Assembly (NCBI GenBank): GCA_963969595.1
Contig: OZ018412.1
Span: 10,232,501-10,296,500, forward strand
Direction of reading: 5' to 3'
DNA: 64,000 bases
Source: Neckera pumila
Lineage: Eukaryota; Streptophyta; Bryopsida; Hypnales; Neckeraceae
The translations under genes were made by a program, and so were the position numbers. The notes below the pieces were generated by a model that ran no database searches, was not told the origin of the DNA, and was given only the letters and a program-made list of their open reading frames with translations. Shown piece by piece: positions 1 to 64,000 of this stretch; position 1 is the stretch's first letter; every line of letters begins with the position of its first letter.

Positions 1-2132
1 CTAAAACCAACCACTCTAAATTCTTGCCTAAAATGCACTCCTACTATTCATGAAAGTCTATGGTTAGTTTTAGAAACACCTATTTTTAGTACTTTTGAAA
101 ATTTGTAGTTTATTTATACAATGTCCATAAAATGCATATTAAGAGAATCTAGAATCCCCTTCTGATTACCAATAAGATCTCACAAGAAAAAATTCAAATT
201 GTAGTCGAAACCTTGTTGAATTGGTTATTGTGCGATTTTATGTAATTAGAGTAGAGATGCTCTTTAACCCTGGAACGCCGCGGACGCCATTCCATGGCGT
301 TCTGATGACAATACTGTTGAGCCAAGAGAGTTCAAAAGTATTTTTTCATCCTCCTTTTCCTTGTTGACCTTATCACATTGGGTTATGAAGAGTATCCAAT
401 TGAGTTTGTACTCTTTCCAATTTTTGTCTTCACGGAAACGAGAAGCTATTATAGAAAACGGATCACAAAATATGCTATTTTAGAGTATTTTGGAAAGTTG
501 TTGCTCTTTGCTTTAAATCTGAACTTTCTCCACAAAAATGATATTTTTTGAATTTGAGTCAAACTAACAAAATGAAGGTCATCTACTCTAGTTTCACCTC
601 CAATTTGAATTTTGAAAAAATTCTTAATATTGCATATTTTATTGCAATTTGAACATTGGGTGTATTTTCAATGTCTATTATTTTCTAATCATAGAATGAT
701 ACGGAAACTGAGTTTACACCATGATGTTTTTCATTGTGATATACACTTATGGTGAAATTTTCTGATTTTCAAAATTATTTTTCTATTTAATATAATTTTT
801 CTTCACTTTTTCTTCAAAGATTCTTTAAAAAATTATTTTCTACCAAAAAATCTAATTTTTTTCTGAAGTAAAGAAGACATGTACTTTCATCTCTGAACAA
901 TAAAAATAAAAATTTTCATACATAGGGGAGGCAGCCCATTCTTAATCGACGCCCCATTGTGGTCATGTAAATTGTTGCCTTTCCGTGAAGGAGGAGATGA
1001 CAAGTGATTAATTAGGGCATGGTTACCGAGGTAGTTGTGGCACATTAGGATTGCCTCCAAGACTCTCAATATTGCAACCAACCCTTGGTGGATTTTGCAA
1101 CCGGGCCTTGGTTGGAAATAAGAAAGTCATTATGACTAGAATGGGTCAAATATAATCTTCAAGCAAAAAATTCATAGTAAATATGTTTTGAGAAATAAAA
1201 ATCTGAAAAATTACGGAAACCTTCCGAACTCTATTTTTGCACCCAGGAAAATTTTCCCACTGAAGAAATCCGCCTGTAGATATGCGTAATTCCTTAAGTG
1301 ATCGGAAATGGGTTGCCTCCCCTATCTAGTTGCAAAATGGTAGCAAATTGAGTGATGGACAGTGAGGTTTGAATCAAAGGTCATGGGTCAGTCATTTAGG
1401 GGTTAATTCGGGTTCAGCAAGAACAGAGACGTTTCTATTAAAGAGGTCTGCGAGGAGAACTGGATTGAACCGTGGAGAGCGTCTGTTCCCATGGTAAAGA
1501 ACGAGGGGCACTTCGTCTCTCTCAAACTGAAGTCTAGAACGCGGGAAGCCTAGAACGCGGGAACTCAAACTGCAGTCTCGCAGAAAGCCGCAATTCGCTT
1601 GGAGCTTCAATCTCACTCTCATACCTGAGCCTGAATTGCTCTACACCGTTTGCGTTTTTTTTTGGATTCTTTCCTGAAGAATCAATGCTGGGTCTGCACA
1701 TCTTGAGTATTCACTGCATTTTATTTTCAGGACCTTGAATTTGGTGGTCTGTGAGGTGTGCAGGCAGAGTCAATCACCGTGAATTTGAAATTTTATGTGA
1801 TTTGGGCTTCAGGGCTTCAGCCATTTTCAGGTGTTAGCGGCCCGTGCTATGATAGTTGATGAAGTCTGGAAGAAGTTGGGATGGAGAACGTTGCTTTGGA
1901 GAAGTATCTGTGCAATGATTGGGGTGTTATTGGGGTGTTTGTGTTGGGATCGTAGCCTTGGTTGTGTTGATAGAACAGTGGATTGGATTCAGCCTCGTGG
2001 ATGTGAATCTCTACAAGATAGGATTGTAGATGCGGTGATGTACTGAGCTCGGTGTGTTTGTTTCTGAGTGAGTGTTTGGAGAGTTTTTTGGGGTGGGGTG
2101 AGCAAGAGGTGGTGAAAAGGTGTTGCGCGAGA
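1..2132. other. Intergenic DNA and 5' flank of the RAD51AP1-like gene
   Basis: No credible coding region is seen. The first ~250 bases are a diverged direct copy of about 47070-47320 (shared blocks around 'cctaaaatgcactcctactattcat' at 27-52 and 'agaatccccttctgat' near 150), so this is a dispersed repeat. From about 1390 the base composition becomes more balanced and runs into the probable promoter and 5' leader of the gene starting at 2133. No TATA box could be assigned with confidence. Confidence 0.5.
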
Positions 2133-5100
2133 ATGAAGGGCTCCCGGATAGTCTCGAGACCGCCGAGGCAAGCCAAGAGTGGTGTGACCTATAAGGAGAG
2201 CGATGACGACGAAGAGGAACTCGTTCCGAATGCAAGGTTGCCCAGCGATGATGCTGTGTGCAGGAGGAGCAGCTTGAGAAACAGCGTGGGTGAGGTTGAG
2301 GATCTGGGGACCGCCAAGGGGAAGAGAACTCTAACCCTAAAAAGGGCAAGGACTGTGGTAAGCTCAGCTTGACCACGGTTGTGCCAGTTACTCTTGTGTT
2401 CCCTTCATCTTGGGTATCTTCTAAGGTAACCACACCTTAACGCGACACTGGAAGCGCTCAGCATAGCTACTATTATTAGAGTGGAACAATTTTTATTTGT
2501 ATATAATTTTCATCAAATCAAAGAAGGTTTTAATGCACAATAGAATGTGATATTTGGGTATTATGCGCAAGAGTTATAAGGTTCTAAAGTTTTACTGGTA
2601 CTTGACCTAACATCAACATGAGTTCTGATGTCAAGGTAATATACTTTCTCGAATTCGAATTTTGCAAGATTTTACAGTGTTGCTTTTTTGTCTATGTCAT
2701 CTTTGGCCACCTCTACCTAAGTGTCACTCTTGTGGGGGATTATGAACCACGATCTCACTTATTCAATGATACCTGCTGCGTTTTCTGAACAATTCTGAAC
2801 TTCTACAAGTGAGTAGCAAAGGCATCTGCTGGTGATAGCTGCATTCACAATTAGGGTATATTCACACAAGCCCAAACCATAGTTCCCAGGAGAGTGCTAC
2901 TCTGAGCATTAACAGACTTTTGGTTGTTGGTTTCAACAGGAGCCTCTTGTGACAGTTGGAAAGGAAGACATACATTTTCACACGATAAAAGATGAGGAGA
3001 AGCCAGCTCTGTCTCCCGATCATGGGCGCCAGTTTCGCCACGTTGTGGACTCAGCTCAGGGAGTGCCTAATTTGCTTAGGGAGAGCAGTGCCTTTGAGTA
3101 TCTCTTGGAAGCCGTTAGCGGTGCAAGTGCGGATGAAGAAGACGAGGGTGCTTCTGTTGGCAAACGTTTCAGTTCGCCAAAAAAAGCTGGTCAATCCGAA
3201 AACAGAAACGATCAGGAGGTATGTAGTATGTCACCTTTGATTTTTAAAATACACTAGGGTCCTTTATACTTTGGATAGGACTTCAGTACCTTATAGAATG
3301 TCGGGTTTGCATCGCGGACCCTCTTTACTACTATCCCGGGGCCAGTTTGCACTATAGAGGACTTGGAGGAGGAATCCAACACATTGCAGGGTTTCTTTCC
3401 TCCATGCCCTATGCTTTGAAAACCCTTGCAGATGAAGGATCCCGGCTTCAGGGTGCTCTTTTGAAGACCCTCTCAATCATAAGCTTTATGAAGTGGAGCG
3501 AGTGATTTGGGTTTGTGATAAGGCCAAACTGGCTGATAGGCTGTGCAGGCCGTTCTATTTAGGTTCTCATTGAAAACTATGTGAAAATGGGTTCTCTAAA
3601 GGTTGATGTCATTCACCTTTGGTTCTTGTAATTACGGGAGGGTCCGTGATACTTCGGATTTCGTCATTTTCTTTACCCTATAGAAGGCCGGATTTGCACA
3701 GCGGATCCTCTGTACTACTTCTGTTCCATTGTTCGCTTTAGGATTCAGAAGTTCAGCATTCATTTGTGCTGTCATTCCAATTGACTGAACAGGCAGTTTA
3801 CCCCCGCCAGTTTAATCATTTCTAGTTGGTTTTTGTTCTGACTTATTAGCGGTTTTTACCGATTGCAAGCTAGAGATCATCCAACCGAAAGTTTTCAAAT
3901 TTTGAATGTGTTCGATTGCAGGAAGAAATGACCTCACCTGCATATAGTGCTGAACTAAATGCTGGTTGTGCTACTTATGAACGTAAAGTTCTTGCCGTGA
4001 AAGGGTTGAAGAGTGAGGACAGAGAGGGAACCAACGCCTTGAGAGGATATGCACACTCTTCTGACGAGGTATTAACTCGAGCCATATTTAGCAATTGCTT
4101 TTCTTGAGTGGTGTACTTGATACCATGGTCGGTTGTATTTCACTGCTTGTCGTCTATGCTTGTCATCCATGCTTGTGGCCTCTGGACTTAGAACGTCTAA
4201 GCTTGATGTCGTCGTGACGTTACTAGGAATGTCTGTATGCACCAAATTCCAACCCAGACCTAAGGTTTGTATGTTATCGTTTTTTTTCTGTTCAGGAAAG
4301 TAGTTTAGTCAATTCGAGTGTTGGCAAAGGGATGAAGAACACGCTGGAAAGTGAGAGGGACAAGAAAATTGCACAGGAGGGGATCTCTTCTGCAGATGAG
4401 AAGAAATACAGCAGGAGGGGCGAGAGAGATAAGCAGGGTAGCATGTCTTCTTCCGACGGAAAGAAAGTCAGTAAGAAGATGGAGGGAGAAAGACAGGAAA
4501 GCATGGCTTGTGTCCATGAAAAGAAAGACAGTATGAAAAGCGAGGATGATATGCAGGATGGCGTGCCTCACACCCATGGAAAGAAAGACAGAAAGGGTGC
4601 TGAAGAGAAGCTGGATGATGTGTCTTCCGCAGATGAGGACGAAGAAGATGATGAAGAAGATGAAGATTCTTGGAATGAAAGCTTAGACGCTTCAGATGCT
4701 GAGAATAAGAGACCTGTAAAAGGAAAGAGTAATAATCCTTCTCCAGCCAAGAAGCCAAGCCAGGAGTTAAAAAACTTTGTGAGTGATGCTTTTAATACCT
4801 ATTGAATTTGATTGGGCCTCCACAGTTCTATTGTATGTACCGTGTTTAACCTGTGCATGCTCAATAAGTGTCTTCGGATGTTAATGAATTTCCTAGTAAT
4901 TCATCTCTCTATATATTGCAGGTGAAGAAGACCAAGGTTACCAAGAAGGGTTCGGGTACTCCAGGCCCTGTTCTCTTGCCTGCAAAGTCGACAAGTAAAG
5001 CCTGTGCACACGATCTTGCCTAATTTGACGTGTGATTCCTGGTCTTGTTGGTCTCCTTTTGGGTGTATGTTATCTACGACGTGATGGTGCTATATGTAAT

Positions 5101-5478
5101 TTTTGACCCTTTTTTTAAGTGAAGTTCTCAAGATTGTTTTGTGTCTCTGCAGGTGTTCCACCGTTGCTTCCAAAGAAGCGACCAGGCCTTTGGGCCGGTA
5201 CAAAACCTTTTGTTCCTCCGGGTACTGCATTTATTTTCTCCATTGTGCAATCTTCTCTACATGAGAACTTGTAAGCCAATCTGTTTACGAAGTGAGATTT
5301 AGTTCTATACTGTTCTCGTTCTACTGGTGTGAATTCGGTTGGAGGTACTGATAAAAGGCCTGATTGTATTGCAGGTCCTGTGAATCTACAGTCACCAATC
5401 GTAGCCCATAGACGAGTAGTAGGACTCTCTCGGCGTCACAGACCTCCACCATTGCACCCTTATCTATTGGGATCATAA
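2133..5478 (+). CDS. RAD51AP1-like: RAD51AP1-like RAD51-interacting protein, seven exons, 459 aa
   Basis: Likely accessory factor of RAD51 in nuclear homologous recombination. Exons: 2133-2357, 2940-3218, 3922-4068, 4296-4778, 4922-4994, 5153-5221, 5375-5478; all introns GT-AG, the first four exon ends in phase 0, and the total is exactly 460 codons. The N-terminus has a basic stretch, then VTYKESDDDEEELV (about residues 18-31), like the VNYSQ...SDSDDDFV start of animal RAD51AP1. Residues 218-378 hold about five imperfect ~20-residue Lys/Glu/Ser repeats and an Asp/Glu-rich block, matching the family's acidic middle. The end carries KPFVPPG (420-426) and GLSR (442-445) spaced five residues from PLHP (451-454). 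GLSR-x5-PLHP is the RAD51-binding motif of human RAD51AP1, with identical spacing. Start chosen as the first ATG giving this N-terminus. Overall similarity is otherwise low; the call rests on motif order. It could instead be another protein that shares the RAD51-interaction motif. Confidence 0.75.
3256..3725. repeat. Diverged duplicated segment within intron 2 of the RAD51AP1-like gene
   Basis: A segment with 'gggtcctttatactttggat' and 'tagaatgtcgggtttgcat' at about 3256-3345 recurs diverged at about 3643-3725 ('ggtccgtgatacttcggat', 'tagaaggccggatttgcac'). Both copies lie in the intron between exons 2 and 3. There is no coding signal in either copy. Confidence 0.5.
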
Positions 5479-8400
5479 GAAGCGAAAGTTTGGATCACAA
5501 TCTCTAAGATCGAAGCAGGTGCTGTCTGCACTTTCTGTGAGGTGAGGGTGAAATTTATGGATAATCTGCAAGCATAATGCATATATATCTTGCGTAATAT
5601 AGTGTGCTTGTATTGTGCACATCAATAGTGGATATGAAAGCAATATCTTCACGTGCCCCAATTTTTTCCAAGGGGGAGGTTTTCTCTGCAGAGAACCATC
5701 TTTCCTGTAACATATGTTGCAATTTTTATAACGCTATTGTACTGGACCTCTAACATTTAAAAGTTCTTCACTCCCGGTTACATCCTAGACGTCTACACAT
5801 TGCTACTGCTCTGTGGCCTCAATATATGTTCTGGTAGTCTTTATAAACATCTCAGGGCCAGTTAAATAAGATTTTAAGGACCGCACCCCAAAGCAACTGA
5901 GAGCTCCCATCACAATGATCCACGAAACTGAGGCAGTGAAGTCAAGTGTTTGAGACGTTTGTACTCCAAAAGCCATATCACAAGAATTAGTGAAGAAATT
6001 TCAAAGAGTGCACACAAAAGTTGTATTATAGTATGTGAGATATTACATACACCTACAAAAAGTTGAAGCAAAATGCAATCTTAAGGTAGTCTATTCTAGA
6101 AGTAACCTTGTTCTAAATGTGACTCCTATCTAGGAATGAGTGACATGTTTGAAATACCTATTATTGTCAATGATGAGTTAGGTAGGCTTAATCCTAAAGT
6201 GCTTTGATGTCCATATTTGGGATGATGAATAGAGGGCTTCAAGGCATTGTTTAGGCTAGCTAACTTCTCATTCATCCAATGTAATTCTTGAATCTAGAAA
6301 AGACAACTTATTTTAATGACCAAATTCATGAAGTTTTTGTAAATGATGTTTTTGTACAAAGATATAAGGCAAAATGTGCAATTTTTTCAAAAAAGAATTG
6401 AGGTGTTTAAGGGTTAAATGCACTTTAAGAGTAGAATACCTTAGTTCAAAAGTCAATGAGTCTCAAAGTTTGCAGCGCAGTAGAATTATCTTTGAACATC
6501 TTAAATTTTTTGACTCCATTTGGAAACAAACTAATTAATTTTTACTACAATATTAGTTGTATACCTTTGGCATGTCTAAGTAATTTGTATATGATACAAC
6601 TTCACACTAAAATTGTTAAAATATGATTGCATACATTTAAAAAAGAATTTAATCTTGAAAAATACATTTGAAACTTGTATGAATGGAATTTAAAGACTTT
6701 TGATCGAATCAAAGGTATAGGATCTTCTTGGTAACATAAAGAATCTATAGGTGCTATACTTGTTTCAAATTTGCACATGCAATATTTTATTAATATAAAT
6801 ATCATTTCAAGATACCACAATTTTTTTGAAAATATTTGTTTTGTAATCATGCTTTCATTTTTCACCATTGAATTTTGCAATGATGTTAGTTCTTTAAAAT
6901 GACACCTTCCTTGTATGTTAGATTATATCTTACAATCTTCAATTTTCTTATATATTCTTTGAAAATGTCTCAAGCACAAAATGGCTTAGCGCTTTTTGAT
7001 TATTGTGTGCTTATGTTTAGTTTTTAGAGTTTTTTTATACAAGTTGTAGAAATTAATTCCAATCTCTTTCCTACTTCCTTCTAAGTTTCCATTCTTCTAT
7101 TTTCTTTCTAACTTCCTTCTTTTTCCTTCCTATTCCTTCTTTCTTTTATATTTTTATTTTTTTTCAATTATTGAAGTCTATTTGTTGACTTTGCAAAGAC
7201 AATTATTCAAATTCAAAAACAAAATTCAAAATTTTTTAGTTCCTTGTTATCATATCTAAGAGTCAATAATTGTAAGACCTTATCTTGAATATAAAATGCC
7301 AATGCTAACATGTGATTTATTATTCCAAATTCTATCTCTAAGCCTATCGTTTCTTAACTATAGATATACTCCCCTTCTAATTTTCCTTCTCCTTCATTCC
7401 AATTCTTTCCTCTAATGTTTCTTTTTTTGTTTTATCAAATACAACAATTCGGTTGTATATGAGTGTATGAGAGTTTAAAGCAAGAGAGTGAGACAAACTC
7501 TCTATTTAATTTAGTTGGAGCAACAAGAGTGTGGTTTTTTGGGAAGAAAGTCCTTGGACCACTTTCCAAATTCCTTGGGCCACGTAGTACTCAGACCCCC
7601 ACCTTTGGATCAGTCCATTTGGGGATCATCTCCTTGCCATTGGATCAAGCACTTGTTTGGGGACAGCTCCATATTGTTAGATCAGTCCTTCAAAGACAAC
7701 CCATTTTAGGATAAGGCTTGAAGTCGGGCCCCTTGTACTAGAGGGTTTTGTGTCTTGCTTAACATTGGGGTCTATTTTTTAATACTGAAGATTGTATTTG
7801 TTAAGTGTTGTGGTCTAAACCTTTTAATATTTGGAAACTAGACTTAATTGGCATACATTAGGGTTTGATTTTTGGTACTAAATCTTGACACAAACTAGGT
7901 ATAAATATAATTAAAGCTAGCTTACAATTTAGAAACCAATCTTAGTTTTATAAAACCAAACTTTGGGAACTTGATTTGTAATCTCAATTATAAAAATGAA
8001 ACTTGGGACTAAACTTTGAGGACTACTTGGGAGTTTTTTGGTCTCTATAGATAGACCTTAGGTCCAAAGCTTTGTTGTCACTCGGCCTTTTGCATCAAAA
8101 GTATGGACTTGGGCACCTAAGGGAGTCAAAATTTTGCAGTGCTAGTATATAATAACTAAGATTTGAGACTACGAAGGTTCAAAGCTTCACCGTATGTGGA
8201 GCAATACATGAAGTAATAGATCCAAATTGGATAGGGAAATGTTAATGAAATATTAGTACAATCCTTTTCACTTTCAAAAACAACAATACTTATTAGTATG
8301 AACACATAAACATTCACATAAATATAACTTTGTTAGTACAACAAATACACAACTCTAGGGGATTCTCAATTCAGGATTTTCCACCAATTAAGGAGTGTGC

Positions 8401-8519
8401 ATAACTCAACAAAACATGCACTAGGGGGCCCTACAAACGGCATCGGCAAGGTATTGGGAACTAATTTCTAGGATTCATACAAATTAGTATTACAACTCCA
8501 AAAACAATTTTTTATTACT

Positions 8520-8556
<37 letters not shown>

Positions 8557-10306
8557 GTGCAAGAGAATGCAAGATTAGAAAGAACCCTAATGTCTTTCAA
8601 AGCTTGCTTCATAAACAAGAACAATGGAGCAAAATTGCTTCAAAAAACAACCATTTGGAAACTTTAGCTCAAATAGCCAAAAATCCACTAAAATGGATTC
8701 AACAAAGATAAAGTATCAACAAGCGGTGGTTTAAGAGGGAGACTAGTGCTCTTAAGCACTTTCCCAAAGATACCCCTCCCTTTCAATTCCTAATGGTAAT
8801 CTTATCATTCAAGATTTTCATCCTAATTTTTAGGATTTTTGACTTTCTGCGCTGGTCCAAAATTCTAACTTTTGGGAAAAGACTCCAAATTACGAATTAT
8901 AGATTGCATCATTTTTTGGAAGGCCATGTATATTCAATGGAATATTTTCCCCCTCTTCCTTTTCCATTGCAAAAAATTCATCAAAATCTAGCGCCTATTA
9001 AAAATTGAAATAAGGTAAAAATCCAACTATTGGATTTTATCTTTTCAGCAGAAAGTAACTAGTTTAGGCTCTTCAAAAGGTATGATGGAGTAAGAAGAGA
9101 CCCTACTTTGGCCTCATTTTGATTTTTTACGCTCCCAAAACATTGGTAAATTCCACAATAAATCTCCAATTTTGCTAGAATTGGAGAATCTCACCAGCTC
9201 TAGTACATCTAGATGCTGGAATGCTTTGAAATTTGTTGGAGCATGTTATTAGCATAAAAAATATATATAAATAAATTTAGTGCAATTTCATTCCAACCTA
9301 GGTAATTTATTGGAATTTATAATATCATTTAATGAGGGGTTGAATGAGGGTTTGTAGAAGGTTTGCGCATGGTTCCTAATGTTGAAGTAAAAAAACTTTT
9401 GTTTAGAGTTGTTTAGCTCCTAAAATAGCTAGAATCCATGACATGGATTATTAGTATTTTCAAGAGTTTATTGTTCAAACTACAAGAAATAGATGATATG
9501 CATCCAAATATGCGGAATATTCTAAATGAATTTATGTAGGGCTGGAAAAAAGAAAAACTTATAAAAATGAAGATTTGATGTCTAAAGCGTTCTCGTGCCA
9601 TAATTTATTTTGCCAAAAATTAGCTTAAAATCTACAACGACCTTCTTTCCATGGAATCTTAGGGGCTAACATTGAAGTATACAATAGAAGGGCCTACAAA
9701 TAAATACTTCAAACAAATAGATTAATTTCCATTATTAAATTACTATAATTTTTTTTGGATTTGTTAACAATTCCAAAAAAATTAAAAAACTTTGTTGTAC
9801 ACTTTTGGATATGATATGAATTAATCATGATTTTTTGATGTCTAATTTATTAGATTTCTAAAACCGTGCCCTATTTATGAACTATATGGATTGAACATCT
9901 TGAATTGAGTATTTGCTTTTTTAAAGATTTTTAATGACACATTTGTAGATAGATGTTTAGAAATGGTTATGTCTATCTTTTATTGAGAGATGTTTCGAGT
10001 AGTATTATGAGTCTTCCACACAATGTGAGATTTTAATTTTTAATATTTTCATTGATTTATTGAAAATAGATGTAAAATTTGTCCATCTATAAAGTAAATT
10101 CAATCTAAAAACAACCATTTTCTCCAATAAACAATAATTTGATGTAGAAGAATTTAATTACATTAGTAGAATCAAAACAACAAACCTTAAACTATCAAGC
10201 TTAAGTAAAGATCTCAACCTTCAATTATTAAAAAGAGACAACCCTTTAACAATTAGTCTCTTTTTACCCCCAAGTCTAGTTTTATATTTAAGTTGATGTC
10301 TGTTCA
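5479..10306. other. AT-rich intergenic DNA without recognised genes
   Basis: Several short open frames exist (for example near 7463-7714) but none shows a domain, repeat family or splice pattern that I recognise. Features seen are AT-rich low complexity and a (CAA)n tract near 8518-8556. The first few hundred bases probably include the 3' UTR of the RAD51AP1-like gene. Nothing else is called. Confidence 0.5.
8518..8556. repeat. (CAA)n microsatellite
   Basis: About 12 perfect tandem CAA units in intergenic DNA. Confidence 0.9.
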
Positions 10307-11032
10307 AGTGATAAAGTAATTGAAATCTTATACAAATAGAAGGTTCTTTCAAGCCTTTTGTCTACAATTTGTTCTATGAATGCGGATTATCAATCAATCA
10401 AAATACAGTGCCTAGCCATACATGCATGCTTGTCTGTTTCAGTGAAAAATTGGAATCTTATCACAAGCCTTCTTTTCTACAATTTGTACTATGGATGATC
10501 AACAATCAACTAAAGTACAGTGCCTAGTCATACATACAATATATGCTTGTTGGTTCAAGTGATAAACTAAAATCTTATCAAGATGGAAGATTGCTTCAAG
10601 CCTTCTTTTCTACAATTTGTTCCATGAACGATCATCAATCAATCAAAGTATTGTATAGTGCCTAGTTATACACGTAACTTATACGATTATCTATTCTAGA
10701 CAGTGATAAACTAGAATCCTATCAAGATGGAAGATTCTTGCAAGTCTTCTTTTTTACAATCTGTTATGTAAATGATCATCAATCAATCAATCAAAGTACA
10801 GTACCCAGTCATATACGTAACTTACGTGCTTAATTATTCTAGTGATGAATTAGAATCTTATCAAGGTGGAAGGTTCCTTCAAGCCTTCTTTTCTACAATT
10901 CATTCTACAGATAATCATCTATCAATCAAAGTACAATATATAATTATATACATATGCTTATTTGTTCTATCTTGATAAGCTACAATCTTATCTAGATAGA
11001 AGGTCTCTTGAAGCTTTACTTCTACATTTCAT
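10307..11032. repeat. Minisatellite of ~118-143 bp units, about 5.5 copies
   Basis: Units begin near 10307, 10441, 10559, 10702, 10841 and 10970. Each runs from 'agtgataaa' through 'atcttatcaagatggaaga', 'caagccttcttttctacaat', 'gatcatcaatcaatcaaagta' and 'cagtgcctagtcatac'. The units differ by small indels and substitutions, and the last is truncated. No open reading frame spans the array. This is an old, diverged tandem repeat. Confidence 0.85.
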
Positions 11033-12990
11033 AATCATTGCATTGCTAAAAGGATCAAGTAATTTGGGACAAATGAAAAAACAAGAGGAACAACATAAGC
11101 TTATTTAAATAAAGCAAGAATTTGAATGGTGCAAGAGGGTCATTGCATGAAAAGTGGCACTAGTTATTTGTTACAAAGACAGTGTTGGAGTGTTCCTTTG
11201 CAATAACTTTTGGAACACAATTCCTATACACTTAAATTTTTTACTGGAAATGGTTGTTTTGAGTGTAATCATATTCCATATTTTTTTTTTTATTAAAAAA
11301 ATTACTTTATACTTGAAATTCATTTTAATTAATTTGTCATGTTTTCAATATTTGAGCTTTTTGAAAAAAAAAATTTGGAGTACTCAAAATTAATGATCTA
11401 GAATTGAAATTTTGGTAGTCTATTTCTACAATGGGTGGGCATGTTCTTTCCACAGGGGGGCTGAAAATATATTATTTTATGTCCTCTACCTTCGTGCAAA
11501 TAGGGCTCCATGAGCGCACATTTTTTAACATTGAGAATGGTTTCAAGATTGTTTTTTTAGTGAAATGTCTTTCCTATGAAGTCTTACCAATTTCTAGTTT
11601 TTAAAAAAAAAAAATTCCTACTTTGAGTGTACTTCAATCAATAAAAATCATGTAATATGTCAATTATACAAAGAAAGAGTACTCTACTCCAATCAATGAC
11701 ATAGTTATGATGAAGGAATTTCAATTTTTTTATTATAAATTTTCAAAATTAATCATATTATAATTAGATTGAAGACTAATGGAATTTTAGAAAAAACTAG
11801 TGTTGCTAAGCAAACTTTTAAGCTTGAAAAAAAAGTCTTAAGCCGTGAAAGCAATATGGACAAGTGGGAATGATTTTCATCCAATTTTCATCCTTCTAAG
11901 TGTTTTTTTATTTTGCTAAATGACCTTTTTTATTATCTAAATTCAACTACAAAACAATTGATAGCCACTCAACAATAATTTGTCCCGTAATTTGTTCTAT
12001 TAGCAAAGATGCAACATTATTGTCATCTAAAAAATTGACATCATTAGAATAATTGTATTCCACTCAAAATATAATTGAGCCTCTATTATTTCAAATAATT
12101 TACAAATAGAGTGACTTTTGCTGAGTTAGTGAGGGATGGTGGAATTAGTGTCACCTTTGAACTTTGCCTCACCCAAAAATCTCATTTTTGTGGAAATTAA
12201 AACTAGTGTTTCTTTTATGCAAGATTTTTTGCCAATCGGCTACAACCAAAAGATGTTGGCAATTCTTTTGTAAAGGAAATTTTTTTTAGTGGGGTCAAAA
12301 TCACTAGATTACTCTTGTGTTTTAAGAGCAGTAGCCTAATTTTACCTCAGTAAAGCCTAAGATACTTTGTGAGTATTGAAGAAACAACAGGCTCCTTCTC
12401 CAAAATGAAAAAAAAAACTGAAAAAAACACACACTAAATAAATTGAAACCAAGGAGTACCCTACGCTAAGATCAAAAAATTTGGCTAAAATTACGTCATT
12501 TCTATAAATTAAAAAAATTCCAATGCCACTTGTCATCTTGTGAATGGTTTGAAGTGTCATGGACCCCTGATCATCTGACGTGGAAATTCAATTTGCGACA
12601 CTCCAGTGCCAAATCAGACCTTCACGTACAATTCAGATCTTTCAAGCTACACTGGTTCGAAATAGTGTGACTGCTAAATTAGTATCACCCACACTACAGA
12701 ACAGGCGTTAGGACAAATCAGAGTAGCTGAATCAGAGTAGCCCAGTTGGGAAAAGAATCGCACTGACACCCATGCTTGCCAGCAAGCCCCCCCCACCCCC
12801 CGCGAGTAAAAGGCTGGGTCGACGACATCCCTTAGGGATTGGCCGTCATTGCGCCAGCGAACCCCCCAAAAGAAAAAGATAACAGAAAAAAGAAAGAAGA
12901 AAGAAAGAAAAACCGTGAAAGAAATCGAACAAATCAGAAATCCCTCCTATCATGGCCCCGATGAAGATTCGAGGAGCTAGAAGCAATGCA
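11033..12990. other. AT-rich intergenic DNA leading into the promoter of B3 gene A
   Basis: No coding region supported. The DNA is AT-rich up to about 12540 and then becomes balanced and C-rich, with a poly-C/A tract near 12787-12802. This marks the transition to the B3 gene's regulatory region. Confidence 0.45.
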
Positions 12991-12997
12991 ACTCCCC

Positions 12998-13005
12998 CAC
13001 GTGTC
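12998..13005. promoter_or_regulatory. G-box / ABRE-like CACGTGTC upstream of B3 gene A
   Basis: A CACGTGTC element lies about 550 bases before the chosen start codon. In plants this sequence binds bZIP factors of the ABI5/AREB type, which work with ABI3/VP1. One match of this length can occur by chance, so its function is only suggested. Confidence 0.3.
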
Positions 13006-13101
13006 GAGTTCTCGGAGTTGCATGGCTAGCGCCATACCAGATCCCGCGCTTTTGAAAGCCAGGGCCCAGGGCCCCAAGACCCACGTCATATACTCCCCTG
13101 C

Positions 13102-13127
13102 CAAGTCCCCCCCCCCCCCCCCCCCCC
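13102..13127. repeat. Poly-C tract
   Basis: Uninterrupted C run in the proximal promoter or leader of B3 gene A, flanked by GC-rich DNA. Such runs are prone to assembly length error. Confidence 0.8.
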
Positions 13128-13446
13128 GGGCCTTCAAGTCGGCCGCGCTCGACTTCGTTTCAACTGCGCTCACTACTGTACTGTAGTGTGTAATAAGCTT
13201 AAACTTCACCTTTGCTTTCTCTCCTCTTCTCCAAGTCCTTTGGTTTTCCAAGCCATAGCCCCGGCAGATAAGTTCTCCAAGCCGCTTCTTCTTTGCTCAC
13301 CGGCCTCCCTCTGAGACTCCCGTCTCTCTCGCACTTGCGACTTGAGAAGGACTCGACCGCCGCCTTGGGATCGATCGATCGTCGCAGGAACTTTATATAT
13401 GTCGTGCAGTGGTGGTTCGAGGCGGCAGCCGCGCCATTGATTGATT

Positions 13447-13452
13447 CATGCA
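13447..13452 (+). promoter_or_regulatory. RY-type CATGCA in the 5' leader region of B3 gene A
   Basis: CATGCA is the core of the RY element bound by LAV-family B3 domains. It sits in 'ttcatgcagtt', which is conserved before the start of paralogue B (41614-41624). Conservation between otherwise diverged leaders, plus identity of the motif with the family's own target, suggests autoregulation. That is inference. Confidence 0.35.
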
Positions 13453-13548
13453 GTTTGCTGGCGGCGAGGTGGTTTCATCTCTTTCTTTCTTGCGAGGTTG
13501 GGTTCCAGTGGCCGGGACGGAGCGCTCTGTACGTGTTTGTACGTGATC

Positions 13549-16500
13549 ATGACTGCGATCGGCGGCGAAGTGCAGTATGGAGAGCTCTTGCGATTCCCCT
13601 GTCCTGTGGACGCTGCATCAGGTTGGTAGGGGGTTCTTGGCTGGGTGGGCTCGGGGTTGTGCGTTTCTTGGGAGGGCCAACGGAAAGGAAAGGAAAGGAA
13701 AGGAAAGGAAAGGAAAGGAAAGGAAAGGAAAGGAAAGGAAAGGAAAGGAAAGGAAAGGAAAGGAAAGGAAAGGAAAGGAAACGGGAGACGTACTTAACGC
13801 CGAGAAACAGGAACTTTCAGGAGCTTCGAACGTTGTGTGTGAGTTACGTTGTGCGGAAAGGGGGAGATAGCGAGCGAGCTAGCGAGCTAGCTGCAGCGGC
13901 ACTCTAGGACCGACGGAGTTACGATAGGATTTGGTAGGACAGGGACAGCTAGGATCGATGGACTGGCTGGTTGGAATGGAAAGCACGAGTACGATGTGGT
14001 CTGTTGTGTGTGTTAAGTTGTGCGGAATTTCTGACATGTGAACGGGATTTGACATTTCTATCGGCGGACATGGAATGGACGGAATTGTGGACATCCCGAA
14101 TTGTGTATGCCTACATCCATTCGGATGTTGAGTGGGGTACTGGTGACGTACTGTGCTTTCGAAGTTGATCTAGTGCGGGTTAAGAAGGTTGGGTCGCGGG
14201 TAGTTCTTGGGCCAGAAGGGGAGAGGGATTCTTGGAACGAGGTTGTTTGGTAGTAGTGATGAGTTGCTGAAGGAGTGGTTGCACTAGTGGATTCATGATC
14301 GGTGTTGAGTGCCTAGGGTGGTCACGTACAGCTTAGTGGTAGGATGGTGCGATAGCAATGTGGAAGTAAGAAGTGTGGTGTGGTTGTTGTTCTCTTACGC
14401 AGCGTGGGAAGTAGGTGCCTCAGGTGACATTGGGGCAGTCATTCTTGATGTCAAGCAAGAAGTCCAGGCCGATGGCTGTCACGACGATTTGTCGCCATGG
14501 GCGTCGGATTCTGCTACGGCTTTGGAGAATTACCCGAGCATAATTATGCCGCTGAAGAGAGAGAAGAGGACTTTCAGCGATATTTTACGGGAAGTCAAAG
14601 TGCGCGAAGACACGCTCCAGTGCGCGGTTGCAAGGCTTGGGGGTGGTGCCATAGGGCTTCAAGTGCTGATGGAGCGTGTCAGCTACTGGGCGTTGGAGTC
14701 ACAAGAGGAGGACGTCACGGCGACGATCAGAAGAGGGATTGTGGATCTTGGCATGCCACTCGCTCCAAAACGGCACTGTAACCCTGGAATTAGCGCAAGT
14801 AGTGACGACGGGAATGGTGTCGACCATTCTTTCGACGCGAGTCCTGTTGGTAAGACAACTGCTGTGGTTAATTTGAGACGCTCTGTCTTCGCGTTTCTAC
14901 TCTTTAGTCTTAGTCTTGGTTCCATGAGGGAACAGCATCTTGGAGTTCTTGCCCTACGACTCCACAACTGGGATTTCTTGGCGATACCCTTACTTGACAA
15001 GCCAGCAACAGGGGGGACGAAGTATTTCCATCTTTAAATAATGTTATGCTTTGCGATTTCTCACCGAGGAGTGCTCACTTGTCGCAGGTCCATGCGAGAC
15101 CGTGAATCGCGGGGCAGCGTACACTAGGGCACTTCGTAAGTCGCACATGGTGCGTCAGCGAGGCCAGACGAGGGTGAGGCGTCAGTCATCGATGAGTAAG
15201 TATGGGAATCGGTCACGGCAGTGGAGAATATCAGGCAGTCATGAGTGGTCGCAAGACATCATGGAACACAAATTAAGCAATGAAAACGGAAAAGTAAGCC
15301 GATTGGTCTGATTAAAAAGCTTCCTTCCTCTTGATTTTGATTTCAAAGCTTGACTACTTGCGACAACTTAAAGATCTATGCGACCCCCCCAAAACGAAAC
15401 TGGATAGTCACAATTGCATTGAGATAGATAGACTTTTATGAACAGTTAGATCTTAGGACGGTTGAAGTATACAGACCCTCGCGGTAGCAGCTGTTTCGAG
15501 CAATTGCTGTGATACAATCAGATTACTGAGGTTGATCATGAGACTAAAATGAATCCACCGCATGTTTCTCTGTTGATTATTAGGTTGCAGTTGGTGCGTT
15601 ATGCTTTAAGGCGCTTGTGTATATTAAGTTCTTTTGATGATTCATGTGCAGGGGTATGAATTTCTGTTCCAGAAAGAGTTGCGAGCAAGTGACGTGAGCA
15701 GCTTGGGACGAATAGTTTTGCCCAAGGTAATGGATAATAAGTGGTTACCAATGTTCTGTTCTTTTGTTCTGTTCTGTTGTTTGTCTACATACTATTACTG
15801 GGCCTGGGGTTGAGTGACTGCCTGAAGGACCTCATGTTTTCCTTAAATAGTTTTGAGTAGGTTTTGTGGATGTATATTTTGTCCAATTTCTTTTATTTTT
15901 TGTCCAACACATGCAATGTTCTCGTGATACGGAGTATGAAATTTGGCCTCGTCTATTTGGATATATATTTCATTATGGTGAATCGATTCCAAACCATGAA
16001 TCCTTCGTCCATAAGGGGTCTAGTGAATTGAGGTGTAGATTTAAGGTTGTGGAAGTACTCGATGCACTCAGCTTCCGATTGTAGAAATAAATAACACCGC
16101 AATGAAAAATGAAGATACTCATGTGTTCGAGTCTTGCAGAAAGACGCAGAAAGACATCTTCCGTTTTTGGTTGTGAGGGAGGGTATCATGATTTCTTTGG
16201 AGGACTACCATTGTGGCAGATTTTGGACTGCTCGGTACAGGTAACTTGGGTTCCACTGGGGTTATAACTAAGCATTTTTTGATTGATCAATATTTGACCT
16301 TGGGTGCCCAAGTCCTATTTTTATGTGCCCTGAATTTAATCTCTTATAACGCAAGTTAACGTAATGCCGAGTGATATATTTCATTATAGTTCAACAAGAG
16401 TTTGTAACAAAACATATTTCTCTTCAGACAATAGAATTTTTTTAATTGAGAAAAAGAAACTTAAAAATTCTAAATTTAAGGTTTTATTTAAACTGGGTGT

Positions 16501-18372
16501 CCTAAGGCCGGCTTACTTAGTTGTTGTTTTTTGAGGGGGGGGAATATGATTCTCTTCATTAATAATTAATTGTGTTTATTTTATTTTTGCTAGGTGCCAC
16601 AGATTTTGACGGGGAGGGGACATATATAGATAGATTATGGTAACTCTTGTGCCTTAGCCTAAGATTAGATGGTAAAATGTAAGAAGATTTTTATTTGGTA
16701 GAAATAACTTACCCCCTTTATGGCAAACTTCATGAAAATGGCAAAAATTCCTTGACTTTGGCACTTTTAACAATTCAACCCTCTCAGTTTGAAATCTATA
16801 GCTGTCCTAGATGTCTGAAATCCATATTTGTCCTAGATTTTTTGACTGAAATCTACCTTAGTCCTAGACATTTGAAATCTACGATTATCCTAGATTTCAC
16901 TTTGGCCAGCAAGGTTTGGCATAGGAATATCGCCATTTTAATGAAATTCGCCATCTTTTTTAGTATTTATGGTATGAACCCAACACATTTTCTTGCTTTA
17001 ATCCGGTATAATAAATGTTGCGAGGCCAACTTCTAAGTCGTAGATACCTCCCTATACTATGTGACTTGCGTACCTGGGGTTTGGGCCCAGTTGTGTTTCT
17101 ATATCTCCCTCGATGTCTTGGACTGTTGCCGATGTCTTGGTACCGAGTCCAGTTGATTAGTGTTGATTTAATTGTTCGTTGGATGTTTTAGGTTTTGGCC
17201 GAACAACAAAAGTCGGATGTATCTGCTGGAGAATATTGGTATACACTTGACTAATTTCAAGGCATCGTCACGGCATCGAACTTTCAACTTCTAGATTGCC
17301 TTCCATCGTCGTAGAACGTTTTTTAGTTCCGAGCTGTTGGATGACATGGTCCTGGTTACACCATTGGTTAATGGAAATTGAGATAATGTTACTGAGGCTT
17401 TGTAAGTGACACAGGGGATTTTGTGAACTTCCATCATCTTCAAGAAGGAGACTTGCTACTCTGCTACCGAAATGAACAGGGAGGCTATGTACGTCATCAT
17501 TGTATATCAGTATCTAGCTTTCAGTTCAGGAAAGACTATCGGCCACACATTTCCGCTGCAACATGAGCGTTTTTCGAATCTCTTGAGTGAAAGCGAAGTG
17601 GGCCCTGTGCTCTCTGACAGTCGAGTTTTCCATTGTTTAAGTTGTTTTGTAACGGTAATATGTTTTGGCGCAGGTTATCCGAGGCCAGAAAGTGCCACCA
17701 AATGTTAATAGTCCTGCTGAAGGACTGATTTCCAAGGGCGCGCAGGTGAGAGAAAATTCACCGACTCGCAACATGAAGTCCGAAACTACAGCCATGCCCG
17801 TCACACATCAGGTACGCTCAACCCGTGTACTCCCCTGCCTCTGGCTTCTAAATGCACATGTACAGTACTAATGTTCGCAACTTGAGATGTGGAAGTTGCT
17901 GAACTGGATTCGTGACATTAGATTCTTGGGATATACAGTGAACGTGCAATTACGAGGGGGCCAAGTGTAATGGCAAGTGTAAGCTCGACATATACGAAAT
18001 ATCAGTCCTCAAGTCCGCGTGTCTTGGAAATCTATGATCCTATTCTGCTTTAACAGTGTCTCCGTGGCCCAGTTTGTGGATAGAGAAGGTACACAAAATG
18101 CAAATCTGGCCGACTCGTCTTTTGATTCGTTAAATTGCACGTTGGGAGAAGGGGACGATGCGAAATATTTTCAAAATGGATGTAGCCGCCAGCAAGATTA
18201 CTTCTCTCAGCAGTCAGGTTATCCTACATGTGGTGGAGATGTGTTGATGTCTGGTTTTCCGGCATCAGACACGCCGCTGGTGCTTGATTGTGTCTTTGAC
18301 CCAGAAGTGGCCATGCTGTCTGTAAACAACGTGAGGAATCGGTTCACGGACGACGGTCAACTTTTGGAGTAA
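13549..18372 (+). CDS. ABI3/VP1-like (LAV family) B3 transcription factor, copy A, nine exons, 486 aa
   Basis: Nuclear DNA-binding regulator of the ABI3/FUS3/LEC2/VP1 group. Exons: 13549-13621, 14403-14849, 15088-15293, 15652-15726, 16140-16240, 17192-17238, 17415-17488, 17674-17811, 18073-18372; the sum is 487 codons in frame. The B3 domain (about residues 243-352) begins FLFQKELRASDVSSLGRIVLPK, continues with [20 protein letters not shown] and ends GDFVNFHHLQEGDLLLCYR, VIRGQK: very close to VP1/ABI3 B3. Exon 3 has a basic B2-like stretch, ALRKSHMVRQR (188-198). No acidic A1 or clear B1 domain was found. The C-terminal ~135 residues are acidic/serine-rich and unassigned. The start is the least certain part: ATG 13549 gives the phase-1 exon end needed to join exon 2; ATG 13577 is out of phase. 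Copy B at 41657-46480 has the same intron phases. Intron 1 carries a (GGAAA)n array. Confidence 0.88.
13682..13781. repeat. (GGAAA)~20 microsatellite in intron 1 of B3 gene A
   Basis: About 20 perfect pentamers lie within the 781-bp first intron, 60 bases after the donor. Open frames reading KERKG repeats across it are artefacts of the array and are not called as genes. Confidence 0.95.
15840..16060. repeat. Dispersed intronic repeat (copy in B3 gene A intron 4)
   Basis: Shares 'ccaacacatgcaatgttct' and 'gaaatttggcctcgtctat' with segments in LON2 introns (62862-62990 and 61640-61985). It also resembles part of B3 gene B intron 2 (43603-43788). It has no coding capacity. Confidence 0.55.
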
Positions 18373-19073
18373 TTTTGTGGATTGCGTGTAGTGGTGGGAT
18401 ACTCCAAACCATGAACCATGCACGAACACTTCGAGTGTCTTTAACCCTGTAAACTGCTCCCATTGTAGAGTGTGTGGCTTTAACAGGACAATTACGTAGT
18501 TGAGCAGCCCCTTTGCCCAGTTACGTACTGAGTCACATGCGCAGGGTGACAGGATGTTGTTTTGGGTGCACGGTGCTGATACGAATCCCATCGTGGCATT
18601 GTAGACAAGTGGTGAGGAATGCTACGTTTGAGAAGTTGTGAGGAGTGAGCGTCCAGGATGCTAACTTTTTGTGACGATCAACTAGACTAGCTGCTTGAAA
18701 CTATGAAGGGTCCAGTAGCCAAGCCTCTGGCAAGCTGATTTTCTGTTGTGCAGTCTCCTTCCGGCGGCATAAGGATTTAAGTAATGGTTGTACAGTGTAG
18801 CAACGACCGGTTTGAGGACAGAAGTACAGTGATGTTTCGTAGGTATTTTGATTCACTGGGGTTGGCATTCAGCTTCCAGAGAAGAATGTTCGAATAGCGC
18901 GATGTATTTCTGCCGCTAGCTGGTAACTGAACCGCGGTGGCAGTGCTCATGGATTTGAGCACTGGAAGTGAATTGCGGAATTCTTGTTCCTATTGATTCA
19001 TGTAATATTCTGTTATGTAAAAGTACCGGAGTAATGTAACATAATTTATGTGACTGTCGTTGTCTTTGTGCTC
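18373..19073. other. 3' flank of B3 gene A
   Basis: Probable 3' UTR and downstream DNA. 'tgtaatattctgttatgtaaa' near 19001-19021 resembles a plant far-upstream/polyadenylation region. No other feature is supported. Confidence 0.4.
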
Positions 19074-19959
19074 ATGTGCACCCCCCTACAAGAAAGGTTG
19101 ACGCCCCCCTTTTGCACCCTTCAGGTTTTTTGACATTACTTTGAACATAATTGACATTTCTTGTTTTCGTCAATCAACATTTGTGTCTAACCCAATATCC
19201 TTCAAGTATACCAAATTTTCAATTTCAAAAAACCGAAACTCCTTTTTTGGTGAATTTTTTTAATTTCTTTTCACGGTTTTACATGAAAATTCATAGAAAA
19301 ATATTAATGATGAATTTTTTAAATTTAATTGCGGAGATACGTAGGAAACATCCAAACGTACATCTTTCCTTCAGTAAACATCTCCAAAAAAGTTTCACAA
19401 TTATCGTGGTAGAAGTTACAGCGAAGGTGTGAATAGTGCCTAAAATTTTGAAAATTCATATCTCTTTATTATAGTTAGATTTTGATAAAGTAATTGTACC
19501 ATCATGCTCAAATGTGTAAAATTAGTCACAATGTGAAGGAAAAAAAACAAAATCTAATTATAATAAAGAAATATGAATTTTCAAAATTTTAGGCACTATT
19601 TAGGCCTCCATTGTAACTTCTGCCACAATAATTGTGAAACTTTTTTGGAGATGTTTGTTGAAAGAAAGATGTGCGTTTGGATGTTTCCTACGTATCTCCG
19701 CAATTAAATTTTAAAAATTCATCATTAATATTTTTCTATGAATTTTCATGTAAAATCGTGGAAGAAAATTTTAAAAATTCACCAAAAATGGAGTTTTGAT
19801 TTTTTGAAATTGAAAATTTAGTATACTTAAGGGAGATTGGATTAGACACAAATGTTGATTGACGAAAACAAGAAATGTCAATTATGTTCAAAGTAATGTC
19901 AAAAAACCTGAAGGGTGCAAAAGGGAGGCATCAACCTTTCTTGTAGGGGTGTGTGCATC
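19074..19959. repeat. Giant hairpin (foldback element), two ~415-bp inverted arms
   Basis: The left arm at 19074-19490 is the reverse complement, with few mismatches, of 19549-19959; the loop is about 58 bp. Outer ends are 'gtgcacccccctacaagaaa' and its complement 'tttcttgtaggggtgtgtgc'. The inner boundary is the 'tagttagatttt' / 'aaaatctaattata' pair. The open frame inside the left arm has no domain and is not called a gene. Transcription through it would give a near-perfect double-stranded RNA, a possible siRNA or young miRNA precursor. Confidence 0.9.
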
Positions 19960-20558
19960 GTGTGAACATTGAGTTTGAATATAATTCAAGAACATTATTC
20001 CCATCGATAGAAGATGTAGGCACTAGAGGAGGGTGTTTGCTCACTGCAGTGCATACAGCTTGGATTAACTTAGAAAATGTCCATGATAAATTTAGGTAGA
20101 ACTTGAGGTGGAGAAATGCAAAAAATTTAAGTTAAGAGGAATCAAAGTCTTGAAAACCAGTTTGCCACTGCTTCAAAACTATGTTTTTTTGCAATTTGTG
20201 TTGTCAAAGTTTCTGGAATCTCTTTCACACATTTTTACATTAGTCTACTGAAAGATTCTATGTTTATGTTTAGGTATCCAAAAAAATATAAAGGTTTAAA
20301 TTTTGTTCTCTTTGTATTAGAAATGGCAATTTTGATCAGTTTTTGAAGAAAAAAATCTTTTGGGGCTAATGTGGTTCTTTGGACTTGCTATGTGTTTAAA
20401 TTACATGGTGGTGTTTCTTGAAGTGATAAAATTGATTGAAAAGAAGTTTCAATTGTATATTCCCTATGTCATTAATATCCAAATTCTTGTAAGGCTTTCT
20501 GATCCAAATGTAGTTGTTGCATTTAGGGCAATGTTGATTATGGATGTACACACTTTAA

Positions 20559-21519
20559 CCTCTAAAGTCTCAAAGCCATTTTTCTGTCAAAAACGACTCA
20601 AAATTGCCAATTTTGTTGCGTTCATCCAAAATAAGAGAATTTTTTTATTTTTAGAATCGAACCGTAATTTTGTACTTAACTTATCTCAAATCATGTGGTA
20701 AAAATTTCATAAAGTTTGACTGCAAAGATTAGAAGATATTAGCATTCAAAGTTAGAAATTATTGTTTTTTCGAACAATGGCCTGCAATTTCAGATGACTT
20801 TGACTGCCATTTGTGAAATTCTTTTGCACTATAGACTTTTAATTTAATTTTTTTTTCGTGTTGAAGAATTGAATTGAGAATCTAGAAAAAAAATTTAAAA
20901 AATAATAGCCTTGATTTTCATTCTTTAAAAAATTGTTAAATAGAAGTAGGTCCAAGATTGAAAGAGAAACTAAACTATTAATAACTCTAAGATGGAATTA
21001 AAAAAGTATAATCCCAATGGTGAGATTGTTTTAGCAAGCAAACTTAATCTTGTCAAACAATTTTTTTTTAATAATTGTAAAAATTGCTTTCAGAAATGAA
21101 TCCTATAAGTTATTTTTTCAAGAAGATGCTTTAAATGCCCGAAAAATAAGATTGTCCATAACTTTCACATAACAAATCCAAATGGAATGAATCAAAGCTT
21201 TCCATATAGATAAAATTACAGTCTATGTAAAATTTTTTTTTTTTAAATTAAATTTTTTTTTTTTAAATTAAATTTTTTTTTTTTAAATTAAATTTTTTTT
21301 TTGTATGAGAAGATTTTTGCCTACCACACTAAAAAAATGACTTTTTGTTCCATAACTTTTGCTCTTGGGCATCGATTGAAATAAAAATTATATTTCTAGA
21401 AAGCCAATGTATTTTTCTATCTTCACAGAAAGTTTCAAAAAACCATCATGAAAATTGAGGTTGTAAGAGCCTGTCCAAAATCCATTTTGTCCCTCATGGG
21501 GACAATGGGACTTTAGGGG
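20559..21519 (+). mobile_element. TTAA-flanked CCCCTAAA MITE, family B, copy 1
   Basis: 961 bp with the left end CCTCTAAAGTC and right end GACTTTAGGGG, flanked by TTAA at 20555-20558 and 21520-21523. The interior shares 'tcaaaaac.actcaaaa.tgcca', 'gaattgagttgaga' and 'ccaatggtgagattgtt' with the other family B copies. It has no transposase frame. A tandem A/T array lies at 21228-21301. Confidence 0.8.
21228..21301. repeat. Tandem array of ~20-bp A/T units inside family B copy 1
   Basis: Three to four near-identical units of aaatt plus a T12 run plus aaatta. This is a local expansion absent from the sister copies. Confidence 0.8.
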
Positions 21520-21533
21520 TTAAGATATATTCA

Positions 21534-22416
21534 CACTTGGTGTTTTAACCCCAAAAGGCCTTGGGCCTTTTCTTTGCAAAAAACACACTCAAAACTGCCA
21601 TTTCTATAACAAGGAGTAAAAAAAATTGAAAATTATTCTTTTTGCAAATCTAACTATTAGATCTTACACCTAACTAGTATGAGAATATGTGGAAAAATTT
21701 CAAAATTTTTGACCGCACAGATTGCAAGATATCTGAGTTTAAAGTGAAAAAAGAAGTTTTTCAGCACCATGTGGTATTGGATTTTTTGACTTTGAACATT
21801 TTTAACTTTAAAATCTTGAGTTTTGAGCTTTAAATGTTTATAGTGGAGAATTGAGTTGAAAATCTAGTGAAAAACAAAAGATTCAAAAAACTCAATTTTC
21901 ATTATTAAAAAAATTATTAAATAGAAGTAGGTACAAGATAGAAGGAAAATCTAATTATTTTTTATATGGTAATAAAAAGTACTAATTCCAATGATGAGAT
22001 TGTTCTCAAAAAAATTAAAACACGTGGAACTTTTGTTTTTGAAAAATTGTAAAAATTGCATTCAAAAATGATTCCTACAAGTTATTTTTTTCAGGAAGAT
22101 GCTCTAAGTATCCAAAGACTAAGAGTGTCCATAACTTTTTCATAACAAATCCAAATGGAATGAATCAAAGATAGGCAAAACTATAATCTATAAGAAAAAA
22201 AAATTTAGAAACAAAAAGAATTGCAAATTTTTTTTGCTGCCCCTCGTCCCTTATTTTGAGCTTATTTGGGCATAACTTTTTTTCCTATGAACCGAATGAA
22301 AAAGAAATCATAGTCCTATGAAGCTTAGCAGATTTACTATCTTCAAAAAAAGTTTCAGCCCGTAGGTACCTGCCCGAAATTCCATTTGTAACAACAACGC
22401 TCTTTAACACCAAGTG
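21534..22416. mobile_element. Composite: right-truncated family B element inside a second inverted-repeat element
   Basis: The left TTAA (21545-21548) is followed by a family B left end at 21549. The B body runs to about 22388 and stops at 'ccatttg', lacking its CTTTAGGGG end. Outside it lie 'cacttggtgtt' (21534-21544) and the inverted 'aacaccaagtg' (22406-22416). The same terminal pair bounds a short element at 41189-41292. So a B element probably entered this second element and later lost its right end. Confidence 0.6.
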
Positions 22417-22559
22417 CAAACACACCTTCAGCTATTTAACACTGAGAAAGATGCGTTAAAAAATGAATGATATATATCACCCCAAAAAAACCTCCAAGAA
22501 AGTACTTGAATAGAAGTTGAGTAATTAGTAGGTAATTTTATGGATAAACATGAATGAGT

Positions 22560-22663
22560 CTATCCACCCCTTCTTCTTCTTCTTTTTTTTTTCTTTCTTT
22601 TTTTTTTTTCTTTTTTTTTCTTTAATTTTTTTTTCTTTTTTTTCTTTTTTTTCTTTTAATCAA
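22560..22663. repeat. Pyrimidine (T/C) low-complexity tract
   Basis: About 100 bases of T with scattered C. Open frames across it are phenylalanine-rich artefacts. Confidence 0.9.
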
Positions 22664-22799
22664 GTGCATCCATTTCAGGCGGCTCGTTCTACCTGCCTAC
22701 CAAGTACCAACCAGACTACCCCGGGCAAAGGGATTGGCTGCATGGAAGTCCTGGAAAGCTAAGCTTGGAAGGGCCAGGCACTCAGGAACTGGCCGCGCG

Positions 22800-23455
22800 G
22801 GGCTCATTCATTGCAATGGGCTCCAACACTGGCCAGCAGCTGGCTGGACCGCCTTGCCAAGGAATTGATGATGTTTGTTTGCGGTGGTTTGATGCCGTCG
22901 GTGCATGAGAACCGACCTCCACCAGCCAACCAGGAATTGATGACGGATGTTTGAAACTTCCGTCATCACCAGGGCTTTTTTTTCATTTTTTGAGAAGTGC
23001 CATAGTGGCGATATCAAATTTTGCAGTGGTGCTTCAAGTTTCAACATGCATCCATGTCAGATAGAAAATATCACATTAGCACATGTCTATTATTTGGTTT
23101 TCATCCACAATCTGACCAGGGCTTCTTTTTCTGGCGAAATTTCACCAGATTCTGCCAAATCTGGCCACTAGGGCTCTGTCCCTCCAAAAATTGGCCTGTG
23201 CTTCACTGCCAAAGGGGAGGACGCGGGTCCAAAAAAAAAGCTCTGAATTTGACGATTTCATCCAGTTTGTTTTTTTTAATTTGAATTTTTTTTGGCGATT
23301 TCATCCAAGTTTTTTGTCATTTTTTGTACCACTTTTTAGCCAAATTATTTTTTCTGGTGCAATCTGGCACCAAAAAGCCCCAAAAAAAAGCCCTGGTCAT
23401 CACTTCAATTCACGAGCTGTAAAGCGGTGTGTTGGAAAGTGATGGGATCAGAGTC
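22800..23455. other. Intergenic DNA, no gene seen
   Basis: Contains dispersed repeat fragments, including a motif 'tcaagtgcatccatttcagg' at about 22660 that recurs inverted near 41010-41030. Short open frames here lack any recognisable domain. Confidence 0.4.
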
Positions 23456-24785
23456 TAAGGTCGAACCACCTATACCCAATCACTTAAGCAACTGTGGCAT
23501 AGATGGTGAGCAGTTGATTGTAATGGAGTTTTTTCCTATGTAGGGAGATAGAAAATGCTGAGATTGCAAATTTTTCTGAATTTTTTTTTGCAAAACTGAA
23601 ATTTCTGTGAATTTTAGGAGCCAAAAAGTGTTCCGAACCAATGCCCAACATCTAGAGTCTTCCAATTCCGATCACTCAAGAACTAGCTTCCTACTATCTA
23701 CTTTCTTGTTGCTTTCGGCATACTTTAGGACATGTGTCATGATCTTACTAGTTCCAACCTTAACCCCTAAAGGTCCAAGGCCTTTTTTTTGTCAAAAAAC
23801 ACCCAAAACTGCCATTTTTGTAGCAAAGAGTAAAAAAAATTGAAAAATGATTTTTTTGCACACCTAACCGTAGGATCTTACACCCCTAACTAGTATGAAA
23901 ATGTGTGGAAAAAATTTCAGAATTTTTGACCAAATAGATTGCAAGATATCTGTGTTTAAAGTAAAAAGAACAAGTTTTTCAATACATTGTGGGACTAGAT
24001 TTATAACTTTGAACATTTTTAACTTGAACTTTTTGCACTACAGAGTTTTGAGCTTTAAATCTTTATAGTAGAGAATTGAGTTGAGAATCGAGAGAAAAAA
24101 AAAATTCCAAGAAAAATTAATTTTCATTATTAAAAAGATTGTTAAGTAGAAGTAGGCATGAGATGGAAGGAAAATCTAAAATATTAATATTTTTTATATG
24201 GAATTAAAAAGCACTAATTCCAGTGGTGAGATTGTTCTAGAAAAAAAACTAAACCTTGTGGAACTTTTTTTTCTGAAAAATTGTTAAAATCGCATTGAGA
24301 AATGAATCTACAAGTTATTTTTTTTAAGAATTGATGCTCTAAGTGCCCAAAAAACAAGATTGTCCATAACTTTCTTATAAAAAATCCAAATGAAATGAAT
24401 CAACGCTTTCCAAATAGACAAAAATATAATCTATTAGAAAAAAAATTTAAAAAGAAAATAAAAAAATTTAAAATTTTGTTTGCTGCCCCTTGTCCCCTGT
24501 TTTGAGCTTATTTGGGCATAACTTTTTTTATCTTGGGCACTGATTGAAAAAAAAAGTGATATTCCCACAAATCTTAACAATTTTCTATCTTCAAAAAAAG
24601 TTTCAGAAAATCACGACAAAAATTCTACCCGTTGGTACCTACCCAGATTTCCATTTGTCCCCGAAAGGAACAATAGGTTTTTAGGGGTTAAAAAGAGTAA
24701 TAAACACATTACAAGCCTTGATTGGAAATAGGGGCACTACCGGTTGGGCATTGGTCCCTAGTTGGAAATGGGTGGATTGACCTTA
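23456..24785. mobile_element. TAAGGT-ended MITE interrupted by a family B element
   Basis: Ends are 'taaggtcgaacca' (23456) and the inverted 'tggattgacctta' (ends 24785). Removing the 924-bp B element and one TTAA leaves about 402 bp, matching the 387-bp sister at 58290-58676 along its length. Shared blocks include 'gattgcaaa', 'gtgaattttaggagccaaaaagtg' (20-base core) and 'cttccaattccgat'. Confidence 0.75.
23764..24687 (+). mobile_element. TTAA-flanked CCCCTAAA MITE, family B, copy 3
   Basis: 924 bp, TTAA at 23760-23763 and 24688-24691. The left end is CCCCTAAAGGTCCAAGGCC and the right end TTTTTAGGGG. It lies inside the TAAGGT MITE. The uninterrupted sister at 58290-58676 has TTGA at the same point. 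Confidence 0.85.
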
Positions 24786-25867
24786 GTCTACAATAGAAGA
24801 AATTAACATTACAAAAGTATATGGAATAAACTAGAAACACCCAAAAATGTCAAAACAAGGGATTCCAACATACTTGGAGGCACCATTTCAAAAAATCAAT
24901 GTTTTTGATAGTGTAGGCGAGAGAAAATCATGAATTTAAAAAAAAAGAAAAGACTTTTTGGACTTGGCATGTATTTTCTATAAATTTTCAAAGTTGCAAC
25001 CCCTAAAACCACTAGAACCGTCCTATAGGTGGGCCCAAATCTGAATTCTGACAAATTCAGCACTTACCCAATCACAATGAAGAGAGGAGAAAACTTTATG
25101 ATACACGTCAAAGACCATTCAAATGGAAGTTTGGGACGGTTTAATGTTCATTGAAGAACAAAGATTAGGTACAGGGACGCTATTGGGAGTTTCTACCTTA
25201 CTACTTTTGTTTTTGAAAAAGACCTGTGTTTCCTTTATATATTTTCAATAACCAGCTCTTTTGTTTTTGTTTCACTTTTTGAGGAAATGTTAGGATGGAG
25301 TTTGCATTAAATGAGATTTCAAGCCTGAAAAAAGATTGTGAGTTCTTAGACAATGGAGAAGGGGGAGGGGGAAAAAAATAAAAAATAAAAAAAATTCAGT
25401 GAATTGCAATGCTTGAATTGCATGGGACAATTTAATGACATGAAATAAAAAATTAAATTTTTTTTGAAATGGAAAAAAAAGAACTTTGTTTACAAATGAT
25501 TGGAAATGATTTATCACATTTGAAATCAGATGTGGTTGGAAGACTGCTATGTTTGATAATACTCTGTATTTAATTAATTTTTTCATATTTTTAAAATTAA
25601 ATATTTCGTTTTTGAAAAGGTTTCTAAAATTTTATATTTTCCAATAGTTTTTTTAATTCTTTTTAATGTTATAAAACATTTCAATTTTTATTAAAAAAAT
25701 TAAATTTTATAAATTTAAAAAAAAAACTATTTTTTTTTAAGTTATTAAAGTTTTTATTTTTTTTATTTGTTTATGATTTAAATATTGTGACCAATAGTGC
25801 ATTTGTTCACAATTTGGAGATTAGCCTTGAAATGGTCTTCCCATGACCGAATTTCTCTTCTAATGCT

Positions 25868-26100
25868 TAATGCTTAAAATTTGGTGAATGCGTTGTATTT
25901 CTACATTCATTCATCTTTTGGACAAAAAAACACTTTTCTGTCATATTCACGCACTTTTTCATCTAAATTTGGCAACTTCATCCACATTTTTAATAGAAAT
26001 GGAAAATTTCTAGCAAAAGAATATTACTTTTATCTGGCAAAAAGTAGACATTTATTTTGAAATGGTGCAATTTAGCCCCAAGGTGCCAAAAAGAAGGGTT
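25868..26100 (-). repeat. Dispersed repeat, inverted relative to 46725-46960
   Basis: The blocks 'tttggtgaatgcgttgtatt', 'ttcatctaaatttggcaact', 'tggcaaaaagtagacattta' and 'gaaatggtgcaatttagccc' occur in reverse-complement order at 46725-46960 with scattered substitutions. The copy at 46725 continues into a block shared with window bases 1-250. Confidence 0.75.
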
Positions 26101-27120
26101 TTCTATGATTGCCGCAACAAATCTTCGACAACCTTCTATACATTCTTTACGTATTGTTATGTGTATGATTTTTGGGACACACTAATTTGCCTTGAATTCT
26201 TACCAATTTCAAATGACAACTCATTTGACCAAATCACATTGTATATTTGTATCGAATGTTCAAAATTCCAACTTTCATGAGCTCGGGTAAATGCAAGTTA
26301 TACTTGTCATTAAGATAAGACTTTTTTTGGTGCAATGTAATTTTTGAAGCCCATCTTACATAGGTTGTATTGACATGCGTTCAAGTGGCTTGAATATTTT
26401 CAACAACGGTTGTCTTCTCTTGTCTATAACAAAACATGACAACACCCTAGCACCATGATCAAACATTTTTTGATACTTACAACATTGATTTTTCAAGGAC
26501 TCTACACTTCCACTGACCTTCCAATAGTTGTCAAAATAGTAGAAATGGTTGAGCATGGAACATTCAAGCCTACTCCAATGTCTTTGCATTTCATCCTACC
26601 CTCACACATCTCTACAAGTATACAACTCTTTTCCTTACTATTAAACATTGTGTACATCATGGTGCTCAATCTAACTTCTCAAAAGTCCGTCAACTGATCA
26701 TGTGACACTGGAAAAAGTAGCTAAAAACCTGCAAGGCCAACAACTACAATTTCCTTCTTTATAAGCGACTTTCTCATAATGTTGCTCACTATATTTGATT
26801 TTCCACTCTTTAAATCTTTGCTCTATGAAGTGCAATGGATATTTGCCATAAAAGCATTACAATTGGCTCAAAGAGCTCAATAGTCAAAGATCCATTTTTA
26901 AACTTGTAACAGTTTATTTTACTAAATCTAATCATATTCTCTGACTCGTGAATTTTTTTATTTATGACTAGTGGGATTCATGACCATGAATGGCTTGAAA
27001 ATAGTAAATAGTTTAGTAGAAAACCCATTCAAATTAAAGAGAGCTAGATTCCTTTGGACAAAGTGCTTTTTTATGAATAACGAAGCGCCCACAACAAAAA
27101 TTCGAATTATTCTTGGACCC

Positions 27121-27738
27121 TATTGTATAGTCGGGTACAACAATCTTACAATTTTTTCAAGTCAGTTTTCACTATAAAGTTCATCAACTTCAAGAAGCTC
27201 TAGCATGCTAAAAAATGATCGGGTTTTGAAACCGCAAATTCCGTTGGACCCGCAATGAAGTGCACTTCAACTTCATAACAAGTGAAAAATGAAATTGAAA
27301 ACCACACAACAATTTGGATTCCTTTTATACACTATCTACCATTTCATAGAGATTCTTTGGAAGATAGTCACAGTTTTTTGCATTTAGGTGAAGAAGAAGA
27401 AAGAAATCATTCAAAATATTCAAGTGGTATGAGATCAAGTATCTCTAAAGCAACTGTGAAGGCTCATTTCTAGTATGGTCCATTAAATACTAGTTGTAAT
27501 TTTCACAAATGGTGGCAACACTAGATGGTAGATAGTGTATAGAAAGCATCAAACTTTTTGTATGATTTTCAATTACATATGTGCATTTGCAATGATGATA
27601 AAGTAGACTTGAGTGTAATTCCAACGCAATTTACGATTTGAAATTCCGTTCATTTTTTAGCATACACCGGCCTCCCAAAGCTTACCAAATCTCAACAGGC
27701 TGCAAAAATTGTAAGATTGTTGTACCCGACTGTACAAT
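27121..27738. repeat. Foldback element with ~300-bp imperfect inverted arms
   Basis: 'tattgtatagtcgggtacaa' followed by 'caatcttacaattttt' at the left is matched inverted by 'aaaaattgtaagattgttgt' plus 'acccgactgtacaata' at the right. Further inside, 'atgctaaaaaatgatc' pairs with 'cattttttagcata' and 'tatacactatctaccat' with 'atggtagatagtgtat'. This is an old hairpin-type mobile element with no coding region. Confidence 0.75.
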
Positions 27739-29570
27739 ACCTACATGATGGTTGGCTTCATCATATAAGATAGGATGACCCATTGTCGACTTATTAGTCA
27801 TTATAGATACTTAGATTGATGGGATTCAACATTATGTTTTTGCAATAGAATGGCAAATCAAAGATTTGTTTACATGCATTCCAGTCAACTTATTTTTGAG
27901 TAAAAAAAAAACACATTCTAGGTGGTCACAACAAAAACATACAGTTTTCTCATTGTTGTTCCTAGGAAAGACTATTCTTGTCCATTTGAATTCTAAACCC
28001 TAAAGTCCCAAGTGTCTCCTCAAGGACACTTAACAATTCAGGTTGGATCCTATGATCTCAATTTTTAGCAAGATTTTCTGAAATATATTTTAAGATAAAA
28101 GAAAATAATATTTTTATTTCAAATAGTGCTTAGGAGCAAAAGTTATAAGACACAAAGCTCAAAATTATTGAGTGAAGGTAGCCAAAAAAAATTGAAATAA
28201 AAATAAATTAAATATTTTTTATTAAAAAGATTTGGTTCAGTTCAACAAATTTCCAACTTATAACCAATAGAATTGCTTGATTTCAAGGGTTCTTGGATTT
28301 GGTCTTAGACCCTAGTATAAACCCACCCTTAAATCTTATTTTGGTGCTCTTTGAAGTTATAAATTTGTGACTTTTACAATCCAATTCCAACCCTTTTAGC
28401 CCCAATTTTACAATAGAAAAATATTGATGTAATCTTTTATAGTTTTTACTACAATAAAATGTAAAAAGATGCAATTGGGTCCAATATTAGGGTCCTTTAA
28501 TTTGCTAGGGTCGATTTTGGATATGTATACCTTAAGTTGAATTGCTCTAAAAACAATCATATACCCAATTCCGTCTCATGTAGAGAGCATTTATTATTGA
28601 ACATTAGTCTAGGAGTATCTGAGATACCCTTTGGTTGGACAACCCTAAAATAAAAGATTTTGAATGGTCTTAGATTGACTTTAAACAACGACATGCTCTC
28701 TTATATCTTGAAGTAACCAAATCATGGTTGATTTCTAGAATCCTACTTTATTTGATTAAATGTCTTACTTTTATATTTCAATATTCTAAAATATATTTTT
28801 GGAATGTAAAATATATTTACAATTCTTATATTTAAAAATATTTTATTAAAATGTTTGAAAAATCATTTGTACAATAGTCCAATTAATAGATAATCAAATG
28901 TTTCGGTAGATTTATACAAAGTCAATTTTGGATAAATGTTTTGAAATTGATACAAGGTGCATATACTATCCACCGTTGGAGATTTTTTTCATTGCATGCC
29001 GAGGTGAAAAGTTATGATGTTCAAAAGAATTCAAACAAATTAGGTAGCTTGTGGTAAACCCTTCATCTATTTCCACTATAGGAAACGCATGTTTTAGGTG
29101 ATGAGCCCAAATTTTTTTAAATGGATTTTAGGTGATGTCCTATGCAACAAATCCATGTTCTTATGTCAACAAAAATGTTCAACATAATATCAACATAACA
29201 TCATTTTGAGTGTTCTAAAATTTGGCTTGTATGTAATGAAATAAAGAATTGTGTTTAATGCAAAAATATCACTCCAAAAAGAGTCAAACTTTGTTATCAC
29301 CAAAGGGCAATTCCATAAAAAAACATTTTCTTCAAACTTCAAACGCTATAATCTTGCAATTTGTATACTCAACAATTTTGAAATGTTTTTCTATCTATTT
29401 TGTAGATTTGGCTCTACATTTTCACCATTCCAATTTATTTAAAAGGAATTCTTGAATGTACACAAAATGGCTAGTATATTGCTAGTTTACTTGATCTCAT
29501 CATATTGCAAGGTGATTTCAGGTAACGCAAACCTCTTATTTGCTTCTATAATCTTTTTGTGCGCACTTAA

Positions 29571-30404
29571 CCCCTAAAGTCCCAAGGCCATTTTCTGTCA
29601 AAAAACACTCAAAACTACCATCTTTGTTGCAATCACCCAAGAAAACACAAAAATAATTTTTTTTAGAATCTAACCGTACGATCATTTTTTAGAATCTAAC
29701 CGTACTTAACTTGTCTAAAATCATGTAATAAAAATTTCATGAAGTTTGATTATATAGATTGGAAGATATTAGCATTCAAAGTTGAAAAAGAAAGTTTTTT
29801 TGAATATCTGGTCTACAATTTCAGATGACTTTGACCGCCATTTGTGGAAAAAATTTGCACTACAGACTTTGAATTAAAAAAATTTTATGTTGAAGAATTG
29901 AGTTGAAAGTCTGGAAAAAAATGAAAAAAAAAACACTTGATTTTTATTCTTTAAAAAATTATTAAGTAGATGTAGGTCCAAGATTGGGAAAAAAACTAAA
30001 TCGTTAATAGCTCTAAGATGGGACTTAAACATAATAATTCCAATGGTGAGATTGTTTTAGCAAGCAAACACAACCTTGTCAAAAAAAAATCGTGAAAAGT
30101 TGTGAAAATTGCATTCAGAAATGAATCCAACAAGTTATTTTTTTCAAGAAGATCCTCTAATTGCCCGAAAATAAGAATGTCTATAACTCTATCATTATTA
30201 GTCCAAATAGAATGAATCAAAGCTTCACATGTAGACAAGAACATGATATTTTAGGAAAAAAAACTTTAAAATTTATTTTGACTTTTTGCAGTTTTTTTGG
30301 TGTTGCCCGTCGAGTTCAATTCTAGGCTTTCATAGAAATTCAAGGTCACAGAAAATTGCCCAAAATCCAATTTGTCCCTCAAGTGGACAATGGGACTTTA
30401 GGGG
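29571..30404 (+). mobile_element. TTAA-flanked CCCCTAAA MITE, family B, copy 4
   Basis: 834 bp with termini CCCCTAAAGTCCCAAGGCC and GGGACTTTAGGGG, TTAA at 29567-29570 and 30405-30408. Near the right end a small palindrome (tgtccctcaagtggacaa) recurs in other family B copies. Confidence 0.88.
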
Positions 30405-30537
30405 TTAATAAAATGTATTACTCTATGCTACACAAACTCAAATTTGAGTATAGCAAAATCTTAATTCAAATTGAAAGGACTTAAAATGTGTTATTGTGTT
30501 TGACAAGGATGAAAAGAATTTTTTCATAAACTCCAAA

Positions 30538-30833
30538 CATTACAAAAAATTTAAGGTCTCAACAAGACTGCGGGTGCATGATTTTCGGCACCCGCGGGGT
30601 GCAATTACGAAAAAATAATAATGTATATTTTTTTTTGAATTTTTTTTTTTTGAAAAGAAAATATTAAAAAAAATTCAAAATGACAAGGCACGGACGTGGA
30701 GCTGATAGTGCTGACACGGTCGAAATGCAACCATGTCACATTTTCAATTTTCAAAATTTTTTTTTTTTCCATAATATCACCATAGGGGGGCCAAACTTAG
30801 CAGCCTTGTTGAGGCCTCAAATTTTTTGTAATG
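30538..30833. mobile_element. MITE with 34-bp terminal inverted repeats
   Basis: The left terminus from 30538 (cattacaaaaaatttaaggt, then ctcaacaagactgc) is matched inverted by the right terminus ending 30833, with three differences. Length is 296 bp with an A/T-rich centre. No convincing target duplication is visible, and there is no coding region. Confidence 0.7.
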
Positions 30834-32414
30834 CTTCATGATCTTACAATCTGAGCAATCAAATGGGATGAAATCTTTTCTATACATTATTGGAGTGCTT
30901 TGCTAGTCTACTACACTTTTATGTGGTTGGAGTTCCAAAAAAAAATTTTAATTTTCAATTTTGGTCAATGCACCAAAAAATGTCAGTATTTTGACAAATG
31001 CACTTAATAAACACCTTAGAGGGGATTTGGGGGCCTTGGAGGGCCATTTCAGGCCCGTTCTCTAATCTGGCCAGATTCAATGAACGACAGTATGAGTGTG
31101 TCATAATTTTTTTTAACCAAAATATCATTTTAAACAGGTTTTGTTTTTTCATAAATGATTTGGTAGTCGATGTGCCACGTCAGCCAGCTACTGCAGCTGC
31201 ATTTCCGCAGTCTGGGAACGCAAGGGAACTTGCAACCCTCCAAGATCTCCAAATCCTCTCTAATGCCCTCTGTTCTTTTTGGATAAACAATGAAATAAGA
31301 ATCTTTAAAATGAAAAGAAATGAGTAGACATTTCAAAATAATTTTAAAAAACATATGCAGCAAGCACTTGGATTTCACTAATTCGTAATATGTGGTCTTT
31401 ACTACTCATTCTTTTTTAGACTCCACTCTAACACCCTGCTAGCTTGTAGTGATAAGATGATAGTAACTCCGATAGCAGTAATTAACAGTGTTCAGTGTCG
31501 TTAGCAATGTTTGGCAATAAATCCAAACTAGTCATTTTTCTTAAGAAAAGATACAACAATTGAAAATATGATAAGTCATGAAACCAAAATTAGAGGAGTT
31601 GCGGTAGACAAAAATCAAAAAAATTAATAGCCTAAAGTGCCAAAATCCTAAAATGCAATTTCCAACTTACTAAAACTATTCTACACTAAAAAATAAAGTA
31701 TTATGGCAATTTGTTGCCAATTCCAACCCTAATATATGTTATTGAGCTTATACTACAAGAACTCACTTATTGTCAGATTGCGTGTTTGTTGAATTACAAA
31801 TTGGTCAAAATAGTGTAAAATTTGAAATAGCTAAACTACTTTTAAATATACAATTTATGTATTATCTCACTTGTATTCATAGATTGTTTTCATCAATTAG
31901 AAATTTGAACCTTTAAAGTTGACTGTGAATTATTACATTATTGGCTTGTATATGATATGCAATGGTAAATTTTGTTATTATTTTTGAATGATGCTACATT
32001 AAATGAGGTAAGAAAACCTTTTAAAATAACATTGTTAAATTTCAACATGTTACTTCTGTACATGTAGATATTGCAATACTAAATTTAAATAGGTACTAGA
32101 ATTTATATTCCCCAACAGAATTTTTATGGACACTATTCTTGTAGCGTCAGTGTATACATGTGATACATATGAAATAATATGCTCCTTTGTAATATCCTTG
32201 TACCAAATTATGAAATATGATATCTTAGGTCCAAAGTTGGTTATTTCAAATTCTATTTATAATCATATGCGTCTTCATTAGCTTTTTTGAGCATATCTAC
32301 TTTGAAATATGACATATACTTCCATATACATAGTTACATGCACACACACTTATTGGCTAAGAAATAAATTCACTTAAATTATTTATAGTAAAATTTAATG
32401 AGACTTTATAATGC
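30834..32414. other. AT-rich intergenic DNA, no gene seen
   Basis: Short frames only; the ones near 31000-31380 on both strands have no recognisable domain. No inverted or tandem repeat was noticed. Confidence 0.4.
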
Positions 32415-32418
32415 TTAA

Positions 32419-33343
32419 CCCCTAAAGGACTGTTGTCCATTTGGGAGACAAATGCGTTTTCGGGCAGGTACCTATGGGCTGAAATTTTGTCGTGATTTTT
32501 GAAACTTTTTTTGAAGATAGAAAAAATGATAAGCTTTGTGGAAATATAATTTTTTCACAATCGGTGCCCGTTAAAAAAAGTTATGCCCAAATAAGCTCAA
32601 AACAGGGGATGGCACGCAATTTGGGCAGCAAAAAAAAATGGACAAGAATTTTAATTTTTTGTTTTAGAATTTTTTCTCTTATAGATTATATTTTTGTCTA
32701 TTTGGAAAGCTTTGATTCATTTCATTTGGATTTGTTATGAGAAAGTTATGGACATTCTTGTTTTTTGGGCAATTAGAGCATCTTCTTGAAAAAAATAACT
32801 TCTAGGATGCATTTCTAAATGCAATTTTTCAAATTTTTCACTTTTTGTTTTTTTTACATGGTTTATATCACTTGACAAAACAATCTCACCATCGGGATAA
32901 GTGCATTTTAATTCCATCTAAAATATATGAATATTTTAGATTTTCCTTCTATCTCGTATTTACTTCTACTTAACAATAAAGAATGATAATTAAGTTTTTT
33001 TGAATCTTTTTTTCCCCTAGACTCGCAACTCAATTCTCCACTACAAAAATTTAAAGCTCAAAACTTTCTCAGGCAAAAATTTTAAGTTAAAAATGTTCAA
33101 AGTCAAAAAATCTAGTCCCACAATGTGCTGAAAAACTTGTTTTTTTCACTTTAAATGCAGATATCTTGCAATATGTGTGGTCAAAAAATCTGAATTTTTT
33201 TCCACACACTCTCATACTATTTAGGTGTAAGATACTATGGTTAGATGGGAAAAAAAACATTTTTCAAATTCTTTTACTTTTTGCTATAGAAATGGCAATT
33301 TTGGGTGTTTTTTGGCAGAAAAAGGGCCTCGGTCCTTTAGGGG
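32419..33343 (-). mobile_element. TTAA-flanked CCCCTAAA MITE, family B, copy 5 (reverse orientation)
   Basis: 925 bp, TTAA at 32415-32418 and 33344-33347. The interior reads as the reverse complement of copies 1, 3 and 4; for example 'aaatggcaattttgggtgtt' lies near the right end instead of the left. Confidence 0.87.
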
Positions 33344-33722
33344 TTAAAATAATGAATCCAAAGAAATAACCTAACTACAAATACTTCGCTTTTCTTTCAT
33401 TATTACAAAACCAATACCTCTCATTTTCACTGAATGCAATAAGAATTAATCACTTATTAAGACTCTCAATATAGTTGTTTCAATTTCAACTTAATCCTAA
33501 TTATCTAATTAAGATGTCTAAGACAAATGTATATGTGCTATGAAACATGCTTGTCACAATTTTTTTGAAAAATAATGAGCATTATAGATTAGAGTGAGAA
33601 TTAGTGAGATCCCTAGCTCTCATCCAAGGGATAGGATTTGAATTCTTAAATTTTTTATCAAAAAGAATTGAGTTGAGAGTGTAAACAAAATTGAAAAAAA
33701 AAAAATTTATGTAGTTTTCATT

Positions 33723-36700
33723 CAGGGTCTATACCTGGTGGTAAAGCCCAATGGCTCATTATGTCTAGAATTCAAGGTGGGGACCTTGGATTTATCAATG
33801 TTTATGCCTCTTGTGATTCCTTAGCCCCCCGTCTTCTTTGGGAAACTATGAGAAACGAACTACCAACATCTTGTTGGTGGATTATGTTAGGAGACTTTAC
33901 ATGGTGGAATATAGGATGGACAAGTCTAGTTCCTGTGGCAAAATTCTACTTGCGCTTGAACGTTTGCTTTTTAACCCCTAAAGGACCAAACACCACTTTT
34001 TGGCAACATTGCGATTTTGGGCAACTCACTATGAATGGAATCTTTCTTTATTTTCTTTGAAATTCTCCTACAAGATGTGTCCGAGGAGTAGCTTTAAGGC
34101 CCGGCAATTTTCATAACATTTGACTACATGGTTAAAAAGTTATTGCATGATATATGGTTTTCTTTGAACTTTGGGCAGTTCGGGCAGCTCAAAAAAATTC
34201 TGAAAAAATCACTTTTAAAATAAAAAAATATTTGAAACTAATTATTCAGATTTATATATAAGCGGGAAGCTTTAAATCATTCCATTTCGATTAATGAGTC
34301 AAAAGTTATGAGGATTCTTAGTTTGAGGGTAGTTATGGAATCTCTACTCTAAAATAAACTTTGAAATCCATTATTTAACTCAATTTTCAATATTTTTGAA
34401 AAAAATAAAAACAGTGGGTGTAGATTGATTATGATAACATTACAACCGTTGCGATTTGCATTTTTCAATTCCATAACAAAATTCTTGACAATTTAGTATT
34501 TTGAATCATTCACTACTTCTTTGTACTTACTATTTTTTTCCTATATGTTGTACAATTTCAAATGAGCTGAAATGTTTCAAGCATGTAGCCAACTTGCCTT
34601 AAAGAATGAATCCAAAGAGTTACCACCATTTTGGACATTTTTTCATATAATTGTGACCTTGTGAAGTGCAGCTGCCCGGATTTTCGCAGGCCCAAAAAAA
34701 GCATTTTTGTCAATTCAAACGCTAATATCTTGCAATCTACATAGTGGAAAATTCTGAAATTTTTCCCACATCTTTTCAAACCAATTTACTATAAGATTCT
34801 ATGGTTAAATGTATCACAAAATCTTGTTTTTTTTCAAGACTTGGTACTTGTACTAGAAATGACAGTTTTGGAACAATTTTGGTGAAAACATAGTCAAAAA
34901 CCTTTAGGGGTTAACTCATTTAAAGATACCATTCAGGTCTCAGAGTGCCACAGACCTCTCCAAGCATGCCATACTCATGGGAAAACCTTAGGAGTGATGG
35001 GGCAAGAGTCTTGGCAAGATTGAACAGATGTTATATTTTTTCTGATCTTATTGCTAATAGTAGTAGACTGATTGAATATTGAATTCATGGAGACCACACT
35101 CGCTCAAATCATAGTTTGGTGTCCGTGGTTCTTGAGCTGGCCCCTGTTACACCACGGTCCAGCATATAGATAATGTCCTTTGCATTCTTTGATGAAGTTG
35201 CATACCTCATTCGAGAGACTTGGCGAGCAACACCATAGGAGGCTCCTTTTTTCTCAAAGTTCAAGTTAGTTATCCGCAATTACCATAGGTTTTGTATCCA
35301 AAAGGCCAAGCAATTAAGAGAGCAAGAGGCGGCACTTTGTAAGCTGCTGGATCAGAGAAATGGTTAGCTCCAACTAGACCCCCACTCATCCCAATTGCAA
35401 GATGAAGTCAAGCATATCAAGTCCCAATTAGCCAGTTTTGAGAATTGTAAACTAAAAGGAAAAAAAGTGCGATCCAGAGCTCATTGGAGATTATTTGGAG
35501 ATCGTCTCATAGCTGAATTCTTCCAGGCCATCAGGGAGAATCCTCAGATGTCATCCATCACCAAGCTTCTTGATCACCAAGGAGTAGCGAGGCAAGTTAT
35601 CGATGACATGGATCAAATTTGTTCCACCTTTTACTCTAAGCTCTACTTGCAGGACCCAATAACCCCTCAAATTGCCCAAGACCAGGATTCCATCCTCTCA
35701 TGTGTCTTTAATAAATTTAGCCTGGAGATGGTTAGTCAATTGGAAGCTCCACTATCAAAAGATGAACTCTATTTGGCTATGAAACAAATGGCTTTAGGTC
35801 GTAGTCCAGGCCCAGATGGGGTTACTCTTGACTTCTTTGTCAAGTTTTGGATTTAATAGGTGATGATTATGCTAGTATGATTCAAGCATCAATTGTTCAA
35901 GGCCGACTCCCTGTAGGGGTGACATCTGGATTAATAACCCTTCTTTATAAAGAACTAATCTATCAAATTGGTGGCCAATTACTCTGCTCAATGTCTCGTA
36001 TAAGATTTTGGCAAACCTCTTCAATTGAGACTTCAGACCTTACTTCAAGAGGTCATTAGTCCGGACCAGTCTGCATTTTTGTTGCTTAGGTACATATTAG
36101 ATAATGTGTTGTTACAGTACGAGATTGTCCAATGGGCCAAGGACTCACATCAGGATCTTATATTCCTGAAACTTAACTTTACAAAGGCGTATGATACAAT
36201 CTCTTGGGACTTCCTTTTTGGTGTTATGAAGAAGATAGGCATCCCTAAAGCTTTCATCCACATTGTCCAAATGTTACTTCAGGATGCATCAACATCTGTC
36301 TTGATTAATGGTAAAATCTCAAAGTCATTTGACATCCAGCGTGGGGTACGCCAAGGGTGTCCTTTGGCTCCCTACTTGTTTTTATTGGTTGGAGAAGCCT
36401 TCAACATGGTTGCCAAGGAAGATCAACGTTTAGGTAAAATACAAGGCATCCAATTACCTGAGTCGGAGGATCGTCAACTCCTTTTTCAGTACATAGATGA
36501 CAGTGGAGTTTCCATTCTAGGCCAAGAAACGTTTTTGAAGAACACGATGGATCTCATTCACTGTTTTGGCTCTGCGTCAGGTCTGGATATCAACTGGACC
36601 AAAGGTACAAGATATTGGTTCTCACACATCCTCCCCCCGGAATGGCTTAATGATTTTGGGGTCACTTGGGCCCCTTCTCATTCTCTGTCGAAACTATTAG

Positions 36701-38720
36701 GAGCCCCTTTTGGTATTTCACTAGAGATTGCGGATGTAGATTTGTTTCTACAACAGAAGATTACCAAGAAGTTGAAGTATTGGACTATCCAACTCCTCTC
36801 TTTAGCTGGGCGAGCAATTGTGGTAAACGCAATTCTCCTTTCATCAATTTACTACTTTATGGCAATTTGGTGCGGTTCTATTCAAGCAATTAGGACAGCC
36901 AGAGGTAGTATGCGTAACTACTTATGGAGTGGCTCCAAACACCTATTTCGGACTAGGGTTAGCTGGGATGATTGTTGCTTCCGAAATCAACTGGCGGACT
37001 CCAACTATTTACTCCAGAAGTATCTCTTAATGCACTACTAGCTAAGTGGGTTCTGTACGCCATAGAACCTAGTATCTCTGGACTTAAGACCTTCCTTCGA
37101 TACCGGATCCATCGTATGAAACCACACCCAAAGTCAGGGTTTTAGTTCTCCTCAACTGCGTGGCTTATGGTACAAAGACCATCGATATCCAGAGGGTCAA
37201 GAGTATGGAATCACATCTCCTCTGCATGGAAGAAGCTTGTGAAGCACATAGACTTAGTTCCACCTACTAATGCATCTGAGGTTCTATCGACTAGCATTTG
37301 GTGGTCAACGAGCTTTATAGGTTCTAATTTTAATTTCTCGACTGATTGAGTACAAGTCTTAGCTAGGGTAGGTCTTCAGACCATTGGAGACTTATGGGAT
37401 GCCAATGCAAATGAATTCAAGACATGAGAGACCAACTCAGAGGAATTTCCACTTAATATTATGGAGCGCCACCACTGGTTCTTTTTTATCTCTCAAATCC
37501 CACATATCTGGCTTCAATTTTTAACTGACCAATCTTGTTTAGCTTCCAAAGGGGATTAGGCTGGCCTCTACTCCATGCCCAATGAAACACTTCCAGAGAT
37601 CACATGGCAGGTGCCTGAACCCAACCCTATGTTATTTGGTCCTCAAATTTAGGATATTTCCTTGAAGGGTGATTCTACATGTGCCATCGTGGGCATTTGT
37701 TCTAGACAATTATCTCTCCTTCTGCATGTAATAACTAATTTGGTCCATAGAGGTATTATGCGGAGAATTTGTGTTACCCAAGTCAAGAAAGGGAGAAGAC
37801 GTCTATCCAAGCTCTTGTTCTTAGGACCCATTCATCTCTTGCAGTATGATCCAGGGCAATGGAAGTGGTCTAATGGCAAATCTCGTATGGAATATACAGT
37901 TGCTCTTGGTTGTAAGCTACTTACAACTTCTACTCAGCTGAAGCGCCCCATCTCAGCAAAATGGCCTACTTTGCTTCCAGGGTCGTATGCCCCACAATAG
38001 AGAGATATTTGGATCAAAGCCCGCCCACAAAAAGAGGCGGCCTTTATGTGGTCGGTCTGGCATAATTCCGTTGTTGTTAACTCATGGCGGGCCAAAATTA
38101 ATCCAGGGATTGATGCAAATTGTGTTTGTTGCAGTTCTTTTGTCATAGAAACACCTCTGTATAGATTCTTTGACTGCTTGAGATCCCAAGAAATTTGGGA
38201 TTATGCACTTTCAATGATGCATCATATTCGTGGCGCGTCTCCAATTTTGGACCCTCAACAAAGATTGGATGCCATCCAATGTATTTTTGGGACTCCTATT
38301 CTTAGATTGTTCCATAGAATTCACACGGTATGGTCTATTGTTCGTGGTGCTGCCTTATAGCTATGTTGGATTATGCGCAACCATATGGTTTTTGCCCAGG
38401 ATCGCTGGCCTATCACCCTTCTCCACGCAAATTTATGGGGTGCTCTTCTTGATTCAGGGCGGGCTGTTGCTCTTATATTGGACCTTGCTTATAGACGTAG
38501 TCTTCAGCATTCAGATAAAATTTGGACCAAGTTCTCTAGTATTTGGTTACAATCCCCGGTCCTTGCTACTAGAGTTGGTTACTATGTTAGTTTCTTGTTT
38601 TCTTGTGCTGCTCATCTTGTCCTCATTTGCTCTTATTCTCTTCATTTGTCCAGCCTCTAGCTTGGCGGTTATTTTTTTTCTCTTAATACAATGTTTTCCA
38701 TTTGTTATAAAAAAAAAAAA
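33723..38720 (+). mobile_element. Decayed non-LTR retrotransposon (plant LINE), 5'-truncated, poly-A tailed
   Basis: Order of remains: C-terminal half of an APE-type endonuclease (FINVYAS near 33795, LGDF near 33885, then RVLARLN near 35010 and RSNHSLVSV near 35105); reverse transcriptase from about 35395 (GRSPGPDGVT; FTKAYDTISWDFL at about 36178; RGVRQGCPLAPYLF at about 36341; YIDDS at about 36491); a zinc-knuckle zf-RVT region (CVCC...CLRSQEIWDY, about 38120-38200); and poly-A at 38709-38720. Several frameshifts (for example between 35840 and 36060) and stops make it non-functional. The endonuclease part is split by a TTAA element at 33975-34910. The upstream endonuclease half and ORF1 are missing, the usual result of incomplete reverse transcription. 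Confidence 0.9.
33975..34910 (+). mobile_element. TTAA-flanked CCCCTAAA MITE, family A, inserted in the LINE
   Basis: 936 bp, left end CCCCTAAAGGACCAAACACC, right end CCTTTAGGGG, TTAA at 33971-33974 and 34911-34914. Family A shares 'gaccaaac', 'tggcaacat', 'gactacatggttaaaaagtt' and 'tcttgcaatct' with 48605-50423 and 56937-57747, and differs inside from family B. No transposase frame. Confidence 0.9.
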
Positions 38721-39145
38721 ACATTATTTAGGAGAATTAGATATGAGATACAGGAAAAATTTCATCATTAACAGCTCTAAGAAGAAATTGAAACACCGAC
38801 TAATCCCGTGGTGAGATTGTTCCAACAATCAAATATAACATTGTGTACTATCTTGTTTTGGAAAAGGTAGAAATTGAGCTAAAGGATGAATTAAATACAT
38901 TATTTTTTCAAGAAAATGTTCTTGGTTGCTTGCCAAACAGCAACATGCTCTATAACTTTTTTAACACTTATCCAAATGGAACGAACCAATTTTTCCATAT
39001 ACAGACAAAAATAACATCTATTAAAAATAATTTTTTTCAAACAAATTGTGACGTATTTCACTATTGTAGCCAATAATGAACTCCCCGACGATTGCACATT
39101 CCGGCTTGCTCCCTGGTTGGAGCATTTCCAACCTGTCATGTCTAA

Positions 39146-39776
39146 CCCCTAAATGCCCAAGGCACCCAAATGTGGTGTCCAAGAAATTTTGAAGTTAAAT
39201 AAAACCTTACCAAATTGTTATTTTTAGTAATTTTTATTTTTGAAAGATAATTTTTGAAGTCTAATTTTAGCATCAAAAATCTGATTTTGATAAGGAATAA
39301 TTATGATTTTTCTATTCAAGATTTTGTGCAAAGGTATCCATTGCAATCTTGACTTTTTGTAGTGTTGAGGAGAATGAGCCTCAAATATACTAGATCTTGG
39401 AGAAAAAATCACACTAGAAATTCATTTAAAAAAACTATAGAGTAGATTTTGAGAAGTCATAAATTGATTGGGGTTATATTTGATAGGCCCTTCAACCTCA
39501 TATTTTTTTGGTCTTGAATTTTTTAGAATTGACATGAAAAAAGAGAGCTCAAAGATTTTCATAGTTTTAACACCTTGATTTTCAAACATTACAATCTTTC
39601 AATCCTTAAATGATATTGTTGTGTTTTCTTATCCTATGTGATCTCTAACATGTCTAGTTTGAATTTGTACGGTTACAATTAAAAAAAAAATTGATTCAAC
39701 TTATCAAAATGTTGGCTTTTTGTTCAATTTAGAGCAAGTTCCAAGAGGCTCAAAATAGTCCTTGAGCATTTAGGGG
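39146..39776. mobile_element. CTAA-flanked CCCCTAAA MITE, family C
   Basis: 631 bp with inverted ends CCCCTAAATGCCCAAGG and its near-complement ending GAGCATTTAGGGG. The flanking 4 bp is CTAA on both sides (39142-39145, 39777-39780), not TTAA. The interior is unlike families A and B. Confidence 0.85.
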
Positions 39777-39780
39777 CTAA

Positions 39781-40879
39781 AGTAGTATTGGGAGCCTCTT
39801 GTGGAGGTTGTTCCCATTAGGAAGAATTGGAGCCCTCAAAGGGGCTGTGAGTGAGGGGACCGAGGGAACAACAATTGATTTTTTTTTTTTCAATAAAAAA
39901 TAAAAATAAAAATAAAAATAAAAATAAAAATAAAAATAAAAATAAAAAAATCCCCCTCTAGCGAACGGGAGAGCCTGGACAGCGCTCGACACTGGCACTG
40001 AACCTTATTTTAATATTTAAAAAAACATAAAAATAGTTCATTTAAATTTTTTTTTTTTTTTTTTTTTTTGGGAATCTGATGTGGCACCATGGCGACCACA
40101 TCAGCTTCCTAATTTGAGAATTAGTTTATTTTAATTATTTTATTATTATTTTAATTATTATTTTTATATTTTATATTTTTATATTATTATTTTATTATTA
40201 ATTTGTATTATTTTAATTATTTTAATTATAATTATAATATTATATTATTATTATATTATTATTATGAATTTTTAAAAATTTTAAAAATGAACCCCCCTGT
40301 TCAAAAACAGAGGCGTTCCCCTCAAAGGGGTTGCACCTCCCTGAGGGGAACTCCTCAAAGGGAAGCAACCCCTTTGAGGGTTGCCATTTTTCCTAATGCT
40401 CCCCCCCACGTTTTATCCTTGGGGAAAACGCAAGGAACATTTTAGTTGCAACGCATGAACTTTTTTGTAAATTTTGATATTCATATTTACAACCAGAGGC
40501 CCCAAATTAGCTTGGAGAGGTGTTAACAATTGAACAAAAGACGGCACAAAATACTAGGGCCAGGGAGGATGGACCCCTCTATTGCCCCAACCCGGGGTAA
40601 ATGTAAAAATTGCCCCCTATTTGGGGCCATGTAAAATTTGTTTCTCTTCACCTCCCTAGACTAATTTGGGGTCTTTGATTGCAAATATGAATTCAAAATT
40701 TGCAAATTTTTTCATGGATGGCAAATAGAAAGATTCCAGTGTTTTATCCAGGGGTAGAAAACGGGGCAATAGAGGGGTCAGTCCTCCCTGGCCAAATACT
40801 AGGGGGTCCTTCTTTTTTTCTTTTTTACATTCACCCTGGCTGGTCTTTACCTCCGCAAGAGGCTCCCAATTACACTACT
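39781..40879. repeat. Inverted-repeat element with ~28-bp ends and nested inner inverted repeats
   Basis: 'tagtattgggagcctcttgt' plus 'ggagg' at the left is matched inverted by 'cctccgcaagaggctcccaa' plus 'ttacacta' at the right. Within it 'gccagggaggatggacccct' (about 40560) pairs with 'aggggtcagtcctccctggc' (about 40774). It also holds a (TAAAAA)n array, a T tract and A/T low complexity. No coding region is supported. Confidence 0.65.
39892..39949. repeat. (TAAAAA)n hexamer array
   Basis: About nine perfect hexamers; the opposite strand reads as a Phe/Tyr-rich artefact. Confidence 0.9.
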
Positions 40880-41188
40880 ATAGACACGACCTTTCCAACC
40901 GACCTTGATGTTGGCACTGTACGAGCCACCGCAAATAGCATCCCGATTCTTTCCCATCAAGCCGGCCCAGTTGCAGGAGTTCTGCAGCCCACTGCAATGC
41001 ATGAGCCCGTGAAATGGATGCACTTGAGGGGGAAAAAAAAATAAAAAAAATGGTAATAGAATCATTCATATATATTTATATATATGTATGTCCATCCATT
41101 AAATTATCTAAATATTTTTTCTGAGTTTTTTGTTGGATGATACCATCCATTTTTAACACATTATTCTCAATGGTAAGGTATGTTTGCT

Positions 41189-41292
41189 CTTGGTGTTAAG
41201 GGTGGTTAATTTACAATGAGTGGATCTGGTCGAGAAATAGGTTTGAAATAATTCCTAAGATCTTCAATAACAACACTCTTTTTAACACCAAG
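41189..41292. mobile_element. Short element with 'cttggtgtt' inverted ends
   Basis: 'cttggtgttaa' (from 41189) and the inverted 'ttaacaccaag' (to 41292) bound about 100 bp. The right part, 'aataacaacactcttttta' then 'acaccaagtg', matches 22388-22416, so both belong to one family. Confidence 0.5.
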
Positions 41293-41615
41293 TGTAACAT
41301 ATATTTATTTATATATTTTGTTTGATAGGTGTGCAAATCCTAGTACAAGTGTCACACGGTGTCCTGGAAAAAATCGTTAGCCGCTTGTGCGAGACTGAAG
41401 TGCCGGCGCTTGACGTCCGTCCGTCGGATGGACAGACGTCAGAGCCCCTGGCTTGGGACCGTCCGTCGGATGGCCGATAGAAAGTCACTAATAAAACAAT
41501 TAGTAAAAGTACTACAGTGCAGTACCGAAGCCATACACCGGGCTGCTTCCCTGTCACTCTCGTCTGCCGCTTCGTTGCAGGTCCTCTGTTTCGGGCCTCG
41601 ACACGGCAGCAGCTT

Positions 41616-41621
41616 CATGCA
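41616..41621 (+). promoter_or_regulatory. RY-type CATGCA in the leader of B3 gene B
   Basis: Conserved in position class and context ('ttcatgcagtt') with 13447-13452 of copy A, 41 bases before the proposed start. Possible self-regulation by the encoded B3 domain; inferred only. Confidence 0.35.
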
Positions 41622-41656
41622 GTTGTGGGCCTCTGCCCGAGGCTCCGAGTCACACG

Positions 41657-44600
41657 ATGCGCATGGATAGCTTGTCCTCTACCCTCGCAGGTGATTGACG
41701 GAGAACTCTCTGTCCACTGTTCAGGGCATTTATAGTTCCACAGCAGTTTCTGGCTACTTCACGACTGGTGACGTACTGGCCGTCACTGGAGTAGCCGAGC
41801 TTAGTTCGAAGTTGTTGTTGAGGGTGACGGAATCTCGTTGGAGCTTTGCGATTTGGGTTGGAGCTTTGAGCTTCGTTCTACAGGAAGTTTAGTTTTGCTC
41901 AGGATGCTTGACTACTGACATGGGCAGATAGAGGTCGAGGACAACGGAAGAGATAGATAGTAGTAGGCAGAAGAGAGAGGCTCTTTAAGACCCATGACTT
42001 CGTCGTGCATTCGGAGGCTAGGAATCTGTCACGGTGATTGTCACCACGGGGTTTTCATAGGAGGTTTTTTTGTAGAATAGTCGTAGATTGTGCGTTGCAG
42101 CATCAACGGCATTGACGAGTCTTCTTACTGGAGCAAGTAAGGAATTGCGGAGTAGAGCCTGCTTTTAAGTAAGCCGGGGGTGGGGAATCAGTTATGAACT
42201 CGTGCGTGCAGTTCGGCAAGGCTCAGGAGTTCTGGCCAGTTGACTTCTCATCAGGTGGGTTTGGGGGTTGCATCCAAATCACGTCTTACGTAAGGAAACA
42301 GTAGGTTAAGATTTGTGACTGGCTTATGACGGGACTCGTTGACAGGTTTTTATGGAAGACGAGTGCATCTGGTTTTAAGGCTATGAAAACATTCGCACGA
42401 TCTTAGGAGTCTGTTGATTGTCCTTAATTTCTACAGTTTGGGAGCAACCTGCTGTACACCGAACGCTTAAGGACCATAACATGTCTCGGCTTCATGAAAT
42501 ACCAGTATGAGGATGCTCATGAGGAAGGCATCCTGGAGGCTAGGATTTGACTTGAGAAACCCTGGCATGAATTCACAACATATTGGAAATTCGGAAGCGT
42601 AGTATGAGTCTATTTATTTCACCAGATGGTCACAGATTTGAGGGGATGCCAAAATGTTGTTACATGGAACTTTGCTGTGGATTTCAGTGTGGGAAGGGGG
42701 TGACACGCGTGACACGGAGACATTCATTTGCGATGTCAAGCAAGAAGTGGAGGCCGATGAGGATTCGCCGTCTTGGGCATCGTCCGATTCTGCTGCATCC
42801 CCGGAGAAGTCCTTCAGCACTCTCCAGAGCAAGATGAACTTGAGCGACATTTTACGCGGAGTCAAAGTGCGAGAAGACACGCTAAAATCCGCGGTTGCAC
42901 GGCTGGGGGGGGAACAAGAGGGATGCAAATGCTCTTGGAGCATGTCAACCACTGGGCTTTGAAGTCGCAAGACGAGGAAGATGTTATGGAGTGGATCAGG
43001 CGAGAGATTGTGCATCTTGGCATGCTACCAACGCCACAACGGCAACGCAACCCTGAAATCAGCACAACCCTGAAATCTGGGGTTAGAAATGGTTTCGACG
43101 CGAAGGGGAGTCCTCGTGGTAAGAAAGATTGTGCAACATCTCACATTAGGGGTGCAGCCTTGGATGAACGGCAAATTGCATTACAGGGCGAGTCATGCTC
43201 AGTGCACTTTTGCCGTGTCTCTTTTTATGGGATGATGCCGAAATTTGCAGTAATTTGAGCTCCTCTTCTTCACGTTGCTAGACGGTTTATTAATCCGTTT
43301 TCCTACATTTTGGAGAAGGAAAAAACTGGAGTTCTGATAGCTGTCTGCAATAATATATATTTTACCATGCTTGTGGAGCATGTTATTGTGCCTTCATCGT
43401 GGGTGTGTTTGGTTGCTAATCTCCAATTCGAACATAATCTATGACATTTGCAGGTAGGAAAGTCTAAGTTATTTTATCAGTGTGTCCAAAGAGGCTTGAC
43501 AACCCTTAAGTGTCTTTGTCTTGGTTTGCTTAGGAGATAGCGTCTTGGAATTCTTTTCTGGAGATCTGTTCAGGTGTCCAACTTGGCCAGATCCGTAATT
43601 ATCCTTTAAAGGACGAAGAGATCCAAATCGGGCGTCATGTTTATAGCACTCCTGAGTTTAGCTTTCATTTGATTAGTTTTATTTATGTTTTTGATTCACA
43701 CGTGCACTGTTCTTCTCTGATTCGTTTGAATGATATTTTGCAATCAAATTGGTCATTTTATAATCGTGAAATTGGGGTCCTTTAGGAGTACGAGGTATAA
43801 TCGTGAAATTGGGGTTCATTATGGGGGTGATGTTCTCACCAAGGTGTACTTGGCAGGTAAAGGCGAGATTATGAACCACGGCGCGGCTTACATCAGGGCG
43901 CTTCGGAAGTCTTATATGGTGCGTCAGCGAGTTCAAACGCGGGCGCAGCAGCGTCACCACCCGATGAGGATTAAGAGTGAAAATCAGTCACGGCAGTGCC
44001 GACTCTCTAACAATTTTGATCGTCGAAAGCAAGTGGACATGGAATCCGAGTTCAGCAATGGAAACGACACAGTAAGTAAAGCTGAGTGATCTGATTTAAT
44101 TCCTTCCTCTTGTTATTGTTTTCAAGCCACAATTGAAAGATCCAAAGGCGGTTGATTAAGTAAGTAGACTGCTCTCATGAACAATCTGGTTTTCTGAGCA
44201 TGATTGAATCGCCGAAAGAAATTCGACTGTAAATTTGTTGTAGGTAGCTAGTGTGCTGCGCCTGCAAGCGCTTGCTTATGTTATTGGCTTTTGATGATTA
44301 TTGCGACAGGGATACGACTTTCTCTTTCAGAAAGTGTTACGAGCAAGTGACGTGAGCAGCTTGGGACGCATTGTCTTGCCCAAGGTAAGTGACATGACGT
44401 GCTCTTAGTCATCTGCTTCGACAGTGCCGAATAGGAAACTGACGAGAGCGGCCAGGGTTATTGGGATTAGTCTATTCAACAGCGAGACTATTCCATATTG
44501 TCTGTATCAAAAGCACTAAACTAGTTTCATAACGTACTAGGAGTAGTCTACCTACATCAACAATGAGACTAGTGGCCATAGTGTGTGCGTCAAAAACATC

Positions 44601-46480
44601 AAGGTAGTTCATAACTCACCTTATGTTATGGACAGAATTGAACGCAAGTGGATGATCTTGTGACTTCTGATAGCGACTTTAATGGTACTCCAAAGGAGTG
44701 ATGTTTTGTTTCATATAACTCGAATAGATCGATATCTAATTGATTGCAGACACATTAGCGAGATGCAGATTATGACTGGGACTGACGCATTATATTGAAC
44801 AATTGTGTAGATTCTAATTAAGTAGTCGATGCACTGCAGCTTCCAATCAGGCCAGTGGCGCGCTGTGTGTATAGTGATGGTAGAGATAAATGACATCGCA
44901 ATAAAAACATCGATGATATTTCATGGGTTCGATTCTTGCAGAAAGACGCAGAAAGACATTTTCCGTTTTTGGTTGAGAGGGATGGCATCCTGCTTTCTTT
45001 CCAGGACTACCATTGTGGAAAATTTTGGACAGCCCGGTACAGGTAAATTTCGTTTTTGTGGGGCATTAACCAGGTGCACGTAAAATGAAGAATCCGATTG
45101 ATGTTTTGACTAAGTTGTGTTTCTAGATCTGTTCTGCTGGCTTGGGACGTCATGGGTAGATGAGAGACGGAATCGAGTTCATTGGTGTTGACTTGAATGT
45201 GATTGACTTGATTGGATGTCTTAGGTTTTGGCCGAACAACAAAAGCCGAATGTATCTGCTGGAGAATATTGGTATACTCCCCATACAGTGTCAAGGAACA
45301 TTCCACTTCTAAATTGCATTCCGTATTCATGGAACGTTTTGGAGTTCCGAACTTTGGATAGCATGTTCATTGTCGTCCAGCATCGTTCAAGAAGTCAAGT
45401 TCCAACTCGTACCTTTTTCTGGTGTAGAATTTGAAGCGATGGAATCTGGTTACACCATTGGTAAGTGGAATTGAGATGATGTTACTGAGGCTTTTTGAGT
45501 GACACAGGAGATTTTGTGAACTTCCACCATCTTCAAGACGGGGACTTGCTGCTCTGCTACCGAAATGATCAAGGAGGCTATGTACGTTTTCACCCTACTT
45601 CATTGTCTAGCGTTTGGAAGACTACCAGCTACACATTTTTTTCTCTGCGACATGAGTGTGTCTGAATGAAGTTGAATTGGGTCATGTGCTCTCTGACAGT
45701 GCTCTGTGCCCTTGTTCAACCTGATTTGCAGGTCCTCCGAAGCGAAAAAATTCTACCGAATGCGAAAACCCCTGCTGTTAACGGTTTCTGTTCAAAGGAT
45801 GCGCAGGCGAGCCCGGCTACTGACATGAAGATCGTCACTATGGAAATGCCAGCTTGTCATCAGGTAACTTCGAGGCTCATCTCAGTATTGTTCGCCAAGT
45901 CCGTCTTGTTTTTGTCCTGCTCTAAATGTTATCTCTCTGGGTACAGTTAAAGGGAGGAGGAATTCCCTTGGGCACACACAAAGCAAAGTTGGCGAACTCG
46001 TCGTCTGATTTGTTGAATTGTACTTTGGAAGAAACGGGTGATGCGAGCCCGACTTCTGACATGGAGACCGTCACTACGGAAATGCCAGCTTGTCATCAGG
46101 TAACTTCGAGGCTCATCTCAGTATTGTTCGCCAAGTCCGTCTTGTTTTTGTTCTGCTCTAAACGTTATCTCTGGGTACAGTTAAAGGGAGGAGGAATTAC
46201 CTCTGGTACACACAATGCAAATTTGGAGAACTCGTTTTCAGATTTGTTGAATTGCATTTCGGGAGAAACGGGTGATGCAAAATCTTGTCAAGATGGAGAC
46301 AGAGGCCATCAAGACTGCTTCTCTCAGCAGTCGGGTTCTCCCCCGAGTAGTGGAGATGTGAGGACTAATCCGCCGGCAATATCCAAGCCGCTGGTGCACG
46401 ATGAAGACTCAGGAGTGGACATGCTCTACTATGTAAGCAATGTGAAGCTACGGTACCTGGACGAAAAGCAGCTTTTGTAG
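41657..46480 (+). CDS. ABI3/VP1-like B3 transcription factor, copy B, ten exons, with one frameshift
   Basis: Paralogue of the gene at 13549-18372, about 23 kb away in the same orientation. Exons: 41657-41690, 42688-43118, 43857-44071, 44310-44384, 44942-45042, 45225-45271, 45508-45581, 45732-45863, 45947-46099, 46181-46480. Exons 4-7 have exactly the lengths seen in copy A and encode the B3 domain (FLFQKVLRASDVSSLGRIVLP; FWPNNKSRMYLLENI; GDFVNFHHLQDGDLLLCYR). Exon 3 keeps the B2-like ALRKSYMVRQR. The 153-bp exon 9 is extra: it comes from a ~236-bp tandem duplication spanning an intron. The reading frame of exon 2 shifts at a G8 run (42905-42912); flanking protein on both sides aligns with copy A in different frames, and the summed exons are one base short. 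Either a real one-base loss or an assembly error. Exon 1 is the least certain. Confidence 0.82.
42905..42912 (+). other. G8 homopolymer at the frameshift in B3 gene B
   Basis: Before the run the frame ends VREDTLKSAVARLGG; after it the matching protein (MQMLLEHVNHWALKSQ) is in another frame. Copy A reads through continuously. Nine (or six) Gs would keep the frame; eight are present. Confidence 0.85.
43603..43788. repeat. Short intronic inverted-repeat element with AAAGGAC / GTCCTTT ends
   Basis: Lies in intron 2 of B3 gene B. The left 'cctttaaaggacgaagagat' and right 'attggggtcctttagga' are roughly inverted and resemble the family A terminus. Inner blocks ('aatcaaattggtcatttta') are shared with LON2 intron repeats. 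It may be a small relative of the TTAA elements; this is weak. Confidence 0.4.
45807..46276 (+). repeat. ~236-bp tandem duplication creating an extra exon in B3 gene B
   Basis: Copy 1 (about 45807-46042) and copy 2 (about 46043-46276) each contain the end of one exon, 'gccagcttgtcatcag', a short intron ('gtaacttcgaggctcatctc' to 'gggtacag') and the first half of the next exon ('ttaaagggaggaggaatt'). Introns are 83 bp (45864-45946) and 81 bp (46100-46180). Copy A of the gene has a single unit here. Confidence 0.93.
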
Positions 46481-48604
46481 TAATATGGTGTAGTACTGTA
46501 GTGTACATTACGTGTAACAACGTCCAGTTTAAGTGGAGAGTGGTGTTCTGAGAGGGTTTTTATGCTGGGGAGGTCATTCGGCAAAATTTATTTTTGGAAT
46601 TGTGATGTTCAATTTCCTGGTGTAGGCCTGTAGGGTATGATTAAATTCGGATTCATTGAGAGAATTGAGAAAATTATGTTCCTGATTCAATGAACGATGT
46701 AATTGTCTCTTGAAAGCAGCCCTTTTTTTTTGGCACCATGGGGCTAGATTGCACCATTTCAAAAAAATAAATGTCTACTTTTCTCCAGATAAAAGTTATC
46801 TTTTTTGCCAGAAATTTATCATCTCCTATTTAAAATGCAGATGAAGTTGCCAAATTTGGATGAAAAAGTGTATGAATATGATTGAAAAGTATTTTTTGGT
46901 CCAAAAGATGGATGAATGTAGAAATACAATGCTTCACCAAATTTTCAATGATTGCCACTATCTCAAAAAGTAGAAAAAAAAGGTTGCTTGAAAGTTTTAT
47001 AACATTTATTCTAAGACTAGCTGTTGTCAATAAGGTAACTACATCTAAAATTGCATAGTCCTTAAAAGCGCACAACGGATATTCTTGCCTAAAATGTACT
47101 CCCACTATTCATATGACTATGATCGCTTTTGAGTACACCTATTCTCAACACTTCGAAAATCTGTAGTTTATTCACACGGTGTCCAAAAAATGCATTCTAA
47201 GAGAATTTAGAATCCCCTTTTGATAACCAATGGGATCCCACAAAAAAAATTCAATATAATAGTGAAATCCATACTGAATCAGGCTGAATTGCTTAACTGT
47301 GCGATTTAAGGTGCAGTTACCTTAGACCATCTGCAATGCAACAATGGCAAAAAGGCCATGTAACAGTACATCGCGGGCCATTCCACGAAGCCTCTTAAGT
47401 ACCGATTTTTTCTTTGGAAAATTTGCCCCAATGCAAAGACGGCATCCAAACGTCAAATGGATTTTACAATATTATAAAAAGAAAGGAAGAAAAGAATCTA
47501 CATTAAAGAAAGGACTTTTCATGGAAACAAGGAAGGTTGAATTGATTAGCGCACATACCAATAAATTTTTCTTGGCATCCATTGGCTACTACCACTTTTT
47601 GTCATGATGACTCCCATCAATCAACTTGCCGAGAGTTTTGCCGGGGTTGACAAAATGACAAAATATGCCAATCCCGGGGGCTCCCATACCGAGACCGGGA
47701 AAATGAAGATCTCCATACCGATTGCATTGGAGCACAATTTTAAATCAAAATTCTTGTCCACCCTGCACAGTGCCGATACTGTGCAAGGTGCCGGTTGCAT
47801 TGCAGATGGTCTTACTGGGAAAGCATGGCCGGCACAGTGAAGATCTGACTCTGATCTCTCGATGTGCCTCCCACTTTTAATGAATCCAAGGATAACTGTA
47901 AGTTTCTCTGAACTTTTCTAAGTTAGCGTTCTGGTCAGATGAAATGAATAAGTGTAGACCCTTTTATATCTTTTTCTCCAAGTATCACATCCTCTGCTCT
48001 CTCATCAAAGTGCAGGGCATGGACATAAGATACTCAATTGAAAACTCATCTTTCACTTTCATACTCTTATCTTGCAACATACAAGTGCAAAAAGGGATTT
48101 AGACTTGTTTCCCCAATCCAGTACTGAAATACGGATATAAGGTAGAGCTACCCATTCCCAATAAGTGACCCATTCCTGACCTATAGATGCATGTATTTTT
48201 GACCAAGTTTAGAATGGTTTTTTTTCCTTCTCAAGGTTGGAGCTAATAAATACATGACACATGTCCCAAGTTGTGAGAAAGAAAGTAGAAAATAATTATT
48301 AGAAAAAAAATTATTGAATGATGATTGGAATTAAAAGAGTCTAGAGGTTGGCCATAGGTCTAGAGTACTTTTTGCCTCCCAAGATTCATAGTAATTTCAA
48401 TTCAAGCGATAAAATTACCAATTTTTTTGCAATCTTTGTCATTTCTATCAATGTACCTCTGAAAAATATTTGTTTTGCCTTCACTACTCCAGATCATGTT
48501 GAAATTCCTTATTCGGTTAGTTATGGGTGGCTCTACCTTATTGGCATAATGTGTAATGGCATACAGTCTAGACGTCAGAGGTGTAATGGGTCTACTCATG
48601 AAGA
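46481..48604. other. 3' flank of B3 gene B and repeat DNA
   Basis: The first few hundred bases are likely 3' UTR. From 46725 to 47320 lies a dispersed repeat (partly inverted at 25868-26100, partly a direct match to 1-250). 47340-48600 has short frames without recognised domains; 47640-47830 is a more GC-balanced patch of unknown origin. Confidence 0.45.
46725..47320 (+). repeat. Dispersed repeat shared with 25868-26100 and 1-250
   Basis: The left part is the reverse complement of 25868-26100; the right part ('ttcttgcctaaaatgtactc' to 'gcgattt') matches the window's first 250 bases directly. Probably one element of at least 600 bp, with three partial copies visible. Confidence 0.65.
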
Positions 48605-50423
48605 CCCCTAAAGGACCAAACAACGTATTTTGGTAGCATAGCACTTTTGAGTAGTGAGTCTTTGAAAATTTCACACAGCGTGTGCCCAAGGAGTAGCTTG
48701 AAGGCTCAACAATTTCAAAACTTTTGACTACATGGTTAAAAAGTTATTGGATGATATGTCATTTTCAGCAGTCGGCGAGCAAATCAAATTTTTTCTAAAA
48801 AATCACTTTTAAAAAAATAAAAATTTGAAATTGGTTTTCTAGATTTATATATACATATAGAGCTTTGATTTGTTCCATTTTGATTTATGAGAGGAAAATT
48901 GAGGTGTTCTAACCCCTAAAGTCCCAAGGCATTTTTCTGTCAAAAACCACTCAAAATTGCTAGTTCTGCTGTATTCATCTAAGAAAAGAGAAAAAATAAT
49001 TTTTTATAGACCTAACCATAAGATCTTGTATTTAACCTATCTCAGATCATGTGGTAAAAATTTCATAAAGTTTGACCGTACAGATTAGAAGATATTAGCA
49101 TTCAAAGTTGGAAAAATTTGATTTTTTGAACACTGACTTGCAATTTCAGATGACTTTGACCCCCATTTGTAAGAAAAATCTACATTACAAACTTTGAATT
49201 TAGTTTTTTAAAAGTTGAATAATTGAGTTGAGAATCTAGAAAAAAAAATCCAAAAAAATCCACATGATTTTCATTCTTTAAAAAATTGTTAAGTTGAAGT
49301 AGGTCCAAGATTGAAAGAAAAACTAAATCGTCAATAGCTCTAAGGTGGGAATAGAACACTATAATCCCAATGGTGAGATTGTTTTAGCAAGCAAATTTAG
49401 ACATCTCCAACAATTTTTTTTGAAAAATTGTAAAAATTGCATTCAGAAATGAGTCCTACAAGTTGTTTTTTCAAGAAGATGCTCTAATTGCCCCAAAAAT
49501 AAGATTGTCCATAACTTTTACATAGCAAATCCAAATGGAACGAATCAAAGCTTCTTATATAGATAAAAATATAATCTATGAAAAAATAATTTTGAAATTT
49601 TTTAAAATATTTTTATGTGAGAAGATTTCTGCCCGCCGCACCAAAAAAAAGGACCTTTTGTGCCAAAACTTTTGCTCCCGGGCACCGATTGCAATAAAAA
49701 TTATATTCACATAAAGCTAATGTGTTTTTCTATCTTTACAAAAAGTTTCAGAAAATAATGATGAATATTGAAGCCATAGTAGCCTGCCCGAAATTCATTT
49801 TGTCCCCCGAGGGGACAATGGGACTTTAGGGGCTAATTTGCGGGCAATTATGGATTCCCTATTCTAAAATAAACTTTAAAGTCCTTTATTTAATTCAATT
49901 TTTATATTTTTTGAAAAAAATAAAAGCATAGGATGTATATTATTTATTACAACATTACAACTTTTGGGATTGACATTTTCCAATTCCATAATTAAATTCT
50001 TAATAATTTTGTATTTTGAGTCATTTTCTACTTTTCTCTATAACCTATTTTTTTCATATGTGTTGTGCAATTCCAAATGATCTGAAATTTTTCAAGCATG
50101 TATCCAACTTGCTTTGGAGAATGAATCCAAGGAGTAAACACCATTTGGGACATTTTTTTATTTAAATGTGACCTTGTGAAGTGCAGCTGTCTGGTTTTCA
50201 CAGGGTCAGAAAAGGATTTTTGTCAATTTAAATGCTAATATCTTGCAATCTTTTCAAGGTGAAAAATTCCAAAAAAATTCTACATGTTCTCAAACAAAAT
50301 TACTACAAGATCCTACAGTTACATGTGTCCAAAAATGGTTTTTTTCCTAAAATTTGGTACTTGTACTAGAGATGGCAGTTTTGAAGCATTTTTGATGAAA
50401 ACATAGTCTCTAACCTTTAGTGG
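48605..50423 (+). mobile_element. TTAA-type MITE, family A, interrupted by a family B element
   Basis: The left end CCCCTAAAGGACCAAAC and right end CCTTTAGTGG bound 1819 bp; subtracting the inner B element and one CTAA leaves 895 bp, close to the 936-bp copy in the LINE. The right flank is TTAA (50424-50427); the left flank is AAGA, so one duplication copy has mutated or been lost. Confidence 0.85.
48913..49832 (+). mobile_element. CTAA-flanked CCCCTAAA MITE, family B, nested in family A
   Basis: 920 bp, CCCCTAAAGTCCCAAGGC to GGGACTTTAGGGG, flanked on both sides by CTAA (48909-48912, 49833-49836). The host family A sequence resumes at once on the right ('tttgcgggcaattatggatt', comparable with 'tttgagggtagttatggaat' at 34323). 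Confidence 0.92.
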
Positions 50424-50427
50424 TTAA

Positions 50428-51972
50428 AAATAACTTCCAAATGACTGGCTACGTGGCAGTCCATGTTAGATGTGTAATGGATCACTTTTCAAATGGCAGC
50501 TCAAGAGCCATTTCTTTAAGCCAAACTTTCTTTATTACTAGCATGTGCCAACCTTGCACTGGCGAAGACCCCTCCTTCACAATTCCAAAATGACTTCATA
50601 ATGACTCAGGCACAAGCCTACATTAGTAACGGTCAATTGAATTTTTCAAAAAATGGGCAACTACCTAGCCTTCCTCCCAAACCAAAATGCGACGTAGACC
50701 ATTCCATCCATTCTTCATCTAAGTCAAGCTACATTGGTGATAATAAAGCTACAGTCATATAAAGAATTGACTTGTCCACTATGATTGCAAGGCCCAAAGT
50801 CATGCTCGAGTCACTTTTGTCTGGAATGACTATTGTGCAATCATTCTTTGAATTCATATATTCCCTCTTTTTTTTTGTAGTGACATTTGTTCCAATGCAT
50901 GCAAAATTCAATATCCATCTGCTAACTAAGGAAGTGAAAAAGGATCCAAGATGCTCCAATCTTCTCAAACTTCATTATTATACCACTTTTTTCACATCTT
51001 GCAGTAAATTTTTTTCCAAACCTTAATCACTTTGATACATGAACTTCTAGATTGACAATAGTAGATGTGCTTTTCATTTGCTCTATTTGGATGACACACT
51101 TCAAAAATTCCCACCAAACTTATCCCTTGTCAGAACTACACAAAACTTGTTTTATAAAGTAGGCCATGCAATGTGAGATTACCCTTAGAAAAAAATCACA
51201 AGAACTTTTTATTTTTCATACATGGTAAAATTAGCAAATTTAGAATTCATATTTGCAATTAGAGGCTGCTAATAGCTAGGAATGTTGAAGAACTTAAAAT
51301 CAACATGGCACAAAATAGAAGGCTTTTTATTTATTTATAGAACACAAAATTCAGCCAACTTGGTGCACTTGATGATATAGGTTTAATCCTTGGAGGACGG
51401 GTTGGTAACCATGGAAATCATTCGTGTTGCTACAACATGAATCCTCTACTTAAAATATTCATAGATAATTCAATGAAAGTCAAACTATTGTAGAAGACAG
51501 ACCTCCCCTATTAACACAAAATTTTGAGGATGGATAGTTGCATTTTTGTCCAACATAGAGACCCTATCATCTATACGTCTGCCTCAGTCATCATGTAAGG
51601 CTTAATTAGCGTCCTGCCTGAAGATTTGAGCATGTAGGGGACTAGGGCTAATTATGATTATTTTTTGTTTTTGAACAAATGGGTGAACCCACTGCATTAA
51701 AAAATCAGAAGCCAATGGCCTAATTATTACTCCGTATTTTTTGACGCCTACACTTAACAAGCGAGGTTCCACAAAGTTACCGCATTTACTCAGCGTGCCA
51801 CCTGCCCCATCCACATCCATCCAGGTGTCAACTCCACAACCGCGCATCGGTTCAGTGCAGTGGCGCCGAGTTTCTATGTGTGGAGGTGAGCTTCATTACT
51901 GGGAGGATGGTTGTGTAGGGTTTGGATTAAGCTTGCGGTCGTGTCTTGGATTGGGTGCTGACTCTGATGTGG
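50428..51972. other. Intergenic DNA, no gene seen
   Basis: Short frames on both strands near 50729-51026 lack recognisable domains. A stretch near 51220-51330 is a diverged copy of about 40460-40560 ('tcatatttgcaattagaggc', 'atggcacaaaata'). The region from 51740 is more balanced and precedes the kinase-like gene. Confidence 0.4.
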
Positions 51973-54035
51973 ATGCAGGTTTTCACAATGCAGATTGTCT
52001 ACTTCAAGACGGATACATCTGGACCTGTTCGGTTTATGCAAAACCCTGGTGGAAGGGTTGATTTCTCTGCACTTGGTCGAGAGTTGGGGTTGGATCCAGC
52101 GTCTATAACATTGAATGGATTGCTAGTTAAGAAGACAGGACTGGAGTCAAAAAATAGTTGGGAGCAGCTCGAGCAGCTCTTCAAAGACAACGGAATCTCG
52201 GATGGAACGCAAGCTGATCCTGTTATCGTCGACGGCGAGGTGTCTACAGGTATGTTTCCCGCGCGCACTTGGTCTCTTCTGGTTTAGGGCTTAGGGTGGT
52301 GGAAGCCGATGACGACGGGTTGAGTGCGGCCACCTTGATTGCGGGAGATACCTATACTCTTTTCAATTTTGCCATGTTGCCACTGTCTGTGTCGGACGCT
52401 GATTTGACCTATATTTATTCTTTGGCTGTGTTCTTGAAATGAGTTCTTTTTTTTGAGTGGTTTCAGGGTTCTGGTTGATGGTTAGAATATGGGGTTGCAC
52501 TTCTTTGAAGAAAGCTGATGAACGGGTTGGAGATGGTTTTGTACATTGTCGGCAGGATGTAGGGTTTTTGCCCTTCAGGGTTCTCTTTCTACAAGTGGTG
52601 AATGTGTCTGTCCGTTTTTTCCTGGATCGGGTGCTTTCTCCTAGCGGCTTCTTTTGCTCGTAGCTGAGATCGATTTGTGTGCATAGGATTCTCTGTTAAT
52701 TTTGCCTGGGACTTTCACTTCGTTGCATCCATAACAGGATACTGGGATTTGTTCAGTTTTCTATACTAAACCCTGAACCCAAAACTGTCCTGACGTGTTT
52801 CGGTATTGTTCGGATGCAAAATGGTTGAGAAGGTAGGGGATTCAAAACGGTTGAGAGGAGACATGTACACGTCCATGCAGATGGCGTATGTTTAAAACTG
52901 ATATATCTTGGAATTTGTCTGTGTGAATATATTGAGAAAGGTTCGTAAGCTCAGAAATGACAGAACATACCTTTGGTCTAATTCAGATGGTATGATGTTT
53001 TAGGGTTTTCCTAGAATGTAGACTGTATTGTGTTTTCGTTTAGTTTTTCCTTGGAACTTGTCTTTCTTTGTTGCATCTACAACTTGATATTGGTTCCTGA
53101 TGATTCCATTTTAGAGCAATTTTGGTTGTGTTTGATAGATATTTTGGCTTCTGTGAAATCTTTTAGCTTTTGTGTTTGATAGATATTTTAAACTTCTTTG
53201 AAATCTGGATGCTGGACTTGGCGATGGCTTGCGAGATCACACTTTTGGTGTCGCAGACAGACAGGCCAGGGTAGTCCAAGCCTGCCTGTTGTGATGTCTG
53301 CAAGTTTGATGATGGAAGGCCTTTTTGGTCCCGTCAGCATATTTCAGTCCTCTTGCGACTTGGACTTAGCTTTGGCTGTCCATGTTCCATGAGTTGAGAG
53401 TGTAACTTCAAAGTTTGCAATCGTAGGTGGATTTCCTCGCTCGAGTTTGAGTGTGTTTGTTGTGCTGATGGTAGTTTGTAGTCTTTTTAGTCTAATCCTA
53501 CCTGAGCTTAGAAGACTCTATGATTTCTTGTCCCAGCCCAAACCTGTGAGACAAAATTGCCTAGAAAAAAGCTGCTTGGATTGCTTCGGTATTGTTCAGA
53601 TGCAAAATGGTTGAGAAGAGAGGGATGTAATCTCCTGTCTAATTTCTTGTATTGTTTTGCAGGTGACATTAGTTTTAAAGAGTGACTAGAGCAGTGGTTG
53701 CCACCCCTTAACCTTCGGATGTGCTCTTTGCCTTTGTTGTGAGCAAGAGAGGATATATATACCCAACCTCTACCGTCATATGGGACCTCTGGCCAGATGT
53801 GGAAAACTACCTTGCAGATGTAGCTGCTGCAGATTCACGCCTGAGACCCATTGACATTGAAGAGGTTGGACAGAGATTTCCTGTTCTTGCACAGTCCGTT
53901 ATGCAACTGTTCAAGTACTTAGTTACTTGTGGAATTGGTTATGGCATAATCTCTTCAACTGATTTGTCATACTTCGTGAATCGCGACGTGAGCCTACGTA
54001 TTTCCCTAGGCGTACATTTGGAGGATCACAGATTC

Positions 54036-54130
54036 GTAGCGGCACTATCCTATTTTCTCGAAACAACAACAAATGATACTTGTCATTTATCATTTGTTGC
54101 CGTTTCCAAAAAATAGGATAGTGCCGCTAC
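54036..54130. repeat. 95-bp hairpin element inside the kinase-like gene
   Basis: GTAGCGGCACTATCCTATTTT at the left (positions 54036-54056) is perfectly inverted at the right (54110-54130), with a nearly inverted centre (aacaacaacaaatgata / tatcatttgttgccgtt). It lies in the nuclease-like segment just before a possible donor (GTAAAT at 54135). It adds a reading frame with no family resemblance. Confidence 0.9.
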
Positions 54131-54734
54131 ATAGGTAAATTGCTAACTTATTGCATTCCAATTGTATTTTTTTATCTCTTCACTTACTTTTATTTGACAA
54201 TGAGTTGAAGGAGACACCTGCTAAACATCTACATTTGGAGTTGCATCCTTTCGCAACAGGATGGAGTGGAAATGTTGTACGTGGTTTGTATGAGGGTGTT
54301 GCTATTGCTGTCAAATTTGCATTGGTTTGCATTGACCTGGTAAGTTTTGGTTTAGGGTTTATTCTTCTTTAGATCTCATTGCTTAGTTTCAAGCCCCAAG
54401 CAGTGTAGCAAGATTGTAAATGTCTTGTGTGCAGAACTTGTAGGACTTTTGACCCTAGAAGTGGTGAAAGCATCCTTTGAAGCACTTCGTGCCATTCATG
54501 GTTTTGGCCTGCTTCATGGTGACGTTAGGCGAGAGAATATCTTGGTTCTGTTGGCAAGGTGGCAAGGTGTTCGCTTCATCGACTTTGGCTTTTCTCGTTC
54601 CTTCGCCAGTGATGTGGATTGCTGCAATGAGCTGCAACAGTTAGAAGAGGTAGTATGGCGCCAGCGTCCTTGTATGTCAACATTCAAGAATGAAGCCGGG
54701 GAGGGCATAAACTGATTTTGGTGGTTATAATAAA

Positions 54735-54835
54735 AAATCAAAAGATATAGTCGAAGTCGGGAGCTTTTGTTGCCAGGATTCAAACCCGGGTCACTTGGGT
54801 GAGAGCCTAACCATCTAGACTACTCTCATTGTTTT
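54735..54835 (-). repeat. tRNA-related sequence, probably a SINE head
   Basis: On the minus strand, TAGTCTAGATGG fits the pol III A box and GGTTTGAATCC fits the B box, about 32 bp apart, with tRNA-like spacing. The anticodon and acceptor stems do not pair properly, so a functional tRNA is unlikely; a tRNA-derived SINE inside the kinase-like gene's intron region is the better reading. Confidence 0.55.
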
Positions 54836-55253
54836 GTGAGAGCAATTCTTACTAAACATTGTGCTATTCAAACATGCATTAGGGAAGTGTCATATACTAC
54901 ATACAAGCTCCGGCTATGTTGACCTTGACATTTATGAAGTAGGTCTAGTCATTGGAAGTTTGCCAGGGGTTTCACGCTGGTCTTTCTTGTGTGTATCCCC
55001 AGGCTGTTGCAACAAAGCCAGAGTTACCATATGGGGTGTTGCGCGGTTGTCCAACTTGTCGCATTTGTCTAAAGGTGCGTCTCAAGGCCTTTAAATTTTG
55101 TATGATAATTTGTGCGACCACCGGCATAACTCATTCTAGTGGAAGAGGCACTTCTTAATTTTTTCACTTTCATAGGTGGTGGCAACCTGGTGGCCGGATG
55201 CTGGTCGTAGACTTTGTATTGAGGAGGCTCCCGTTTTCTATCCAACTGAAGAG

Positions 55254-56932
55254 GTATTATTCTTGTACTCTGGAGCTTCCAGATTATATGTATTGACTTT
55301 GTTGAGTTCACGTGTAGATTACATCTGCGAACAATTCTGCTTTGGTATCAAGGTGTTTGATCCGACATGAGCTTGGTGAGTAAAGAGATGTAAATGCAAA
55401 ATGTGTACACGATCTGTCTAAGTTCTGACTTTTGTAAGCAGTATCTTGAATCGGCTCAATACGTTTCCAATGTTGGTCCAACGTCTATCGGAATTTGATT
55501 CTAGAATTGCATTTACGCGGTGTTAGAAAGTCGTAGGACCGACATTGAAAAGGCAAATATTAGAGAAACGATGTTTTATACATATATATCATTGCTGGTC
55601 CGCCGCATTTTCAGCGCTGTTTTATCGTCAGTTTAATAGGCATTCGGAACACCATTGAAAATGTATCGACCAGGTTCCTTTGAAATTTTGTATGACATAT
55701 CATTATGGACTGTATTATGGAAGGTCCGCAATTCTGAAGTGTGTGTTGGTTCTAGATTCTTTGCGAGTACCTCGTGCTATGCATTATCAGCAAGGATTAG
55801 GTGAATTTCCGATATTGTTGTTTGATTGTTCTAAGACAGTAACATCCATTCATAAAAACCAGGAGTTTTGGGATTATCTGCTTAATTACCCAGCTATTGC
55901 TTGTTTGACATTTTCCAGGAGTTTCAAGAGCCTCTGACGTACATATCTAGCATTCGAGATTATCAATTGTCTTAATAATAAATTTTCAACCTACTGAACC
56001 AATGCCATTTCAATACTAAGAAAATCATGTCACGTCAATACTACAAAGACACGAAATTGCCACTAAAACAATGTCATTTCATTACTAACCTTCCAACCAG
56101 TGATGCAACCAATAAACCATAAGAGATACCAATGGAGTAGTGCAAGCATAATGCGAGGAGGGTATGAGAATCAAAACTGCACGGAGCTTGTAATTGGTAG
56201 AAAACTCTGCAAGAAACTCATCGATTACTTAGTAGAGAGATACTTTTATAATGTACAAGTGGAATTATCAAATTAAAGTACATGAGAATGTCGAAAGTCC
56301 CGACGTTTTGGCCATAAGAGGTAGCAAGCGATGTTGGTGACTGGGGTAGTCCAGCAGGAGAACCTCAGGCTGGTGAATGGATTGGGAGAAGGCTCGCCTG
56401 GTCAGAGCATAGCCGCAGGGCTGTTGCTAGACCCAGCTTGGCTTGGTTGATGGCACTCGAATCTCTCTGTAGCGACAAAAAGATAAAAATACGAAAGGTG
56501 AAACAAATGAGCTTCAAAAACTAGAATAGATGAAGCGTCCTAATTTGACTTTCACTTTTACTTCCTGATTACTTTAACTTTCTATGTCCGATTTTACTTT
56601 TGACTTTTGACTTCTTGATTACTTTAACTTTCTATGTCCTAATTTATTTTGACTTTTTACTTCCTAGTTTAATCCCAAGTTTTAATCTTCTAAATGAACA
56701 TCAAATTTTATCTTCTCTAAAGTTTGACTTTACCCTTTCAAACTAATTCTACTTTTAGCCCTTCTTTAACAATAAGATCTTAACAGTCTCTATACAAAAT
56801 AGTGAAATTAGGTTGTTCCACACTAATTTCTCGATAGTCCACACTATATACATATTTATTGTTGTTATACAATGATGCATTCAATTTAGAACCATGTGTA
56901 TGGCAAAGATTAGTGCAACAGTTTAACCCCTA
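55254..56932. other. Intergenic DNA, no gene seen
   Basis: Short frames only. A roughly 60-bp unit containing 'cttgattactttaactttct' occurs about twice at 56560-56660. A balanced patch at 56280-56460 has no recognised homology. Confidence 0.4.
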
Positions 56933-56936
56933 AGTG

Positions 56937-57747
56937 TTTTTGACTATGTTTTCACCAAAATCACTCCAAAATTGCCATTTCTAATACAGGTACTAAATTT
57001 AGAAAAAAAGATTTTTGAACGCATGTAATCGTATAATCTTGTAATACATTGGTTTAAAAAGATGTGGAAAAATTTTCAAAATTTTTCACTGTGTAGATTG
57101 TAGGATAATTGCGTTTGGATTGACAAAAGTCCTTTTTTTTGTCATTGCAAAAATTTGGACAGTTGTCCTTCACAAGGTCACATTTGTATGAAAAAATGTC
57201 CTAAATGGTGGTTACTCTTTGGATTCATTCTTCAAGGAAAGTTGTCTACATGCTTGAAGATTTTTAGATCATTTGAAATTGTACAACATACAAGAAAAAA
57301 ATAGTAAGTAGGAAGAGGTAGAGAATGACTCAAAATACTAAATTGTCAAGAGGACTTCAAAGTTTATTTTAGAGTAGAGATACTATAACTACCCTCAACC
57401 TAAAACTTCTCATAACTTTTGAGTTGTTAATTCAAATGGAATGATTCAAAGCTTTCTAAGTATATATAAATCTATAAAACCAATTTCAAATTTTAATTTT
57501 TCAAAAAAAAGTTTTTATGAGAATTTTTTGAGCTATTGGGTTGCCCGCCAAATGCGGAAAATTACATATCATTCGCAATAACTTTTTACCCATGTTGTTA
57601 GAAGTTATGAAAATTGTTGGGCCTTGAAGCTACTCCTTGGGCACATTTTGTGTGAAAATTTTAAAGAAAAAAAAAAAAAAATTCCATTTGTAGTGAGCTG
57701 CCCAAAATTGCTATGTTGCCAAAAAGTGGGTTTTGGTCCTTTAGGGG
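56937..57747 (-). mobile_element. TTAA-flanked CCCCTAA MITE, family A, reverse orientation
   Basis: 811 bp, TTAA at 56933-56936 and 57748-57751. The left end is CCCCTAAGTGTTTTTGAC and the right end GGTCCTTTAGGGG. The interior is the reverse complement of 33975-34910. Confidence 0.87.
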
Positions 57748-57751
57748 TTAA

Positions 57752-58289
57752 GGCCTTGTTCAGAGAGTTGTATGCGCCTCCATGTGGGCAAGCATTGATC
57801 CATGAGGTAATTTATTTGAAGTAAAGTAATCTAATTGGTATGGCAACCTAATTGCACTATTTTGTGTAGATGATTCTTTTGTTTGGCTCCCTAATTTCTA
57901 CTTGCTAACAATGCTCAAGGTTCATTTAAAGGCTCTACTTATCAATTAAAAGAAAGAAATAAGACCATGTAGGATCCAAATACACTAATAGGAGCCAAGT
58001 TGGCCATTGCCACTTCTCTTTTTGATTAAAAGTTCTAATTTAAAGTGGCTTATTTTTAAATTCTCTTAAAACTTTTGGACCATTATATGCAAACATTGAA
58101 TATGTGTCTTGTCTTCAAAATTGGTGGTGTTCAAGAAAATTTTTAAATAGAATAAGGGCAAAAAAACGATTTGTAACCAGTCCTTTTAGTCCTTAGTTGC
58201 TACAATAATTGGATGAAGATAAATGAAAGATTGCAACAATGAGTGAACAAATCGTGCAATTCAACATCCAGTCTAGCAAATTGCGGATC
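57752..58289. other. Intergenic DNA, no gene seen
   Basis: AT-rich, without repeats or frames worth naming. Confidence 0.4.
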
Positions 58290-58676
58290 TAAGGTAGAAG
58301 CACCAGTAGTCAATCATTTAAGGAGTTTTGGAACAGATTGTGCGTAGTATGAGGTGGTGGAAATTTTTCCCATGTAGGAAGATAGGAAATATGGAGATTG
58401 CAAAATTTTCATAATTGAATTCCCAAAATTGAAATTATTGTGAATTTTGGGAGCCAAAAAGTGCATTTCACTAATAGACAAGTCTAGAATCTTCCAATTC
58501 CGATTGTTCAAGGATGCTCACTACTTCGGGACATGTGTCAAAATTACCATATTAGTCCCAACCTTGAAAAGGCCAGAAAAACAACACTCCAAACCTGATT
58601 TCCAATCTAAGGTTGGAAATAGTGCACCCTACAGGTTGGGTACTAGGCGTGGTTGACAACTGGTGCTTCTACCTTA
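58290..58676. mobile_element. TAAGGT-ended MITE (uninterrupted copy)
   Basis: 387 bp with ends 'taaggtagaagcaccagt' and the inverted 'actggtgcttctacctta'. It is the empty-site partner of the interrupted copy at 23456-24785: at the corresponding point it reads 'caaccTTGAaaag'. Confidence 0.8.
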
Positions 58677-59410
58677 CAATTCAGAGCAGTGGTGGATTCC
58701 AATGAACCTGAAGATGCGCTCATTACTGCCCATTACTGCTGACGGTGGCAAATCTCATCAGCAGCTCTTAAAAGCCATCTTAAATTTTCACATTGAGCAT
58801 CCTAAACGTGTGAAATTGAAATTTTATTGAAAGATGTCTACCTTCAAAAAGTAATTAAGCCCAACAGACTCATATATTCTATGCAATCAAGTATTGAACT
58901 TATAGAAGTATAGAACAAGAGATATGGACTTTTAAAGACATAGTTACATACTTATAGGATGTGAAAACGAAAACACAAGGTGTAAAAATACAGGACAACT
59001 CTATTGTAAAGGAGTTTGAATTATCACATGCATTTTGCACCTAGACAGTGATAATGAATCCTTGAAAAAAAAAACAGACCACAACTCAGTTCCAGACGAT
59101 TGGAAGAAAACTTCATAATCAACCATGAAGGGTTAAAACTCGATACAGATTTTCCTGCACTCGGTTCACTTAACCGATGCGGACTAAAACCTGTACGACT
59201 ATTTCACCGACATACTACGCAAACTTTGTTTTAAGTATGTCTATCAGTGAATCTCCACTCAGTATCTCAACTTTGTAAATCAAGAACGAGGAATAATAAT
59301 AGCAGGCTAAGCAACTTCTCTACCTTCTACTGAGGAAATTTGAGGTAAACCACCAGATAGAAATAATACAAACAGCTCATAATTACAGGGAGTAATACAG
59401 ATGGTTAATA
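58677..59410. other. 3' flank of LON2 and intergenic DNA
   Basis: No coding region. The part next to 59411 is presumably the LON2 3' UTR. Confidence 0.4.
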
Positions 59411-59902
59411 CTACAAACGAGATGATGCAGGCTTCCATGGACAACCTCCCTCGAAGGCTTGATGTAACACATCCTCCATCCGCTTAGCCAGTATAACCTA
59501 TATCACAATAAGAGCATTGTTACTACAGCCAAAAATCATTCAGCAAGAGGTCCATAACAATGGCAGTCAGATACTTAGGACCTATACGGTTATGAAACAT
59601 GCATATTTAGGTTTGTTGGAATCCCTTTTGAGCTGCTAACAAGAATATTAAACATTTGAACATTTTAATAATAGTAACCATGCTCAGCGCTAAAACTGTC
59701 GCTAAAAATCAGGTGTGGTTGCATCAGGAGCTGAAATTGAACCCAAATGATATCAGAGAAAGCCTTCACATACACATTATTAAAGAGGAACATAAAAGGA
59801 AGAGCGCCTAAGAGTGCCTAAGAAAGAGTACCCTGCATGAAAACTGCTTTCAGAGAAGAAAAGAAGACCAACATTGAACCCAAATGATATCACATAAAGC
59901 CA

Positions 59903-59938
<36 letters not shown>

Positions 59939-62900
59939 TTCAAGAGGAACATACAGCGAGCTCAAGAAATTGTACGCTGCATTGAAAAAAGTGAACAGAC
60001 TTGGACAGTCGGGGTTGTCACTGACCTCCATGGACTCGAGAATGGCCACAGGCACCTCCTGAAGGTCCTTGCGGTTACGTTCCGGAAGAATGACTCTCCG
60101 GATGCCACAGCGATGTGCCGCCAGGATCTTGTCCTTGATCCCGCCCACCGGCAGCACCAGCCCCCTGAGCGTCATTTCGCCCGTCATGGCCGTGTCCGCT
60201 CGCACGCTGCGCTTGGCGAACAACGAAACCAACGCCGTGACCAGCGTCACCCCGGCCGAGGGCCCGTCCTTGGGCACAGCGCCCGCGGGGAAGTGGATGT
60301 GGATGTCACGCTCCTTCATCAGACTCCCGGCCTCGGCAACGGGAAGCTTCAGTTCCGCAGATCGGGCTCGCACCTAACAATGGTGCACACCTCCAACAGT
60401 CAGATATGGGGACTGTCAGGAAGAGTAGAGAGACTCACTGTGAAGACCCCGCGTTCTACAAAATGTGATGGATGTGCAGGCAAGAGAGCGTTTGAGGTGT
60501 ACCCAGGTGAGAGCGATTTGTGCAGATTCTTTGATGACGTCCCCCAGTTGGCCTGTCAGATGCAAGTCCCCCTTTCCTAACATGGCCGTGGATTCGACAA
60601 AGAGGACCTCGCCACCCACTTCGGTCCACACCAGTCCCACAGCAACGCCAGGTGTGGCTACTCTCTCTGCTGCCTCTCGTCCATCAAACCTGGGTGGCTG
60701 CACACAGGCATAGAAAACACGTTCATGCCCATGCAATGAAAATGCTGCGTTCTGCGTTTAGGGTTTAGGGTTTAGAAAAAGATTGTAATCCCGGGAGTAA
60801 CACACCATTGCTCATTTTCATGCAGGCATAAGGAAGACGATACTAAAACTGTCAGGGACCTGATCCTATGACCCCCTGTTACCAACAGCAACTCATCTAT
60901 TCATACATACCCTAGGATGGACTTATCAGCAAGTAATATATAAACATGACTTGCATACATATCTATGCCCACTCATCTTTGAATAGAAAGAAGGTTGATA
61001 CGACCTCTCAATTTGAAATTGCATAAGATATTCACATAGTGATAAAAACGTGATCTATACGACATCATCCTAAGATCTCAACAGAGTTGGCTCTTGTACC
61101 CTAAAATCCTTTTCCACAGCTCAATACTGATATCTCAAAAACTTCCACTCCAACTAATGCTAAAATGCATAAAAGTGCACAACTAGTGTCCACTAACTTA
61201 ACCCTAAATGAGAGCACACAGGGAGAGAAAAGAAGAAGCCTACCCCGAGAATAAGCTCCAGCACCGACTCATCCACCACCATCGGATCGGGTTTCACAGC
61301 AGCAGTCACATCTCCTCGCACACCCAAGGCGTTCACTTCCATCTCCACTCCTTCAATCCCCTCCAGAAGCAAGTCCCCTCCCCCGTGGTCTATCATATGC
61401 AATGCTTGTGGGTGGGGCTCCACTTCATGACGGTTTAATTGCTGCTTCTCGGCCACTTTCACAGCTGCAGCTCGAGCCAAGGCTGCTAAATGACGGCCTA
61501 GGTTGCGAACACCTGCCTCTCTGGTGTACCTCTGAATAATAAGCTCCACTGTCGTCTGTCGAGCACCAAATCACCCATCAAAAAAACAGAACCCTAACAT
61601 AATAAGGACCAAGAGATTTTTATGGCACTTTCGAGTCATATGGAGACTTTCTTTTGTTCAATTTTTCTTATTTTTTTGGTCAGCATATGCAATGCTCTTC
61701 ACCGACTCTGGTGATATAAAATTTGGGCCTATCTGAATAATAAGCTCCACCGTTGTCTGTCGACCACCACATCACCCACAAAAAAAACAGAACACTAAAC
61801 CCTAAAGGACCAAGAGACCCAAATTGGGGATTATGTTTTATGGCACTTCTGAGTGAGTCTATTCGGGACTTTCTTTTGGTCAAATTTACTTTGCAAAGCT
61901 GTTTACTGATTCTGGTGACATAAAATTTGGCCGTATCTGAAATATATTTTCCAAGATATGAGCAATCAGAATTGGTCATTTCAAAAATAACGTCAGATTT
62001 GGAAGGTATAATTCATTGTAAGCACAAGATGAAGAAGACTGAATTTGGTCAAGCACCTCGGGAATGTGAATATGCTCATCTGTGATTCCATGTTGCTCAA
62101 GAACACGAGGTAGCAGATGCAGCATCGCAATTCTCAGCTTCTCTTCAGAGGTGTACCCAGGTAGCTCGATGACCTCCATTCGATCCAGCAGTGGAGCTGG
62201 CATGTTTTGCATTCTGTTTGCCGTTGCTAGAAAAACCACTTTCGACACATCGAAGGGTACATTCAAGTAGCTAATCAGAGTCAAAGAAATTCCATAACAT
62301 TCTTGACATCACCTCCTCAGCCCATCTGATACTCTAATGGGGAATCAGGATATCCAAGAATCAGGCATCGTCTGACATTCCTTTCTTTGATGCACTTAAA
62401 CTTATATGTTCAGTTCAGCATTTGAAAGCAAACTCCCTGAGTCATCATGGTCCACAAGAAAATCAAAATTCATTTCATGAACACTGCCAAGAGTGTCGAG
62501 TATGGTACGAATTCATGAACAATTAGTCAGGGTCACCCGTTTCACAATACGAAATGAAACCATCTCAAAACAAATCAGAAGAAGGAACTGAAAATCAGTT
62601 TGGTATGGATACTGGTCATTGAAGGTCTTGTTCTGCTCGGGGTCCAGGACTTCCAGCAAAGCAGAGGCGGGGTCCCCTCGCACATCCGCACCTGTCTTGT
62701 CGATCTCGTCCAGCAACATGACGGGGTTGTTCACACCCACTCTCTGGCATAGGCAACACATAAGTTTCATCAAAAAGTCGCAAGCGAGAAAACGGTTTAG
62801 GGTCTACGGTTTAGCCACCATCTCATGATTTTTTAGTAGTTTTCAGTAGGTCACATGGGGATTTTCTTTCGTTTAAATGGACCAACACATGCAATGTTCT

Positions 62901-64000
62901 GCACTGCTTCCCGTGATTTAAAACTTGGCCTCATCTGATTTAATAGTTCAATATGAATTGGTCGTTCTATAACCATGAAACAAACAATGAAGTGTCACAA
63001 AAGAGCTGAACCCTAGGAAGAGAACTGGCAGCATTACATACTTTGATTCCATCAATGAGTCGTCCCGGCATGCTTCCGATGTAAGTTCGTCGGTGTCCTC
63101 GAATGTCCGCTTCGTCCTTCACTCCCCCCAAAGAGATCCGAATGAAGCGCCGGTTCAGGGCTCCGGCGATGGACGACGCCAGAGAGGTTTTGCCAACCCC
63201 TGGCGGCCCTACAAAGCATAACACCGGCCCTCGGGCATCCGGCTTCAGCTGTAAAATCAACCACACAGCCAAATTTGGTGACAAATGGATGTTGGATTCG
63301 GCTCAAGGAAGATTCAAGCAACTTGAGGGGGTTTGAGATGAGAGTCTAACCTTCATACCATGATGACACTCCAAAACATGACGGTGTTATTGATTCAAGG
63401 AATGACTATGTAAAGAAGTCATTTCAATGTATGCTTGCAACTTTGAAGGTAGGGCTTCCCCAAAACCAAAGCAACTTGAGAGGGTTTGAAGACGACATGA
63501 GACAGTCTAAGCTTCTTACTTTGACACTCCACAACATGAAGGAATGAACATGTAAAGAAGACATTCTTGTGATTAATCCATGCTTGCCACTTTGCAGTTA
63601 GGGCTTCCACACAACCAAGGAAGATGCCAGCACCTTGAGGGGTTTGATGAAGGGATGAGACAGCCTAACCTTCAAGTTACGACACTCCATAAAAAAACGA
63701 TACTATTGTTTCAAAGCATGAGCATGTAACAATAAACACTTCTACGATCAATCCACGAAGCTAGGGCTTCCCCAATGGAGACGAACCACAATACCTTGCG
63801 AACGGCGAGGTATTCGATGATGCGTTTCTTCACTTTGCTCAACCCGTAGTGCTCGCTATCCAAGCGCTCCTTCGCCACCGCTAAATCAATTTCGTGTTCC
63901 GCGCTCGCAATTTGCCATGGCAACTCCGCCAGAAGCTCCAAATAGGTTCGCGAGGTGCCATAGCCGGGCTGCTGGGGCTGCATCTTCCGCAGACGCCTGC
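59411..64000 (-). CDS. LON2: Peroxisomal Lon protease LON2, 5' part beyond the window
   Basis: ATP-dependent AAA+ serine protease and chaperone of the peroxisomal matrix. Exons in transcript order: 64000-63795 (partial), 63248-63042, 62743-62613, 62270-62057, 61555-61244, 60697-60503, 60373-60026, 59497-59411; phases agree throughout. Visible: linker and start of the AAA+ region ([15 protein letters not shown]), Walker A GPPGVGKT, Walker [10 protein letters not shown], sensor-like [16 protein letters not shown], the protease domain with catalytic Ser in PKDGPSAG and Lys in GGIKDK, and the end [16 protein letters not shown]...SRL. SRL at the very C-terminus is a peroxisomal PTS1 (plant LON2 often ends SKL), which separates it from mitochondrial LON1. 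Exon 5 was started at 61555 because it restores phase 0 and gives [18 protein letters not shown]. The N-terminal substrate-binding domain is outside the window. Confidence 0.95.
59740..59990. repeat. Local duplication and (CA)n tract in the last LON2 intron
   Basis: 'attgaacccaaatgatatca' occurs at about 59736 and 59873, each followed by a related 'aagagaggaacata'-like block. A (CA)n array lies at about 59905-59936. An open frame that runs into it is intron, not coding. Confidence 0.7.
60755..60775. repeat. Short TTTAGGG-type stretch in a LON2 intron
   Basis: About three tandem units of the plant telomere-type heptamer (gggttta); too short to be telomeric. Confidence 0.7.
61531..61985. repeat. 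Duplicated LON2 exon edge and splice acceptor within the preceding intron
   Basis: The block 'ctgaataataagctccact', 'gtctgtcg', 'accaaatcaccc', 'aaaaaacagaac' at 61531-61590 is repeated at 61733-61796, followed in both cases by 'aaggaccaagag' and 'tatggcact'. The first includes the 5' edge of LON2 exon 5 with its acceptor; the second is an intronic decoy. Confidence 0.8.

What the first reader, a model, noticed from the sequence alone, without database searches (positions are those of the whole stretch)
20559..57747. Ten CCCCTAAA...TTTAGGGG elements with 4-bp TTAA/CTAA duplications: piggyBac-like MITEs in a plant
At least ten elements share terminal CCCCTAAA, are about 0.6-0.96 kb, and have no transposase: family B (20559, 21549, 23764, 29571, 32419, 48913 and a remnant around the LINE), family A (33975, 48605, 56937) and family C (39146). 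Nearly all intact copies have matching 4-bp flanks. Most are TTAA, but two are CTAA on both sides (39146-39776 and 48913-49832), so the 4 bp covary and are true target duplications, not part of the termini. TTAA targets and CCC-starting ends are the established signature of piggyBac transposases, which also use CTAA at low rate. To my knowledge piggyBac families are hardly described in land plants. The superfamily assignment is inference, because no transposase is visible.
Basis: partly seen in the sequence, partly recalled or inferred. Interest (0 to 1): 0.85.

Follow-up and report, generated by a model that had tools for sequence, protein, structure and literature searches.

The report
Native piggyBac transposons in a moss
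A moss genome carries thousands of short mobile DNA elements together with full-length piggyBac transposons that have the same kind of ends and an intact-looking transposase, a transposon family well known from animals but little documented in land plants.

Summary
Eight elements of 0.63-0.96 kb have CCCCTAAA-type ends and identical 4-bp flanks: six TTAA, two CTAA. Corrections: the A copy at 56937 starts at 56927; the "48605" copy is one A-type element (48605-50423) split by the CTAA-flanked element 48913-49832; 21549-22358 lacks its right end.

The genome has 116 scored matches to DDE_Tnp_1_7, the piggyBac transposase domain. Of the 20 best loci, 10 lie in 5.4-7.3 kb elements with TTAA on both sides and CCCCT-type inverted repeats (reversed control 0 of 20). 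Element 48913 shares 21 and 22 exact terminal bases with the two ends of one of them, and about 95 and 300 bp of similarity. Its transposase aligns to the solved Trichoplusia piggyBac transposase with all three catalytic aspartates. Copies in the three clean subfamilies are 95.7-99.4% identical. YTAACCCCTAAAG occurs 28,623 times against 24 for the control. The host is a moss.

These are non-autonomous piggyBac elements: a new member of a known superfamily in an unusual host. Present activity is untested; direct parents of families A and C were not found.

The parts
20559..21519 (+). Non-autonomous piggyBac element, family B; TTAA on both sides; left end CCTC
   Evidence: left 311 nt and right 95 nt match the ends of full-length L019
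21549..22358 (+). Element of the 23764 type, right end missing; TTAA and CCCCAAAA at left
23764..24687 (+). Non-autonomous piggyBac element (23764 type of family B); TTAA on both sides
29571..30404 (+). Non-autonomous piggyBac element, family B; TTAA on both sides
   Evidence: 18 and 20 exact terminal bases shared with L019
32419..33343 (-). Non-autonomous piggyBac element, 23764 type in reverse orientation; TTAA on both sides
33975..34910 (+). Non-autonomous piggyBac element, family A; TTAA on both sides
   Evidence: 15 terminal bases shared with full-length L031
38716..39041 (+). Remnant of a related element next to the LINE
39146..39776 (+). Non-autonomous element, family C; CTAA on both sides
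   Evidence: only 8 exact terminal bases shared with the sampled full-length elements
48605..48912 (+). Left half of a family A element split by the element at 48913 (includes one CTAA)
48913..49832 (+). Non-autonomous piggyBac element, family B; CTAA on both sides; inserted into a family A element
   Evidence: 39 further full or nearly full-length copies scored (of 11709 candidates, 40 scored), 88-91% identical
49837..50423 (+). Right half of the family A element split by the element at 48913
56927..57747 (-). Non-autonomous piggyBac element, family A, reverse orientation; TTAA on both sides
   Evidence: unoccupied site in paralogues

Best explanation
The elements are non-autonomous (MITE-like) members of the piggyBac superfamily in a moss nuclear genome. 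A piggyBac transposase (DDE_Tnp_1_7 fold, DDD triad) made by full-length 5.4-7.3 kb elements elsewhere in the genome recognises the CCCCTAAA inverted repeats and sequence just inside them, cuts the short elements out and inserts them at TTAA (rarely CTAA), so that the 4 bp end up on both sides. Shown: matching ends (best for family B), 4-bp TTAA/CTAA flanks, single 4-bp at paralogous unoccupied sites, transposase genes inside elements with such ends, high similarity among full-length copies. Inferred: that this transposase moves the short elements in trans, that excision is seamless, and that the system is, or recently was, active.
For: Transposase: 116 scored matches to PF13843, best E 4.6e-80; three long open frames hit PF13843 and no other Pfam family at E 0.001; P0001 aligns to the T. 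ni piggyBac transposase 6x67 at E 3.2e-35, with D547, D638 and D756 opposite D268, D346 and D447 (counted along the printed alignment). Same kind of ends: 10 of 20 PF13843 loci sit between identical TTAA and inverted repeats (scored over 14 bp) starting CCCCT, one copy TCCCT; control 0 of 20 reversed, 4 of 100 block-shuffled with any start. Between independent copies homology starts and stops within 8 bases of that TTAA. Link to short elements: the two ends of L019 share 21 and 22 exact bases with the right and left ends of 48913, 20 and 18 with 29571; similarity runs on for about 95 and 300 bp. TSD: (88 of 100 listed flanks exactly TTAA; flanks starting with G excluded by the pattern). Unoccupied sites: 8 of 26 joined flanks found a paralogue running through the junction, 3 of them with TTAA there.
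Against: 10 of 20 transposase loci gave no clean ends by the strict search; relaxed criteria gave ends for L024, and L028 and L036 were read by eye only. For L026 the top-scoring pair belonged to flanking short elements and the second pair was taken because it coincides with the homology limits. Families A and C share only 8-15 terminal bases with the sampled full-length elements. The ends begin CCCC, not literally CC(C/T)T. The full-length and window elements were picked partly by matching flanks. PF13842, a zinc-ribbon model found in some relatives (listing of PF13842 for P0042, P0043 is), was not hit. Many transposase copies carry stops. No expression or movement was seen.
Confidence: 0.95

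Rival explanations
1. Kolobok superfamily MITEs, which also use TTAA.
For: TTAA target duplication is shared (PMC6004289, passages).
Against: Kolobok ends begin with purines (AGGRR / RR) and its transposases carry a THAP domain; here ends begin CCCC and the three open frames between matching ends hit only PF13843.
Confidence: 0.02
2. Tourist-like (PIF/Harbinger) MITEs with a TTA or TAA duplication that merely sit in TTAA contexts.
For: Tourist MITEs, with TAA/TTA duplications, are a known plant MITE group (PMC10004981, passage).
Against: In 26 elements flanks are identical for length 4 in 24 and for length 3 in 0; CTAA covaries on both sides in a minority; a piggyBac transposase lies between such ends.
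Confidence: 0.01
3. The short elements are piggyBac-derived but dead: an old burst, with today's transposases serving other families only.
For: The scored copies of element 48913 are only 88-91% identical to it, while full-length copies are up to 99.4% identical to each other; families A and C share only 8-15 terminal bases with the sampled full-length elements.
Against: Elements 48913 and 29571 share 18-22 exact terminal bases at both ends with L019. Copies were compared with 48913 only, not with each other, so the age of the youngest short copies is unknown.
Confidence: 0.3
4. The transposase sequences are contamination from an animal or protist and unrelated to the plant.
For: The only named relatives listed are animals (Nematostella, Physella, Vanessa).
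Against: The 116 matches lie on eleven contigs, C1-C11, of which C1-C10 are 23.5-52.8 Mb long; the short elements lie about 2.2 kb from a LON2 gene 90% identical to the moss Ceratodon; the named animal relatives are only 31-32% identical.
Confidence: 0.01

Closest known systems
piggyBac (IFP2) of Trichoplusia ni, structures 6x67/6x68
   Same: DDE_Tnp_1_7 fold, DDD triad aligned, TTAA target; CCC-starting ends (IFP2 ends recalled)
   Different: Full-length moss elements are 5.4-7.3 kb with a long N-terminal stretch in the open frame; the host is a land plant
piggyBac-related MITEs (CMITEs) of Acropora corals (PMC2872659, passages)
   Same: Non-autonomous, TTAA duplications, ends shared with full-length piggyBac elements of the same genome; one coral family also starts CCCCT
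   Different: CMITEs are about 100 bp, expected copies per family 18-737; here 0.63-0.96 kb, with 28,623 end motifs in the genome
PiggyBac labels in other plants: Ceratopteris repeat table (PMC6890710) and angiosperm MITE superfamilies (PMC10004981), one passage each
   Same: Same superfamily label, land plants
   Different: Those passages give only a repeat class or a list; no autonomous element with matched ends appears in them
Blepharisma MITEs (PMC9942856; listing and start of abstract only)
   Same: A large MITE load in a paper that also deals with piggyBac (22 occurrences)
   Different: A ciliate with developmental DNA elimination; nothing here suggests such a process

Membership tests
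piggyBac superfamily | Transposase with DDE_Tnp_1_7 (PF13843) domain between the element's ends | tested here: met
   10 of 20 loci with clean ends. For the short elements it is met only through elements sharing their ends
piggyBac superfamily | Catalytic DDD triad | tested here: met
   alignment to 6x67; the three aspartates are invariant in 7 of 7 aligned moss transposases (D188, D279, D397). Role of the triad: PMC9499001, passages
piggyBac superfamily | TTAA target duplication | tested here: met
piggyBac superfamily | Inverted repeats of 12-19 bp | tested here: met
   14 exact bases in L019-L021 and L027, L031, L037; feature as stated in PMC2872659
piggyBac superfamily | Terminal motif CC(C/T)T | tested here: inconclusive
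   Ends begin CCCCT (one window end CCTCT, one full-length copy TCCCT), so the fourth base is C, not T; a coral piggyBac MITE family also begins CCCCT
piggyBac superfamily | C-terminal cysteine-rich domain | tested here: inconclusive
   Cys/His-rich tail by eye in 6 of 7 transposases (L034 is shorter), but PF13842 not hit
piggyBac superfamily | Seamless excision restoring TTAA | not testable with these tools
   Needs reads from several plants or an assay; one search shows only unoccupied paralogous sites
MITE (non-autonomous derivative) | No transposase gene of its own | tested here: met
   no PF13843 match listed inside the window (116 of 872 candidates scored); seven of the open frames were scanned and none hit PF13843
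Kolobok superfamily | Purine-starting ends and THAP-domain transposase | tested here: not met
   ends CCCC; only PF13843 hit; features from PMC6004289
PIF/Harbinger (Tourist) | 3-bp TTA/TAA duplication | tested here: not met
   length 3 identical in 0 of 26, length 4 in 24 of 26

The most novel reading that the evidence does not exclude
This moss holds a native, still mobile piggyBac system: several full-length subfamilies at work in parallel, with an amplification of more than ten thousand short elements, making mosses a natural land-plant home of piggyBac rather than a recipient of an animal tool.
Probability: 0.5. Interest if true: 0.75.

Novelty: new member of a known kind. Interest (0 to 1): 0.62.

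Why it matters
piggyBac is a workhorse of animal genetics and has been carried into plants as an insect-derived tool (PMC10905368, passages). A 2008 survey said that only five cut-and-paste superfamilies, without piggyBac, had been described in plants (PMC2528002, passage). A moss with near-identical full-length copies and thousands of short derivatives widens the well-supported natural range of the superfamily, gives a native plant transposase to test, and explains a repeat class that occupies about 15% of this window.

Tried and rejected
Tried with little result: identifying the species. rbcL was found on the 115 kb contig C18 but not searched, because the protein database is clustered at 90% identity; LON2 gave "moss" but not the species (best 120 of 6642 hits listed). 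Genome size (339.5 Mb) resembles Hypnales mosses in a table of PMC13120521 (passages), which proves nothing. Transposase searches returned mostly unnamed metagenome and read-archive proteins, up to 76% identical, and three named animals at 31-32%; no named plant was in the rows listed (51 of 51 and 120 of 202). Full-length parents of families A and C beyond shared termini: none in the 20 loci. Structure prediction and fold search were not used, because the sequence match to 6x67 was clear.

Literature: 10 full-text searches. Judged by listings, starts of abstracts and the passages read, no listed paper describes piggyBac transposons in a moss. Of the two occurrences in the Niphotrichum genome paper the one shown is "piggybacking". 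The Pleurozium and Fontinalis genome papers have a count of 0 for "piggyBac" (listing). Subscription papers, preprint servers and Repbase were not searched.

Considered and rejected: Kolobok, Tourist/PIF, contamination (see rivals). Sola3 was recalled as another TTAA superfamily and not tested separately; the transposase result makes it unlikely.

Rows dropped: L009 (the window's own copy) and L015 (match two bases short); hits under 40-50 bp from the tables. For the CTAA pairing I used 75 of the 100 listed left ends and all 100 listed right ends, cut at the stretch covered by both lists, out of 471 and 500 in the genome. In one search two partial matches (77% and 67%) beside one copy are not counted as copies.
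Full report
Observation. Six are flanked by TTAA, two by CTAA. The element at 48605 is not separate: 48605-48912 and 49837-50423 are two halves of one family A element, with the CTAA-flanked 48913-49832 inserted into it. Joining the flanks of 48913-49832 with one CTAA gives a sequence that aligns (77%) without a break at the junction to the family A copy at 33975. 21549-22358 lacks its right end. Related sequence covers 9,361 of 64,000 bases of the window, the elements themselves included; a reversed library gives no hit.

Scale. YTAACCCCTAAAG occurs 14,210 + 14,413 times in the genome, read backwards 10 + 14 times. If an intact element gives two, this is some 14,000 element equivalents, at about 0.9 kb each some 13 Mb or 4% of the genome (inference; exact ends only). 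The window, with ten of these motifs in 64 kb, is about twice as dense as the average. Element 48913 had 11,709 candidate places; 40 were scored, itself and 39 full or nearly full-length copies at 88-91% identity.

Target duplication. Flanks are identical for length 4 in 24 of 26 elements and for lengths 1-3 and 5-10 in none. Eighteen of the 26 (8 window, 10 full-length) were found partly through matching flanks; of the 8 that were not, 6 are TTAA/TTAA and 2 differ by one base on one side; a ninth, L015, left out because its match stops short, would be TTAA/TTAG. Of the 100 listed places (of 1,197) of the end CCCCTAAAGTCCCAAGGC, 88 are preceded by exactly TTAA and 12 by scattered variants (flanks starting with G were excluded by the pattern). 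CTAA precedes 471 ends (control 9) and follows 500 (control 7). In the stretch covered by both lists, 9 of 75 CTAA left ends have a CTAA right end 0.3-1.3 kb on in the right orientation (14 within 8 kb), against a mean of 0.04 (maximum 1) at 158 shifted distances; 2 pairs in the wrong orientation fall in the same range. CTAA is therefore a real but rare target, and one-sided CTAA flanks are probably often decay. When flanks of all 26 elements were joined and searched against the loci held, 8 found a paralogue running through the junction; in 3 of them it reads TTAA there, in others a diverged 4-mer. The weakest, for 23764, is 70% identical.

Transposase. PF13843 has 116 scored matches in the genome, of 872 candidates. 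For the 20 best, 10-kb stretches were read. Ten have a TTAA-flanked pair of inverted repeats around the gene: L019-L021, 5.63 kb, ends CCCCTAAAGTCCCA; L027, L031, L037, 7.2-7.3 kb, ends CCCCTAAAGGACCA; L025, L026, L029, L035, 5.37 kb, ends CCCCTTGGGGACTA / CCCCTTGAGGACTG (L035 TCCCT). For L026 a higher-scoring pair came from two flanking short elements. The same search gave 0 of 20 on reversed and 4 of 100 on block-shuffled sequence. Copies are 98.8-99.2%, 95.7-99.4% and 98.7-98.9% identical in these three groups, and their similarity ends within 8 bases of the TTAA. L024 has C-like ends by relaxed criteria; L028 and L036 (95% identical) end near TTAA by eye; the other seven gave none.

Long open frames (894, 900 and 999 codons between stops, start codon uncertain) hit PF13843 and nothing else in Pfam. 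P0001 matches the T. ni piggyBac transposase 6x67 at E 3.2e-35 and piggyBat 9c0f at 1.7e-23; the three catalytic aspartates align. They are invariant in 7 of 7 moss transposases, the other six 35-73% identical to the first.

Link between short and full-length elements. The left end of L019 and the right end of element 48913 share 21 exact bases, the right end of L019 and the left end of 48913 share 22. Similarity continues for about 95 bp at 79-80% and 300 bp at 72%. For 29571 the exact runs are 20 and 18. For 20559 the right end shares 21; its left end begins CCTC and shares only 2 exact bases, though 311 nt there are 71% similar. A near-palindrome TTGTCCC...GGGACAA lies just inside one end of L019, of L031 and of several short elements. 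Families A and C share only 8-15 terminal bases with the sampled full-length elements; their direct parents were not found.

Host. The best named match of the window's LON2 gene is Ceratodon purpureus (90%), then Sphagnum balticum (84%) and a clubmoss (82%). Contig C18 carries rbcL. The host is a moss; the species is not determined.

Mechanism. Cut and paste by a piggyBac transposase acting in trans on short internally deleted or diverged derivatives is the reading that covers ends, 4-bp target and transposase together. Trans-mobilisation, seamless excision and present activity are inferred.

Known or new. The superfamily is well known; animal piggyBac has been used in plants as an introduced tool. 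In land plants I found class labels and general statements, a 2008 statement listing no piggyBac among described plant superfamilies, and no moss report in ten searches (named under Tried and rejected). Hence a new member of a known kind in a little-documented host.

Noticed in passing
window 19074-19484 and 19548-19958: Inverted repeat with 411-nt arms, 92% complementary, 63 nt apart; not explained by the elements above.
   Followed up: no
window 36004-37038 and 38001-38357: Broken non-LTR retrotransposon: RVT_1 (E 1.2e-21) and zf-RVT (E 8.9e-9) in separate open frames.
   Followed up: partly
window 59906-64000, minus strand: Plant peroxisomal LON2 protease gene with several exons, running off the window end.
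   Followed up: yes
window 54356-54712: Open frame with a weak protein kinase match (E 6e-7, 29.6 bits, just under Pfam's cut-off of 31.7).
   Followed up: no
window 1395-1406: TTTAGGGGTTAA, the look of another right end; not covered by the element library, so perhaps a different family.
   Followed up: partly
window 23330-23387: 58-bp match (85-86%) to a part of full-length L019-L021 behind the transposase frame; meaning unknown.
   Followed up: no
L025 and L029, position about 2040-2060: Full-length elements inserted at the TTAA bordering the TTTAGGGG end of a short element, so that two elements share one TTAA.
   Followed up: partly
ends of L019 and L031; window 49776-49832 and 30359-30404: Near-palindrome TTGTCCC...GGGACAA just inside one end of full-length and short elements; possibly a transposase binding site.
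   Followed up: no
protein listings: Many unnamed metagenome and read-archive proteins, up to 76% identical to the moss transposase and far closer than the named animal relatives; perhaps from other mosses.
   Followed up: no
element ends genome-wide: The end CCCCTAAA contains the plant telomere repeat CCCTAAA (recalled); probably coincidence.
   Followed up: no
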